Source of the DNA: Polychytrium aggregatum
Taxonomy: Eukaryota; Chytridiomycota; Chytridiomycetes; Polychytriales
Direction of reading: 5' to 3'
Length of the DNA stretch: 64,000 nt
NCBI RefSeq assembly: GCF_025602895.1
Contig: NW_026516253.1
Location: 1 to 64,000 of the forward strand
Shown here: piece by piece, positions 1-64,000 of the stretch
Layout: every line of letters begins with the position of its first letter
How positions within the stretch are numbered: the stretch's first letter is position 1
Program-made: the position numbers and the translations under genes
The notes under the pieces: generated by a model
Seen by the model: only the letters and a program-made list of their open reading frames with translations
The model's database searches: none
Told to the model about the DNA's origin: nothing

Positions 1-455
1 GGTGCCTCCGAGCACATCTGTTTTGGCATGCGAGCAAACACATGCGACGTGCACTAGGGAGGTCCAGCGGATGCTCGTTGGATATGACGATGCAGATGTG
101 CAACGACAAGACTTCTATCCACAAGCCAATCTTGCTCCGGCCGAGGCGCTCTTTGCGCTGCGTTCGTTTGGCCACTGCGCTTTGCTGGATACCTGCGCAA
201 TACTGGGCGATGCCGCCAGCCTCGAATGTATGCCTGTGCGGCAATTCATTTTCGTTGCGATCGAGGCTCGGCCCCACCAACCAGTGTCAACTTCAACCTA
301 ATGGATCATGGCCGATCATGGTCGTGTCTGTCTAAGCTTTGGAGGATCGCGACAAACAGCGAAATGATGCGGCAGCGATGACAGAGCGAGCCTCCCAGTG
401 GTGACACTTGTGAATGCACGCATATTGACTCAACCCCTCTGTCTCTCCCAACCAG
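1..455. other. Unresolved stretch upstream of Atp19-like exon
   Basis: No reading frame here matches a family I recognise. The stretch should hold the upstream intron of the Atp19-like gene, whose acceptor AG is at 454-455. The short N-terminal exon of that gene is either here or off the left edge; I could not place it. Confidence 0.4.
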
Positions 456-653
456 CTCTCCCTGTACTTCATTCTGGGCTACACTGCTCTGGCCACTGGA
501 GTGATCCTGTACAAGAAGGCTCAGCCCGCCCCCCCTCTCAAGCTGGACAAGGATGAGGAGAACTACATTCGCCGCTACATTCACCACAAGCAGCAGGAGG
601 CCAAGAAGCCTGAGCTGGCCCGTGTCCCCTATGGCGGACCCGCTGTCCTCTAA
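456..653 (+). CDS. ATP19: ATP synthase subunit K-like (Atp19) 3' exon
   Basis: This is a 65-codon terminal exon opening right after a pyrimidine-rich acceptor and ending in TAA at 651-653. It begins with one hydrophobic segment (LYFILGYTALATGVILYKK) and continues with the basic/acidic tail DKDEENYIRRYIHHKQ. The DEE-x-x-I-x-x-Y pattern is what fungal Atp19, a small subunit of the mitochondrial F1Fo ATP synthase membrane sector, carries near its C terminus. Atp19 is about 70 residues in yeast, so only about 10-20 N-terminal residues are missing, presumably on an upstream exon. The family assignment rests on this motif and on size. Confidence 0.6.
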   Translation, partial: LSLYFILGYTALATGVILYKKAQPAPPLKLDKDEENYIRRYIHHKQQEAKKPELARVPYGGPAVL

Positions 654-1116
654 GCGAGATTCTACAGGCCGCTGAACACCGCTTCTGCACTCATAACCCG
701 CATCTACATAAGAGGAACAGAGTCATTTCCGAATCGTATGTTCAACGTGGACAAATATACAGCTGTTCGAAACAGCCGAGGCATCTCCTCCCCCCCCCCT
801 GTGCTGTGAATGACCACGACGCGGGTTTCCCTCGTATCTCCACAAGTCTCTCCAAGCACCTGAATATCAGCATACCGTGGACACTTGCAAGTTACTACGA
901 GTGGGAACGATGCTCTCCGCTCGGCCAGTGGCTGCAAGGGCGGTCCTTTGTTCATTCGTGATCAGATTATGGGTGTCGGGATGAGTAGTATTGATATACT
1001 GCGGAAACCGCCGAGTGCTGGCCAACTTCAAGCACTGAAGCCGATAGAAGAGTGGGCTAGGCGGAGTCTCCATCGCCGGCCAGAGCTGCTGCAGCCTCAG
1101 GAAGGCGCCTTCGCCA
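654..1116. other. Intergenic, no gene seen
   Basis: This lies between the Atp19-like stop and the 3' end of the PIG-H-like gene. It has a C-run near 792-800. The open frames are short and resemble no family I know. Confidence 0.4.
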
Positions 1117-2030
1117 TCAGGGCGAGGATACCCGAGCGCACTTGGCGCAGATATCCGAGGGGGCAAGGCGGATGCTGTCGGTGTGTCGGCAGTCAGCCAG
1201 ATCTGTCAGCGGCAATCTGCAAACAGCCAGTTTCGCGATATCTTGGGCAGCGGGAGCAGGGCCAAAACGTACCAGGTCGAGCAGGAGCACCAGGTCGGTG
1301 CCGCTTCTTGGGCTGCGAACTCCCAAGGTGAGGTAATGCCTCACGGCGAAGAGATGAATACCTTCGTTGATGAAGCAGGACTGGAGGCTTGCGAGCGGGA
1401 TGAATCGCGATCTCTTGAGGAACCCCACAGCCGAATACGAGCTGATCTGCAGGCCCATATCCTCGAGGATGACGACAACCTCTGCCGGGCAGTCGGATTG
1501 TTTCAAATCGCCGGTTATTTGGTGGCATCAGCACCACGGACTCACGAGCGACGGCTCGGCTCGGCTCGACTCGGTTCAGGTTCAGGTTCAGTTTCGGTTT
1601 CGGGCGACACTTGCCTGCTCCCTTGGAGAAAAAACATTGACGAAGAACCCACAACGACGCAGAGGCAACGACGAGCATCCAAGTACCCAGGACCGATGGC
1701 TGTGGGCCGCTGGTTAGGACAGCTGACCAAGGACCATACAGACGACCAACAAACGCAAGGGCCCAATCGCTTTGCCAGCCGAACCTGCAGCGGATTCGTG
1801 AGTTGCCCATACCAATATCGATCGGACCGACACCATGCCACATGCGGCGACTGTCAAGCAAGCCCACAGTACATCGGCAAACACCAGGCTTGGCTTCGAT
1901 GAAAGGATGTATTGCGCTGCCGATGGGCCAACCGTTTCCTGGACCAGGGTGTACATTGTGCAAGCCGAAACCGCAGGGCATCCAACCCGAGGCCGCCTTA
2001 ATCCGGGGCCGCTCGCGGACAAAACCCATT
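1117..2030 (-). CDS. PIG-H-like GPI-GlcNAc transferase subunit
   Basis: The best-supported exon is about 1,117-1,500. It encodes a strand-rich segment with EVVVILEDMGLQI, then FIPLASLQSCFINEGIH and a following HYLTL. PIG-H/Gpi15 proteins share this order: a variable 'ES.LV..GLGIQ' strand, then 'FIP...I..IVINE'. Upstream on the same strand (about 1,640-1,720) a hydrophobic stretch (LGTWMLVVASASLWVL) fits the PIG-H membrane hairpin. PIG-H is part of the ER enzyme that starts GPI-anchor synthesis by transferring GlcNAc to phosphatidylinositol. Exon joins and both termini are uncertain, and I could not find the usual C-terminal segment. Short GGTTCA/GGCTC repeats at about 1,555-1,600 lie in the presumed intron or linker. 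Confidence 0.45.
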
Positions 2031-2479
2031 CGGCGGACTCGAAGAGCACACCGTCATCCGCAGCTGGCAAATCCATCCCGCGCTGCTCCAGAACTTACCA
2101 CCAAAGACCGGCAATACCAACAATACCCGACAATACCCGACAACGTGCCAGCAATCAGCGCATTGAGGGCACCACTGAGGGGGATCGGGGGCTCAGTCGC
2201 CTCTACGCAACATACCCACCATACTCCACCGCACAGGCGGGCATGGCACGGCGCTGTGATGGAACGCCATCGGAGAAATATGATCTCAGGGTGGTCCGTG
2301 ATTGCCAGTGTATTCAACAGCGCCGCCGTTCACAAAACAGATTCGAGCCGCAGCCGAAAGCAGTCATACGGCTGGCCATTAGACGCCAGCGGATTGATAT
2401 TTTTCTTGGCCTTCAGCAAGGCGAAGCTCCCAGACGAAAGGCTTTGGTAGAGCTTGGAGGAGCCGTCTATCGCCAGTGC
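2031..2479. other. Intergenic, no gene seen
   Basis: This is the region between the PIG-H-like 5' side and the elongase stop. A short tandem AATACC/AATACCCGAC repeat occurs near 2,110-2,145. No convincing coding frame was found. Confidence 0.4.
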
Positions 2480-4105
2480 TTACTTGGTCTTCTTGGTCTT
2501 TGCCTGATGTTTGGCCTGACCACGAAGAGCTCGTTGGCGTTTGCCTTCTTGGATGAAAAAGTTGCCAAACAGGCCCAGCATCGACCACATGTACACGCAC
2601 AACAGGGCCGCCAGCCAGAAGCTGATGTCGACTCGAGGATCGGCTTTGAACTGGTCCCGGGTGTGGCGGATGGTCCAGCTGGCCAGATCCACGATTTGAG
2701 GGAAAGTGTGGTACATGATAACAATCGACTGGATCATCATCAGGGTGAACTGAGTCATCTGCATCACGGTGATGTATCGTTTGATAAGCGAGACTGACTT
2801 GACGCCGATTCCGGAGAGGAAGTAGTATCCGTACCTAAGTCGGAAAGGTGAGTGCTCATCGTATCAGTAACTCGGACGTAGACAGATGTACATAGGCAGT
2901 CAGCGAGTCGGACGGAGCATCAACAGGCGAGGAACGTCGACCAACATCACAACATGGATCAGGGAGTTGTAGGCGGCCGAGAAGTACGCTGTCAAAAAAA
3001 TGCAAGTAACCGATCAGTGAGACGCCGCTGCAGATCACGATAGCCCATGATAGCGATCCATAGACCATGCAAGTTCTGCCCGACAGGACAGGCGCAAAGA
3101 GAACAACTGAGAGCGGGCTTACATGACCCCGTTGGCTGGAGGAGAACGGCAAGCCACCAGATGATAAAGATGGTGGAATGGTGATAGACATGCAGAAAGG
3201 AGATTTGGCGATTGTTCTTCTTGAGGACCATGATGAACTAGCGCAAATTCCGAGCCAATGACAGCAGGCAGGCAGTTAGCTAAGCAGCAAAGGGATTCTC
3301 TTGGCACACGGCTACAGCGCAGACCGATGTTGCCCTTACTGTGTCGATAAACTCGAATACTTTGGAGAAATAGAACCTGGGGAGCACACGCTGTTAGCCG
3401 GGGGAGCACGCCACAAAAGTCGGGACAGCCACCAAAGATACCTACAGCCAAATGAACTTGGCCATCTGTCGAGAGTGGGTGCGCTCGTGTTAGATTTCGA
3501 TCGTATCAAGATCGCCGAATGTGATCCATCAAACTCCGGATGCCTACAGATTCAAGGGCCGGCGGTTGGATACAAGTTCCCAAAAGTACACCGCTTGGCA
3601 AGTGGCGCACATACCTGTCGGCCAGCCGAAGATTCATCAGGGGCATTGTAAAACAGGCTGTAACCATGCTTGAAGGCCTCGGTGATGATACCGTAGCCCA
3701 TGTATGCGCTCAGATGTGAGCAAGAACAGGTATGGGCGAGCATCAACGATTGAGCCTGGAATTTTGGCAGCAGCTTCATCACAAGGGACACCGATCATGA
3801 CGATAAGGAAGTAGAGGAGCACGGCGACCAGGACGAGCGAGGCGCTCTTGAGAGGAAGGTACTTGGCATGGACGGAGAAAACGGGATCGAAACAACTTCA
3901 GGAAATAGGGGAGTCCCTGGGGTGCAATGGCTGATCCGGCCCTGTGAGCCAGTCATCGACAGGTTTGAGTGCCGGAAGCGCGATACGGTCGACCGCCCTG
4001 CCCAGATCGATGAAGAGATCAACGGGAGCCTTGCTGGTCAAGTAGCGGACAGATTGATGGGCCCACTCCTGGGCATCGACGAGGGTAAGCTTCCATGTGA
4101 GATAT
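2480..4105 (-). CDS. GLELO-type polyunsaturated fatty acid elongase
   Basis: ELO family: it condenses malonyl-CoA with an acyl-CoA in the ER to lengthen fatty acids by two carbons. Exons placed from splice sites are 2480-2834, 2946-2988, 3123-3238, 3340-3376, 3446-3483, and 3615 to about 4105. Joined, they give the order typical of Mortierella GLELO: SKAPVDLFIDLG near the N terminus, a first TM (SASLVLVAVLLYFLIVMI), MAKFIWLFYFSKVFEFIDT, MVLKKNNRQISFLHVYHHS with the HxxHH metal box, YFSAAYNSLIHVVMYGYYF and MQMTQF. The tail is basic and lysine-rich (AKTKKTK). The frame breaks by one base after the first TM (near 3,800, where GG would have to be GGG) and again near 3,910. The start codon is unresolved. 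The HVYHHS form suggests C18 PUFA substrates; that is inference. Confidence 0.85.
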
Positions 4106-4445
4106 TTTACGAAGCCGGTTACAAGCAGCGAGCGACGCAGACTCGAGGGGGGGCAACGACGAAGACGGCCTGATATAGCAGCGCGATGAGGGCGAAAACC
4201 GCCAGGACAGAGGCGGGTGGGGCAGCCAGAAAAAAAAAAATTCTACGTGTGACAAGGCGGCGGGTGCAAGTTGGTGATCTGGAGATGAGAGCCGGAGTCA
4301 TTGGAGGCAAGGGCCCCAAGGATCTATGGGACGACGATGGCTGTGGCCTTCGCTGGTCACTCGGAGAACTCGACGGGACACCAAGGCTCTCGAGACGGGA
4401 CTAGAAAGTGGGACAGGATCAGTTGGATGAGAGGGGGCATCATCT
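4106..4445. other. Gap between elongase and Topors-like gene
   Basis: A minus-strand frame at 4,119-4,320 has one TM-like stretch (VLAVFALIALLYQAVF) and a poly-A/T run at about 4,228-4,240. It could be an N-terminal elongase exon or chance; I could not connect it by splice sites. Confidence 0.3.
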
Positions 4446-5803
4446 TCAGTCCGAAGCAACACGGACTCTGAAACCGAGCGGCGAGGCGGCACTTACAGAC
4501 TGGTCTGAGGAGCAACTGGCTTGTCGAATCGCTTTGCGCAAATCGTCGTGAGCCTTCATGTCAAAGGGTGAGCTCGCGAAGAGCTGGAGCTCGCGCATAA
4601 AGATTGGAGCGGCATCATGGAGAAAGGGACGAAGGGCGTCGAGCGATGCAGATGATTCGATGGAATGCCTGGACACAGAAGAATTGAATGATTTGTTCCG
4701 AGGAAAACGACGATGGTAGAGCGTCATGCTCACACGGAACCTACGCTTTGATTATTCCAAGCACAAGCTCGGTAACAAAATCGACGCTTTCCGATTCGAG
4801 GAGAATCTTCAAGTCCCGCCGATCCACGGTCTGAGTCGGGCAAGGAGCGGAGGCGACTTCTCCAAAGCCTTGGGGGCTAAATGAGTCATAAATCGGAGAC
4901 TGTTTCCAACAATAAGAACATCGGCGGAAGACAGCGACGAGGACAGGGTGATGAGCACATACTCGAGTCGCGAAGCTTGCGACCCCGTCGCGGATATGAT
5001 GTCGGGTGGAGCCATCTCTTATCGTCATATATGCGTCGTCGATAGCATGACGGGTCGTTGATGGACGACTGGCCATTGATGAGGGTCGGAGGGAATGCAT
5101 GCGAACGGCCAATAGGAGGACGTCGTGGCCGATAAGGAGAAGATCGAATGCGTGGACGTTCCAGATCCGGAAAGACTTGCTGAAGTGGGGAGAGAGTTGT
5201 GAGAAATGAAGCACACGAAAGAACACAGATATGACTGATCCACAGAAGTTGCGAGTTGACGCACCCGAAGATAGGAACTAGAGGACTGGATGTTGTAGAG
5301 AATAGCCACAATACTCTGCTTGCAGAGGGGGCAACAGCGCGGCGTTCGTCGGGCCCAAGTGACGACTGCAGAAATAGCAGAATGAATCTGAGAACACGGA
5401 GGGTTAAACAGATGAAGCCAAAAGACAGTCATGAATGAGACGGAAAACACTTACGAAAGCAGGGATCGACAAAGGCCAAATTGTCAACGGATGAAGACAA
5501 ATGGGACATTCGGCAGGAAATGAAGGTGAGGCATTGGGGACTTCGATCATTGGAATTTCCGCTGTGTGAGCGGAGGAGTCGGACGAATCAAGGGAGGGCA
5601 GCAGGGAGGCATACTGTCGGGGAAGGGTGTGGAGCAAGGGAATCGGAGGAGAGGTGCTGGGATACAAGGGCCTCGACTCTGACGACGGAGATGCAGACGG
5701 AGATGGGAGATATGGATGGAGATATGGATGGAGATGGAGATGGAGATATGGATGGAGATGGAGATGGAGATGGAGATGGAGATATGGATGGCGAGCCCGA
5801 CAT
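4446..5803 (-). CDS. Topors-like RING E3 ubiquitin/SUMO ligase (frame-broken)
   Basis: Exon 1 (5803-5455) starts MSGSPSIS with a Ser/Pro repeat and reaches CPICLHP. Exon 2 (5387-5265) ends the RING with CCPLCKQSIVAILYNIQ, a Topors hallmark. Later exons carry LARLRPW, RRDLKILLESESVDFV and, at about 4,700-4,500, LRPFLHDAAPIFMRELQLF followed by SSPFDM, as in the conserved Topors C-terminal half. As written, the central RING residues are out of frame. Two compensating single-base shifts, near 5,492 and at about 5,366, hide VDPC and HSFCYFC. A third shift lies near 4,820 and an extra G in exon 1 near 5,706. Exon 1 lies inside the left arm of the giant inverted repeat. It is either a decayed gene or a miscalled consensus; Topors family identity is solid. 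Confidence 0.75.
5698..5792. repeat. GGAGAT-type hexamer array coding (Ser/Pro)n
   Basis: About 15 copies of GGAGAT/GGATGG-like hexamers encode the Ser-Pro-rich N terminus of the Topors-like protein on the minus strand. The right-arm copy (about 28,010-28,105) is in frame throughout. This one has an extra G (GATGGGAG) that shifts the frame. Confidence 0.7.
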
Positions 5804-5992
5804 TATGACCACTGTTGGGAGCAAGATCGATTTTGGAAGTGCAGATGAGAGCGCTGGAGACACAGGGACAAGTCTTTGGCAGGAGAAGCGGTCAGAGAAA
5901 GCAGGACAGGGATGACCGAAGAGCTCGGCACACGGCGAGGTGATTGCTACAGGATAGCCACCAGACCGATGATGTTTGGGTGAGATTGGGAC

Positions 5993-6205
5993 TCAATCGA
6001 CATGGTCGCGGTTGAATAAAGACGAGAGGATATGACCACAAGGATACAGATATGCAAGTGTAAAGGCCAAACCAGAGAGAATGGGTCGATGCGAGAGCGA
6101 CTCCATGTCGGAGATGCCGGCTCGAATAAACTGGGCAAGGCCGGGGATTTGGACAGTGAAAGTGGCAACGGCAGCCGATCTGGCTAAGACAAAGGGTCGA
6201 TCCAA
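5993..6205 (-). CDS. Hypothetical ORF, outer part of left arm
   Basis: A roughly 70-codon frame, without an ATG at its 5' limit, carries VATFTVQIPGLAQFIRAGIS and a hydrophobic SGLAFTLAYLYPCGHILS. It ends in TGA. The equivalent in the right arm (about 27,600-27,815) is broken by an extra A. Taking the longer base run from one arm at each discordant homopolymer extends the frame upstream by about 40 codons, which argues that a real exon exists. Family not recognised; possibly membrane-associated. Confidence 0.3.
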   Translation of the reverse strand: MDRPFVLARSAAVATFTVQIPGLAQFIRAGISDMESLSHRPILSGLAFTLAYLYPCGHILSSLFNRDHVD

Positions 6206-6814
6206 TGGGCAAAAGCGATTGCGTACCGACCAAATCTTGCTTCAGATTGAAAGGCCAGCAGGCTGGAGCGGGTGTCGGAGGGACGAGCAACGGCAGCCAG
6301 AGGAGAGCGACGAAGGGCAAAGATCGACAGGCGGATTGGAGCACCGACAGGTCAGCCCAAACAGGCAAGGGATGAGACGGAGCACAGAGCCCAACGGCGC
6401 AGAATCCACGGCTGCTTGCCCGAGGCCGTAGTGGGCCGCGTGGGCATGCAGCTCAGACCAACAAACTGACAGGATCAAAATTGCCAAGAGTGAAGCATAG
6501 ACGTGATTGTTGGTATGAAGCCGACGAGATGTAGAGAGCAGATCGAGAAATACTCGAAGGCTGACGATCGAAGCGGTGACGGAGCAGTTTGCCGAGATTG
6601 AGGCCACAAGCACACCAGCAGACGACAGTACCAACATCACAGGACGGCGCCGGACAGCAGCTCGTTGTGGATAGAGAAGGCTCGAAGCGAGGGGACAAAA
6701 ACAAAACAAAAAATGGACGATGATCCACAGAAGAGCCAGCACACTGGATGAGAGTACAAATGACGGACCACGGGAAGGAGAGTGGGAAGCGGGAAATGGA
6801 AGCAAAAAAAAGGC
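6206..6814. other. Flank 3' of the minus-strand tRNA pair, left arm
   Basis: It mirrors 26,991-27,600 of the right arm. Open frames are Cys/Ser/Leu-rich, with no family match, and differ between arms through indels. Part of it (about 6,560-6,814) recurs beside the tRNA pairs at 12,022, 19,733 and 30,707, so it is a mobile or duplicated tRNA flank more than a gene. Confidence 0.5.
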
Positions 6815-6887
6815 TAGCATCGGGAGGTTTCGATCCTCCGACCTCAGGGGTTATGAGCCCCGCGCGCTTCCACTGCGCTACGATGCT
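6815..6887 (-). tRNA. Initiator tRNA-Met(CAT), one extra base
   Basis: It matches the initiator tRNA-Met architecture of the other copies (A1:U72 start, CTCATAA anticodon loop, GATCGAAAC T-loop). It is 73 nt instead of 72 because the anticodon-stem run is GGGG, not GGG. A T-run on the coding strand follows its 3' end. It is either slightly damaged or miscalled; its right-arm counterpart at 26,919 is intact. Confidence 0.75.
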
Positions 6888-6895
6888 GAAGTAAT

Positions 6896-6979
6896 TGACG
6901 AGGAGTGGGATTCGAACCCACGCCTCCGGGGAGATCACGGCCTTTAACGTGACGCCTTAGACCAACCGGCCATCTCGCC
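6896..6979 (-). tRNA. tRNA-Leu(AAG), damaged copy
   Basis: This is the counterpart of the intact gene at 26,828. It has an extra base in the acceptor/T-stem region, an extra T in the anticodon loop (TTTAACG on the plus strand) and a missing base in the D arm. Such a molecule would probably not fold or decode normally. Indels of this kind also suggest consensus error. Confidence 0.7.
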
Positions 6980-7825
6980 TTGATTTCGATCAACAATATA
7001 TACAATATCATCCCAATTCTATCGATCCAGTTTCCATAGAACCATAGGCTCTGTCACTCATATAACAGCTCAGCCCTATGGCCGCTCCGAACCTGTTTTT
7101 ATTCAATATATTGTATTCTGTCTCTGCGGCCGTATTATATTTAATCAGTTCCCCGTGGGTTTTCCGCATTTCGACACATTTTGGACTATTTGAGTGGCCC
7201 ACGGGTCCCACCCCGGAAGATTTGCTGGGTCGGACTGTCCATTCAGCGAGTCCCTATTTCAGGTCGTGAAAAATATGTTTCATATTAGTTGGCAGGACTA
7301 TTAGGGCCTGCTACATGATGAGTTTCTCGCTTTCTAGCTTGTAAATCTTTCCTGGTGTGTATCAGAACAATGGGCCTGACACCTTCGGTCTCGAACTTGA
7401 TCCGTCAAATAATATTTCTATGGCTCCCGCTTGGGCGTTCAAGGCTTCATCCTCATCTATGCAAGCCGGTGCGTGTTATCGGCCGATTTCTACCTCGATT
7501 TTGCCGTTGTATCTCTGTTTTAGTGCAGATATGATATAAACTGTGAATATCCGAGAAAACCTCTGTCCTCGACCATACTGTTCCGATGTATAGTCTGCGT
7601 GGAATGGTTTGGTCCGAACTTGATTCAGATTCTCTCCGTTTTGTTCTCAGCGCGAATGAGTACATCGACTGATTTCCGTGCTTGGATAATGACTGTGCAT
7701 TAGGGGTCAGCATGAATGGTTTGACCGATCGGATTTGTGGATCCCGTGGTCGAATCACTGTCCTTGTCGAAGGTTATGATCATCAAAAATGCGGCGCTCC
7801 TGTACTTACATGAACAGGCCAGGCC
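6980..7825. other. AT-rich arm sequence, no gene seen
   Basis: It mirrors 25,983-26,827. Its first about 150 bases (to about 7,135) also recur at 30,866-31,015. The short ORFs here are not supported by conservation between arms. Confidence 0.5.
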
Positions 7826-8143
7826 TCACTTAACGTCACTGTAGTGGAACTTTTCAAAGTATGGTTGGTCCTTGATTGCTGCTGATGAAACAGGTAATAA
7901 ATGCAATCTTCCTGTTGTTATGGGCAGTCCACAGTAGTGGTATGGTGCTTCGTGTGATGTCGCGCGGACTATGCGAGACAGCTGGCTCAGGCAGAATGTC
8001 TGTGTCCTGTGGAGCCATCCCGTTTCATTTCCGGGATGGCATCGAGGGCAAAGCCAGATCCCGTCATGAATCACGGGAACATGCGATATGTGATTGTTGG
8101 GGACTTGACCGAAGGTTTCCGATGGCCAAGCCAGCTTGGACAT
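7826..8143 (-). CDS. Hypothetical 105-aa arm protein (left copy)
   Basis: The ORF starts MSKLAWPSETFGQ and ends KFHYSDVK-stop; it is the same length and frame as the right-arm copy at 25,665-25,982. It contains CPRCH, then C and YHYCG further on, so a small zinc-binding fold is possible, but the spacing fits no family I know. It sits in a GC-rich island within AT-rich arm DNA, about 165 bases downstream of a TATA box. Preservation of the frame while neighbouring sequence shows indels between arms supports coding. Confidence 0.4.
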   Translation of the reverse strand: MSKLAWPSETFGQVPNNHISHVPVIHDGIWLCPRCHPGNETGWLHRTQTFCLSQLSRIVRATSHEAPYHYCGLPITTGRLHLLPVSSAAIKDQPYFEKFHYSDVK

Positions 8144-8270
8144 GCTGGCGCTGCTCTCTTCGTCCTGACCACCATTCGTTCGGGGTTTTCTGTAACGGAC
8201 GGGTACGGAGCTGGGACGGGGACGGTGCCTTGGAGCGAGAAGTATATTCAGACGGATAAAACAGAAGACT

Positions 8271-8334
8271 CCTCTTGCTGGGCCTGTCCCGGGGAGGGCG
8301 GAGTGCCCTTTTATAGGCCCAGCCCAGCAAGAGG
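8271..8334 (-). promoter_or_regulatory. TATA box nested in a 13-bp perfect inverted repeat
   Basis: CCTCTTGCTGGGC at 8271-8283 is perfectly complementary to GCCCAGCAAGAGG at 8322-8334. The TATAAAAG element (minus strand, 8308-8315) lies between them. The right arm has the same arrangement at 25,472-25,535. The position upstream of the 105-aa ORF fits a core promoter. The flanking repeat could be an operator-like dimer site or a hairpin. Confidence 0.55.
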
Positions 8335-8399
8335 ACGGGGCAGTGTCAGCCTGCCGCGCACATGTGGCGGCGTGCCGGCCGTCACATTTTCCATCGATG

Positions 8400-9996
8400 C
8401 AAAAATACGGTGACATCAATAATAGCGCCAAAATACTCGAGGAACCCAATTTTATGGTTTAGGGCTTGTATGAATGCAGGTCCGTTTGCTTGTCGGCGTG
8501 GTTGTCCGGAAAAGAAAAAGAATATAGACCTCCCATTAGGGGGGGGGCGGAAACTCGGATTTGTTCCGGTGACCATGTGCCCCAAATATGCTACTAGCAG
8601 CCTCCATAATTTTCAGGTAATGTTTACTTGGACTAAATCAATATCTGGAAGCTGGCGCGCAGCGCCCTCGATTCCGCGTTCAAATTTAATTTGATAATAT
8701 AGCTTAAGCCTATTCGCGCCAAAATAACACAGAAGTACCGTAATCCTTTCGCGTTTTAAAGCCATTAACCATGCTGGGGGGACGTTACCCTGTTGATCTG
8801 GATTATCCTGAGTGGTTCCCAATATAAAATGACAATTAAAGGATCGGGTTACGCGTGAATACCTTGAAGTTGTACTTTGAAGCTTCATGAGCCGTGCGCG
8901 GGTGAGTAATGCGCCTCGAGCATAGTCCCATCATCCTGACGAGTCCACTCAATCTCATAGCAATCTGGTACCAGAGTACCTTAAAATACCACCGATACTA
9001 CAAACTGAAGATGCGTTTGAGTCTGCGATTCTCCCACGCTTGATCAGCCTGACTGGGTATTTCTTGGGTCACGGGTTGATCAAAGATCGGCTGGCCAATA
9101 TCTTGTCTAGCTCGAGCATCATCGCTCCGATGGGTTGATGCGACACCTGTTCATAGAAGACTATTCTGTCGAATATGGAAAACCCAAGTAACCTGAACAA
9201 CAGATTGATATATAAAACATATTGAGATTGGACCGAGTGCTGAACCAGTCGACATTCAGCTCAAGCTTTGACGACTTTGGTCGAAGCCTTACTCCCAAAG
9301 CAGCCTGTCACTAGCCTAGATAACACACACAGCGCGTTGGTTAAATGATTGTGTAGGGCCACTGAAAAAATATAATGTAGGAGTAGTGATTGCCAGATTA
9401 TAGACATAGGCCGAACGCATTTAAAAACAGAGGTACGATGTGCTTGCTAGGCTGATTCTCTACGTATTCTGATTAGGAACTAATTCGATCGCGCGATCGC
9501 AATCTTGAGCCTCCCACAACTTCGATATTTATCGAGTCTATCAATTTTTTGATTGTCAAAAATCTAATGAATAACTGGGCAAGTCATTTCATTCACTGTC
9601 AGCTCGACTGACCGATTTTTAAGCCATATTGATAGTTCGGGAACTATTTTTTGTTTTCATGAAGGTATTGCTGCGAATATTTTCCCGGCTGCTCATCTGC
9701 CCCGGTGGAGTTCGCGGTCAGCAAACGGAATCAAAACGAAAATATGATTAGATAAAGCATCTATAAAATATCTGATGAATGATGAGATAGTCAGAATATG
9801 TCGATGTCCATATTCAAAAACATATGATTTGCTGTTCGGTTCGGAAGCGTACTTCATCGTCCAGTCGTCAAATTCTGAATAATTACAATATGGGGTGTCT
9901 GAATGAGGATTTTTATTAAACCCATCCCAGGACAGCAAAAGTATCGATAAAATTGATGCAATCGAGTAGTGGAAGAGAAAAATAGCAAAAAAGGCC
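8400..9996. other. AT-rich arm sequence, no gene seen
   Basis: It mirrors about 23,816-25,430. It contains a 14-bp palindrome CGATCGCGCGATCG near 9,488-9,501, also present near 24,309-24,322. No coding frame is preserved between arms. Confidence 0.5.
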
Positions 9997-10069
9997 TAGC
10001 ATCGGGAGGTTTCGATCCTCCGACCTCAGGGTTATGAGCCCCCGCGCGCTTCCACTGCGCTACGATGCT
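9997..10069 (-). tRNA. Initiator tRNA-Met(CAT), one extra base
   Basis: Same gene as the intact copy at 23,744-23,815, but with CCCCC instead of CCCC in the D-arm/anticodon-stem region, giving 73 nt. The anticodon loop CTCATAA and the T-loop with AUCG are intact. Confidence 0.8.
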
Positions 10070-10077
10070 GAAGCAAG

Positions 10078-10160
10078 TGACGAGAGTGGGATTCGAACCC
10101 ACGCCTCCGGAGAGATCACGGCCTTAACGTGACGCCTTAGACCAACTCGGCCATCTCGCC
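10078..10160 (-). tRNA. tRNA-Leu(AAG)
   Basis: An 83-nt class II tRNA with a long variable arm. Acceptor GGCGAGA pairs TCTCGTC, the anticodon stem TCACG/CGTGA encloses loop TTAAGGC (anticodon AAG), the T-arm is GTGGG-TTCGAAT-CCCAC and the discriminator is A. It lies 8 nt upstream of the tRNA-Met on the same strand. Confidence 0.93.
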
Positions 10161-10873
10161 TTGAGATCGTTTAAAAAAATTAAAAATATAAACTATTTGA
10201 TAATACCAGATCAAGCCTCCCCCGATCACACATTTGCTTTCGCTGTCGTGCACAAGTCGTTGGGGTCTCACAAACTGTAGACCCCAGTATTTCATTCTAA
10301 GCAAATATTATAAAATGTTACAGATTATCGCAGCAAATTCCTCAGAGTGTTTTCTATGGCTTACATAGAACCGATGTTGCTGTGATGAGGCTTCTGCATC
10401 CATATTACGTAATTTATTAATAGTATATTTATTTTCATATTCCCAAAGGGCGGAAGCAAGTATGCAAGCCATCAATGTCTACGTGACACTTGAGAAATCA
10501 ATTTTTCGATGGAACTAACTTCGGTAGCCACATAGAGAGCTTACAGGCATCTCCACAGGAAGGTTTCTGGCTCACGCCAGATTCAGCTGAGTTATTCTGA
10601 ACAAAGAATTGAACTTGGTTCCCAGAGCTTTCGCTACTGGGTGGGTGTGGCTTAATCCCTATTACGTGTGTGTGTATAGAAGTTTTTATGCGGATAAAAA
10701 GAATCTCTCGCATAATAAAAAATATACCAACAGAAAGTACATACATAGAGCACACATTGTTTCTGTATTCCTCCTGTACATACTATTCTCAGCATCAGGA
10801 CAAGAACAGGCGTTCCCATCAAAAAGGCAATGACTATGCGCCTCTACGAAAAGGAAGGAAATCAAGCAAGGTA
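10161..10873. other. AT-rich arm sequence, no gene seen
   Basis: It mirrors about 22,940-23,652. Hydrophobic short ORFs (for example around 10,670-10,830) are present in both arms but are AT-driven and not convincing. Confidence 0.4.
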
Positions 10874-11356
10874 ATGTCGATCGCAGGCACCTACAAATGG
10901 GATGGAGACCCTGTCCTGACCGCGCGGATTGCCAGTGATATCAGCCGCTCAAGCCCGAAGAATGTTCCTCTGGCGGGTCAGAGGTTTCCCTCCCAAACTG
11001 GTGGAGCGCGCATAAAGCCTGGACCCAATAGTCCCAAAGTCCCCGTGAACAGGAAACATGCGTCGGAATGTGTCCGAGCCGACGACCGTCTTGACAAGTA
11101 CGTACACCCCACGACGATTCGCGAAGGCATCACGTACATCGGGCTTGCAACCGGCACACCCCCCAAGCTGGCTCGAGTGCCCGCAAGAACCAGTCACCAT
11201 CGACCAGGAAAACTGAGCAAATGGTGTGCCAGTCGCGAACGAATCCTCAACAACAGACCAGCGATCTGGCTGAATGTCGTGGCGGTGTTGGGTGACATCG
11301 CAGCTCAGTGTCTGTTGTGGACGCCAATCATTCGTATGCGCCAATCGGTCGTATGA
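10874..11356 (+). CDS. Hypothetical arm ORF with direct-repeat paralogue (left copy)
   Basis: A plausible start MSIAGTYKWDGDP leads to a basic protein with PNSPKVPVNRKHASE, YVHPTTIREGITYIGLATG and KLARVPAR. The right arm has one full-length copy (22,598-22,939) and a partial one at about 20,539-20,700. Differences between the two right-arm copies include several synonymous third-position changes and no stop, which favours this frame over the opposite-strand frame (MPVKLFPQ...). The left copy has an extra T and an extra A relative to the right, changing two stretches. Family unknown. Confidence 0.35.
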   Translation: MSIAGTYKWDGDPVLTARIASDISRSSPKNVPLAGQRFPSQTGGARIKPGPNSPKVPVNRKHASECVRADDRLDKYVHPTTIREGITYIGLATGTPPKLARVPARTSHHRPGKLSKWCASRERILNNRPAIWLNVVAVLGDIAAQCLLWTPIIRMRQSVV

Positions 11357-11857
11357 GCCATGCACGACAATAGGGGCCTGAGGAAACAGTTTCACAGGCA
11401 TATGTCAGCACATGTCAGCACATGGAAGTTAGAGTTGCAGATTCCAAACTCTCACTGGACGGATGAGTTAGGCAAAGCTTGACATCGCCGCCCCTCCGCA
11501 AACAGCTCCCCAAGAGACAGGGAGCTGCAGTGATGATTATAAACTGTCCTGGTTAGTAAGGCCCAGTGCCAGTGCCAGTGCCTGGAAAGGCATTTGGATC
11601 GACACTTATTATATATTGATTGGGCTGAATTGTTTGGGATGTTGCGGATACGCTTCAGCATATACGGAAGCTCAAAGGATTTGAACTTGGGGGGGGGGTG
11701 CTGTCCAAAGAAACACAGGGTGAAAAATGAAAGATGAAAGTGTGATGCACGAGAGCTTGAAATAGAAAGTCACGCGCGGTGAGCACTGGGGTGATGGTGG
11801 CGGTCTTCTGTAGATTTTATAATGTTTATATATTTATTTTACTGTAATAGCAAACAA
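11357..11857. other. Arm sequence between hypothetical ORF and tRNA pair
   Basis: It mirrors 19,897-20,400. It includes a short CAGTGC(C) tandem run near 11,565-11,585 and a G-run near 11,690-11,697. No gene seen. Confidence 0.4.
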
Positions 11858-11940
11858 GGCGAGATGGCCGAGTTGGTCTAAGGCGTCACGTTAAGGCCGT
11901 GATCTCTCCGGAGGCGTGGGTTCGAATCCCACTCTCGTCA
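11858..11940 (+). tRNA. tRNA-Leu(AAG)
   Basis: Intact 83-nt class II tRNA, identical in design to the copy at 10,078-10,160. The anticodon loop TTAAGGC gives AAG. The downstream tRNA-Met begins after the 8-nt spacer ATTACTTC. Confidence 0.93.
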
Positions 11941-11948
11941 ATTACTTC

Positions 11949-12021
11949 AGCATCGTAGCGCAGTGGAAGCGCGCGGGGCTCATAACCCTGAGGTCGGAGG
12001 ATCGAAAACCTCCCGATGCTA
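11949..12021 (+). tRNA. Initiator tRNA-Met(CAT), one extra A
   Basis: Starts AGCATCG and ends CGATGCTA with loop CTCATAA. The T-loop reads GATCGAAAAC with one A more than the intact copies, giving 73 nt. A TTTTTT tract follows two bases after the gene, a normal Pol III stop. Confidence 0.8.
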
Positions 12022-12487
12022 GCCTTTTTTGCTTCCATTTCCCGCTTCCCACTCTCCTTCCCGTGGTCCGTCATTTGTACTCTCATCCCAGTGTGCTAGC
12101 TCTTCTGTGGATCATGTCCCTCGCTTCGAGCCTTCTCTTTATCCGCAACGAGCTGCTGTCCGGCGCCGTCCTGTGTTGTTGATACTGTTGCCAGGCGGTG
12201 TATTGGTCCGTTTTGGTTGACTGGAGAATATGGACAATAGCGAAGCCTCGTCCCAGCAATATTGGATTAATAATACCACACTATATCATATATCACTATC
12301 AATTCTTCAATAATATAGATTGGATGCAAAAAGGATTGTCGTTACAACTTTTCGAACCTTTCTTTCGAGGTTTGTTGGGTAATTTGCAGCATGATCTGTT
12401 CGACTCGAGCCGGGGGGGACTGGGAGGACTGGAAACCCATGGTTAGGTTTATAAGCCATATAAATAAAAGCGAAGAAAAAATAAAAA
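12022..12487. other. tRNA 3' flank and arm sequence
   Basis: The first about 160 bases repeat the 3' flank found after the tRNA pairs at 6,815, 19,734, 26,990 and 30,707. The rest mirrors 19,266-19,560. No gene seen. Confidence 0.5.
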
Positions 12488-12743
<256 letters not shown>

Positions 12744-13577
12744 ACTGATACATAAAATGTTTATGTAATTCTAGAATTATGAAATCCAAATGACTGCACT
12801 AATCCTAGTTGATTAATATGTTCGGTGATAAAGCCTGTGATGTAATAATGGCTAGATTCAATCCACCCTTGAAAGCTACCCGCTTCTTGCCTTGGCTAAA
12901 GCTTCCTTTCGGTGCAAGTGCATGAATAAGCGGTCGTTCTTCAGTTTAATTGTTTCTACTGGTCGTCATCGTGTTGCCATCCAAGAGGCCCAGCGATGCT
13001 CAGCGGTCTAAAGGATGCAGACGCTGGCTGATTAGCGTCGTTCCCATGGGGAGCGAGAGGATAAGATCCCAATCATCCTGAAGAGCCCATATTGCCCGCT
13101 TGACGTCCCAGGTGTACTCGGTGGAGTAAGCACCATCTGCTCTCTGCCCTGGCAATAATGCAAGCGACAGAAAGGCTCAGCAGATTCTAGCGTTTGGTGG
13201 CGCCGGATACGAACTACACATTCAAGGCACCTCCGTCCTGTTTACACGGGCATTCTTCGGACGAGGGCCGTCCAACCACTTTCTCCGCACACCCCGGCAG
13301 TTGCTGTTCCTTCCGCCCGCATCTGCCGTGGTTCAATGCCAGCTCGAATTGTCTTACCAGATGTCTTCAAGGCGCGCCACTTGAACGTGTCTGCTGGCGC
13401 GAATGCGGCGATGGCACCCACGTTTCCGATTTGCCGCCTCGTGCCTTTGCGTTCTTCGCACGTCGCCTCTCTGTCTCCCGTTGGCCTTCGACCTGCTGTC
13501 TCCCCTTCCTCTCCGTTCTTCATTCCAGTTTCGTGCGGTCTCTCTTCTTACGGCCGCTCTTGAACCCCGGTGCCACG
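12744..13577. other. Inner end of left arm and promoter side of the reductase gene
   Basis: 12,744-13,270 mirrors 18,571-19,090; the unique loop starts at 13,271. The bases before the reductase ATG at 13,578 are pyrimidine-rich. No separate gene is supported, although a frame beginning near 13,194 runs open into the reductase start. Confidence 0.4.
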
Positions 13578-16500
13578 ATGGTGTTCAAGATCCTCAGCTG
13601 CTGCTTCGGAGAAGGCTCTGCCCAAGCCGATGCACTTTCCGTCCCTTCCAGAGGGGCAGCCGCTTCCCCAATGCTGATCCAACCACAGCGGCCCCCTCCG
13701 ATGGATCCCTTTGGGCCGTGGGTCCATCCGCTCGAGACCGTTATTCAAATGGCCAAAGATGAACCCGACGCTCTTGCCATCCTCACCAACGAGAGCGACG
13801 TCCTGGAGAAATTCAGCTACCTTCAGCTCTGGAATCGATCGTATTCCATCGCCCAGGCCCTCAAAGCTTTGCCTGATTGGGATGACCCTGGCCACGACAC
13901 CGTCGCGCTGTTTTGCGAACCCGAAGCGCACTGGGTCATCTATTCGTTTGCCCTCTGGATTCTCGGCAAGTCGGTATCAATGATATCTGGAGATCTGGCT
14001 GTGACAGCGCACTGGATGTGCTCATCAAGCTAAACCTTGAATCTTGGTTGATACAGGAAAATGATCGCATTCGGATTGAATTGGCCTGCAACAGCCCGCA
14101 AGAGTCTCTGTCAGAGGTAAGCCCTCCAGCAGCCGTCAGGCGATATGGACTCCATTATAACCGTATCACCCGTGCCTTCCCAAGGCTCAATATCAAGTAC
14201 GTGCTCTACCGTCTCAACAAGCCTGGTCGAATCGAAGGTCTACAGCCAATCGATGCCGCCAGCCTGGCTTTTGAAGGGGTCGTCCCCACACCTTCCACGA
14301 GTGCCTGCGAGTCGTTCGATGAATACATTGGATACCTCAGCACCTCTGGCACGACAGGCAAGTCTCCCGCTCTTTACCGTAAGAGTGTGAAGATCTTGTA
14401 CCTAATGAAATGGTTCTCTTACCTTTGATGTCTCGTAGGAATTCCAAAGACGTGAGTTTCATTTGTGCGTCTCGCGAAGCGTTCACATCGGCAGCGGCGC
14501 TGAGCTTACAACCCTTCGATTCAATCCAACAGCTATCAGGTCTCCCATCGATTCTGCCAGACGAGCCGGCCCGCAGTTGGTGTGCCCTACGGAAGCATAG
14601 CTGTGTTCCAGGCACCGTCGTTTTCGGCATCCATGGCATCCCTGGTCTTGGTGTTCAACACCAAAGGATCGGTTTGGTTCCCAAAGCCGACACCTAATCC
14701 AATGGATAAAGCTCGGAGCGTTATTGGCCTGCTGGATAGAGGCCTCGACATTGTGATATCGGTGAGTTGGTTTGTATGACCCACGGTGATCGATAGCCGC
14801 GCACTCACCCGCGATCCCAAATCCAGCCTCCATCTTTCGTCAAAATGGTTTTCAATGTGGCAAGCACCAAGGACAAGACCCCCTGTTGGGACAAAACCAA
14901 GCGGGTGAATTTCGCGTCCGAGCTTATTCCCATTTCGGTGGTTCATCGAGCAAGGAAGTTGTGTCCAAATGCCATCATCAGATGCTCCTACGGCTCCAGT
15001 GAGGTACGTCGATTTGCGTAGCTAGGCGGCGTGTGGCTATCTGAGCTAACGGGTCTCCCCTCCCCTCTAGACCAGTGTCATCAACGCTGTATCCTCATGC
15101 ATCATTCAGCCATCAGAGGAGACACCTTCGCAACTTGTCTATAAGTTGCTAAAGCCTGGTGTCCGCTGTCTCCTCTTCGATGAGGAGGGCAACACAGTGG
15201 ATCAGCGAGTATCTTGTAGTGGAATCCTGGTTTTGGCGGTTGACAAGGACGACCCCATCAAGAACCACCCCAACTTTGCGAATTCTGATCCCAATGACAA
15301 GCTGGCATCCTTTGGCTTCCTCGAGGACGGCTCGCCCCGTGTCTGCACCATGGACTGGGTCGAAATGAAGGGCGACCGAGAATTTACCGTCATCGGAAGG
15401 TTTGTGCCACATTGTTTCTTAGGACAAGTGCTGCCAACGATGGCATCCTTGATACTGGAAGGCGTATCGGCTTGAACATTACTGACCAGGCCGTCGCCCT
15501 GATCACAATTATGTTGAACTCAGATTCGGCCAGAAGATCAAGGTCAACGGTGTTTACGTCGACCTCAACGCACTCGAAGAACTGGCGAACCAGCATATGG
15601 GAGGGGTCCTGGCGGATTGTGCCCTGGTCCAGACTTCTGAGAAGAAGATTGTCATGCTTTATGTTCCTCGAAAGGGATCCAATCCGGTGCTGAGTCCCGG
15701 GGAGATTCTTCAAATGACTGAGGATCTGTTTGCTCTTAAAAATGTCGCCAAGTTCCCGATCCACAACTGCTTCGAGCTGAGTGAGGTTCCTTTCAACGAA
15801 TCCGGAAAACGCGACCTCAAGAAACTGAAGCGTATCGCGGAGCGAGCTGATCACTACGGCATGTCTGTCTCGTATCCAATCCTGGATGTCAATCGCACGG
15901 CACTATCTCGCATCGCAACAAAGATTTCTCGCCTTGGAAGCCAGATTCTCGATATCGAAGCATTGGACGGCCGCAACTACTACATCGGCGGTGTCGGCTT
16001 TGACTCGCTGAGTGTCGGCCGTCTGGCCCTCGCCATCAAGGACGAGTTCAGTGTCGAAATCTCGCCACTTATCTTGCTGTCGAACGGAATGACACCGACT
16101 GATGTCGCCCAGCTGGTTGTCGACATCCTCGACAACAAGCCCCTGATTCCCCCGACCGTCCATCTGGCTGCCGAAGCCGCCAAGCTCGACGATGCGAGTG
16201 TGACGGCCGAGGGTCTCCCTCCGTTTGTCTATCCCAAGGACCCTCGCGGCATCGTCCTGACCGGTGCCACTGGCTTCCTCGGAGCATTCCTGATCTTTGA
16301 GCTGGCCCACAAGTTCCCTCAGGCCAAGATCTACTGCCTCGTGCGGGCTCCGACCGAGCAGGTGGCTGTCGAGCGCATCATCAGCACGGCTCAGAAGCTG
16401 GTCCTCGATCCGAGCCAGAGAGCCTTTCTTGACCACAACCTCAAGTCTCGACTCGTTGGACTGTGCGGCAACCTGTCGCAGGACAAGTGGGGACTCTCGG

Positions 16501-17796
16501 ACGAGCGATGGAAGGAGATCAGCGAGGAGACCGACATGATTGTCCACAACGGCGCCGAGGTCCACTGGCTGTATGACTACGAGCGACTCAAGGGACCCAA
16601 TGTCCTCAGCACGGCAACGGCATTGCAACTGGCCACAACTCATCACCTCAAGGTGTTGCACTACATCTCGACCATCGGCACCATCCCGATGGCCAAGAAG
16701 GCAGACAAGCCGCTCGAGGAGAAGATCTACTCGGCCTGGAACATCTCTGGCGGGTATGGCCAGACCAAGTGGGTCTCTGAGCAGCTGGTCAACAAGGCAC
16801 GATCGAGGGGAGTGCCGGTGACCATCATCCGCCCAGCCGGTATCGTCGGCGACAGCCAGTACGGAGGTGAGTTGAGTGTGGTGTGGAGCAGTGTGGTGTG
16901 ATGTGATGTGGTGGAGCCGCATGCGCCGAATCCCCAGGACGCAGCCACGTATCGAAACCACTCTGAGGGAAGGGATTTGACCAAAGCCTCTTGTAATCAC
17001 CCACACTCACTCGCATTCACCCACTTTATCATCAGTGAGTAACTCGGACGACTACATCTGGCGGTATGTTAAGGGATGCATTCAACTCGGTATTGCTCCC
17101 TCGCACGCCACTCCCGTCACGATGACCATGGATCCCGTCGACCATGTCGCCAAGGTGGTTGCCGAGATTGCTGGCTCGGAGGAGGCTTTGTCCAAATTTG
17201 TGTTCCATGTCAGCGACTCTGAGTACAGGTGAGAATTTGGCTGGGCGAGAAATGCACGGGAGAAGCGAACCGCTGTGATTGGCAGATAGACATGTGGATA
17301 TGGAAGATACCGGTGCCGAGAAACACTGAGTGGGGGTCCAAAGGGTGAAATTTGATGAATCGCCACTTGTCGCTAACACGCTCGATACCGCCAATACCTT
17401 TTATCGCCTTATATCACCCGCCTCCCATGATATATATCACTGCAAAGCGTCATCACCGAAACCAAACTATTCGAAATCGTCAACGCCCACGGGTGGCGTG
17501 TTCTATTCGAAACTCGCGAGCAGTTCAAAACATTGTTGGTCGAAAACACATCACTTGAAACAAACGCACTCTTCCCCTTGATGCATATTATGATGGATAT
17601 GTCATTCAAGATCGACAACAGAAATACTCAAGCCATTTACCCGACTCCAAGCCCGCGCGCGGTGCAGGTCACTCGAAAGTGTCTTAGTTACCTTTACCAT
17701 GCTAAATTTCTGCCTGCTCCTCAAAACCCTTCTTCCGACATCAAAGAAGAAGAGTTCCCCGAAGTGAGCATCTTTGGGCGAACAGGCCGGCATTGA
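13578..17796 (+). CDS. A-T-R reductase (NRPS-like/Lys2- or CAR-like)
   Basis: The ATG at 13,578 opens exon 1 (to 13,973). The adenylation domain shows the A3 loop YLSTSGTTGK (about 14,330-14,360), VGVPYGSIAVFQAP and RCSYGSSE. A carrier domain follows with YIGGVGFDSLSVGRL (about 15,980-16,025; Ser is the pantetheine site). The reductase domain shows GIVLTGATGFLGAF (NADPH loop), SGGYGQTKWVSEQL (catalytic YxxxK) and TIIRPAGIVGDS. Later exons are 17,036-17,228 (SDDYIWRYVKGCIQLG) and 17,448-17,796. There are at least eight exons. There is no condensation domain, so the likely chemistry is ATP-dependent activation of a carboxylic acid and reductive release as an aldehyde. The N-terminal A-domain splice joins are uncertain. 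It is shorter than Lys2; the substrate is unknown. Confidence 0.85.
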
Positions 17797-18570
17797 AGAA
17801 CAAAGACCTGTGCTGTATTGAGCATAGTTACCAAGTCTCACTCCCCCCCCTCTCTCGATTATTCGGCATCCCGTTGCAATTAGAAAGAGAGGATTTCACC
17901 TCACCAAAATCCTCTTATCCCAAACGAGCGTGCAAAAGTTTGCTGTTTGGGAGTCCATTAGATATTCGTCCTCCGTCGTAGCTTTGTTTTACTTTCATAT
18001 TCCTTTCAGCAAATTCAAATAAAGTTGGAAGTAAAAGTCGTGTGCGCCAGGAGACGAGGACACTTCAACTCGCATCGGCGACTCAGCTTCAGCCACTTTT
18101 CCGGAGAGGGGATTGTAATTATGGATAGCTGCAACATAGCCCATGGATATGAGCAGATATGTAAAGCTCAGTTGACAAGAAAGCAGAGTACGAAGTGGAA
18201 GAGTGACAATCAAAGAGAGACTTGCCCAAGATACCAAACTGAAACTTAGTGGTGGGACCTGCGGCAAGGGATATTGGGGTTGAGACAAGTACACACGATT
18301 GGAATGCGCCAAGAGAGCGTATGACAATCCATTTTACGAGATGAATGGATTCGATAGGAAGCGGAGCGATGTGTGGATGCTGGTTGAGAAAACGCGGTGA
18401 CAGTAAGCGATGTGGGAATGATTACTTGAAACAGAGAAAATAACAAGTGCAGGATGAACCTATCGAATTGAGATGATCGAGGAAAGATATTGAACTCTAC
18501 TGAGAAGATTGAAGAGAGGATTAACATGAACGAAGGAAAGAAATCTATTTGTGGGAGGTGGGTGGCTGTG
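17797..18570. other. Loop sequence 3' of reductase, no gene seen
   Basis: AT-richer sequence with a C-run near 17,844. A minus-strand frame crossing the arm edge (18,246-18,647) shows no family features. Confidence 0.4.
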
Positions 18571-19095
18571 CGGCCCTCGTCCGAAGAATGCCCGTGTAAA
18601 CAGGACGGAGGTGCCTTGAATGTGTAGTTCGTATCCGGCGCCACCAAACGCTAGAATCTGCTGAGCCTTTCTGTCGCTTGCATTATTGCCAGGGCAGAGA
18701 GCAGATGGTGCTTACTCCACCGAGTACACCTGGGACGTCAAGCGGGCAATATGGGCTCTTCAGGATGATTGGGATCTTATCCTCTCGCTCCCCATGGGAA
18801 CGACGCTAATCAGCCAGCGTCTGCATCCTTTAGACCGCTGAGCATCGCTGGGCCTCTTGGATGGCAACACGATGACGACCAGTAGAAACAATTAAACTGA
18901 AGAACGACCGCTTATTCATGCACTTGCACCGAAAGGAAGCTTTAGCCAAGGCAAGAAGCGGGTAGCTTTCAAGGGTGGATTGAATCTAGCCATTATTACA
19001 TCACAGGCTTTATCACCGAACATATTAATCAACTAGGATTAGTGCAGTCATTTGGATTTCATAATTCTAGAATTACATAAACATTTTATGTATCA

Positions 19096-19266
<171 letters not shown>

Positions 19267-19733
19267 TATTTTTATTTTTTCTTCGCTTTTATTTTATATG
19301 GCTTATAAACCTAACCATGGGTTTCCAGTCCTCCCAGTCCCCCCGGCTCGAGTCGAACAGATCATGCTGCAAATTACCCAACAAACCTCGAAAGAAAGGT
19401 TCGAAAAGTTGTAACGACAATCCTTTTTGCATCCAATCTATATTATTGAAGAATTGATAGTGATATATGATATAGTGTGGTATTATTAATCCAATATTGC
19501 TGGGACGAGGCTTCGCTATTGTCCATATTCTCCAGTCAACCAAACGGACCAATACACCGCCTGGCAACAGTATCAACAACACAGGACGGCGCCGGACAGC
19601 AGCTCGTTGCGGATAAAGAGAAGGCTCGAAGCGAGGGACATGATCCACAGAAGAGCTAGCACACTGGGATGAGAGTACAAATGACGGACCACGGGAAGGA
19701 GAGTGGGAAGCGGGAAATGGAAGCAAAAAAGGC

Positions 19734-19805
19734 TAGCATCGGGAGGTTTCGATCCTCCGACCTCAGGGTTATGAGCCCCGCGCGCTTCCACTGCGCTACG
19801 ATGCT
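19734..19805 (-). tRNA. Initiator tRNA-Met(CAT)
   Basis: Intact 72-nt gene. A1:U72 acceptor end, D-arm GCGCAGTGGAAGCGC, anticodon stem CGGGG/CCCTG with loop CTCATAA, T-loop GATCGAAAC as in fungal initiator tRNAs. It is followed on its strand by a T-run. Confidence 0.95.
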
Positions 19806-19813
19806 GAAGTAAT

Positions 19814-19896
19814 TGACGAGAGTGGGATTCGAACCCACGCCTCCGGAGAGATCACGGCCTTAACGTGACGCCTTAGACCAACTCGGCCATCTCGCC
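19814..19896 (-). tRNA. tRNA-Leu(AAG)
   Basis: Intact 83-nt class II tRNA, anticodon AAG, 8 nt upstream of the initiator tRNA-Met on the same strand. Confidence 0.95.
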
Positions 19897-20189
19897 TTGT
19901 TTGCTATTACAGTAAAATAAATATATAAACATTATAAAATCTACAGAAGACCGCCACCATCACCCCAGTGCTCACCGCGCGTGACTTTCTATTTTCAAGC
20001 TCTCGTGCATCACACTTTCATCTTTCATTTTTCACCCTGTGTTTCTTTGGACAGCACCCCCCCCCCCAAGTTCAAATCCTTTGAGCTTCCGTATATGCTG
20101 AAGCGTATCCGCAACATCCCAAACAATTCAGCCCAATCAATATATAATAAGTGTCGATCCAAATGCCTTTCCAGGCACTGGCACTGGCA

Positions 20190-20705
20190 CTGGCCTTACT
20201 AACCAGGACAGTTTATAATCATCACTGCAGCTCCCTGTCTCTTGGGGAGCTGTTTGCGGAGGGGCGGCGATGTCAAGCTTTGCCTAACTCATCCGTCCAG
20301 TGAGAGTTTGGAATCTGCAACTCTAACTTCCATGTGCTGACATGTGCTGACATATGCCTGTGAAACTGTTTCCTCAGGCCCCTATTGTCGTGCATGGCTC
20401 ATACGACCGATTGGCGCATACGAATGATTGGCGTCCACAACAGACACTGAGCTGCGATGTCACCCAACACCGCCACGACATTCAGCCAGATCGCTGGTCT
20501 GTTGTTGAGGATTCGTTCGCGACTGGCACACCATTTGCTCAGTTTTCCTGGTCGATGGTGACTGGTCTTGCGGGCACTCGAGCCAGCTTGGGGGGTGTGC
20601 CGGTTGCAAGCCCGATGTACGTGATGCCTTCGCGAATCGTCGTGGGGTGTACGTACTTGTCAAGACGGTCGTCGGCTCGGACATATTCCGACGCATGTTT
20701 CCTGT
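20190..20705. repeat. Direct repeat A in right arm
   Basis: It matches 22,225-22,760 in the same orientation with scattered substitutions. It runs from CACTGG...TTACTAACCAGGACA through the MPVKLFPQ frame to GGCTCGGACA. The left arm has one hybrid copy: like A on the tRNA side and like B beyond GGCTCGGAC. Confidence 0.85.
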
Positions 20706-21026
20706 TCACGGGTATTTGAGGGAAGACTCGCCTGTAGTCGTCATATACCTGCCTCATCTCGAGCGCCTGTATGCCTCACGACCCCATCCAGGCTCAGCTT
20801 TTGATATCTGTCTTCCTGCCGTTTGCACCAGTTAGGACTGGCAACAAAGATCACCCATCACCTCGTCGCCTCTTGCGTTATTAATAAACACTCTGTTGTT
20901 CCCAATGACGATTTCGACGCAATTGGTAATATACCCTCTGTTCAAGTCGATTTTCATTCACCAAAATTTATCGGACACATTCTATCCCATTTGAAACATC
21001 GTCTACTCAGAACAATATCCCCATAC
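20706..21026. other. Right-arm-only sequence, no gene seen
   Basis: Absent from the left arm. It lies between direct repeat A and the solo LTR, with short ORFs only. Confidence 0.4.
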
Positions 21027-21224
21027 TGTTACGTGGACTCTGGCGGAGGGGAGGGGTAACCTAAGGCCTGTAGTCACCGTGAAGATACGTATATTGGCGA
21101 GAACAACAAGATAACGAAGGACAGGGGAGACAAGGGGCTCGGAGGGTCGAAGGCTATATAGGAGAGGCAAGCAAGGAGAACACATGGCCTGGGTTCCAGG
21201 CAGGTGTGGCTTAGGGTTGTAACA
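21027..21224. mobile_element. Solo LTR of a retrotransposon
   Basis: 198 bp beginning TGTTAC and ending GTAACA (6-bp perfect terminal inverted repeat), flanked on both sides by the 5-bp direct repeat CATAC (21,022-21,026 and 21,225-21,229). An internal TATA-like CTATATAGG lies near 21,153. The size, TG...CA ends and 5-bp target duplication fit a Ty3- or Ty1-type LTR left after recombination between two LTRs. No internal coding sequence is present. Confidence 0.85.
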
Positions 21225-21229
21225 CATAC

Positions 21230-22224
21230 AGTCGCAAATCAAATATATTATTACACTCTTCCGTGTCCAGTTTCTAGCTTTCGTATCGATTTATCAAAAA
21301 GATATTTCCGCCAAGGTCAATGGAATACCACTCAGTCGCAGTCCGAGTCCTTGCACAAGACACATTGTGGGTGAACTAATTTTTGGTGGGATACCACCAT
21401 TTAAAACTGATCTGCGTAGCTGCGACGATGATCATTCAAGCGGGGATCGGCTTATGATCTTCAGTAATTACCAATTTATATAAGCCTCGAACATTCGGCG
21501 TCCTATGGTTATCAGTATACTGCATATCATATTGAGATCTGTAAAGCTGCAGTATGTTCAGTACATAAATAAATGCAATACAACACAATACACATGTAAA
21601 TACGATTTTACACAAAATCAGAAGTGTATGAATAAATATTGACACGCAAAAAGGGCACATATCAATGTTAAAACCGACCTTCAAACACTCCTGACTCAGA
21701 GCTCACAAACTGCACTTTGGCTTCTTATGGTGGAATATTGCGCTTAATTTTAATTTTAATTTTCTGAACTGCTTCTATACCGATACTGACAAAGTATCGA
21801 TTTATGACTGCTTTTTACTAATGCATAAATACCCAAGGCTTCGATCAAATATCTACTTAAGGTAGTACTACTCCTTGATTTAGGCAAACTACTTGGGTTT
21901 GAAAGAATGGTGAAGAGAGAGGCTTATCGGGAAGCTTATGTAATATAACTCACCAGGCTGGATAGTGAAACAGCGACTTTCCACACATTGCCCAAAATTA
22001 TTACAATTTACCCGCATTTCTCCACACCAATCGAGTTCCTCTTTCATGGTCAGCTTGTATCTTTTATTTTACTTTTCAAATTAACTAGCCAATTAACGCT
22101 TGGCGAGGACGTTTAAACTACTTTTGGCATTACTACATTTCGACCCTGCTTGAGAAATTAGATTCGGAATCTGATGCTGAGAATAGTCAATGGGTGGGTC
22201 TTTATTAAGACTTGCCTTAGCGTC
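21230..22224. other. Right-arm-only AT-rich sequence, no gene seen
   Basis: Lies between the solo LTR and direct repeat B. It is AT-rich with no coding frame supported by family motifs, and has no left-arm counterpart. Confidence 0.4.
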
Positions 22225-22760
22225 CCTGGCGGGCTCTGGCACTGGGTGTTGGTCTTACTAACCAGGACATTTTACAACCACCACTGCAGCTCCCTGTCTC
22301 TTGGGGAGCTGTTTGCGGAGGGGCGGCGATGTCAAGCTTTGCCTAACTCATCCATCCAGTGACAGTTTGGAATCTGCAGCTCCGACCTCCATGTGCTGAC
22401 ATGTGCTGACATATGCCTGTGAAACTGTTTCCTCAGGCCCCTATTGTCGTGCATGGCTCATACGACCGATTGGCGCATACGAATGATTGGCGTCCACAAC
22501 AGACACTGAGCTGCGATGTCACCCAACACCGCCACGACATTCAGCCAGATCGCTGGTCTGTTGTTGAGGATTCGTTCGCGACTGGCACACCATTTGCTCA
22601 GTTTTCCTGGTCGATGGTGACTGGTCTTGCGGGCACTTGAGCCAGTTTGGGGAGTGCGCCGGTTGCAAGCCCGATGTAAGTGACGCCTTCGGAGATCCTC
22701 GCAGGGTGTACATACTGCTCGAGACGGTTCTTGGCTCGGACACATTCCGACGCATGTTTC
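22225..22760. repeat. Direct repeat B in right arm
   Basis: Partner of 20,190-20,705, offset 2,059 bp at the inferred crossover (20,681 against 22,740). Substitutions relative to A are enriched in a roughly 120-base stretch before the crossover. Confidence 0.85.
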
Positions 22761-22939
22761 CTGTTCACGGGGACTTTGGGACTATTGGGTCCAGGCTTTA
22801 TGCGCGCTCCACCAGGTTTGGGAGGGAAACCTCTGACCCGCCAGAGGAACATTCTTCGGGCTTGAGCGGCTGATATCACTGGCATCCGCGCGGTCAGGAC
22901 AGGGTCTCCATCCCATTTGTAGGTGCCTGCGATCGACAT
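22598..22939 (-). CDS. Hypothetical arm ORF (right copy)
   Basis: 113 codons from MSIAGTYKWDGDP to VTIDQEN-stop, with PNSPKVPVNRKHASE and GVTYIGLATGALPK. Compared with the partial paralogue at 20,539-20,700 there are conservative changes (D/E, I/V, K/Q) and several silent ones. That pattern is more like selection on this frame than on the opposite strand. Function unknown. Confidence 0.35.
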   Translation of the reverse strand: MSIAGTYKWDGDPVLTARMPVISAAQARRMFLWRVRGFPPKPGGARIKPGPNSPKVPVNRKHASECVRAKNRLEQYVHPARISEGVTYIGLATGALPKLAQVPARPVTIDQEN

Positions 22940-23652
22940 TACCTTGCTTGATTTCCTTCCTTTTCGTAGAGGCGCATAGTCATTGCCTTTTTGATGGGAA
23001 CGCCTGTTCTTGTCCTGATGCTGAGAATAGTATGTACAGGAGGAATACAGAAACAATGTGTGCTCTATGTATGTACTTTCTGTTGGTATATTTTTTATTA
23101 TGCGAGAGATTCTTTTTATCCGCATAAAAACTTCTATACACACACACGTAATAGGGATTAAGCCACACCCACCCAGTAGCGAAAGCTCTGGGAACCAAGT
23201 TCAATTCTTTGTTCAGAATAACTCAGCTGAATCTGGCGTGAGCCAGAAACCTTCCTGTGGAGATGCCTGTAAGCTCTCTATGTGGCTACCGAAGTTAGTT
23301 CCATCGAAAAATTGATTTCTCAAGTGTCACGTAGACATTGATGGCTTGCATACTTGCTTCCGCCCTTTGGGAATATGAAAATAAATATACTATTAATAAA
23401 TTACGTAATATGGATGCAGAAGCCTCATCACAGCAACATCGGTTCTATGTAAGCCATAGAAAACACTCTGAGGAATTTGCTGCGATAATCTGTAACATTT
23501 TATAATATTTGCTTAGAATGAAATACTGGGGTCTACAGTTTGTGAGACCCCAACGACTTGTGCACGACAGCGAAAGCAAATGTGTGATCGGGGGAGGCTT
23601 GATCTGGTATTATCAAATAGTTTATATTTTTAATTTTTTTAAACGATCTCAA
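22940..23652. other. AT-rich arm sequence, no gene seen
   Basis: Mirror of about 10,161-10,873. It contains an (AC)n-like ACACACAC run near 23,138. Confidence 0.4.
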
Positions 23653-23735
23653 GGCGAGATGGCCGAGTTGGTCTAAGGCGTCACGTTAAGGCCGTGATCT
23701 CTCCGGAGGCGTGGGTTCGAATCCCACTCTCGTCA
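23653..23735 (+). tRNA. tRNA-Leu(AAG)
   Basis: Intact 83-nt class II tRNA with anticodon loop TTAAGGC. Spacer to the next tRNA is CTTGCTTC. Confidence 0.95.
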
Positions 23736-23743
23736 CTTGCTTC

Positions 23744-23815
23744 AGCATCGTAGCGCAGTGGAAGCGCGCGGGGCTCATAACCCTGAGGTCGGAGGATCGA
23801 AACCTCCCGATGCTA
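23744..23815 (+). tRNA. Initiator tRNA-Met(CAT)
   Basis: Intact 72-nt gene, followed by GCCTTTTTTG, a Pol III terminator. Confidence 0.95.
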
Positions 23816-25471
23816 GCCTTTTTTGCTATTTTTCTCTTCCACTACTCGATTGCATCAATTTTATCGATACTTTTGCTGTCCTGGGATGGGTTTAATAAAA
23901 ATCCTCATTCAGACACCCCATATTGTAATTATTCAGAATTTGACGACTGGACGATGAAGTACGCTTCCGAACCGAACAGCAAATCATATGTTTTTGAATA
24001 TGGACATCGACATATTCTGACTATCTCATCATTCATCAGATATTTTATAGATGCTTTATCTAATCATATTTTCGTTTTGATTCCGTTTGCTGACCGCGAA
24101 CTCCACCGGGGCAGATGAGCAGCCGGGAAAATATTCGCAGCAATACCTTCATGAAAACAAAAAATAGTTCCCGAACTATCAATATGGCTTAAAAATCGGT
24201 CAGTCGAGCTGACAGTGAATGAAATGACTTGCCCAGTTATTCATTAGATTTTTGACATCAAAAAATTGATAGACTCGATAAATATCGAAGTTGTGGAGGC
24301 TCAAGATTGCGATCGCGCGATCGAATTAGTTCCTAATCAGAATACGTAGAGAATCAGCCTAGCAAGCACATCGTACCTCTGTTTTTAATGCGTTCGGCCT
24401 ATGTCTATAATCTGGCAATCACTACTCCTACATTATATTTTTTCAGTGCCCTACACAATCATTTAACCACGCGCTGTTGTGTTATCTAGGCTAGTGACAG
24501 GCTGCTTTGGGAGTAAGGCTTCGACCAAAGTCGTCAAAGCTTGAGCTGAATGTCGACTGGTTCAGCACTCGGTCCAATCTCAATATGTTTTATATATCAA
24601 TCTGTTGTTCAGGTTACTTGGGTTTTCCATATTCGACAGAATAGTCTTCTATGAACAGGTGTCGCATCAACCCATCGGAGCGATGATGCTCGAGCTAGAC
24701 AAGATATTGCCAGCCGATCTTTGATCAACCCGTGACCCAAGAAATACCCAGTCAGGCTGATCAAGCGTGGGAGAATCGCAGACTCAAACGCATCTTCAGT
24801 TTGTAGTATCGGTGGTATTTTAAGGTACTCTGGTACCAGATTGCTATGAGATTGAGTGGACTCGTCAGGATGATGGGACTATGCTCGAGGCGCATTACTC
24901 CACCGCGCACGGCTCATGAAGCTTCAAAGTACAACTTCAAGGTATTCACGCGTAACCCGATCCTTTAATTGTCATTTTATATTGGGAACCACTCAGGATA
25001 ATCCAGATCAACAGGGTAACGTCCCCCCAGCATGGTTAATGGCTTTAAAAACGCGAAAGGATTACGGTACTTCTGTGTTATTTTGGCGCGAATAGGCTTA
25101 AGCTATATTATCAAATTAAATTTGAACGCGGAATCGAGGGCGCTGCGCGCCAGCTTCCAGATATTGATTTAGTCCAAGTAAACATTACCTGAAAATTATG
25201 GAGGCTGCTAGTAAGCATATTTGGGGCACATGGTCACCGGAACAAATCCGAGTTTCCGCCCCCCCCCTAATGGGAGGTCTATATTCTTTTTCTTTTCCGG
25301 ACCACCACGCCGACAAGCAAACGGACCTGCATTCATACAGCCCTAAACCCATAAAATTGGGTTCCTCGAGTATTTTGGCGCTATTATTGATGTCACCGTA
25401 TTTTTGCATCGATGGAAAATGTGACGGCCGGCACGCCGCCACATGTGCGCGGCAGGCTGACACTGCCCCGT
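23816..25471. other. AT-rich arm sequence, no gene seen
   Basis: Mirror of 8,335-9,996. A 14-bp palindrome CGATCGCGCGATCG lies near 24,309. No frame is preserved in both arms. Confidence 0.5.
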
Positions 25472-25535
25472 CCTCTTGCTGGGCTGGGCCTATAAAAGGG
25501 CACTCCGCCCTCCCCGGGACAGGCCCAGCAAGAGG
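25472..25535 (+). promoter_or_regulatory. TATA box nested in a 13-bp perfect inverted repeat
   Basis: CCTCTTGCTGGGC (25,472-25,484) and its perfect complement GCCCAGCAAGAGG (25,523-25,535) flank TATAAAAG (25,491-25,498). The 105-aa ORF starts about 165 bases downstream of the TATA box. The arrangement is identical in the left arm. Confidence 0.55.
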
Positions 25536-25664
25536 AGTCTTCTGTTTTCATCCGTCTGAATATACTTCTCGCTCCAAGGCACCGTCCCCGTCCCAGCTCC
25601 GTACCCGTCCGTTACAGAAAACCCCGAACGAATGGTGGTCAGGACGAAGAGAGCAGCGCCCAGC

Positions 25665-25982
25665 ATGTCCAAGCTGGCTTGGCCATCGGAAACCTTCGGT
25701 CAAGTCCCCAACAATCACATATCGCATGTTCCCGTGATTCATGACGGGATCTGGCTTTGCCCTCGATGCCATCCCGGAAATGAAACGGGATGGCTCCACA
25801 GGACACAGACATTCTGCCTGAGCCAGCTGTCTCGCATAGTCCGCGCGACATCACACGAAGCACCATACCACTACTGTGGACTGCCCATAACAACAGGAAG
25901 ATTGCATTTATTACCTGTTTCATCAGCAGCAATCAAGGACCAACCATACTTTGAAAAGTTCCACTACAGTGACGTTAAGTGA
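25665..25982 (+). CDS. Hypothetical 105-aa arm protein (right copy)
   Basis: Same start, length and stop as 7,826-8,143. Contains CPRCH, a later C and YHYCG. An upstream in-frame ATG (MVVRTKRAAPS) at about 25,632 would add 11 residues, but the left arm is not in frame there, so the inner ATG is preferred. No family recognised. Confidence 0.4.
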   Translation: MSKLAWPSETFGQVPNNHISHVPVIHDGIWLCPRCHPGNETGWLHRTQTFCLSQLSRIVRATSHEAPYHYCGLPITTGRLHLLPVSSAAIKDQPYFEKFHYSDVK

Positions 25983-26827
25983 GGCCTGGCCTGTTCATGT
26001 AAGTACAGGAGCGCCGCATTTTTGATGATCATAACCTTCGACAAGGACAGTGATTCGACCACGGGATCCACAAATCCGATCGGTCAAACCATTCATGCTG
26101 ACCCCTAATGCACAGTCATTATCCAAGCACGGAAATCAGTCGATGTACTCATTCGCGCTGAGAACAAAAACGGAGAGAATCTGAATCAAGTTCGGACCAA
26201 ACCATTCCACGCAGACTATACATCGGAACAGTATGGTCGAGGACAGAGGTTTTCTCGGATATTCACAGTTTATATCATATCTGCACTAAAACAGAGATAC
26301 AACGGCAAAATCGAGGTAGAAATCGGCCGATAACACGCACCGGCTTGCATAGATGAGGATGAAGCCTTGAACGCCCAAGCGGGAGCCATAGAAATATTAT
26401 TTGACGGATCAAGTTCGAGACCGAAGGTGTCAGGCCCATTGTTCTGATACACACCAGGAAAGATTTACAAGCTAGAAAGCGAGAAACTCATCATGTAGCA
26501 GGCCCTAATAGTCCTGCCAACTAATATGAAACATATTTTTCACGACCTGAAATAGGGACTCGCTGAATGGACAGTCCGACCCAGCAAATCTTCCGGGGTG
26601 GGACCCGTGGGCCACTCAAATAGTCCAAAATGTGTCGAAATGCGGAAAACCCACGGGGAACTGATAAATATAATACGGCCGCAGAGACAGAATACAATAT
26701 ATTGATAAAAACAGGTTCGGAGCGGCCATAGGGCTGAGCTGTTATATGAGTGACAGAGCCTATGGTTCTATGGAAACTGGATCGATAGAATTGGGATGAT
26801 ATTGTATATATTGTTGATCGAAATCAA
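25983..26827. other. AT-rich arm sequence, no gene seen
   Basis: Mirror of 6,980-7,825. The last about 150 bases before the tRNA pair recur at 30,866-31,015. Confidence 0.5.
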
Positions 26828-26910
26828 GGCGAGATGGCCGAGTTGGTCTAAGGCGTCACGTTAAGGCCGTGATCTCCCCGGAGGCGTGGGTTCGAATCCC
26901 ACTCTCGTCA
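26828..26910 (+). tRNA. tRNA-Leu(AAG)
   Basis: 83-nt class II tRNA, structurally intact. It differs from the other copies by one base in the variable arm (CTCCCCGG for CTCTCCGG), a difference shared with the left-arm copy at 6,896, which marks the two as mirror partners. Confidence 0.93.
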
Positions 26911-26918
26911 ATTACTTC

Positions 26919-26990
26919 AGCATCGTAGCGCAGTGGAAGCGCGCGGGGCTCATAACCCTGAGGTCGGAGGATCGAAACCTCCCGATGCTA
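26919..26990 (+). tRNA. Initiator tRNA-Met(CAT)
   Basis: Intact 72-nt gene; the spacer from tRNA-Leu is ATTACTTC; followed by GCCTTTTTTTGC. Confidence 0.95.
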
Positions 26991-28001
26991 GCCTTTTTTT
27001 GCTTCCATTTCCCGCTTCCCACTCTCCTTCCCGTGGTCCGTCATTTGTACTCTCATCCCAGTGTGCTGGCTCTTCTGTGGATCATCGTCATTTTTTGTTT
27101 TTGTTTTTGTCCCCTCGCTTCGAGCCTTCTCTATCCACAACGAGCTGCTGTCCGGCGCCGTCCTGTGATGTTGGTACTGTCGTCTGCTGGTGTGCTTGTG
27201 GCCTCAATCTCGGCAAACTGCTCCGTCACCGCTTCGATCGTCAGCCTTCGAGTATTTCTCGATCTGCTCTCTACATCTCGTCGGCTTCATACCAACATCA
27301 CGTCTATGCTTCACTCTTGGCAATTTTGATCCTGTCAGTTTGTTGGTCTGAGCTGCATGGCCCACGCGGCCCACTACGGCCTCGGGCAAGCAGCCGTGGA
27401 TTCTGCGCCGTTGGGCTCTGTGCTCCGTCTCATCCCTTGCCTGTTTGGGCTGACCTGTCGGTGCTCCAATCCGCCTGTCGATCTTTGCCCTTCGTCGCTC
27501 TCCTCTGGCTGCCGTTGCTCGTCCCTCCGACACCCGCTCCAGCCTGCTGGCCTTTCAATCTGAAGCAGATTTGGTCGGTACGCAATCGCTTTTGGCCCAT
27601 TGGATCGACCCTTTGTCTTAGCCAGATCGGCTGCCGTTGCCAACTTTCACTGTCCAAATCCCCGGCCTTGCCCAGTTTATTCGAGCCGGCATCTCCGACA
27701 TGGAGTCGCTCTCGCATCGACCCATTCTCTCTGGTTTGGCCTTTACACTTGCATATCTGTATCCTTGTGGTCATATCCTCTCGTCTTTATTCAACCGCGA
27801 CCATGTCGATTGAGTCCCAATCTCACCCAAACATCATCGGTCTGGTGGCTATCCTGTAGCAATCACCTCGCCGTGTGCCGAGCTCTTCGGTCATCCCTGT
27901 CCTGCTTTCTCTGACCGCTTCTCCTGCCAAAGACTTGTCCCTGTGTCTCAGCGCTCTCATCTGCACTTCCAAAATCGATCTTGCTCCCAACAGTGGTCAT
28001 A
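26991..28001. other. tRNA 3' flank and outer right-arm sequence
   Basis: Mirror of about 5,804-6,814. A long Cys/Ser-rich open frame (to 27,859) starts inside the tRNA and has no ATG of its own. The left arm breaks it, so I do not call it a gene. The hypothetical ORF of the left arm at 5,993 is frameshifted here by an extra A near 27,640. Confidence 0.45.
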
Positions 28002-28247
28002 ATGTCGGGCTCGCCATCCATATCTCCATCTCCATCTCCATCTCCATCTCCATCCATATCTCCATCTCCATCTCCATCCATATCTCCATCCATATCTCCA
28101 TCTCCGTCTGCATCTCCGTCGTCAGAGTCGAGGCCCTTGTATCCCAGCACCTCTCCTCCGATTCCCTTGCTCCACACCCTTCCCCGACAGTATGCCTCCT
28201 CCAACTTCGTCACTCAATCTTTGCTCTTCGTTTTCCTGCACCCGTGA
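28002..28247 (+). pseudogene. Truncated 5' end of Topors-like gene in right arm
   Basis: Starts MSGSPSISPSPS, with the same Ser/Pro array and LLHTLPRQYAS as exon 1 of the gene at 4,446-5,803. The match stops at 28,199, the arm edge, and the frame ends 16 codons later. No RING follows. The array is in frame here, unlike the left copy. Confidence 0.8.
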
Positions 28248-29833
28248 TTCACACCGCAGCTCTTCTCTTCAAGTTTTTGATATGTTCCCTCACGAGATAT
28301 CGGTTTACAACCGCCTCGTTGCTATTCTTGAGTCAGGGGACGTTCGAATGTAAGCGCTCCGCTCCTCGTGCATGGTTCAGAGTGGTATTCTCTCACCTCA
28401 CTTCCTTCTCCTTTCATAGTCAGGAAATTGGGTTCGTCCCCACCGACTGCATCCCCTCCGACGACAATCCGAACTACCCGTTCGTGCTTATCGATGACAA
28501 TCTCGGGATCTCTACCGATAGTATCTCCCTGCTCTTTGAAGTTGCGTCTGCCATCTTCCAATCGTCCAGGAAGCTCTTTCGACAGCAATCCCAGTCCATT
28601 CGAGGTACGAGTCTCTCGTCATTGGTGTCTTTGACCTCGGTCGTGTATTGACTGCTCTGTAGAACTCTGCCAGTCGTCCAAAATCCTTGTCCTCCTCAAC
28701 CCAGAGATCTACTCCGTATGGAATGCGAGGTATGTTGCTCGATACTTTCGTTAACTTTGCCTGCTCCGACCATCCATCGTGGCTTGTCATGTCGTTTCTG
28801 GTTGTGACTCATTCTTCGCTCTGTTTCTAGAAAGGACCTTTTATCTTCAGGGTTATTGCAGCTGCAACCAGAACTGGAACTCTTGACACTTGTCTTCTCC
28901 AAGTTTCCAAAGAGTACCCAGGGATGGAATCATCGGTAGGTACCTTTCTTTCGGATCCACTTGTTCCTCTCCTTTCCTTACTTTTGTCTCTTCAGTCACT
29001 GGATCATGCGGCGCTTGAAGTCTTCTCTCACCGACCAAGAGTTCCATCGTCACTGTCAATGTGAACTCGATGTTTGCGATCGTGCATCCGAACGCCACAA
29101 GACAAACTACCACGCTTGGACTCATCGGCGCAAAATTGTCGACATGTGTCCTGCTCTGGTATGGCCCCGATCCACAAATTCGTGATGAAAGAATCGAGCT
29201 GATATGTCCCGCTTCTCCCACTCGATCCAGATTCCTCAAGACCTGATCCTGAGCAAACGATGGTGCCAGTCACATCTGTCCGATTACAGCGGATGGCATC
29301 ACCGCCAGTCGCTCCTGAGGGATGCGTTTACATCAGAATCACCCACTAATCAGTTCAGCTGGATCGAGGAGTGCATATTCATCGAAGAGAGCATTCAAAA
29401 ATATCCCGGATACGAAGCTCTGTGGCTCCACTTGCGGTTTGTTGTCGGTCAAATGCTCACTCCGCTCCTGAGCCAGTCCGACTCATCCGTGGATCCCCGC
29501 ACACCTCTTGAGGACGAACGGCGATTACTATGGGGTCGCTTTTGTTCTTCGATCACAAGCCTCAAGAATCCCGCCGAAATGCGAGCACTACACCCCACCG
29601 AAGCGTCGATTCCGGATATTTTGAGCCATATTCTTGATTTCGTAGCGTTGCGCGCGCAAACAGATGAAACAGCTCAGGGTCTGGATCAAGATCGGAAGCT
29701 AGCTCAGCGAAAGTATGCCCTCCTGCTTGCACTCTGGATCGGTCAGGCTCTCAAATTGAACAAAGAAGAAACAAAGCCCGTTTCAGCGAGGCTCTATGAA
29801 ACAGGATTGGTCGTTGCCAAGTACTGGCGTTAA
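28192..29833 (+). CDS. PTAR1-like prenyltransferase alpha-subunit repeat protein
   Basis: Exon 1 may start at the ATG at 28,192, which lies in the last 8 bases of the right arm. An in-frame ATG at 28,282 (MFPHEISVYNRL) is the alternative. Exon 2 (28,420-28,604) has EIGFVPTDC and FVLIDDNLGI as in animal PTAR1. Later exons give ILVLLNPEIYSVWNARK, LVFSKFPKSTQGWNHRHWI, NYHAWTHRRK, SHLSDYSGWHHRQ and YPGYEALWLHLR. These are the W-x-x-R and Y-x-A/G-W-x-H-R helical repeats of the alpha subunit of protein prenyltransferases. A 64-base intron near 29,158-29,231 keeps the frame. The function of PTAR1-type proteins (Rab prenylation partner) is known in animals only. Confidence 0.85.
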
Positions 29834-30511
29834 GCTCGGTTCCGGTGAATACAATTCTCTTTTAGCCCTCAAATATGGGACAAGCATGTCCCGCCAATCA
29901 AGGAATGAGTGATAGAGCGAGCGAGGGATGCCTGTTTTCAAAGGAAGTCCCCTAATCAACATCGCAGTTTGCTGGGACAGATTCGGGACGAAGGTTGCAC
30001 AGCGCCATGTCCTCTGAGATCAAACTTTGCCGGGTTTCGATCCAAACAAACCAAGCCATGGACGTTTAAAATCCAAGGCATGACTTGATTGTGATCATAA
30101 TATGGTATGCGTGAATTCAGAGAGCATCAGTATTCCACTCGCCAAGGAAGCAATCGAGGAGTGCTCTTCCCAGGGATATGCGCCTTGCAAAATCAATTGG
30201 CTGGATGCACGTTAAATAGGAGAATTTGATCAAGTGTCGATGCATTCGGCGCGAATATTAGCAATTGCTAGACGATGCGTTTGAAAAACAGACTGCTATC
30301 AAGATATTCAGAGTAGACCGAGGAAGCAACACGACTATCGGCTTCGGAGAATGACAGACGGGTGGTAAACGAAAGCAAGTCAGAATGGGAGACCACAAGG
30401 CCACATGAGGACGAATGTCGGCTATTCGATTAAGGCCTGCTAATATCAGAAAGACGAGCTCGGAGGAATAAAGTCAGGAGCAGCGACGGGAAGGTAGTGG
30501 CAAGCGAAGCG
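29834..30511. other. Intergenic, no gene seen
   Basis: AT-richer DNA between PTAR1 and the dispersed tRNA module; no coding frame supported. Confidence 0.45.
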
Positions 30512-30707
30512 GCGACCGAAGCAGGTTGCCGAAACTGAGGGCCACAAGCACACCAGCAGACGACAGTACCAACAACACAGGACGGCGCCAGACAGCAGCT
30601 CGTTGCGGATAAAGAGAAGGCTCGAAGCGAGGGGACATGATCCACAGAAGAGCTAGCACACTGGGATGAGAGAACAGACGACGGACCACAGGAAGCAAAA
30701 AAACAGA

Positions 30708-30778
30708 TAGTATCGGGAGGTGTCGATCCTCCAGTCTCTTGGGTTGAAAAAGCTCTGTGCTTCCACACTGTGCCAAAA
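30708..30778 (-). pseudogene. Decayed initiator tRNA-Met
   Basis: It occupies the tRNA-Met position next to the tRNA-Leu. The anticodon arm is destroyed (TTGGGTTGAAAAAGC on the plus strand), although the T-arm and acceptor remain recognisable. Confidence 0.8.
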
Positions 30779-30782
30779 TAAG

Positions 30783-30865
30783 TGACGAGAGTGGGATTCG
30801 AACCCACGCCTCCGGAGAGATCACGGCCTTAACGTGACGCCTTAGACCAACTCGGCCATCTCGCC
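30783..30865 (-). tRNA. tRNA-Leu(AAG)
   Basis: Intact 83-nt class II tRNA in the diverged module. Its preservation beside a dead tRNA-Met suggests it is still used, or that it was lost from selection more recently. Confidence 0.93.
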
Positions 30866-31015
30866 TTGATTTCGATCAACAATATATACAATATCATCCC
30901 AATTCTATCGATCCAGTTTCCATAGAATCATAGGCTCTGTCACTCATATAACAGCTCAGCCCTGTGGCCGCTCCGAACACGTTTTTATCAATATATTGTA
31001 TTCTGTCTCTGCGGC

Positions 31016-31577
31016 TGTGTCAAGTCACTGCTCCTGAAGTTGGCTCTTTGATTCCGGAATCTTCGATGACCTTGGTCGAGGCCAACCCTCCATCACCACC
31101 ACCCTGTATCTTCAACCCATCGTCGTACCCGTTCGCCATCAGCGGACAGTCGTTGGGAATATTCATGCGAGCCATGGGTCGTTTCGCAGTTGAATCCGAC
31201 CGCCTTTGCCACGGATCGCTTTCTGCATCGCTGCCCTGCGGTTTTGAATCAGAGGTCGTTCTGCACCGTAGACATGGCACTATCGAGTCCGAGCAGTGCG
31301 TCCGCTGATCATCGATTCAGATCACCCTCCTCCACGCACGAGCCTGTCGCTCCGGCAGGCCCGACACTCGTTGGCCGCGAGAGGCCGCACGGCCATCCAG
31401 GGTCCGTGGTGATCCAGCGAGTGGAAGCTCATGGCGCAGCGGCCGGGCAGCTTGCTGCTCCTCGAGATCTCGCCTGTCCGCCCGTGCGATTGGGCGTCCT
31501 TCCCAAGTGCCATCGGCCAACGCCCCTTGCCTCTTGGCTTCCCGTCAACCTCTCGTTCCGGCCCAAATACAATCAAA
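31016..31577. other. Upstream region of SRRM1-like gene
   Basis: No gene supported. A Pro-rich plus-strand frame (about 31,020-31,308) has no family features. Confidence 0.4.
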
Positions 31578-33398
31578 ATGGGCGACGCCGGGTTCTTCAA
31601 GGTGTGGAATCTCTTGCTCTTGGCCTCGCTCGGCGACCCTTCGCCTTGCTTGCGAGGCACGGATGCTCGCAGGGCCGCCTGGCTGACTGGCCTGGTTCTT
31701 CTCCCTTTGCCTCTCCCATCTTCTAGGGAACGAGCGCTGATCAAGATGCTCGGTTCGAGAATAAAGAAAAGAAGCTTCTCAAAAACACACGATTTCCCGC
31801 TATTTTCAGCACTAAGGTCTGTTTCCGTCAGCCTGCGTCATGATCGTTCCCATCAGCGTAGAGCGATCGAGCTTTGGCCAGCTGAACGTCCCTCCCCCGC
31901 GCTCCGCAGGTCGATTTCGCAAAAGTCAACATGGATGTCATGCGCCAATGGATCGCCCGTCAAGTCACAAAGTATCTGCATCGCGACGATGAAGTTGTGG
32001 TCGATTTTGTCTTCGAGCTGTTGGAAGCTGCGGTAGGATTGCCAAAGTATCGCATCGCCGCTTCCAATGTGGCTCTTCGCTGACTCGCTCGCCTATTTTT
32101 TGATCTCGCAGGATCCTGATCCAAGGCAGATGCAGATTTCATTAACGGGATTCCTCGAGAGAAACACACCGGCTTTCATGGAGGAGCTTTGGACTCTTTG
32201 CGACAGCGCCCAGAACAACCCCTCGCGCATCCCTCAACAGTTCATCGATGAGCAGATCAAATTGGCGGAGGCCGCAAGGGTATGGGTGCTCATCCTCACT
32301 GTCACTATTTGTTCGATCCCCAACAACTAACTGTGGTAACCACTGCTGATTAACTATGGAATCCGGTGTGTGCTCATCGCCATAGGCTCAGCGTGACGCC
32401 GAACGAAGCCGGATCGCTTCTGGACTTGCGCGGGCCCGAGACCGTGGGGTCGATCCTTTCACCCATTCAGGCCGACGCAGTCGCTTCAGCGACAACCCTT
32501 CCAGTGATCCGCCGAAAGTCGTAAGTGGCGTCCTGACCGCATACTTTCTCCGGCACAGTTGGTCACACCGTTGCTCGCTTCGTCAGGGTGCCCAGAAATG
32601 ATGCTTTATTTTCCGTTGCTCTTGATACTGTAGCATGAACTTCCACCAGCACCGCCTCGTCCAGAGCCCTCTGGTCCTTCAAAACCAGAAGTTCGGAGTG
32701 CTGATGATCGATCGGGAAGAGACAGTCCTCGACGAGATTCTGGCAGCCTCCATAGCCAAAGACAGAGCCATCATAGCCAAAGGCAGAGTCATCATAGCGG
32801 TGGCTACCTTGCTAGAAGAGACTCGAAACGTGGCCACAGTCGAAGTCGCAGCAGGAGCAGAAACAGAAGCAGAAACAGAAATCGCGATCGAAGCCGAAGC
32901 CGAAGCCTTAGTCGAGATCACCACCGCCGCCGCCACCACCGCAGAGTAAGCCGAAGCCGAAGTCAAAGTCGATCGAGAGGCGGCCGCGAGTCGTCTCGGG
33001 ATCGAGGTCATCGAGGGCATGGGGGGCATCGGCGAGATCATCATCGATCTCACCGCCATAGACACCGCAGCCCAGGATCAGAGGCCGATGATGACGGCCG
33101 CAAGAGAGTGAGGTCACCAAGCACCAGCAGCGATAGCAGCGACTCTAGCCGGCGTCACGGAAAACGTGGTGGCGGACGAGATCGGCGTCATAAGCGAGAA
33201 CGATCCCACCGTCATCACAGCGATTCCGACGAAGCGTCTCATCGTAGACATGGGCGACAAAGCGACCGAGAGGAAAAGCCCAAGCGTCCTTCGACTGACT
33301 TGGTTGATGATCGCCGTGCGGTCGACAAGACAGTCCCGCGAGAACCCAGTCGAGAAAGAGAGACTTTGGAGCCTGTCCAAAGCCCAAGCGCTGAGTAA
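31578..33398 (+). CDS. SRRM1: SRRM1 (SRm160)-like PWI-domain splicing coactivator
   Basis: Six exons: 31578-31601 (MGDAGFFK, only 24 nt), 31727-31816, 31910-32032, 32112-32279, 32386-32520 and 32634-33398. Every junction is GT-AG and the sum is 435 codons including the stop. The N-terminal PWI domain shows NKEKKLLKNTRFP, VDFAKVNMDVMRQWI and QMQISLTGFLERNTPAFMEE, very close to animal SRRM1. The PWI fold binds nucleic acid. The long last exon is rich in Arg-Ser, His and charged residues (RSRSRSRNRSRNRNRDRSRS), the spliceosomal scaffold part. It is shorter than human SRRM1, as expected for a fungus. One of the most secure calls here. Confidence 0.93.
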
Positions 33399-33681
33399 TT
33401 ACTGGCATCTTTGAAATGTTCTGAGAGAGCCATGATTGAGTTCATGGGCTGGCTGTCGCCGCCGGCGACTCTGTGTAGCTCCGAGGCGATAGCTGTGATT
33501 TTCAATAGCACACTTTACAACTTGACTCTGGGTAAACTTGGATTGCGATTTGTGCTTGTGTTTGTCCCATTCCGCCTCATGGGCACGCAGGGTCTCGGCG
33601 CTGGAGACGGAGGTGCGTTTTGTTTGATTGGTTTGATCTGGTCCTTTGGTCTGGTCCTTTGGATCGGTGGCAGGGTGTGTA

Positions 33682-34600
33682 TTAAAAGGGTTGATCAAGG
33701 AGAAAGTCAAAGTCGCCCCCTAAACCATGCTCGTCGTCCGCCGGATCGGGGTCGTCAGTCGCCGCCTCCTCCAAGTCCTCTGCATGAGTCGGCTCCGGGA
33801 TCGGCTGTGTTGCTTCGGCCGAAGCTCCCCCCGTAAGCTTGTCGTCGACCATTCCGTCTTGAACCACCGAGAGGGCCTCTTCATCGGCCCCGTCTTCACT
33901 TTCCTCGGCCGCTGCCTGTCCGTCGTTGCTCTCCAAGCCGGTAGCCGACGAATCTTGGCTGTCTGTCTCCGAATCGACATCGATAACGTCTGCCGATACT
34001 GCCACCGATAGCTGTGTTGAAGGCCGGGACTCAAAAGGCGCTTGGGTTGAAGTCGAGGCAGACATTTGGTCTTCGTCTCCGAAAGAAGAGAAAAACGACC
34101 CGGTCGTATCAAGCAATCTTTCCAGTGCAACCGCAGTTGTAACGGATGAGCCTTCGACCGCAGCGGCGGGGGCACGAGCTGGGGAGGCTATCCCAGTAAC
34201 TTTGTCATTAGAATCTCTCATGCCTGTTAGGATCGGCTCCCAGCGAACAAGCATATCCAGGTAGCGAGCGAGAGCCGTATCTTTGGCGGTAATGTCTTTT
34301 TGGAGGATGGCGATTTCCTATGCCCGCATGGAAGGCTCGTTGATTAACCATCCGTCACGAGTCCCGGGTGTCGAGCCACCGCAATGTCACAACACAGTGG
34401 ACTCATGCTATACGAACCTGTGCGATCGCTATTTGCGGCGTCTGCTGGGTCTGGATGCGTTGCTTGAGCAAGCGAGCACGGAGTTGCTGGATGGCCTGGA
34501 TGAAGGAGTCCCAAGCGGCAATCGAGATCACTCTGGACTCATCCCCGGCATATAGCAGGGATGCCCGGTAGTCGCTCCATGACTCAACGACGCTGTCCAT
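33682..34600 (-). CDS. Mediator MED28-like subunit
   Basis: Two exons (34418-34600, 33682-34317), phase-0 intron with GT-AG, 272 aa. The N-terminal half is helical: SFIQAIQQLRARLLKQR, then EIAILQKDITAKDTALARY and LVRWEPIL. This resembles the MED28 coiled coil, where a 'KDALI/V...L..W..IL' pattern is conserved. The C-terminal 190 residues are acidic and low-complexity, ending GGDFDFLLDQPF, which MED28 in animals lacks. It could be another coiled-coil transcription factor; the assignment is by motif only. Confidence 0.4.
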
Positions 34601-34819
34601 TGCAGATACTCCAAAGGACGGTGGTGTAGGGAGGAAAGCGGAGGGGCCGCGGAAGATCAGGGCGATGAATGCTGATCTCGGGCGCGCAGACGGCTTTGGA
34701 GGTCAGTGTCGCTGGGCAGGCAGAGAAACGAGTCGTCGTGGCTGTGGCTCCAGATCCGAAACAGCTGCGAGGCGACATGAATCTGATTCTGACCAGCCCA
34801 CGGTCCTTGGAGCAGATTA

Positions 34820-35193
34820 CAGGCGTCTCATTAAAAAACGGGACACCTTGGTTTTTTGACCATTGACCGAATAATTTGTTTCCCAATACCATCGCGCGCT
34901 GGCCATGACCATTCCGTGATGCAGTGCTACACTGTCATCCATAGCCTGAGAAAAGTTGCCTCCATATTCAGTGTGTCCATGAGCACCATTCACCGCTGGC
35001 ACTCCGAGGCCAGTGTGCAGGCCGATTGTGGAGACCAGAGAGCGACCGGTGGTTTTACTCGGAGGCTGCCACAGTGATTTGTTCTATTTCTTATGGCATA
35101 GTTCGACACAGGAACGCCATCGGGCGACAGTGTTCACGAGCGTGCTGAGCGAACATGTATTCCGGAAAACAGGGGCCACCTGTCCAAATAAGG
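34820..35193. mobile_element. TA-flanked DNA element with transposase HTH remnant
   Basis: It starts 25 bases before CGGGAC in an imperfect terminal repeat and is preceded by TA (34,818-34,819). The proposed right end lies before TA at 35,194. It shares about 250 bases with the element at 55,933. The plus strand encodes SLRKVASIFSVSMSTIHRWH, a helix-turn-helix typical of Tc1/mariner-like transposases, but the frame stops soon after. It lies between the MED28-like promoter side and the 3' end of the Ste11-like gene. The right end is less sure than the left. Confidence 0.6.
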
Positions 35194-35286
35194 TACTTCG
35201 CCTCGGTTTTGGCTTCAGAGACCCCTTGCTGATTTGGAGCTGCTCGGCAATCGTTATTGCTTGCCTCGGCGGGGTCGGTTTGCTGT

Positions 35287-38200
35287 TCATATTTCCATTT
35301 GGGCTGCTCCAAAGCCCGACGATGCCACGGGGCTCGGTGCTGTCTGGCTCAAGTGCTCATCTTCAACCGCGATATCAGAGTTGTTGGCTTCCAGTGCGAC
35401 TGGACTGTCCGACTCCTGATGTCTTTCCAAATCGTCAGCTCTGCCAGGCCCCTCATCGTCATCGTCAGCTTCCTCGAGCTCGTGGTCCTCGAAATAATCG
35501 TCGTCGTCGTAGTCATCAGAAAACTCGGCCATGTCATCGTCTTCATCTTCTTCCTCGCCATATTCTTCTTGGTTAGCTCGGCGCTCCGCCGCTTTTTTCA
35601 CCCATTCAGCAAACTTGAATTCATCAACATTGACCTGTGTGAACGGATGCGATAGCAGCTGTGTGGCTGTCGAACGCTTCTCCCAGTCACTGGTTACGAT
35701 CCAAAAGCCGAACCTCGACATCAGCCAAGAGTCGGATATTCAACCACCAGACGACTAATCACGAATTCGCTCCGCATAGACTCGCCTATCTATCAGCCCG
35801 GAAACTTACACTACAAGGCAGTCTTTGATAAATGCTTTGGACTCGGTCGACAGATAATCTGGCACCGGCGGTGCATTTCCTGTGCCAAGGAGATACACAA
35901 TACTTCCGCTCACTTTGCCCCATGGGTTGATACCCGTAAGCATTTCCAGAACCAAGCATCCAAGGCTCCTGTTTCGAAAGGAGGGCATCAGCCGGTTTCC
36001 TGGGGCAAGAGAGGGAAGCAGGTGCACGACTCGATGCTCAATATGCCCAAGATGCCCACCAGATATCGATTTTGGCGCCATATCCCCGCCCTCGAGCAAC
36101 CTCGGGAGCCATCCATGGAACGGTGCCCTGCATAGACATCCGTGTGATTCTCTTGTAGGCACGCTCGGTTTCTGGTAATGAGACGGATGTGTCGCTTCGT
36201 TATTTCCCAGCAACATTGATATCTGAGGAGCGTCTAGCGGAGCGAGGGTGGATTGATGATCGTAGTGCCGCCCTGTTTGCTCACCAGTTTTCTTGGATAT
36301 TCCAAAGTCTGAGATCTTGGCAATTCCGTCGACATCGATGAGAACTATGGAGCAGAACCAGTGAGAAACAGCATGTCCATGACGTACAGACGCTCTGGCG
36401 ATCAGTATTAAACCACATGGATGAGAGTTTCAGACAGGCCTCCTCACCATTGGCACCTTTGATGTCTCGATGAATGATTCCTCTGAGACAGGGATAAAAC
36501 TTAGTTGTTACGATTTGGTCCTTCGAGGCTACCAACGCGCAATCCACGGTGTTCCGCGTAAGTATAGGGCTTTACCTGCTATGGAGATACTCCAGACCAC
36601 ATACGATCTGGACGGCCATATGTCGAGTGATATCGTCGTCGAATTTTCCATATTTTGCGAGACAGCTGGCGATGGATCCTCCAGAGACATACTCTAGGAA
36701 CACATTGAATGACGTTTCTGTGACCTCGGATCCTGTGCGATGATTTGGCTTGATTGAGCAACGACCACCTCCTGCTCTTATTCGTCACCACAACGACCGC
36801 ACAGCAATCGCATAGTCTATATCCGCTACACTCCATCGAGCTCCAGATTGCTCGGACGCTGTGTCGACGGCATCGCGATGCGCGGTGCAGCCACGATTGC
36901 TCTGCAAGACAGCGTATTTACATCCTGCTTTCCATAAATGCCGCGTCCGTGACGACCCTCACAGTCGGTTAGCGCGTTGGTACTTACCCAAGTAGCGGAC
37001 AATGTTGATGTCTTCGAGCTCCTCCAGTAGCTCGATTTCCTTGCGAAGGGCCTCCTCTCGTTTTTTTCTCTGCGGATCCGAAGAGTTGCCTAAGGGAACT
37101 TGCTTCACGGCCATGATCTGAAGGGTGTCGAGGTCCAACCCGTGATAAACCTTTCCAAAGGCACCCTGACCAATGAGCGGTCCCTGTTCCCATCGTATCT
37201 TTCTCTTCGGAGTCCCATGCTCGCCAGTGGCAAGTTTGTCTTTGCTCGCAGCAAGCTGATCACCGTTCACATTCCCAGAGATGGCTTGATTGGCCTGGGT
37301 TGATTCCGGATCTGGTGCTTGAGTTGGCTCGTCCCCGGCCTTGTCCCCAGGCCCAGAGACATCAGTCTTACTTGGTTTTGCGTCGTCGGCCACAAGGACA
37401 ATCGACTGCGAGCTACTCTGGTCACTACCGCCGACCTCCTCTTCTTCTTCGATGGGAGTGTCGATTTTTAGGGCCTCGCTTGATCCAAACCCATTCAAAG
37501 CGCGACCGGGGACTACACTCGGATGACCTCGCTTGGCCGAGGACGGAGAGATTTCGGCAAGCCTAGAGCTCTCCAGCCATATTCGGGAAATCAACGAGTC
37601 CAGGTCAGCATGATCTGGTTCGCTGAGTTGCACCGCTTCTTGGAGATAGAATGGCTTTTCGTTTGAGGATTCCTCCTTGGTGGTTGCATCGCCGTTGCGG
37701 TTTCCGTCTCCAAGACTCGATGTGGCTTCGTCGGATGGCCTTCGGGTGTGGTCATCCTCACATGGTTCATCCTCGCACGTTTCATCCTCGACTATCCGCA
37801 GCGGAGTCGGCCGTTTCTCTCGATGGATTGTGCCGTGACCTCCATTTCCAAATCGTTGGATGATCGAGGACCGTCGTGCGATTTGACGGGAGAGACGTGC
37901 ATTGGCAACGCTTTGAGCCACAGTGTTCTTGATATCTGACTTGGTGGCATTTTGTCTCTGAAGGGAGGGGAAATATTCCTCGAGATTTTCAACAATGACT
38001 TCATCGGGCGGCCGCTCTCCGAAAAACTCATCAGCTTTGCTGGATAGAGCTGGCGTTTGGTTGCCGCTTGATGTCGCTTTGACTTCCGGAACAGAGGTCT
38101 GTCGATATTCTCCAAACAGACGATGCCATCGCCGGAAACGGGAGTCTTTTTGAGGAGATTTGGAGGTACTTGGAGGGGAACTGGCACTGGAAGGATCGCA

Positions 38201-40066
38201 TCCAAGCTGTGGCGTGGTCTCTTTCATGGTTTTTTCGATGAAAAGGCGCATTTGTTTGGCATTGTGCTCCGCGATGTCTTTTGCGTGGGGATGGACATAT
38301 ACGGTTCGAAACAAGAGGGCGCCACGCTGCGGATGGTCGGCGGAGCCGCAGATTTCCATGAGCCTCCGATCATCGATAACCTTGACTACATCGAGGCAAA
38401 CCGGAGGGCAGCATTAAATGCAGGCTATTGATGAGCAGAGAGTGCTCAACCCTGACCAACGAACGGCCAACACTGGTCGATCGCTGCGGCATGCAAGGGG
38501 CCGCAGAACAGCCCTGCCTGTTTCATCTATCACTGCTCCAGGATTTACCTCCGCCACCCCCGATCGAATCATGATCTGGTGCCATGATACAGTATAACTG
38601 CTGTTCCTTTGGGTCCTTGACGCCGAACTTGCTGGCGATCATATCTCGAATGACTCGTGGGTCGGTGATACCCGCAACGGAGAGCACATGTTTCTGATCC
38701 CCGAGACCTGTCACTCGAATGCATTTCTTGTGATCGAAAGTGAGGATAATGGAGTCGAGCAGCATTAAGTTGTTACTCGGATATTCATCAACTGGCTGGT
38801 GGAAGGATACCGTCACTCGATGGCTCGTCCTTCAAGAGCCAATGGTCAAACGACGCGGAGTCGACGGAGAAGCAAGCAGCAGCGACCGAGATACGATGCA
38901 AACGGCTAGAATATGACAATTGCACCAAGGATGCAAGACATGGAGTGCCGCTGGATACGCTTACCGATCGAACGTAGTCGTTGGTCATGATATCCTTTGA
39001 GTCTCGGCGTATAATGCTTCTGGATGACTTTGCGTTTGAGAAGATTGAGGTTAATGACAAGCCTTGGAACGGCGCCGGAGTGATGTGCTGTAAACCTCAA
39101 CGCTGGGGCATCGCCATTTGCGTGCACAGCAGCAATGCACAAGCAGCAATGCGAGTACCAATGCGCTTTGGGCCTCAGTTATTTCTTTGCTTCGTCGCGA
39201 CTTTAGCGGCTCGGGAAGAACAACACCCATTTTGATGAGCTCGGCCATCATGGTGTCGTCCAAAGATTTTTTGTGGGCGATTGGAGGAATTTGGTCAGTC
39301 TGCGACATCGAAGACGGTAGGAACTGGCGGAACAGAGCAGGATTTGCTGTTGGGTCCCGAGGAGACTTGGAGGACGTTCGAGGAGAGACGATGGGCAGCC
39401 CTCGGACGTCGGTCTCTGACCCAACGTCTGCCGATCCAGGTTTCCTGGTTGATATCCGAAGCGTCGTCGCGCTCGCATTCGCGGAGGATGAGTCCACAGA
39501 GAAGCCGGCGTGAGCCGATGCCGATGTGGTTGCCGATGTGGTTGCCGATGTGGTTGCCGATGTGGTTGCCGATGTGGTTGCCGATGTGGTTGCATCAGCG
39601 TTCGCGGGAGTTGAGATGCTCCGGTACGAGTCCATCTGCCCAATGCCTATTTTGCAGAGCGACGTTTCTGATGCTGAGAGCCTTGGTATCTCGGTATCTA
39701 CGCGAGCCGGAGGCTGACATGGACCTTCAGCTACATGCATTACATTCCCACAAGGCGTGAACCGAGAAAGCCTCCCTGGAGTCGGACCACAGGAGCTCAT
39801 AGAATACTATTCGGTCGACATACCTCGTGCCCAGCTAAAGAGCGTCGGGAGGTGAGCTTGATCGCCCTCAGGATCCTGGCTCGCTCGCCAACTTTCAAAA
39901 CGCCGATTTCTTTCAGAAGCTCATAGTCGAGCTGGAGCAGCGCCATGCCGCCGACGTTATGAGAAACAAAGCTGTCTCGAAACGAGGCAAAGTTGTTCTG
40001 CACAAGCCATTCCGCCACCTGATCTGTAGACCAGCGGGAAATATCCATGGCTCCATATGGCTCCAT
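35287..40066 (-). CDS. STE11: Ste11/Byr2-type MAPKKK (SAM-RA-kinase)
   Basis: Exon 1 (39,824-40,066) encodes MEPYGAMDISRWS followed by a SAM domain (QVAEWLVQNNFASFRDSF, YELLKEIGVLKVGERARIL). Then comes a long Ser/Thr linker with an ATTS array. A Ras-association domain follows (38,816-38,523: KKCIRVTGLGDQKHVLSV, YCIMAPDHDS), then a second linker and the kinase: GPLIGQGAFGKVY and MAVKQV (exon 38,359-36,96x), GIIHRDIKGAN, KISDFGISKK, QGTVPWMAPEV, LVLEMLTGINPWG, and the end RSTATQLLSHPF. The C-terminal tail is very acidic. At least nine exons. Ste11/Byr2 kinases act at the top of pheromone/stress MAPK cascades, bound via SAM to an adaptor and via RA to Ras. All catalytic landmarks are present. 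Confidence 0.93.
39521..39594. repeat. 12-bp tandem array coding (Ala-Thr-Thr-Ser)n
   Basis: Six copies of GATGTGGTTGCC in the linker of the Ste11-like kinase, read on the minus strand as ATTS repeats. Copies are nearly identical, so length polymorphism is likely. Confidence 0.9.
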
Positions 40067-40496
40067 TGGGGCGGCAAAAGAGCGAGCCCTTCCTTGCGAC
40101 GTTAATGGATGGGGGAAGCTGAGGAATTAAGCCAGGTCGAAAGTCCACACGAGGCCAACGCAGATCCGGAAACCCGCCGATGCCGACCTCGGCGGCTTGA
40201 TTGGATTGTGCTCGGCGTATCAAACGGAGCGCTTTTGCTCGGGCCACCGGTTTCCTCCTGGAGCATGAGTGCGCCCCCGTTCGCCCTGTACACCCAGATC
40301 GCTCTGCGACGGCGGCGGCGATAAAGGAGAAGCCGTTGATGAACATATTGGCACTGATGTGTGCCACTCAATTGCACAATGAACAAATCGGAAATCACGG
40401 GTGCCATGGAAGAGTTGTATATGCAAGCTGTGCCAAAGTAATGAGTCGCCGAGGAGCGAATGCACGCTGCAGATTTGCAGTTTGCACAATTAATCA

Positions 40497-41993
40497 CTAT
40501 CTACTGACGATGCCAAACACGGCGCTGGTACACAGTATGCCAACTGCAAGGCCCTGCAGCCAAGCGTGCTGCGTTGGTCCTGCTTCTGTGAAAGTCTGGA
40601 TGCGATCCAGGAGAGCGGCCGGCTCTCTGGCACCGATCTCTTGGATCTGGTTCACGGGATTCTCGGCCTCTGTGACCGTCGTGGGTGGCAAGTCGACGGT
40701 GTTTGTCGATCCAATATCCACCGGGCTGGTTGCACTCATGAGCCGCAGGTGTTCGAGCACTTGCGTTTCCAGTGCTTGGCGGTCCCGCTCGGCCTTGTTC
40801 TCGATGAGAACCAGCAGATCGTCCTGGAATCGACGCCGCTTTCGAGGCTCGACGACAAGCTGAACCAGGACAAACAGCGTAATGTGGAGCGATATCAAGC
40901 CCTAATTCCAGCCAAGGAATGTGCAGTTAGTAAGTGGGGGGGTCCTAGACTCGGCGACGGTGCTAGTTCACACCGGAGAGATATGTGCCGATATCATCTG
41001 GAGAGGCTCGGACTCTCTCATCGTACCATTGTCCACCAATTGCTTGTCTGGCGAATCTTATCCGAATACAGCTGTTCCTCGACATATCGCTCGCGGATCT
41101 CACTGTGAAAGTGTGTATCATGAGCATTCAAAGCCAACCTGCATTTCGAGAGCCGCGTTCACGTAGCGATGGATGGGCAAGCAGACATACCCGAGATAGT
41201 CGATCTGGGCACGCTCGAAGGCCTCGGTGGCGAGGTGGTGGGCCTCTTTGGCTGCAGCCTCGGCTTGCTCAAGGCTCTTGTCTTTCCGATAGAGAAAAGT
41301 CACCCGAGTGATATCGTCATCTTGCCAAGAGTCCTTGCGCTGTAACCAGAGTCCGCGAGATGAGCAAGAGGTGGTTGCGGTGGCATCAGCACAGGTGAGT
41401 CACCAACAGCTCAGCTGCAGACGGCCGGAGCGCACCTGCTGCAACGATATAATCTCCTGCTGGCATCGTTCGTGCTCGTCGACGGTCGATTCATAGACCC
41501 GCTTCGTCTCCTCCATCTCTTGCCGCCGCTGGCCGACGATTTGCTCCTTTTCCAGAACAAGCTTCTTCCTTTGCTCGACCTCGGCGTAGCCGGTGAGGCT
41601 GTTGATGTGTCGAGTGAGTTTAGGCAAGGTGTCGTTCTTGAGGGCTTCCAAGGCCTGGTCAACCCGGGCTCGAGCTGTTCGGACGACAGCGTCCAGGCTC
41701 TTGGTCGGTGGTTGGGAATCGCTTGCAGAAGAGGCTGGTTCGGGAATCGCAAGTTTGCTTGGCGGGGCTTGGAGTTCGGGGCCGGTGGGTGCCGATGTTG
41801 GCTCAAGATCTTGGGCGTGGTGCTGCAGATCAGGTTGCTTTGATAAGCCAGGACCCTGCGGCTGCAGAGGCGATGAGGCATGCCACAGGGAGCTGCGGGT
41901 CCAGAGCCTGGCAGCGAGCGGGCTTCTATGAGGCTGCGGGATCCTGATGGAGCGGTACGACAGAGCCCGCAGGCCCGATCCCAAGCAAGACAT
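40497..41993 (-). CDS. SHE9: She9/Mdm33-like mitochondrial inner-membrane protein
   Basis: The start at 41,993 gives MSCLGSGLRALSYRSIRIPQ, an Arg-rich presequence without acidic residues. Then come a long coiled coil (HINSLTGYAEVEQRKKLVLE; ETKRVYESTVDEHERCQQEI), RKDSWQDDDITRVTFLYR, RYVEEQLYSDKIRQ, and the TM with VLVQLVVEPRKRRR as in She9. There is a second TM at the end (LAVGILCTSAVFGIVS). At least five exons; the last intron ends at about 40,873. In yeast She9/Mdm33 sits in the inner membrane and affects organelle shape. Family identity is firm, exon edges approximate. Confidence 0.85.
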
Positions 41994-42422
41994 TCCGAGA
42001 TCAGGACAGAAGCCCCAATGGCTGGTTTCGGGTGCAGGCGCGGTCTTGGCTGCCACACAGCCGCACCTCCAAGCCGTGCGGTTTCTGTGGAATCGGAGCA
42101 GCTTTCCAAGCAGCCGACTGGGCCAGCGGGAGGGGGAGGAGTACCGAGATATTGCAAGTCTATAGATCGACCCAGTATATTCGAACACATGCTCCCGAGA
42201 AATGGCCGCGAGTGATGATCGAGAGCGATATCCACGGGGAAACACAGCTACGGCCCGAGCAATGCGTGGATCGGATTCGCAACCGTAGCAGCGTAGGCGG
42301 CTTTCTTCCAAGTGTCGGCAAGCTCCGTTGGAATATCCTGTGACTCTGGTCAGGGATGTGCACGATGGTTGCGCTCGTATCGGATACCGCTTTTCCGCCC
42401 GGCATTGCACTCGCAGATTGGC

Positions 42423-43802
42423 TCATGTTGCAGTGGGCTTGGCGCATTTGCGGTGCTCGACAACCTTTGCAGAGGGTTTTCCATGCAGCACAGACACCAA
42501 TCCGTACGGACAGGCAAAATGAGTGGATCGCAGGTGGTGAATCAACGGGAGGATGTGGCAGTTAGCAACGGGTGGCGATGGCGGGCAATGAATGAGAACA
42601 TCGACGACATATGTGACGACAGCAAAGGAGACAGACCGAAGGCCTCCTCTGCAAGGATATGGGCCTCACCTTTGTGTACGGGCAAATCATTTCCTCCCAC
42701 GAGATGGGGACCATAGTATGTCCTGGCGGAGAAAGATGAACCGGATGTGTGAGAATGCACGAGCAGGCGGCGGATTTGAATCGGCTGCTCAAGGCAGGAT
42801 GCATACCGGCAACGCTTTGGGCAAAAATAACGCCGCATTCGTTCAGTGCCGTCGACAGATAGTACGATCTGGCGTCTCCGAGGGAAATGACCTGTGCGCT
42901 GGATGCACAAACGGAAACGGTCCCGGGTCGTAAGTCGTTGGGAGATCTTCCCGGCCGGATGTTGAGCGGGTGCTGACACACAGCAGACGCATCAAGCCAA
43001 CGGATTTCGATGAGCTGCACGCACCGAACAATGTCACCAGGACGGAAGGATCTGTAGATCTGAATCTTGTCCTTCTCGGTGGCACGGACATCCTGCACAC
43101 GGATGATGCCCTGGAAATTCTCCCTGCACGGCACTGAGCCGACAATCATGATGCTGAGCGTCGCGAAGCGCGGGTTGATTCTAATGACCTTTCCAGTGAT
43201 CATCGATCCGATTTCGGGAACAGACGACGCATCTTTCTTCCGGACAACTCGAACGGTAGGGAGCTGCGTTGCCAGCGATTCAGTCGTTGACGTGTGCAGA
43301 GTTTGTGGGGCCACAATGATAGGAGCTGCGAGCTGCCCAGGGGCGAGGCAGGCTTGATCGACAACCGTACAGATCCAGACCGCATACCTCGTCCTTTGAT
43401 GCATCTTCGTCGACTTCCTTTGTTCCGACGATGGAAGCGTAGACCTGGCCGTCTCTGGGAGTGCGGTCGATTCACAGAGTAAGACCGGGCTATGGATCGA
43501 TGTTGTTGGCATGGAATCGTGGCATGTAGCAAAGTGAAACAAAATTTTACCTATGATATGTTCCCGACGAGGCTTGAAGGTTGTTCGACAAGTGACCCAT
43601 TTACGCATGCATAATCAATTGCTGGTGAGTGATGGCATGGCACGGCATCGTCCGCTTTGGCCGAGATCGCTGCTCGACTGCGGCTGCACGAACAACCGCA
43701 GCTGTGCCAGGAACAGAGCCTGGACACAAAATCACGGCCAAGCGTACCTTGGAGCTCCCGCACACTTGCCAGGCGCTGGCCCGGACAGACGATCGTGCTC
43801 AT
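42423..43802 (-). CDS. CSL4: Exosome cap subunit Csl4
   Basis: Exon 1 (43,748-43,802) gives MSTIVCPGQRLASVRELQ. The next exon has DRTPRDGQVYASIVGTKEVD. The main exon contains PEIGSMITGKVIRINPRFA, GSVPCRENFQGIIRVQDVRA and TEKDKIQIYRSFRPGDIV (S1 domain, nearly identical to animal EXOSC1). Then come AQVISLGDARSYYLSTA with NECGVIFAQSVAG, and MVPISWEEMICPYTK. A short last exon ends RKCAKPT before TGA at 42,423, as in the family. Csl4 is one of three cap proteins of the RNA exosome, which degrades and trims RNA 3' to 5'. Six or more exons with short introns. Confidence 0.9.
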
Positions 43803-44083
43803 TCTCGATGTTGCCAAGCAGCGAGAAAGCCGAACACCGCCCGATCCCAGCGACGATCGATTTTGTCGCCGTGATCACGTGCTGATGAATCCGGGAGGCG
43901 TTTGGCCGTCCTGGTCTTGCGGTTTGGACTGGCTGCTGACAATGAGCGCAGCGCAGCGCAGTGAACCCCAGCTTTTTTTTTTTTTTTTTTTGAGAGCCAG
44001 CGATCCGCCGCGTCGCTTGCCTCGGACCCGATCGCACACCCGAGCCCGAGCCCAGCCCCGAAGACCATATCAGCAGGAGCACA
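43803..44083. other. Divergent intergenic region
   Basis: Lies between the Csl4 (minus) and Utp23 (plus) starts, about 280 bp. A poly-T run of 18 bases at about 43,973-43,991 is its only notable feature; both genes serve RNA processing and may share this promoter. Confidence 0.5.
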
Positions 44084-45336
44084 ATGAAAGTCAAGCGGCA
44101 AAAGACAAACAAGAAGACCATGACCGTGTTCACTCGGTCCTATGGCTTTCGTGAGCCATACCAGGTGCTTGTCGACGGCAACTTCATCAAAGTGTCGCTG
44201 GACATGCGAGCCGATGTTCGAAACACCCTCCCAGCCGTATTGGTGGGCCAGGTCAAGCCAAGTAAAGTTCGGCCGATTGAGCTCAAGATCGCGGTGCCAT
44301 TGAATGCTCGTGCATCATGTTACTATGGAGTGCCCGCACTAACTCTCCCGTCGCTCGTTCGTGGTCTGTCGTGCGTTTGTTGGATCTGGCTCCTTGGTTG
44401 GACGTGGTTTGTTGGTGGTGGGCGCAGTGACGACAGGTTGTGTGATTGCCGAACTGAGGTCGCTTGGAGAAGAATTTATGGGAGCCGTCATAGCCGCCAA
44501 GCGCTTTGAAAAGCGACGGTGCACCCACCACCAGCCCATCCCTGCAGCCGACTGCATCGGCGAGATCATCGGATCCAGCAACAAGCACAAATACGCCGTG
44601 GCGAGCCAGGACGTCCAGCTGCGAGTACAGCTCCGCAAAGTTCCTGGAACACCGCTCATATACATCAAAAACAGCGTGACGATCCTCGAGCCACCATCGC
44701 CAGAGACCATCATCCACGCCGAGCAGGTATGTTGTGATTGGATGATGTCGTAGCAGCCCGATGCGATTGATTCGAAAAGGAGAACGAGGGATTGGATAAG
44801 GCTACCAAGCTCTCCCTGACCGCTGGTTTCGTATCGGAACTGGGTGATAGCTTGAAAAGCGAAAGAATGAGCCGCTTCCATTCGAAATCTCGGTCCGCAC
44901 CAAGACAGTAGCCGAGGCGGAGCCACAGTCGGAGACGTCCCCGACACCAGCAAAGAAAAAGAAGGCAAAGGGCCCCAACCCTTTGTCCCAAAAGAAAAAG
45001 AAGCCAAAGACCTCTGCGCCTCCATCTCAGTCAAATCAAAATGTCGGGCCGGTTCTGCTTGGTGATGAAACAGCAGCCGCTCTCGAGGGTGCTGCTGCCG
45101 TTGTGGGGACAAAACGGACGCGCGACGACGACGATCATGCCAGCAAGGATGATGACGATCATAAGGACGGCACAGACGATGAGCACCAGGAACTTCCAAG
45201 CCCATTGACGGACGCCACCGAAAGCACAGATAAAAAGAGAAGGAAGCGACGAAAGCACAAAAAATCAAAGAAATCGGGCGAGGCGCTCGACGAGAGCAAC
45301 GGCAGCGCTGGTGACTCAAGCCCAGCAGATGCATAA
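44084..45336 (+). CDS. UTP23: rRNA-processing protein Utp23
   Basis: Exons: 44084-44261, 44428-44726, 44780-44830, 44860-45336; all junctions keep frame. N terminus MKVKRQKTNKK, then GFREPYQVLVDGNFIKVSLD, MTTGCVIAELRSLG and HKYAVASQDVQLRVQL, the PIN-like domain of Utp23. After a linker come KKKKAKGPNPLSQKKKKP, the family's GPNPLS motif, and an acidic/basic tail. Utp23 belongs to the small-subunit processome and releases snR30 during 18S rRNA maturation in yeast. The tail after GPNPLS is longer than in yeast. Confidence 0.92.
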
Positions 45337-45698
45337 CTGCGAACTTGGGGTGGACCGTGCAGCAGACTCCTGGTAAATACAGGCGCTATGTGCAAATGCA
45401 TACTGCTCGTCCAGGCCGTGGGGAGGTGGGGCTCATTACGGGACTTGGCCTGGCCGAGACATGCAGCACAGCTGCTTTCGCAACGGTGGGATACTCATTT
45501 TCTCGACTGTTGCTCGACCAGCCGGATCAACGGCATGCCTCACACGACAAATGCACCATCGACCGCCGACGGAAGCAACAGTGGTAGCGGATCGATGGCA
45601 TTTGATTGATACACCACATGTGATATGAAATGCTCGCACGGGTCGCCCATTTCCTCTCCTGGAAGAGCTGGATGGGCCACGACCACAGCCATCCACCA
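45337..45698. other. Convergent intergenic region
   Basis: Lies between the Utp23 and aminopeptidase stop codons. Short ORFs only; no gene seen. Confidence 0.5.
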
Positions 45699-48240
45699 TT
45701 ACTTGGCAAAAGCCTTTGCAATCTCGATCACTGTGCGCGTGGGTCGGCCTGACAAACCAAAAGATTGAATGAGGATCTCCGTGCGACGAAACTACCAGGG
45801 CTGCTATCGAGTTGCGGAATCATGTGCCCCGCCATCATACCTGTCATCCCAGCGCTCAGGTAGCCGGAGCTGTCTCGCTTGTGCATCAAACTGGCAATGT
45901 CTGAATGAATCGTGCAGCTCTGTCAGTCGAGCACGGTCATCGGAACAATGATCCTCAGCGGCTTCGTGGTAAAATCGGTAAGTGCGGTGGATTGGGCGGG
46001 CGACCATACCTAGGTGTGCAAACTGCACAAGCGGCTTCTCGTTTTCCTGAGGCACAAACTCCTTCAAAAAGATGGCGGCGGTGCACGAGCCACCCGAGCG
46101 GCCCTACATTGGTAGAGAGCGACAGGGACACAATTAGGGGGGGACCATGCCAGCAGTGGATGCGCCTCCATTTCAGTCGATGCCTATTGATGCTACAGAT
46201 GAATGTGTGTGCCTGTGAGCCTATGCCTTCGTCCAGCGTACCCCAACATTCTTGAGATCGGCGACATGACTTCGAATTTGAGGCTTATAGGCATCATCGA
46301 GTGGCATTCTCCAAAATCGGTCGCCCGAACGCTTGCCAGAGTCCTCAATGACCTTCCATAGATCGTCGTTGTTGACAAAGGCTCCTCCAAACACTGATCC
46401 GAGCGCAACGTCGATGGCGCCGGTCAGGGTCGAAAGCGACAACAAGCTGTGCGGCTTATGTGCCGTTGCGGTGTAGTAAATCCTGATGCAGCGAGGGCCC
46501 CAGATCGAAGCGCTAGTTAGGAAATCGAGACTTGCGGTGATTCACCAGTGCGCTGTCTTGGGGAGCATCGATGGCTCATCTCGACAGAGACAAACATGGC
46601 GGAGGTCCTTACGCATCAGCAAGGATCAGTCGCCCTTCAGCGTCGGTGTTGTCGACCTCGATCGTTTTGCCGTTCATGGCCGTCACGAGGTCACCGGGCT
46701 TGGTGGCCTTGCCGGAAGGCATGTTTTCGGTCATGGGGATAGACGCAACGACGTTGATCGGCAGCTGGAGAGTCGCGATGGCCCACATGGCGCTGATAAC
46801 CACAGCGGCGCCCGTCATGTCTCCCTTCATGAGGGCCATGTCTGTGGATGGCTTGATGGAGATGCCGCCGCTATCGAAGGTCACGCCTGTCGTTGAGCGA
46901 TATCGGGCGCGAGCGGATCAGCAAAGGCACAGGGGATTGAAAACGAATCCGCGTGCATACCTTTTCCAACCAGAGCGAGAGGTTGCTCGTCAGCCTTGCC
47001 GCCGCTGTACACAACCTCGACAAACTTGACGGGTTCATCCGAGCCGCGACCCACGCTGAGGAAGGCGCCCATCTTGTTTCGGGCGGCCCACTCCATGCCA
47101 TGGACATGGACTTGCGTGTGAGGGAGATACTCCAACAAATTTTTGGCTTGCTGACTGAATATGGCCGGAGTCAGCAAGTTGGCTGGGGTGTCGGCAAACT
47201 TGCGGGCCATGTTTTGTGCTGACGGGGGCGCAACCAGAGACTCGTTAGCTTGCTTCGGGATTCGGCTCGCTTGCTTCGGGCCGTTGGTATGTGCACCCAA
47301 ACTTACCAGATCCCTGGATAAAGCCCACACGCCAGGCGAACTCATGCTCAGCATCGGCGTTCACTGAATCATGGAAATCCACCGAAAGCACAGGGTCCCT
47401 GCTCTTGGGCTGCTTGTACTTGTCAAAGGCGTAAGTTGATAGCGCTGCGGCCTCGCCTGAAGCTACATTCAAGCCAGGTGGTTAGCTGGAGCATCAAGTC
47501 GAACGCATGCAGGAGCACTGGACCCGTGCCGACTACTGTACCCAGCGGGGAACCCAGGGCATCAAACTCAATGTGGGCGAGACTGTTCTTGAAGTGCGAT
47601 CTGATGGAAGCAGCACCGGTCGCTGCCTGGGGAAGACAAAAGTCAGGCAGAATGATCCACGTTCTGACATGTTCATGATCTCACCCCGGTCGTCGTCGCT
47701 CACCAGGGTCGATCCGACGTTGCACACCGCACTGTTTTGGGTCGCAATCCATGCCGCACAAGCTCGCAGCAACTCACCGCAACCCGTGCGCTTTCTGCAC
47801 GCTGGTTGTCATCAGCATCAGCCTTGCCGAGGCCCACCACACTGACAATCGGAGGCAATCCTTCGAGGTTGTAGAGACTGGTCGACAGCAGCGACGAGAG
47901 GAACAACAACGAGGGGTGGCATATGTGCAAGAGACAGTAGTTAGGACTGGCAAGTGGCCAACCGAACAGAGCTCGCCGATATCAAAATCATCCGCGACCT
48001 TGCGTATTCTCCGGCTGATGATCGTCTTCGGTTCTGGAGAACGGCGAGCGACTCACGTTCGACACTCCTTGGACTCGCCCTTGAAGCGTGCACTGGCCAG
48101 GATCTTGCAAATGTTTTCTCTCGCGCTGTCCGGGAGCGAGCTGCCTGCAAGAAGAGAGGGGCTATATCCAGGCTCGCTGACTTTTGGCGACTCATAGGCC
48201 TTTGGAAATAGGGCGGCGTGGCAGCAGTCCGACCGAGTTA
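45699..48240 (-). CDS. M17 leucyl aminopeptidase
   Basis: Zinc-dependent cytosolic exopeptidase. Exons in order: [15 protein letters not shown]... to [13 protein letters not shown] (about 48,210-48,055); [62 protein letters not shown] with [36 protein letters not shown] and [10 protein letters not shown] (metal ligands); [13 protein letters not shown] (metal/bicarbonate site); [13 protein letters not shown]; and the end [17 protein letters not shown]. The stop is at 45,699. Metal-binding K, D, D, E residues are all visible. The start is unresolved. The order and motifs match the whole M17 catalytic domain, so an active enzyme is expected. Confidence 0.88.
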
Positions 48241-48943
48241 GTAAACATATCCGCGCGAAGGAGCATCGAGCCTGAGCCGGCGGCCAGAGTCCGGCCACAT
48301 ACCCCGATAACAAGGCCATCGACGGGTCTCTGGATCTGCGCCAGCTTGGCCGAGCTGGAGAGAGTCCGGCGGGCATGGCCAAGCGCGAGACGGCCCGGGC
48401 GGGCAATGCGGGCAATGCGGGCAATGCGGGCAATGCGGGTGATGCTCATTGTTGGCGAGATCGATCCTGGGATGGCGCCGAAGACAATCACACACCAGGC
48501 GGATGTCTTCGTGTCCCAGGGCCGGCAGCCCTAACCCTCGGGCGGGCGGGCTGCGCTGGTGTTGTCCCAAACAGAGAGCTGTCTGAGGCCGGGTGCTGTC
48601 TCGCAGGTTTCCATCGTCCATCCGTCCATCCGTCCGCCGTGCCGACGCCGCTCCGGGTAAGAGGCAATCATAGATACACTCGCTACTCTCTGGTGGACAT
48701 GCCACGATTGTGTGCCCGATTCTTGGGCGCCGTCGCCGTTACTGCCGTTGTCACAGATGCAAGTCTTGACCAGTTAGACTGGCTTCCACAAACCCAGTGG
48801 CAGCCGGTTCAGCCTGTAGCCGACAAGGCCGCTCACATCCAAATAAGATGCGGTGCCAGCGGCTTCGATTCCGAAGCCAAGTCTCTAATTTTGATATCGT
48901 GCGCTCTCTGCTGTCCTGGTGCCGCTAGCCCTCCTCCTGAACG
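48241..48943. other. Divergent intergenic region
   Basis: Promoter space between the aminopeptidase (minus) and GT71 (plus) genes. Short TCCATCCGTCCG repeats occur near 48,610-48,635. No gene seen. Confidence 0.45.
48396..48440. repeat. 9-bp tandem array
   Basis: Five GGGCAATGC units near the 5' side of the aminopeptidase gene. The minus strand would read Pro-Ala-Leu, but coding use is doubtful. Confidence 0.8.
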
Positions 48944-50878
48944 ATGCCTCTCTTCGTGCTGTCCTCACAGCCGTCTTTCCTCTCGCTGGGTCGACGATGG
49001 ACCACCGTCGTTGCCTTGGTGGTCATCATGACCGTCTTGGCAACGTTTGTGTGGACATCGCACACGGAAGCAGCTGCCAACGGATCGCTGTCTTCGCAGA
49101 ATCCCCAAGTCGACTTGGATGAAAACTTCCAGGTGGAGCTGGCGGTCTCGGCGGTGTCTCCCGCCAAGCCTACCGCGGCCTCGGTGAAGCCCCTAGAGTC
49201 CGCCGCAGAGATACCAACAATGTCCTCGGAGCCCGTGCCCTCATCAGCAACGTCAAGCAGCCTCTCGGCCACGTTTCTTACTTCCTCCACCTCAGCCGGC
49301 CTGGCCCAGCCCTCGGCCAGTGTCACTGGCCAGGAAGGCACGAGCGGCAAGACCGAGCCATTGGACGAGGACAGCCAGAGGCTTGTGCTTACCGCCAAAG
49401 AGCTGCTCAGAAAATACGCCAGGCTTACCGAAGAGCCACTGGGTCGTGGCGACATTGCCGGCCTGGCCGAGCAATGCTATCTTTACCGCCAGCTGTTTGA
49501 GCTCTGCTACGACGCTACAGGCCGACGCCGCACATCGATGGACCGGATCCTGGGCGACAGCAATCTCTACCACCAAGTCGAGGTGACTTTGCAGAACCTG
49601 GAGTACTCGCTCTTCCCCTTTGTCAACGCTACCGAGAAGTACAAGAATGTCGCCAATGTCCTCCAGTCGTACCAAGACCAGCGAGGGCTGGTTATCAGCA
49701 CAGGCTCCTGGCACTTTCGATTTGCTCGGCACTTGATCCATGTTGTTCGCGAAGTCTTGAACTCGACGCTCCCCATCGAAGTCTTTTACTCCGGCCCCGG
49801 CGACCTTGGCCAGGATCAAATCAACTACTTGAGGACGATCGACAACGTGCGAGTTGTTGATCTACAGCAGCACTTTGACACTGCCGGACCGGGTGTGCGT
49901 GGCTGGGCCGTCAAGCCCTTCGCCATGCTCGCTTCGTCGTTCTCAGAAATCATCTTTGTCGATGCCGACGCAAACTTTTTCCAAGACCCCGAGGTTGTCT
50001 TCAAAGACTCGGGATACGTCAAGACCGGTGCATTGCTGTACCGCGATCGGACCATCAATGTCGGTGGCGAGTCGAATCAGAGCAAGTACGTCAAGAAGCT
50101 GATTACGAATCCCTCGGACTATGCCAAGGCGAGCAACCGCCTGTTTAGCCTCAAGTCCGTCCACGAAGGCGAATCTGGCGTGGTTGTTCTGAACAAGGCC
50201 AAGGTCTTCCATGTATTGCTTCTGATCTGCAAGATGAACTCGGAATACTTCCGCGGTGACACCGCGGATGGCAAGAAAGACGGGTTTTGGGGTGTATTCC
50301 ATGGTATGTTGACTCCGGCACACTGACATGGAGGTCTCTGCTCCGGGCTATTTGAGGTGGAGGGCCGAGCCATGGCCTTCGTCCAAGGCATTCTTGCACT
50401 GCGATGTGCCTGTATTCATATGTCGGCAACTCTATCTCCTTTGACGCTGTCCGCACCCGTCATCGTGGCATCTCCAGGCGACAAGGAGACCTTCTGGATG
50501 GCCTTTGAGCTGATGAAGCAGCCGTACTGGATGAATGCCGTTGCCGGCGGTACTGTTGGATTCGTGTCCGAGACGGACGGTGTCTGCGGCGGCCTCTTCC
50601 ATGTGGACGAGCACCAGAAGCCTCTCTGGTTCAACGGCGGTGTTGTCATCAACAAGTACCATGCCGAAGGCGACAAAACCACTCTTCAACTCACGGACTA
50701 TGCCTTCGATACAACCTATGAGAAGGTCAAGTGGGCATGGGAAAGGAAGGACCGCCCGTTCTGCCTCCTGCCGCGATATCCAAACGAGCAGGGCAAGCTG
50801 GAAGGCAAATACAAGGAGGCTGCTGACGGTATCATTCGAGTCTGGGGCGAGCTTCTCGATCGACCCATCACGTCGTAG
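48944..50878 (+). CDS. Mnn1-like alpha-1,3-mannosyltransferase (GT71)
   Basis: Two exons (48944-50303, 50478-50878) joined in phase 1. A type II anchor at about residues 18-36 (WTTVVALVVIMTVLATFVW) is followed by a Ser/Thr-rich stem to about residue 135 and a lumenal catalytic domain. The domain has GWAVKPFAMLASSFSEIIFV, the DADANFF metal motif, GALLYRDR, ESGVVVLNK and GDKETFWMAFEL. This is the order of the Mnn1/GT71 family, Golgi enzymes that add terminal mannose to N- and O-glycans. It is complete and unbroken. It pairs functionally with the three GT34 genes further right. Confidence 0.9.
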
Positions 50879-51729
50879 GCTCGCTGTGGAATGCCGTGCC
50901 GGCCGGCAAGAGCACATACAAACCCAAGCATCAGGTTTCTTCAAGCACAATATATACAAGACACACTCTTCTGGGTGAATGAATGGCATCTGCTGAGAGA
51001 GCGCCGCCCACTGAGGGAACGCCATCTGTCGCTCATGCTGCATCCACAACACGCAGCGGCTGCGGCGTGCTTGGACCTGCAAGGCCAATGCGCCCCAATG
51101 CGCTGTGGACATGCTGTATCGCTTTCTTTGTCCAGACCAGGCCCAGACCAGGTCCAGCGCATGCGCTGCCTCGCTGCGCCGATTGGCGGACGCCGTCCAA
51201 TGGGCATCGCTGGCGCGGGGTTGCGTAACGGCGTGTGATGGTTCGGAGTTCAGGGCACCAGCGCTCTATTCTGGGCTCAGCGCCAGCAGCAATCCACCTC
51301 CTGCAGACGCAGACGAGCGCCCCCGCATGAGATGCAGATGGCTTGCACCTCGTGAGGGGTATAAAGACTCGGCCCAAGCCCGTCCGCCCGTCTCCCTCGT
51401 CGCCCAGTTGCCGAGACCGGATCTGGCCACCTGGCTGTCTGTCTGTCTGTCCCCATAGCGCCCTCGCCCTTGCCGAATCTCTGCCAAGAACCTCGTCCTC
51501 TGCCTGCTCCTTTCCCCACGCCACTTAGGTTAGCACCAGACTGGTTGAATCGCTTCCTGCTCTCTCTCTCTGTCGCTGGGCTTGTTGCAAGCCAAGCATG
51601 GGACGCATAGCTTCCCAACTCGCTCACGCTGGGCTTCAAAAACCATCGCTCTCTGAATCCCCTCCCCTCTCCAGCTTTCTCAAGCACCCAAGTTCCAACA
51701 GCCGCGCCGTCGCTCAGATCCCGGCCACT
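50879..51729. other. Intergenic region upstream of PAQR gene
   Basis: A TATA-like GGGTATAAAGAC near 51,357 lies about 370 bases before the PAQR ATG, leaving room for a long 5' leader. CT-rich sequence follows. No gene supported. Confidence 0.4.
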
Positions 51730-53514
51730 ATGATCACCACCACCCAGACCATCTCCTCGACCTACGGCGCCTCGTCGTCGTCCATTCGCAGCTACTCCTC
51801 AGTCACCACGCTCGTGAGCCGCCCGCATGCCACTGCCAAGGTTTCGCTCTCGCTCGACAGTCCCGACTATGCAGACGAAGGCGTGGGTCGGATAAATTCG
51901 GCGAGCAAGCTGACGCAGCCGAGCGACGCCTGTTGCGAGTCCCGGATACCCCACGCCCAGCCGCTCTCGCTGCTCCCGGGTTGGCTGGGCGGGTCGGGCC
52001 ATGCGCCAAAGCTCCGTCACTACTCCGAAGTCCCGCGGTACCTGCAAGACAACGACTTTATTCACACCGGGTAGGCAGACGGCGGCTAGCGAGGGCGTCC
52101 TGACGGATTCTCGGAGCATATGAGGGCGAGAGTCCGCTGTATCGGCAACCACCGCGAGAATAATCGGCCGGCAGTCTCACACGCCATCCCTCACTGGCCG
52201 GAAACGTCAGCTACCGCTCGGGCTACACCTACAAACAAAGCTGGGCCTCATTCTTTCGCCTCCACAACGAATCGGTAAGGAGGGACCGTGAGCAGTGCGA
52301 CTTTGGGTGATTTGGGGGGCTCCCCTTGGCTGAGTCGTCCCCTGGCATCACCCCGGACTGTGCTGGCCTCCATCGCTTGGGCTCGCATCTATCTAACTGG
52401 GCTCTCCTGGCGCCATTGCTTGATGCACTGCAGGGCAATGTTTGGACACACTCTGTAGCATTTTGTATATTCTTCAGCTCCATCTTTTTGATGGCCACCA
52501 GCCAAATCCACCCCGCCGCCACAGTCACCGACAAGATCGTCATCGGCCTCTTCTTGCTCTGCGGGAGCTGCACGTTTCTCTTTTCCTCTCTGTTTCATCT
52601 CCACCTCTGCATTTCCGAGTCGGCGTACGCTTTCTGGGGCTGCCTGGACTACTCGGGCATCTCGGCCTTGGTGTGCGGCACCACAGCGACGGTGGCCTAC
52701 TACCTGTTCTACTGCAACCCCGTCATCCGGACGGCCTGGATCGCGACCCTGGTCGTGGTCAACATGGTCGGAGTCCTTGGTCCCCGCCTCAAGGTCTGGA
52801 GCACGTCGGCCTTCCGGGTTTACCGCACCCTGGTGTACATCTCCTCGGGAGTCTTGAGCGGCGGCCCGGTCGTGCACTACTGCATCCTGAACGGCATCAA
52901 CCTGAGCCTCTCGGACCTGAACGCGACATGGTTCTATGCTGGATCGGTGGGGCTGTACCTTACCGGCGCAGTGTTCTATGTCCTGAGGTTTCCTGAACGG
53001 TAAGCGATTTTTATGCTCTTGTCGGACCGAGGGGCCAGGATTGAGCCAAGGAATGGCTGGCTGGCTGACTGGCTTTCGATGCAGATCACTTGGTAGATCC
53101 CGCCAATGCTAACTTGCGCAATCTTGGTTGGGCAGCGCTCTCCCGGGCAAGTTTGATCTGCTCCTGCACAGCCATCAGATTTGGCATGTCTTTGTGATGG
53201 TGAGTGACAGCGTCTCTGCTTCTGCTTCTGTTTCTTTGCTGTGTCGCTGTTAGTATTGACGGGTCGACGAGTCCAAGAGAGGGGAGCGGCTTCGTATGGT
53301 CGGTCTGTTGGTTTGGAGAGGTAGTCCTTCCTCGGCTTCACACCCGACGCAGTTTGCCGAGATACACCCCACCACCCCGGCGATCCCTAGCATCCTTCTG
53401 ACTCTTTCCTCGCACTTGGAATTGCATCAGACGGCTGCCTATGTGTCGTTCCAGGGGCTCTTGCATCTGATGGAATGGCGGCTCAACCAAGGCGTCTGCC
53501 CAGCCCGTTCATAG
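51730..53514 (+). CDS. PAQR/ADIPOR-like seven-TM receptor (Izh-like)
   Basis: Exons: 51730-52070, 52211-52274, 52434-52999, 53136-53199, 53431-53514. N-terminal Ser/Thr-rich region, then VPRYLQDNDFIHTG, YRSGYTYKQSWASFFRLHNE, NVWTHS, SLFHLHLCISE (first His motif), LDYSGISALV, several TMs, and the last part LPGKFDLLLHSHQIWHVFVM (second His motif) with TAAYVSFQGLLHLMEWR. Conserved His and Asp residues place it in the PAQR family, zinc-dependent membrane proteins with ceramidase-like activity. Fungal members (Izh) affect zinc and sterol balance. Exon 1 may contain one more small intron. Confidence 0.9.
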
Positions 53515-53968
53515 CTCCTCCTGCGTACCTGACTCCCATCCTGTAGTTCCTCCTGATCAATTCTCGGAGTGTGAATATGATGCTGCTTTCCTTGATTCAG
53601 GAAAATACGGGACGCATCGCCCCATTTCCATTTCGACAGCGCAGCCCTGGACAAGCCTGGATCCAATAGGCCATTTGCTCTGTTGCGCATCCTGCCCTGA
53701 TGCGGACTGGTCAGCGGATCCGGCCTCGCCGATTGCATGTTTCTCCCAGGCTCTGCGGCCTCGGCGAGAGGCAGGCGAGGTCAGAGCGCGCTCTCGTCCT
53801 GGGAATTGGTGCCGTGACTCACCTAAGAGAAGGGGCCGGCCCTCGGTTTGTGTTGCTTCGTCCAGCAAGCAAATCCGCATCTGTCGCTCGCCAGCAGAGC
53901 CATCGAACAGCGACCAACGCACACGCCTTCTCATCCACCCGCATCCAGCCATTCTTCTGCCAGCAGCC
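53515..53968. other. Promoter/leader of Cox14-like gene
   Basis: An open frame runs through into the Cox14-like start, but the ATG at 53,969 has the better context (CAGCAGCCATGG) and the family begins there. No other gene. Confidence 0.4.
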
Positions 53969-54196
53969 ATGGCGAGACTGACCAAGTTTGCCGACTACGT
54001 CCAGAAGGGAGTCACGGGCGGGCTCGTCGCCTTCACGGTCCTGGGCACTCTGAGCATGCTCAGCACATGGTCAGGCATCGCTGTGAAGTACGGCAAGATC
54101 AAGGCCGCCCAATCCACTTCATCAGAGAAGGTGAGGCAGCGGAGGGATGACGGCGTCAAGCTGTCCCGGAAGAGGGAAGTGTGGGCTGAGGACTGA
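53969..54196 (+). CDS. Small membrane protein, Cox14-like
   Basis: 75 codons starting MARLTKFADYVQKGVTGGLV, with one TM (LVAFT to WSGIAV) followed by a basic AVKYGKIKAAQ tail. Cox14-family assembly factors of cytochrome c oxidase are of similar size: a short amphipathic N-terminal 'DxxHK/QKG' helix and one TM. A GTGAGG donor after SSEK (54,132) suggests the last 20 codons may instead be intron. The assignment is weak; any single-TM mitochondrial protein is possible. Confidence 0.45.
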   Translation: MARLTKFADYVQKGVTGGLVAFTVLGTLSMLSTWSGIAVKYGKIKAAQSTSSEKVRQRRDDGVKLSRKREVWAED

Positions 54197-55083
54197 GCCC
54201 AAGCCTTGCGATTATCGAGGACTGCGACTGTGGCTCCTGTCGGCCTCGAACGCAGCGAATCCGGTTCGGGGCTATCGACACCTGAGATGGATGCGGGGAA
54301 TGGGCTAACGGGAGGGCTTGTTAAAGCCGAGTCAGGCGGCATCTGGGCTATCGGCTGGCTGCTGTAGCCGTCGTCGACGAGATCTTGTTGTTAACGAGTC
54401 GCCTGCCTGTGCCTTGCCCGTTCTCAGCCGGACGATCCGCAGGACCCTCGACTCAAGGAGCTTCGAATCTGATATCTGCATGTCCACACGACAGCACCAA
54501 TACACTCCATTGAACCTCTTGCGCCTGCCTTGGCCGACCCGTTGGAAAGGAGGGGAGCACAGTTTGAGAGAGCCATCGAGATTGGGGGCTGCTGTTGTGT
54601 GTCTGCCTGCAATCCAGCGACCCAAAGCACGACGCCTTCGAGCAGAATCGGGCAGCCTGAGGCTCCGTCGCTCTCTGGTCTTGCTGGGGCGATGTTGCCT
54701 TCTGCGGCTTTGTTTCTGGTGAATCGGCTCAGAGGCCCGCATTATGACAGCAAGTGTCGGCACCCCCATTCGACTGCAAAGATCCAGTGGGCTTGTCTGG
54801 CACACCAAAAGCCGATCTGACGGCCCACATCCCTGCCGGATTTGATCTTTCCATCCATCTCCGCTCTCCGTTCTCCGTCCACCGATCTGGCGCTTGATTC
54901 CCATCAGGCTGCAGCCCACCTCCCACACCTTCAAGCGATCTCTCCGCGGTGGGTATCCGTGTATCTGCCTCCCTCGATTGTGCGGCCCAGCCAGCGAACC
55001 TCGGCTGAATGGAATGTCGGCTGAATCTCGACTGAATCTCGATCCTCGCGTCCCCAGCCTCTCTCCTTCCACCTTGCTCGACA
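54197..55083. other. Intergenic, no gene seen
   Basis: GC-rich. Long minus-strand frames here continue through the next gene's antisense strand and show no family features. Confidence 0.4.
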
Positions 55084-56696
55084 ATGAACCGCAAGCAAGC
55101 CGCACACCGGGACTCTCGAGATAAACAGCCGAACAGCGCCAAATCCAAGTCCTCTCAGTCGTCTCAATCGCAATCGCAATCGCAATCGCAATCGCAATCG
55201 CAATCGCAGCCGATGTCGCCTGCGGCGATTGCAGAGTTCGAGACAAAGCTCTGGAGAATGGCTCCTTTCTGGATTCTGCCTCCGTTGCTCCCAGGGCTGT
55301 TCTTTGTGCTGACTGGATGGAACAAGGTCGCTGGAACTCATGGATCGTGGTCCATGGGACTGTTTGGGGCTTTGGCATGGTGAGTCCTGTGGCAAAAATC
55401 GGGACACGCAGGAGGCAGGACCGGGCGATGGATCGATGGATTGATCGATCGATTGATCGACGCGAGGCGATTATGACTGCGATTGTGGCTGCAATTGTGA
55501 CTGTGATTATGGTTGCGTAGAATCGTGTGTGTGGAGCCAATTGTTCATGTTGCCGGTGGACTATGTTCGTGCTCGCTGTTCTGACGATACTCGTCCTTCG
55601 CCGTACCTGCGCAGGTATCTCTCGGCAGCGGCCCGCTTTCCGATCCAAGAGGGCCTCTCGCGGTACTTTGGTGGCTCGGGCGTCAAGCTCGCCTATGCGC
55701 TGGTGGTGGTGATCACCTCGCCAATCGAGGAAAGCATCCGGGCTCTGATGCTGCACTGGTACCCTGGCACACCCACCCCCGGCCGAGCCTATTCCTTTGG
55801 CTGGGCCTGGGCGGCGGTCAACTTTGCGGTGGCCTTTATGCAGATGGTCGGCTACGTGATGGTCATGAAGGGCAACGACGCCGAGATCAAGGCCAAGATG
55901 GCGCGCGGACAGAACGCTATGGACCCGTTTTATGGGCAATCCAATAAAAAACGGGACACCCAGGTTTTGACCATTCATCAAATATTTTGTTACCCAATGT
56001 GATCGCGCGCTGGCCATGACCATTCGCCAGTGTGTTCAAGAGCACCATCCATCGCTGGCACTCCGAGACCAGTGTGCAGGTCGATTGTGGAGACCGGAGG
56101 GCGACCGGTGGTCTTCACTCGGAGGCTGCCAAAGTGATCTGATCTATTTATTGTGGCTTTGCTAGACGCGAGCACAGCACATACTACATGTTCATGGAAA
56201 CGGCTATGTTGTCCCGTTTTTTTCTGAATAAAGTGTATGGACTGTTGGAGCATTCGGCCACGGGGCTTGTTCATCTGGGAATCTCGCTGCTGGTCGCCAG
56301 AGACCCGGTGTTCAGTCTGCCAGCCGTCGCTCTCCGATGTGGCCTCTCGCTGGGGATGATGTTTTTCATCAAGGTAGGTATTGTCTGTTAGGGCTCATGT
56401 CTTTGGGTACTGCTCGCCAGGATTTCATCGGCGACATTATCACAAAGCTGGTTGTGCAGACATTGCTTGCACGATGTAGTTTCCACTCGCTGAGCTCCCT
56501 TTCCGGCCTTGGGATCCCGCTGCGTCGGTCGAACCCGCACTTCTGCACTTTGACTGACTGGATTGTGGTGTTGTCTCCATTGTGGATCCAGCGTCTCGGT
56601 ATCGTCACTACGGAGCTGCTGCTGATTGTCGTGGGTGTGCTGACCCTTATCCTGGGTCTGAGTCTCTCCGGCGTTGTCGGCACACTTGTTGCTTGA
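55084..56696 (+). CDS. YhfC/PrsW-like intramembrane protease, interrupted by DNA element
   Basis: Exon 1 (55084-55380) has a (Ser-Gln)n stretch and a first TM (FWILPPLLPGLFFVL). The next exon shows FPIQEGLSRYFGG, then TM plus active-site-like SPIEESIRALML (EE-x-x-R), GWAWAAVNFAVAFMQMVGY, and after the insertion YGLLEHSATGLVHLGISLLV. An EE-x-x-R motif in one helix with a His in a later one (here VHLG) is the layout of YhfC/PrsW/CPBP-type membrane peptidases. A 303-bp TA-flanked element splits the frame between MDPFYG and LLEHSATG; as written the protein stops at 56,002. A short intron follows FFIK (56,374). The last exon gives a final TM (TELLLIVVGVLTLILGL). Confidence 0.5.
55164..55208. repeat. 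CAATCG hexamer array coding (Ser-Gln)n
   Basis: About seven TCGCAA units in exon 1 of the protease gene. Confidence 0.9.
55933..56235. mobile_element. TA-flanked non-autonomous DNA element inside a gene
   Basis: 303 bp with a TA on each side (55,931-55,932; 56,236-56,237). Each end has an imperfect inverted repeat of 25 bases reaching AAAAAACGGGAC. The interior is about 80% like 34,820-35,100 but lacks about 53 bases that include most of the helix-turn-helix coding. Removing the element with one TA restores TTT TAT GGA CTG and an open frame across the YhfC-like protease. This is a Tc1/mariner-type deletion derivative (MITE-like). Confidence 0.75.
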
Positions 56697-57102
56697 TGGA
56701 TCGCACAGTGGGTGCTTGTGGCGCAACTGCCAGCCACAGTAGCTTCGAAGACAATTCCAAGGGGATTGGTGATATTTGAAGCAGCAGCGATTATGGTACA
56801 AAAGCTGATCATATCGGGACTGGCCGAGGCAACTCTGCGACATGAGCTCCACGACATGAAGGGACTCGAAGTAGAGAAAGGGCGCGGGAGGGACTGAGCT
56901 GGGGAAAGAAAAGAAAGAAAGAGAAAGAGAGGGGAGGGGGAGGGACATCGAATAGAGTGGATGGGAAAACATACTATGATTACAGACATCCCAATAACAA
57001 ACGACATCGAGGCTTCATGCGCACTCACATGAGAAGCGGGGCTGGAGGGGGGGGGTTCTGGAGGAGGGCGCGAAAGAGGGAAGGAAAGATCAAGCGACTT
57101 GC
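56697..57102. other. Convergent intergenic region
   Basis: Lies between the protease stop and the first GT34 stop. Contains an AAAGAAAGAGAAAGAG purine tract near 56,908-56,940 and a G-run near 57,044. No gene. Confidence 0.45.
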
Positions 57103-58389
57103 TCAGGAGCTGATCAGGCTTCGGAATCGATACTTGATATCCTCGAACCAGGGGGCAGTGTCGATCCAGTCGGACTGGATGCCAGCGACCACGACTTTCA
57201 GGAACCACGGCTTTATCAGGTAGAGTTGCTCCGAGAATCTTGCCCAGTACAGGTCTCGGTGAGGGCTGCCGGCAAAGTGGACCAAAAAATCACCGCTGCG
57301 GTAGACATGCAGGCCGCGGAGATCGTAGCCAAGGCATCCATCGGGACCGAAGCGATTGAAGGTGGCTTCTTTGGGGGACATGAAGAAGTATCGTTTTTGG
57401 CCAAAGGGAAGGCTGGTCAGGGCTGTGGTCATGGAATTTTGAACGCCGGGGACGTTGATGAGCGAGTAATTGAAGCGGTCGTTGTAGATGGTCTTGAGCA
57501 GCGTGGCGGACCAGTCCGTGTTGCGCATAAAGTAAACGCCGTTGTTGAGCGGCCGACCCTCGCAGTCTTGCTTGCCGATAAAGTCAATGTCTTGGTATGG
57601 CCGGGGCGGAGTCGACCGGATCGTGACGGGTTCGGAGCCGTTGGCGCCTCGCATATACGGCGCCAGGATGAGGTCTTCGAGACTCAGCTCGGGTTCCATG
57701 ATCATAGTGTCGACATCCCTGTGGGATTGTGGATGCGGGTGGATGCGGGTGGATGTGAGTGGAGCTGAACAGGAATCGTCGTGTCCAGAGGTCTGCAGCG
57801 GCGCTTGGCAGAGCCGGACTTACATGTACAGGATCCACTCGCTGTTGGTCGAGTCGGGAGAAAGCAGCGATGGTGACAGTGTGAGTCAGGCGGGGTGCCA
57901 GTGCGGAACAACTCGACCGATTGGCGACGCACTGCATCAGGCAGGCGGCACTCACATGGACGGCATGGTGTTCATGATGGTGTACGCAGTGCCAACTCGC
58001 CCCCAGTAAGGACGGCTTTCGTCGATGACGCCGTCGAGGAAGAGGGCGTATCCGTGCTTCCGGGCGTATTCGCGTTTCATCTGGACGGACTCAACGATGA
58101 TTCGCTTTTGCTTTTTCAGGGACAGTTCCCGGACGTCGCCCGAGAACGACAGGACGATGGCGATCTTGGGCATTTGAAGTGTGTCGCCGTTGGGTAGCGA
58201 GTTGGAGAAGCTCTGCTGGGCAAAGGCGCTGGCCCGTATCCTCTCGCGGCAGATTTCCTCGACGCTTGTCCGCAGGGCTGCGGTGTTGGACTGGGCAATC
58301 CACAGCATCGACACCATGCAGAACAGCGAGATGAGGAGGAGGAGCCGGAGGGCCGAGCTGGAGTGGTTTGAACTTAGGACGGAGAGCAT
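57103..58389 (-). CDS. GT34 (Gma12/Mnn10) glycosyltransferase, copy A
   Basis: Exons: 57956-58389, 57824-57841 (18-nt microexon), 57103-57718. N-terminal anchor LRLLLLISLFCMVSMLWIA, then PKIAIVLSFSGDVREL, REYARKHGYALFLDGVIDES, AYTIMNTMPS. The microexon plus exon 3 give IEWILYMDVDT, the DxD metal site, then MEPELSLEDLILAPYM, QDIDFIGKQDCEGRPLNNGV, YFMRNTDW and LVHFAGSPHRD. These are Golgi galactosyl/mannosyltransferase features (GT34). First of three tandem paralogues on the same strand; exon 2, both introns and the adjacent exon parts are almost identical to copy B. Confidence 0.93.
57521..58090. repeat. Near-identical tract shared by GT34 copies A and B
   Basis: It matches 60,731-61,300 with only about a dozen differences, introns included. 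Most of those lie in the last 100 bases. Outside the tract the two genes differ widely at DNA level. A GTGGATGCGG minisatellite lies in intron 2 of both. Confidence 0.9.
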
Positions 58390-60315
58390 GGCAGCCAGGG
58401 GAGGGCGTTTGAAGGCTGGTCTCTGGTGTCTGGGAGGGAGAGGGAACTGGGCGATGGACAGGAGACCAGGAAAAGCTTGGGCCGAGGCAGGGATGTGCCT
58501 TTTGAATGGGAGACGACGGCGAACGCGAGTTGGCCAGAGGGCTTGTCTGAGGGCTCGTCGACAGGGACGGACAGGGCGCCGCGAATGAGAACCGGAACAT
58601 TCGATTGGTTCTGTGGACAAGAGCAGCAGAAAAACAACGGACAGCAAGCGACAAGGAGGAAGGCGAGACGGGCAGCGAGAGCACTGACAGAGTAGGGCGA
58701 GAGCAGTGATAGATATTGGGGAGCGAGAGCGAGAGCACAGGAGAGAGTCGATGGGCCACGGGGCGAGGGAAAAGCCAGAAAAGGGACAGAACACAACGGG
58801 AGGACAAGGGGCAGCAAGGGACAGACAGAACAGAACAGAACAGAACAGAATGAAGCCAACAGAGACAGAAGGGAGAAGCATCAGAAAACAGAGGGAGACA
58901 CAGGCGTTTGTGCGCGTCTGTGGCTGCGCCTGCCGGCGCGACCGGACCGGTGGCGCACACACGGCTGCCAGGCAGGGGCGCAGAGCGGCTCACCCGGCCA
59001 CAGCGACAGTCGCGCAGTGGCAAGCAACGGGTCACAACACCCCCGCTGGTGCGACGGAAGGTCGGGCGCCGGAAAAAGGGAGTCGCCGCGCACGGGGCAG
59101 GGACGGGCGCCGCGTCGAATCAGATTGCGCCCGCACGCCGACCCAGCCTCGTGCTGAGCAGCCGCGGCTGTGCGGCGATTGGCCTGTCGCCGTGACCCGT
59201 GCGCCACCGGTCACCGCGGGTGTCTTGTTCCGGGACCACAAGGCTGGTCATGTTGCCAGCTCCCCCTTTCGTCGTTGCCAGTCACACCCCTCGCGAGCCC
59301 GTTGTGCTGGTCGTCATTCTCGATGCAGGGGCTTGTCTGGGTGGTGCTGCCCTGGTTGCTGGTGCGGTCCTGGTCTGGCTGATCTGGGGCAATGACCTGC
59401 TGGGCATTGTTGGGGGGGGGTGCGGCGCTTTCGGCTCGCGGCTGCTGCCTTGGTCCAAACGTGTGCACCATGCGCCAGATGCGAGTGTTGCCTGTCTGAA
59501 CAGATCAAGGACCAGAGCATGCTGCGATCCTAAGAACACAACGTGCGAGCCGAGCACGCCGCACGGCTCTGAGAACGCAAAGAATCCGCAATGGAACGCC
59601 AGCAAGAACCCGACACCATCCAGAGGAGCACATGGGTGTGTCCGGCAGCACACAATCGAATGCACGACGGAATCCAAGAACCGATGGAAGCAACCTTGCT
59701 CCACACATGCGCACCCAGGCCGTTCCGCCCAACATGCTGGTGGCGGCCAGCATCCCTCTCCCTCCAGCATGAAGCTGCTGCTGCGCCGATGGGGGACCCT
59801 GTGGTCGGTCGCCTCCCTCCGATTCCCACCACGATCCGCCAGCTCCATGCCAGAGCTCCATGCCAGTCCCACGCCAGGGCCGTGCATTCCAGTTTCGGCT
59901 TGGCAGGCCACGCCGTCGACAGCCCGCAGCGGCATGTCATGCTGGCGCCACCGAGAGCGGCAGCCCTCCAGAGCCAGACAGGCACAGCCCGGAGACAGGC
60001 GCTGCTTGCCCATGGTTGAACGCACACGCCCAGACCCGCCGTCTTCCTCCCATCTCGCAGTGTTGGTTCGGGTCTCCAACAGCGGCCAGCCCGAGCGGGC
60101 GTGGCTGTGGCGCCTCGCCGGATGATGGGATCTGCCAAGACAAGCTGCGGGAGCGGCGTATTGAATAGGGAGAGGGAGAGTTTATTCACAGGGTGCTCGA
60201 TTATCACAAGATCAAACGTGGGAAGGACGAGTAGGAGGCAGCAAGAATTTGGGGAGATAGGAGAGAATGGGACAGCATCGGCCACTGCCGATGGTTCCCA
60301 CAAGCACTGAATGCG
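58390..60315. other. GC-rich spacer between GT34 copies A and B
   Basis: Contains long overlapping open frames on both strands (for example around 59,199-60,125), as expected in GC-rich non-coding DNA. One has a hydrophobic stretch but no family motif. ACAGA pentamer repeats occur near 58,825-58,850 and a G-run at about 59,410. No gene called. Confidence 0.35.
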
Positions 60316-61626
60316 TCAGACGGACGCGTCCAGCATCATTTCCAGACCGACGAGCCATTCTGCATCTCCAGTCCACTCTGTCCGCAGCCCCGCGACGACT
60401 CGATGGAGGAGATCGGGGTATCGCTCGTAGACTTTGCGGGCGAATGTGCCCCAGGCGGTGTCGCGCGAGGCGCTGCCCGCAAAATGAAGCAGAAACTCGC
60501 CGTCCCGGAAGAAGTGGCGAGAGCGGAATTCGTCCCAAGGGCACGAGTCCGTGGCGAACCGGTTGAAGCTCGCATCGGGCGGGCTGACGAAAAAGTGTCG
60601 CTGCTCGGCCCAGGGCAGACCGGTCAGGACGTTGGTCATGGCGTCCTGGACGCCCGGGCGGTGCACGGTCGCGTTGTAGTCGGTTCGATCGTTGAAGATT
60701 TTTCCCAGAACTTGGATAGTCCATTCGGAGTTGCGCATAAAGTAAACGCCGTTGTTGAGTGGCCGACCCTCGCAGTCTTGCTTGCCGATAAAGTCAATGT
60801 CTTGGTATGGCCGGGGCGGAGTCGACCGGATCGTGACGGGTTCGGAGCCGTTGGCGCCTCGCATATACGGCGCCAGGATGAGGTCTTCGAGACTCAGCTC
60901 GGGTTCCATGATCATAGTGTCGACATCCCTGTGGGATTGTGGATGCGGGTGGATGCGGGTGGATGTGAGTGGAGCTGAACAGGAATCGTCGTGTCCAGAG
61001 GTCTGCAGCGGCGCTTGGCAGAGCCGGACTTACATGTACAGGATCCACTCACTGTTGGTCGAGTCGGGAGAAAGCAGCGATGGTGACAGTGTGAGTCAGG
61101 CGGGGTGCCAGTGCGGAACAACTCGACCGATTGGTGACGCATTGCATCAGGCAGGCGGCACTCACATGGACGGCATGGTGTTCATGATGGTGTACGCAGT
61201 GCCAACTCGCCCCCAATGAGGGCGGCTCTTGTCGATGACGCCGTCGAGGAAGAGGGCGTATCCGTGCTTCCGGGCGTATTCGCGCTTCATCTGGACGGAC
61301 TCGACATACATTCTTGGATGCTTCTGGAGAGCGTAATTGCGGATATCGCCTGAATAGGATACCAGCAGGGCGATCCGCGGCGGAGAGCTACCGCTGCCGT
61401 CTGCAAACGAGCGAGCAGGCGGCTGCCACGGAGACGGCGAGTCCCCGGTGCACGAGTTTGCGACCCGGGACGTTGCCAACTGTGCCAGCCGGATGCCTTC
61501 GTATCGAAGCGCGAGCAGGGTCACGACCACCATTGCCGCCAGCAGCACCATGGCCCAGACCAGAGTCGGCTTCTTGGTAGGCTTGCTGGTCCTGGGAGAG
61601 TCCGGAAGGAGAGTGTACGAGTTCAT
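60316..61626 (-). CDS. GT34 (Gma12/Mnn10) glycosyltransferase, copy B
   Basis: Exons: 61166-61626, 61034-61051 (18-nt microexon), 60316-60928. Anchor LVWAMVLLAAMVVVTLLAL, then PRIALLVSYSGDIRNY, REYARKHGYALFLDGVID, IEWILYMDVDT (DxD), QDIDFIGKQDCEGRPLNNGV, HRPGVQDAMTNVLTGLPW, LLHFAGSASRD. The catalytic C-terminal third is diverged from copy A, while the middle is nearly identical. The microexon's first base differs (T for C) and is silent in the joined codon. Confidence 0.93.
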
Positions 61627-63116
61627 GGCTGTGAGTACGGTGGGGTGAGCGGGAGACAGGGCGGGGGGCGTCTTCGGGAGACTGGACGGAACGAAGAGGA
61701 GGAGGAGAGGGGTGTAAAAAGCGAGAGAGATGGCTGCTCCTCCGGACCGCCAAGGAGGGGAATATGATCGGCCCAAAAGGAGGGGTGTTTCGGCGACGGA
61801 CGGCGGGAGACGGACGACCAGCGACGGGCATTTGAAGGACGGCGATGGTCCGCTGCGTTGTTGTGCGAACGTTCGATCTGTCCCACCTGCGCGCTCAGAC
61901 GACCGCCGCAATTGGTCCGTGTCGTCATGGGTTGCCCGCGCCCAACCCCGGCCCTTGAGGTCTCTTCCCCGCAGCAAGGACTCCTTCAACAAGGCCCGTC
62001 CCCACAACAACACCCACAGGATTCACAGGATCACGCTGCTTTCCTCTCGGCTGGCGCTGAGCCTCGCTTCGTGTCGCCACCTGCCTCGGAACACAGACGC
62101 TTCTTGTTTCATTGCCTGGTCACAGCTTGCCTCCCCCTCAAGGCCGTTCTGCCAGAATGCCTTGCTCGTTGTCTTTGGATATTGCTCAAGCTTGGCGATT
62201 CGCCGCAAACAGACCGCCGTGTGATGAGATCTCGGTCGACAGAAGGGACCTTTGAGCCTCGACAGGGTCAGTGCGGGAGGGTCTCCCCTTTCCTCCTCGA
62301 CGGATGTATGTCCCCTCGAGAGCCAGTCCGCCAACCAGCTCGCCAGGCCGGCTGTCTTTGTCGGGTGTGGCTGCTGGGCTGCTGGGCCGGCAGTAGGTTC
62401 TGGCTCAGCCAGATTGCGGCGCGCCCTGCCCTGCCTGCAACCAGAAGGTTTGTTTGGCTGCCGGGCTCGCTTCCGCCGCAAAACCCAAACTTTGCTTGGC
62501 AGCACGGCTCCGCTCCGGGCCGAGATATCAGCCAAGGGGTTTGCTCCATGGCGATCGCGCCCAGCCGACCCATGACGGCGGGCTGTGGGCAGGGCGACGA
62601 GTATCTCAAGCGGAGAAGCGACGAGCCTTCGCTGCAGGGATCAGAATCATGTGCGTCTGTATTGCGCAACGGAATCATACAAGAAGACGCTCTGTGGGGC
62701 CAGGGCTGGTGGGTGTGAACGTGTGACGGGGTCTGCCAGGTTCGCTGCCGATGGAGGACCGACAAAAAGCAAAGCGAAACAAAACAAAACAAGAATCGTA
62801 TTCATGACCAAGGAGGAGAAGCAGGGGGGCTCGGTCAGACACCGCATCGGCCAGGCCAGGCCAGGCCAGGTATTTCAAACGTGGGTGTGGAGAGTTTGTT
62901 GGCTGGTGGCTGCGGCGACAGACACCATGGGCAAGGGCATCGGAGGAAGCGGAGGGGGACTGTGCTGGTTTCTTCGTCCCAACGACCCTGGCATATGCTC
63001 GTCCTGGTAGGATCGGTTTACCCGTCGAGTGATCGCCATGCGAGGCCACATGCAAACGGCAGCCGCAGCCTTGGGAAGGCGCCATATGTTTGGGATCTGG
63101 GCCTCACAGCTTGCCT
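61627..63116. other. Spacer between GT34 copies B and C
   Basis: GC-rich with overlapping unsupported frames. A CCAGG tandem repeat lies near 62,850-62,870. No gene seen. Confidence 0.35.
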
Positions 63117-64000
63117 CTATTGAGCAGGGATTTTCTTGGCAAGCTCCTTCATGTCCGAGACCCATTTGGCGGTGCCAGACCACTTGGTGTCGAGCTCGTT
63201 GAGCATGTAGTGCAGGGAGCTTGGGTTGGTACTGTACATCTTGCGAATGTAGTAGGCCCACATGTCTTCGCGGTTGACGACGCCGGCAAAATGGATCACA
63301 AAGTCTCCATCTTCGTACCAGTGGTCCTTGCCTTGTGGGTCGCCAGTGCATACCTTGGTGAACTTGTTGTAGGTGGCTTGCTTGGGACCCATGAGGAAGT
63401 GCCGGGCTTCTGCTCTCGTGTACGACAGCAGGGTGTTGGTCATGGCATCTTGCACGCCGGGCCGTCGCACCTTGGTCACGTAGTCAGTTCGGTCATTGAA
63501 GGTCTTCTTGAGCATCGACACGGTCCAGTTGGTGTTGCGGATAAAGTACACGCCGTTGTTGAGCGGCCGGCCACTGCAGTCGGTTTTGCCGATAAAGTCA
63601 ATCTCTTGGTAGTCCTTGGGAGGCATATCGGTGATCCTGGTTCCGTTCGAGCTTGCGGCCTGCGATCTAGCTTCGCCAGAGGTTGGTCGGAGGTATGGCT
63701 TCAGAATCAGATCCTCCAGATTCTGGGAAGGATCCATGATGATGGTATCGATGTCCCTGGAGGCAACGCGATGAAAGGTGAGTCTCGAGGCCATATGTTC
63801 AGACGGGGAAAGCCCCTCCACACAATCGCACGCCAGCGACATCGAGCATCAACGTGGACGACTTACATGTACATGATCCACTCGCTGGAGGGACAGGCCA
63901 CGTGCGATCGGGCAAAAGGTTTTCATCAGCACGAGTGGAGGAATGTGTCGGCGTCGTGCGGAAGGTTTCACCAGCATCACGAACGCCATCATGAGCGAGG
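63117..64000 (-). CDS. GT34 glycosyltransferase, copy C (5' end off window)
   Basis: Exon 3 (63117-63757) has DIDTIIMDPSQNLEDLIL (DxD), QEIDFIGKTDCSGRPLNNGV, YFIRNTNW, RRPGVQDAMTNTLLSYTRAE and FVIHFAGVVNRED. The 18-nt microexon is at 63867-63884 (EWIMYM). Exon 1 is not recognisable before the window ends and probably lies beyond it. It is more diverged than A and B are from each other, but keeps the same exon structure. Confidence 0.9.

Follow-up and report, generated by a model that had tools for sequence, protein, structure and literature searches.

A giant tRNA-bearing inverted repeat in Polychytrium aggregatum with a probable origin in inverted duplication at tRNA genes

We analysed the first 64,000 nucleotides (the window) of a contig, C366, in the 64.7 Mb assembly of Polychytrium aggregatum. 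The window carries an inverted repeat whose arms of 7.7 and 9.6 kb flank a unique loop, and which is the largest that we have seen among the tRNA-bearing inverted repeats of this genome. We consider it probable that the locus is an inverted segmental duplication that was seeded at tRNA genes, and whose arms have been kept alike by recombination.

Layout of the inverted repeat and its loop

A giant, near-perfect inverted repeat with sharp edges had been proposed from the sequence-only reading, and its presence was confirmed by self-BLAST of the window and by base-by-base reading of the edges. Its parts are as follows:

5605..13270, + strand: left (short) arm, 7,666 bp (self-BLAST, edge reading, difference list)
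13271..18570, + strand: unique loop, 5,300 bp between the arms
18571..28199, − strand: right (long) arm, 9,629 bp (self-BLAST, edge reading)

Self-BLAST pairs the arms in three inverted matches, 5605-11582 with 28199-22232 (98.8%), 11035-12674 with 20718-19083 (99.0%), and 12566-13279 with 19276-18562 (98.9%). Read base by base, the outer edge (between 5604 and 5605, and between 28199 and 28200) and the inner edge (between 13270 and 13271, and between 18570 and 18571) are both exact. The 35 mismatches of the first BLAST block comprise 3 in 5605-11034 and 32 in 11081-11579. Over the outer arms (5605-11034), BLAST gives 3 substitutions and 35 gap columns, whereas a multiple alignment gives 14 substitutions alongside 31 one-base gaps. 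How the differences divide between the two kinds therefore depends on the alignment; they are chiefly single-base gaps. A chance origin of the arms is excluded by their length and identity alone and, as in palindromes maintained by gene conversion, two long inverted arms of very high identity enclose a unique spacer. In 95.8 kb of control sequence without tRNA genes (~37 kb of which are second haplotypes of the rest, leaving ~59 kb non-redundant), there were no inverted repeats at E<1e-10.

The arms differ in length by 2.06 kb, and the difference lies among repeats:

11035..11582, + strand: 548-bp repeat, only copy in the short arm (self-BLAST, difference list)
20174..20718, − strand: 548-bp repeat, inner long-arm copy (self-BLAST, difference list)
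20719..22231, no strand: 1.5-kb segment of the long arm only, by which the two arms can be told apart on other contigs
22232..22778, − strand: 548-bp repeat, outer long-arm copy, 93% to the inner copy (self-BLAST)
22186..23015, no strand: dispersed repeat, at least 32 further places in the genome at 76-94% (best 40 of 118 candidates scored, haplotype contigs included)

At 11081-11579, where mismatches crowd in the first BLAST block, the inner copy differs from the left arm by 2 mismatches. The difference between the arms is what would be expected to remain after a deletion, or the reverse, between two 548-bp direct repeats.

Both tRNA genes and AT-rich DNA had been read in the arms, and both were found. 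The arms hold 12 of the 13 ARAGORN genes and 11 of the 12 RF00005 matches of the window, arranged as six tRNA-Leu/tRNA-Met units. They are also AT-richer than most of the window, with (AAT)n and (TTA)n stretches, whilst telomere-like repeats (two motifs, at least three in a row) were absent from the window.

6815..6979, − strand: tRNA-Met/tRNA-Leu unit, left arm copy 1 (ARAGORN, unit search)
9997..10160, − strand: tRNA-Met/tRNA-Leu unit, left arm copy 2 (ARAGORN, RF00005, unit search)
11858..12021, + strand: tRNA-Leu/tRNA-Met unit, left arm copy 3 (ARAGORN, RF00005, unit search)
12491..12744, + strand: (AAT)n array, left arm
19097..19276, + strand: (TTA)n array, right arm, mirrors the left array
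19734..19896, − strand: tRNA-Met/tRNA-Leu unit, right arm, mirrors copy 3 (ARAGORN, RF00005, unit search)
23653..23815, + strand: tRNA-Leu/tRNA-Met unit, right arm, mirrors copy 2 (ARAGORN, RF00005, unit search)
26828..26990, + strand: tRNA-Leu/tRNA-Met unit, right arm, mirrors copy 1 (ARAGORN, RF00005, unit search)
30708..30865, − strand: diverged (83%) unit beyond the arms, in which the Leu gene alone is recognised (ARAGORN, unit search)

The Leu gene of copy 1 (6896-6979) was called with a four-base anticodon. This is probably an assembly indel, since in the left-flank alignment the left end of C366 has more single-base gaps relative to the other contigs than those have among themselves. 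Direct tRNA copies are spaced 3,162-3,182 apart on the contigs of the window locus and 3,170-3,173 apart on C164/C112; within C164, two pieces of 500 bp share a 265-bp match at 90%, with no match to the window, and the like spacing is perhaps a coincidence.

The loop had been described as holding one complete gene with adenylation, carrier, and thioester reductase domains (A-T-R). We place this multi-exon gene at 13578..17796 on the + strand, with both ends and the exon joints judged by eye, and the entire gene appears to lie within the loop. The description held for the carrier and reductase domains, but the adenylation domain is weak and partial; the exon blocks resemble those of a paralog on C179. 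The Pfam matches are NAD_binding_4 (5.5e-53) and, both below the cut-offs, AMP-binding (5.7e-4) and PP-binding (5.4e-4); TIGR01746 matches at 1.6e-64. Among the matches listed, the family has at least 37 related places elsewhere in the genome, and the gene is therefore no special cargo. The loop had no match in a plasmid collection, as expected of a eukaryotic source.

Mirrored tRNA genes elsewhere in the genome

Close same-type tRNA neighbours (≤25 kb apart) are more often inverted than direct. An inverted pair was found at 18 of 19 loci (p = 7.6e-5), at 15 of 16 without the window locus and the two query loci (p = 5.2e-4), and at 10 of 11 when the discovery loci were also left out (p = 0.012). 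The pair on C28 is direct, as are some pairs within the window locus, C408, and C112/C164. The pair counts are lower bounds, as the searches score only the best candidates. Amongst 180 listed tRNA copies, which include haplotype duplicates and contig ends and of which 27 belong to the window locus and its duplicate contigs, 84 stand without a neighbour of their own type within 25 kb, and for 26 the nearest such neighbour is in direct orientation.

The 19 loci were obtained by merging haplotype contigs by hand on similar spacing, the least certain merges being C367/C356 and C157/C416. Gln and Phe at C13, Gln and Thr at C113, Ala-Lys and Phe at C157, and Phe and Pro at C112/C164 were counted once each. 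The survey takes all 40 rows of the search with the 164-bp unit and all 22 of the Val-Ile search, and drops four C46 rows (partial matches to another tRNA), four 50-base rows, and seven weaker Gln-like rows. From one tRNA search, 16 of 63 rows (the Lys, Trp, and Arg sets) were used; the remainder include pairs already counted, C32 (inverted, 18 kb), and other-type partners on C40/C114. The tRNA type for C146, C37, C40, and C114 was inferred from equal scores, and the two Leu genes paired on C157 lie 40 kb apart, beyond the 25-kb limit.

We fetched ten other contigs, all chosen for tRNAs that already looked mirrored, and six of these carry near-identical arms of 719-1,973 bp:

C408: inverted tRNA repeat, arm 1,973 bp, 100%
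C15: inverted tRNA repeat, arm 1,287 bp, 100%
C113: inverted tRNA repeat, arm ~1.2 kb, 98.8%
C157: inverted tRNA repeat, arm ~0.94 kb, 98-100%
C13: inverted tRNA repeat, arm 885 bp, 98.4%
C223: inverted tRNA repeat, arm 719 bp, 99.2%

On C46, C39, C257, and C18 the inverted match consists of the tRNA genes plus 0-44 bp, and these therefore have no long arms. Several mirrored pairs are present on two contigs at near-equal spacing, namely at C15/C333, C39/C257, C112/C164, C312/C70, and C18/C37. In the literature, none of the papers listed mentions inverted tRNA pairs of a nuclear genome in its title or in the opening of its abstract, and they are a pattern defined here, without a published class.

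A further reading is a mobile element or composite transposon with tRNA genes in its ends or body. The dispersed repeat in the arms lies 137-139 bp from a Val-Ile tRNA pair at 11 places (coordinates compared by eye), and an abundant 754-bp element, present at at least 34 other places (best 40 of 1,058 candidates scored), adjoins the C15 repeat. However, the arm segments that were searched (164 bp and 6.1 kb) recur whole only at the window locus and its duplicate contigs so that, judged from these segments, the same ends are not found at several places. Likewise, the stretches fetched from C408, C223, and C157 match the window by a tRNA gene with little around it, and by one 80-bp match. The flanks at 5604 and 28200 differ by eye, without a target-site duplication, and arm lengths range from roughly the tRNA genes alone to 9.6 kb. 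We therefore regard a transposon as unlikely.

Further contigs of the window locus and orientation of the loop

Two other contigs, C238 and C219, carry both arms and the loop, as C366 does, whilst C364, C378, and C105 enter the locus from its sides. The pairs C364/C378 and C366/C105 each have the appearance of two haplotypes of one flank. The loop (13290-18555) is identical on C238 and differs by 2 substitutions and 36 gaps on C219. Positions 19241-28199 are found on C378 at 99.92%, and between the right outer arm of C366 and that of C364 an alignment over 5.4 kb gives 0 substitutions with 4 gaps. The arms of C219 carry more substitutions, with 11 between the two.

On C366, C364, and C238 the left flank runs into the short arm, and on C378 into the long arm; C219 has one junction of each kind, at opposite ends. 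A SNP in the left flank follows these junctions, being T on C378 and the long-arm side of C219, and C on C364, C366, C238, and the short-arm side of C219. As an inversion would lead one to expect, the left flank is thus joined to either form of arm, which lends indirect support to the earlier suggestion that the structure could invert, but the reciprocal junction, from right flank to short arm, was on no contig examined. Inversion of the loop may be polymorphic at the window locus, a case that depends on this single SNP. At a second locus, C15 and C333 have the loop end and arm in the same order, and their match stops at the arm edge, where C333 may end. The left flank at both ends of C219 is unlike the product of a simple inversion; a mis-join within the outer arm, where the sequences are near-identical, would explain it more simply than an isochromosome, although the latter is conceivable.

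Could the mirrored arms as a whole be the product of a fold-back or haplotype mis-join during assembly? The many single-base gaps at the left end of C366 and on C219 and C238, the two left flanks of C219 with their possible mis-join in 5.4 kb of outer arm, and the breaks of C364 and C378, which start within the AAT array, would all be in keeping with such an artefact. Nevertheless, C366 and C238 have unlike left and right flanks, a unique loop lies between arms on three contigs, the arms differ by the 2.06-kb segment, and mirrored tRNA pairs are found at many loci, several of which are present on two contigs with near-equal spacing. As independent contigs carry the structure, its misassembly as a whole is less likely, and we consider an artefact quite improbable.

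Origin and comparison with known systems

The sequence-only reading knew of no named element class with this layout, which is half right: the layout resembles both inverted duplications and the inverted-repeat centromeres of fungi, but the pattern of mirrored tRNA genes was out of view of that reading. According to the available portions of the two accounts, fission yeast centromeres have a core, inverted imr repeats, and tRNA clusters (PMC6538654), and those of Candida tropicalis have 3-4 kb inverted repeats around a ~3-kb core (PMC7292649). A regional centromere, with the arms as inner repeats bounded by tRNA genes and the loop as core, would suit this likeness and the AT-richness of the arms, and the left flank on both sides of C219 would fit isochromosome formation. 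We nonetheless find it very unlikely, given that the core, rather than being gene-free, carries a multi-exon gene of an expanded family, and that the arms are found only at the window locus and its duplicate contigs. Inverted tRNA pairs are moreover too many for a class with one per chromosome, C13 having two and C157 several; the number of pairs touches the class more than the window locus itself. Hardly tenable is the proposal that the inverted repeat holds the A-T-R gene as a cassette for inversion or amplification: although the entire gene appears to be inside the loop and inversion may be polymorphic, the family has at least 37 other places whilst the arms were found only at this locus, the C408 and C223 loops contain other open frames (read by eye), and near-identical copies of the loop occur only on C366, C238, and C219 among the matches listed, so that amplification was not seen.

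We thus return to inverted segmental duplication at tRNA genes. Observed directly are the duplication, its exact edges, the low divergence of the arms, the other mirrored tRNA pairs, and the left flank on both arm forms; that tRNA genes seed inverted duplications is what we infer from them. tRNA genes stall replication forks and are hot spots of rearrangement. The duplication could have been seeded when replication stalled at a tRNA gene and the template was switched or strands were exchanged; later recombination between the arms would copy one onto the other and occasionally flip the loop, with the A-T-R gene as its passenger. The low arm divergence fits a recent duplication as well as gene conversion. 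More tentatively, many multi-copy tRNA genes of this genome might be inverted twin cassettes of 1-3 genes, seeded by Pol III genes and homogenised by recombination, with loops flipping between haplotypes. The window locus would then be an extreme case with arms grown to 7.7-9.6 kb, and C219 maybe a crossover joining two left chromosome arms.

Close tRNA copies that are mostly mirrored, with arms from bare genes to 9.6 kb, would offer a natural series for the start, growth, likeness, and decay of inverted duplications. The pattern could account for the identity of scattered tRNA copies in the absence of tandem arrays, and for the breaks of long-read assemblies at sites of this kind.

Primate Y palindromes have long arms of very high identity, a single-copy spacer, and multicopy genes in the arms, and undergo gene conversion. 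The window locus is alike in its arms, its spacer, and its multicopy genes, but these are tRNA rather than protein genes, and there is no known tie to a sex chromosome. With the centromeres of C. tropicalis and fission yeast, as far as the available text goes, it shares inverted repeats around a core and possible isochromosomes (PMC7292649, PMC6538654) and, with fission yeast, tRNA genes near the core (PMC6538654). In contrast to those centromeres, there is here a gene in the core, and the loci are many, with more than one on some contigs. A near known system is that of the tRNA gene pairs of Dictyostelium (PMC8163159, from the portion available); compared with that account, the close pairs described here are mostly inverted, some lie in arms of 0.7-9.6 kb, and each cluster holds 1-3 tRNA genes.

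Structure of the inverted repeat and the gene in its loop

The giant near-perfect inverted repeat of the sequence-only reading was recovered, edges included, when the window, bases 1-64000 of contig C366 (330,686 bp of a 64.7 Mb assembly in 418 contigs), was analyzed by self-BLAST and the arm edges were confirmed base by base:

5605-13270, left (short) arm
13271-18570, loop
18571-28199, right (long) arm
20174-20718 and 22232-22778, two copies of a 548-bp repeat in the right arm, 93% alike, with 1.5 kb between them
30708-30865, diverged tRNA unit outside the arms

The tRNA genes ascribed to the arms are indeed there, as six tRNA-Leu/tRNA-Met units in mirror order. One long segment of difference between the arms stems from the 548-bp repeat, which is single in the left arm and double in the right; this difference (the repeat plus 1.5 kb) served as our label for the two arms on other contigs. 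Over 5605-11034 and its right-arm partner, the outer arms differ by 3 substitutions and 35 gap columns in pairwise BLAST, and by 14 substitutions and 31 one-base gaps in a multiple alignment with other contigs, which was also used for the comparisons that follow. The left end of C366 accounts for part of these differences, as its left flank alone is gapped against C364 and C378 (15 gaps each, vs. 0 gaps and 1 substitution between the latter two). The right outer arm of C366 and the C364 arm show no substitutions and 4 gaps, C219's own arms are separated by 11 substitutions and 41 gaps, and the inner 506 bp (12760-13265) are identical in both C366 arms. Sequence may have been copied from arm to arm.

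Within the long arm, a dispersed repeat (22186-23015) has at least 32 further places and, at 11 places among the matches listed, is separated by 137-139 bp from a Val-Ile tRNA pair; an element that targets tRNA genes, or a segment that carries them, would be expected to lie in this way.

In the loop gene, Pfam searches of single open frames gave matches to NAD_binding_4 (5.5e-53), to PP-binding (5.4e-4, narrowly missing its cut-off) and, weakly and partially, to AMP-binding (5.7e-4, under its cut-off), and NCBIfam gave a thioester reductase domain (1.6e-64). The best solved relatives among the matches listed are reductase domains of NRPS/PKS enzymes and carboxylic acid reductases. By eye, the window genes consist of exon blocks separated by introns, the mark of a eukaryote, and the blocks of the loop gene correspond to those of a paralog on C179. 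The coding part of the loop gene matches at least 37 further places besides the three loop copies, at 76-85% nucleotide identity (best 40 of 166 candidates scored, haplotype contigs included), and the gene is therefore one of a large family; the suggestion that the repeat holds it as a cassette is not supported. The A-T-R reductase-type family (window 13578-17796 and these places) is strongly expanded in the genome. Elsewhere in the window, a direct 582-bp repeat (57511-58092 and 60721-61302, 97.8%) lies inside what seem to be related minus-strand genes next to each other, with a weaker related stretch at 63429-63611.

Arrangement of the locus on other contigs

Five further contigs carry the arms and loop, or parts of them:

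C238 (27.7 kb), left flank followed by short arm, loop and long arm, and ending with ~0.9 kb of the right flank
C219 (30 kb), short arm, loop and long arm with the left flank on both sides
C364 (1.21 Mb), starts in an AAT array, passes the short arm and exits via the left flank
C378 (283 kb), starts in an AAT array, passes the long arm and exits via the left flank
C105, starts in an outer arm and bears the right flank

C238 and C366 share an identical loop sequence, from which the C219 loop departs by 2 substitutions and 36 gaps. At one left-flank SNP, C378 shares T with the C219 flank next to the long arm, and C is found on C364, C366, C238 and the C219 flank next to the short arm; two more variable columns are each private to a single contig. 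Over the 11 kb between 2 and 13 kb, C364 and C378 are 5 substitutions apart, with few past 16 kb, as far as the compared stretch reaches; C105 has 32 mismatches to C366 over 30 kb. We read C364/C378, and likewise C366/C105, as two haplotypes. Since the left flank would then join the short arm on one haplotype and the long arm on the other, the arrangement matches the outcome of an inversion between the two arms, and the loop may have been turned round in this way. The reciprocal junction, from right flank to short arm, was not seen on the contigs carrying the locus, and C219 needs either a mis-join or a crossover joining two left flanks. At 13-16 kb, C364 carries a 3-kb patch with 89 substitutions to the otherwise nearly identical C378.

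Inverted arms at other tRNA loci

A search with the tRNA-Leu/tRNA-Met unit found tRNA-Leu copies on opposite strands of other contigs, and all three contigs examined (C408, C223, C157) have inverted arms. A general tRNA search (63 of 1,357 candidates scored) returned many opposite-strand neighbours with equal scores, on which basis seven more contigs were chosen. As all ten were picked for mirrored-looking tRNAs, they illustrate arm size and not an unbiased rate.

Inverted arms at other tRNA loci (length, identity)
C408, 1,973 bp, 100%
C223, 719 bp, 99.2%
C157, ~0.94 kb
C15, 1,287 bp, 100%
C113, ~1.2 kb, 98.8%
C13, 885 bp, 98.4%

The arms of C15, C113 and C13 extend 731-1,055 bp past the tRNA genes; on the other four contigs the inverted match comprises the tRNA genes plus 44 bp (C46), 7 bp (C39), 8 bp (C257) or 0 bp (C18). 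Beside the C15 repeat lies a 754-bp element (L039, 2747-3500) with at least 34 further places at ~100% identity (best 40 of 1,058 candidates scored); it is probably a mobile element that was active recently.

Among the matches listed, eleven tRNA sets account for 180 copies, to which the window locus and its duplicate contigs contribute 27. Of the 180, 70 have an inverted copy as their nearest same-set neighbour within 25 kb, 26 have a direct one and 84 have none, and adjacent same-set pairs within 25 kb number 45 inverted vs. 15 direct; random placement predicts <1 close pair per set (0.03-0.6 in the seven sets computed). Three of the places with direct adjacent pairs (the window locus, C408, C112/C164) contain inverted pairs too; the fourth, C28, lacks them. 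Counted by hand-merged locus, 18 have an inverted pair and a single one has a direct pair alone (p = 7.6e-5); the count is 15 vs. 1 (p = 5.2e-4) minus the window locus and two query loci, and 10 vs. 1 (p = 0.012) when loci already visible in the general tRNA search are also removed. A tRNA-free control of 95.8 kb from C366, C105, C364 and C378 had 0 inverted repeats at E<1e-10; it amounts to ~59 kb of independent sequence, because its C105 portion repeats C366 and its C378 portion repeats C364.

C157 and C224 resemble two versions of one tRNA-rich region. A mirrored Ala-Lys/Phe-Pro copy on C157 is absent from the matches listed for C224, and a mirrored Val-Ile copy on C224 from those listed for C157, a difference that presence/absence variation of inverted partners might explain. 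Direct tRNA copies lie ~3.17 kb apart at two unrelated loci (C366 and C164/C112), and comparison of pieces from them gave no sequence match.

Possible origin and comparison with known systems

Mirrored arms of low divergence recur at tRNA genes, and the window locus has junction variants. Replication forks stall at tRNA genes, and such genes may have seeded the inverted duplications. Interest shifts from the loop gene to the tRNA-bearing arms within a wider pattern, of which we found no description in the literature searched (titles and abstract beginnings, bar the cited passages). The comparisons taken from those passages are centromere systems for the inverted-repeat layout (PMC7292649, PMC6538654) and, for tRNA pairing, the tRNA gene pairs of Dictyostelium (PMC8163159).
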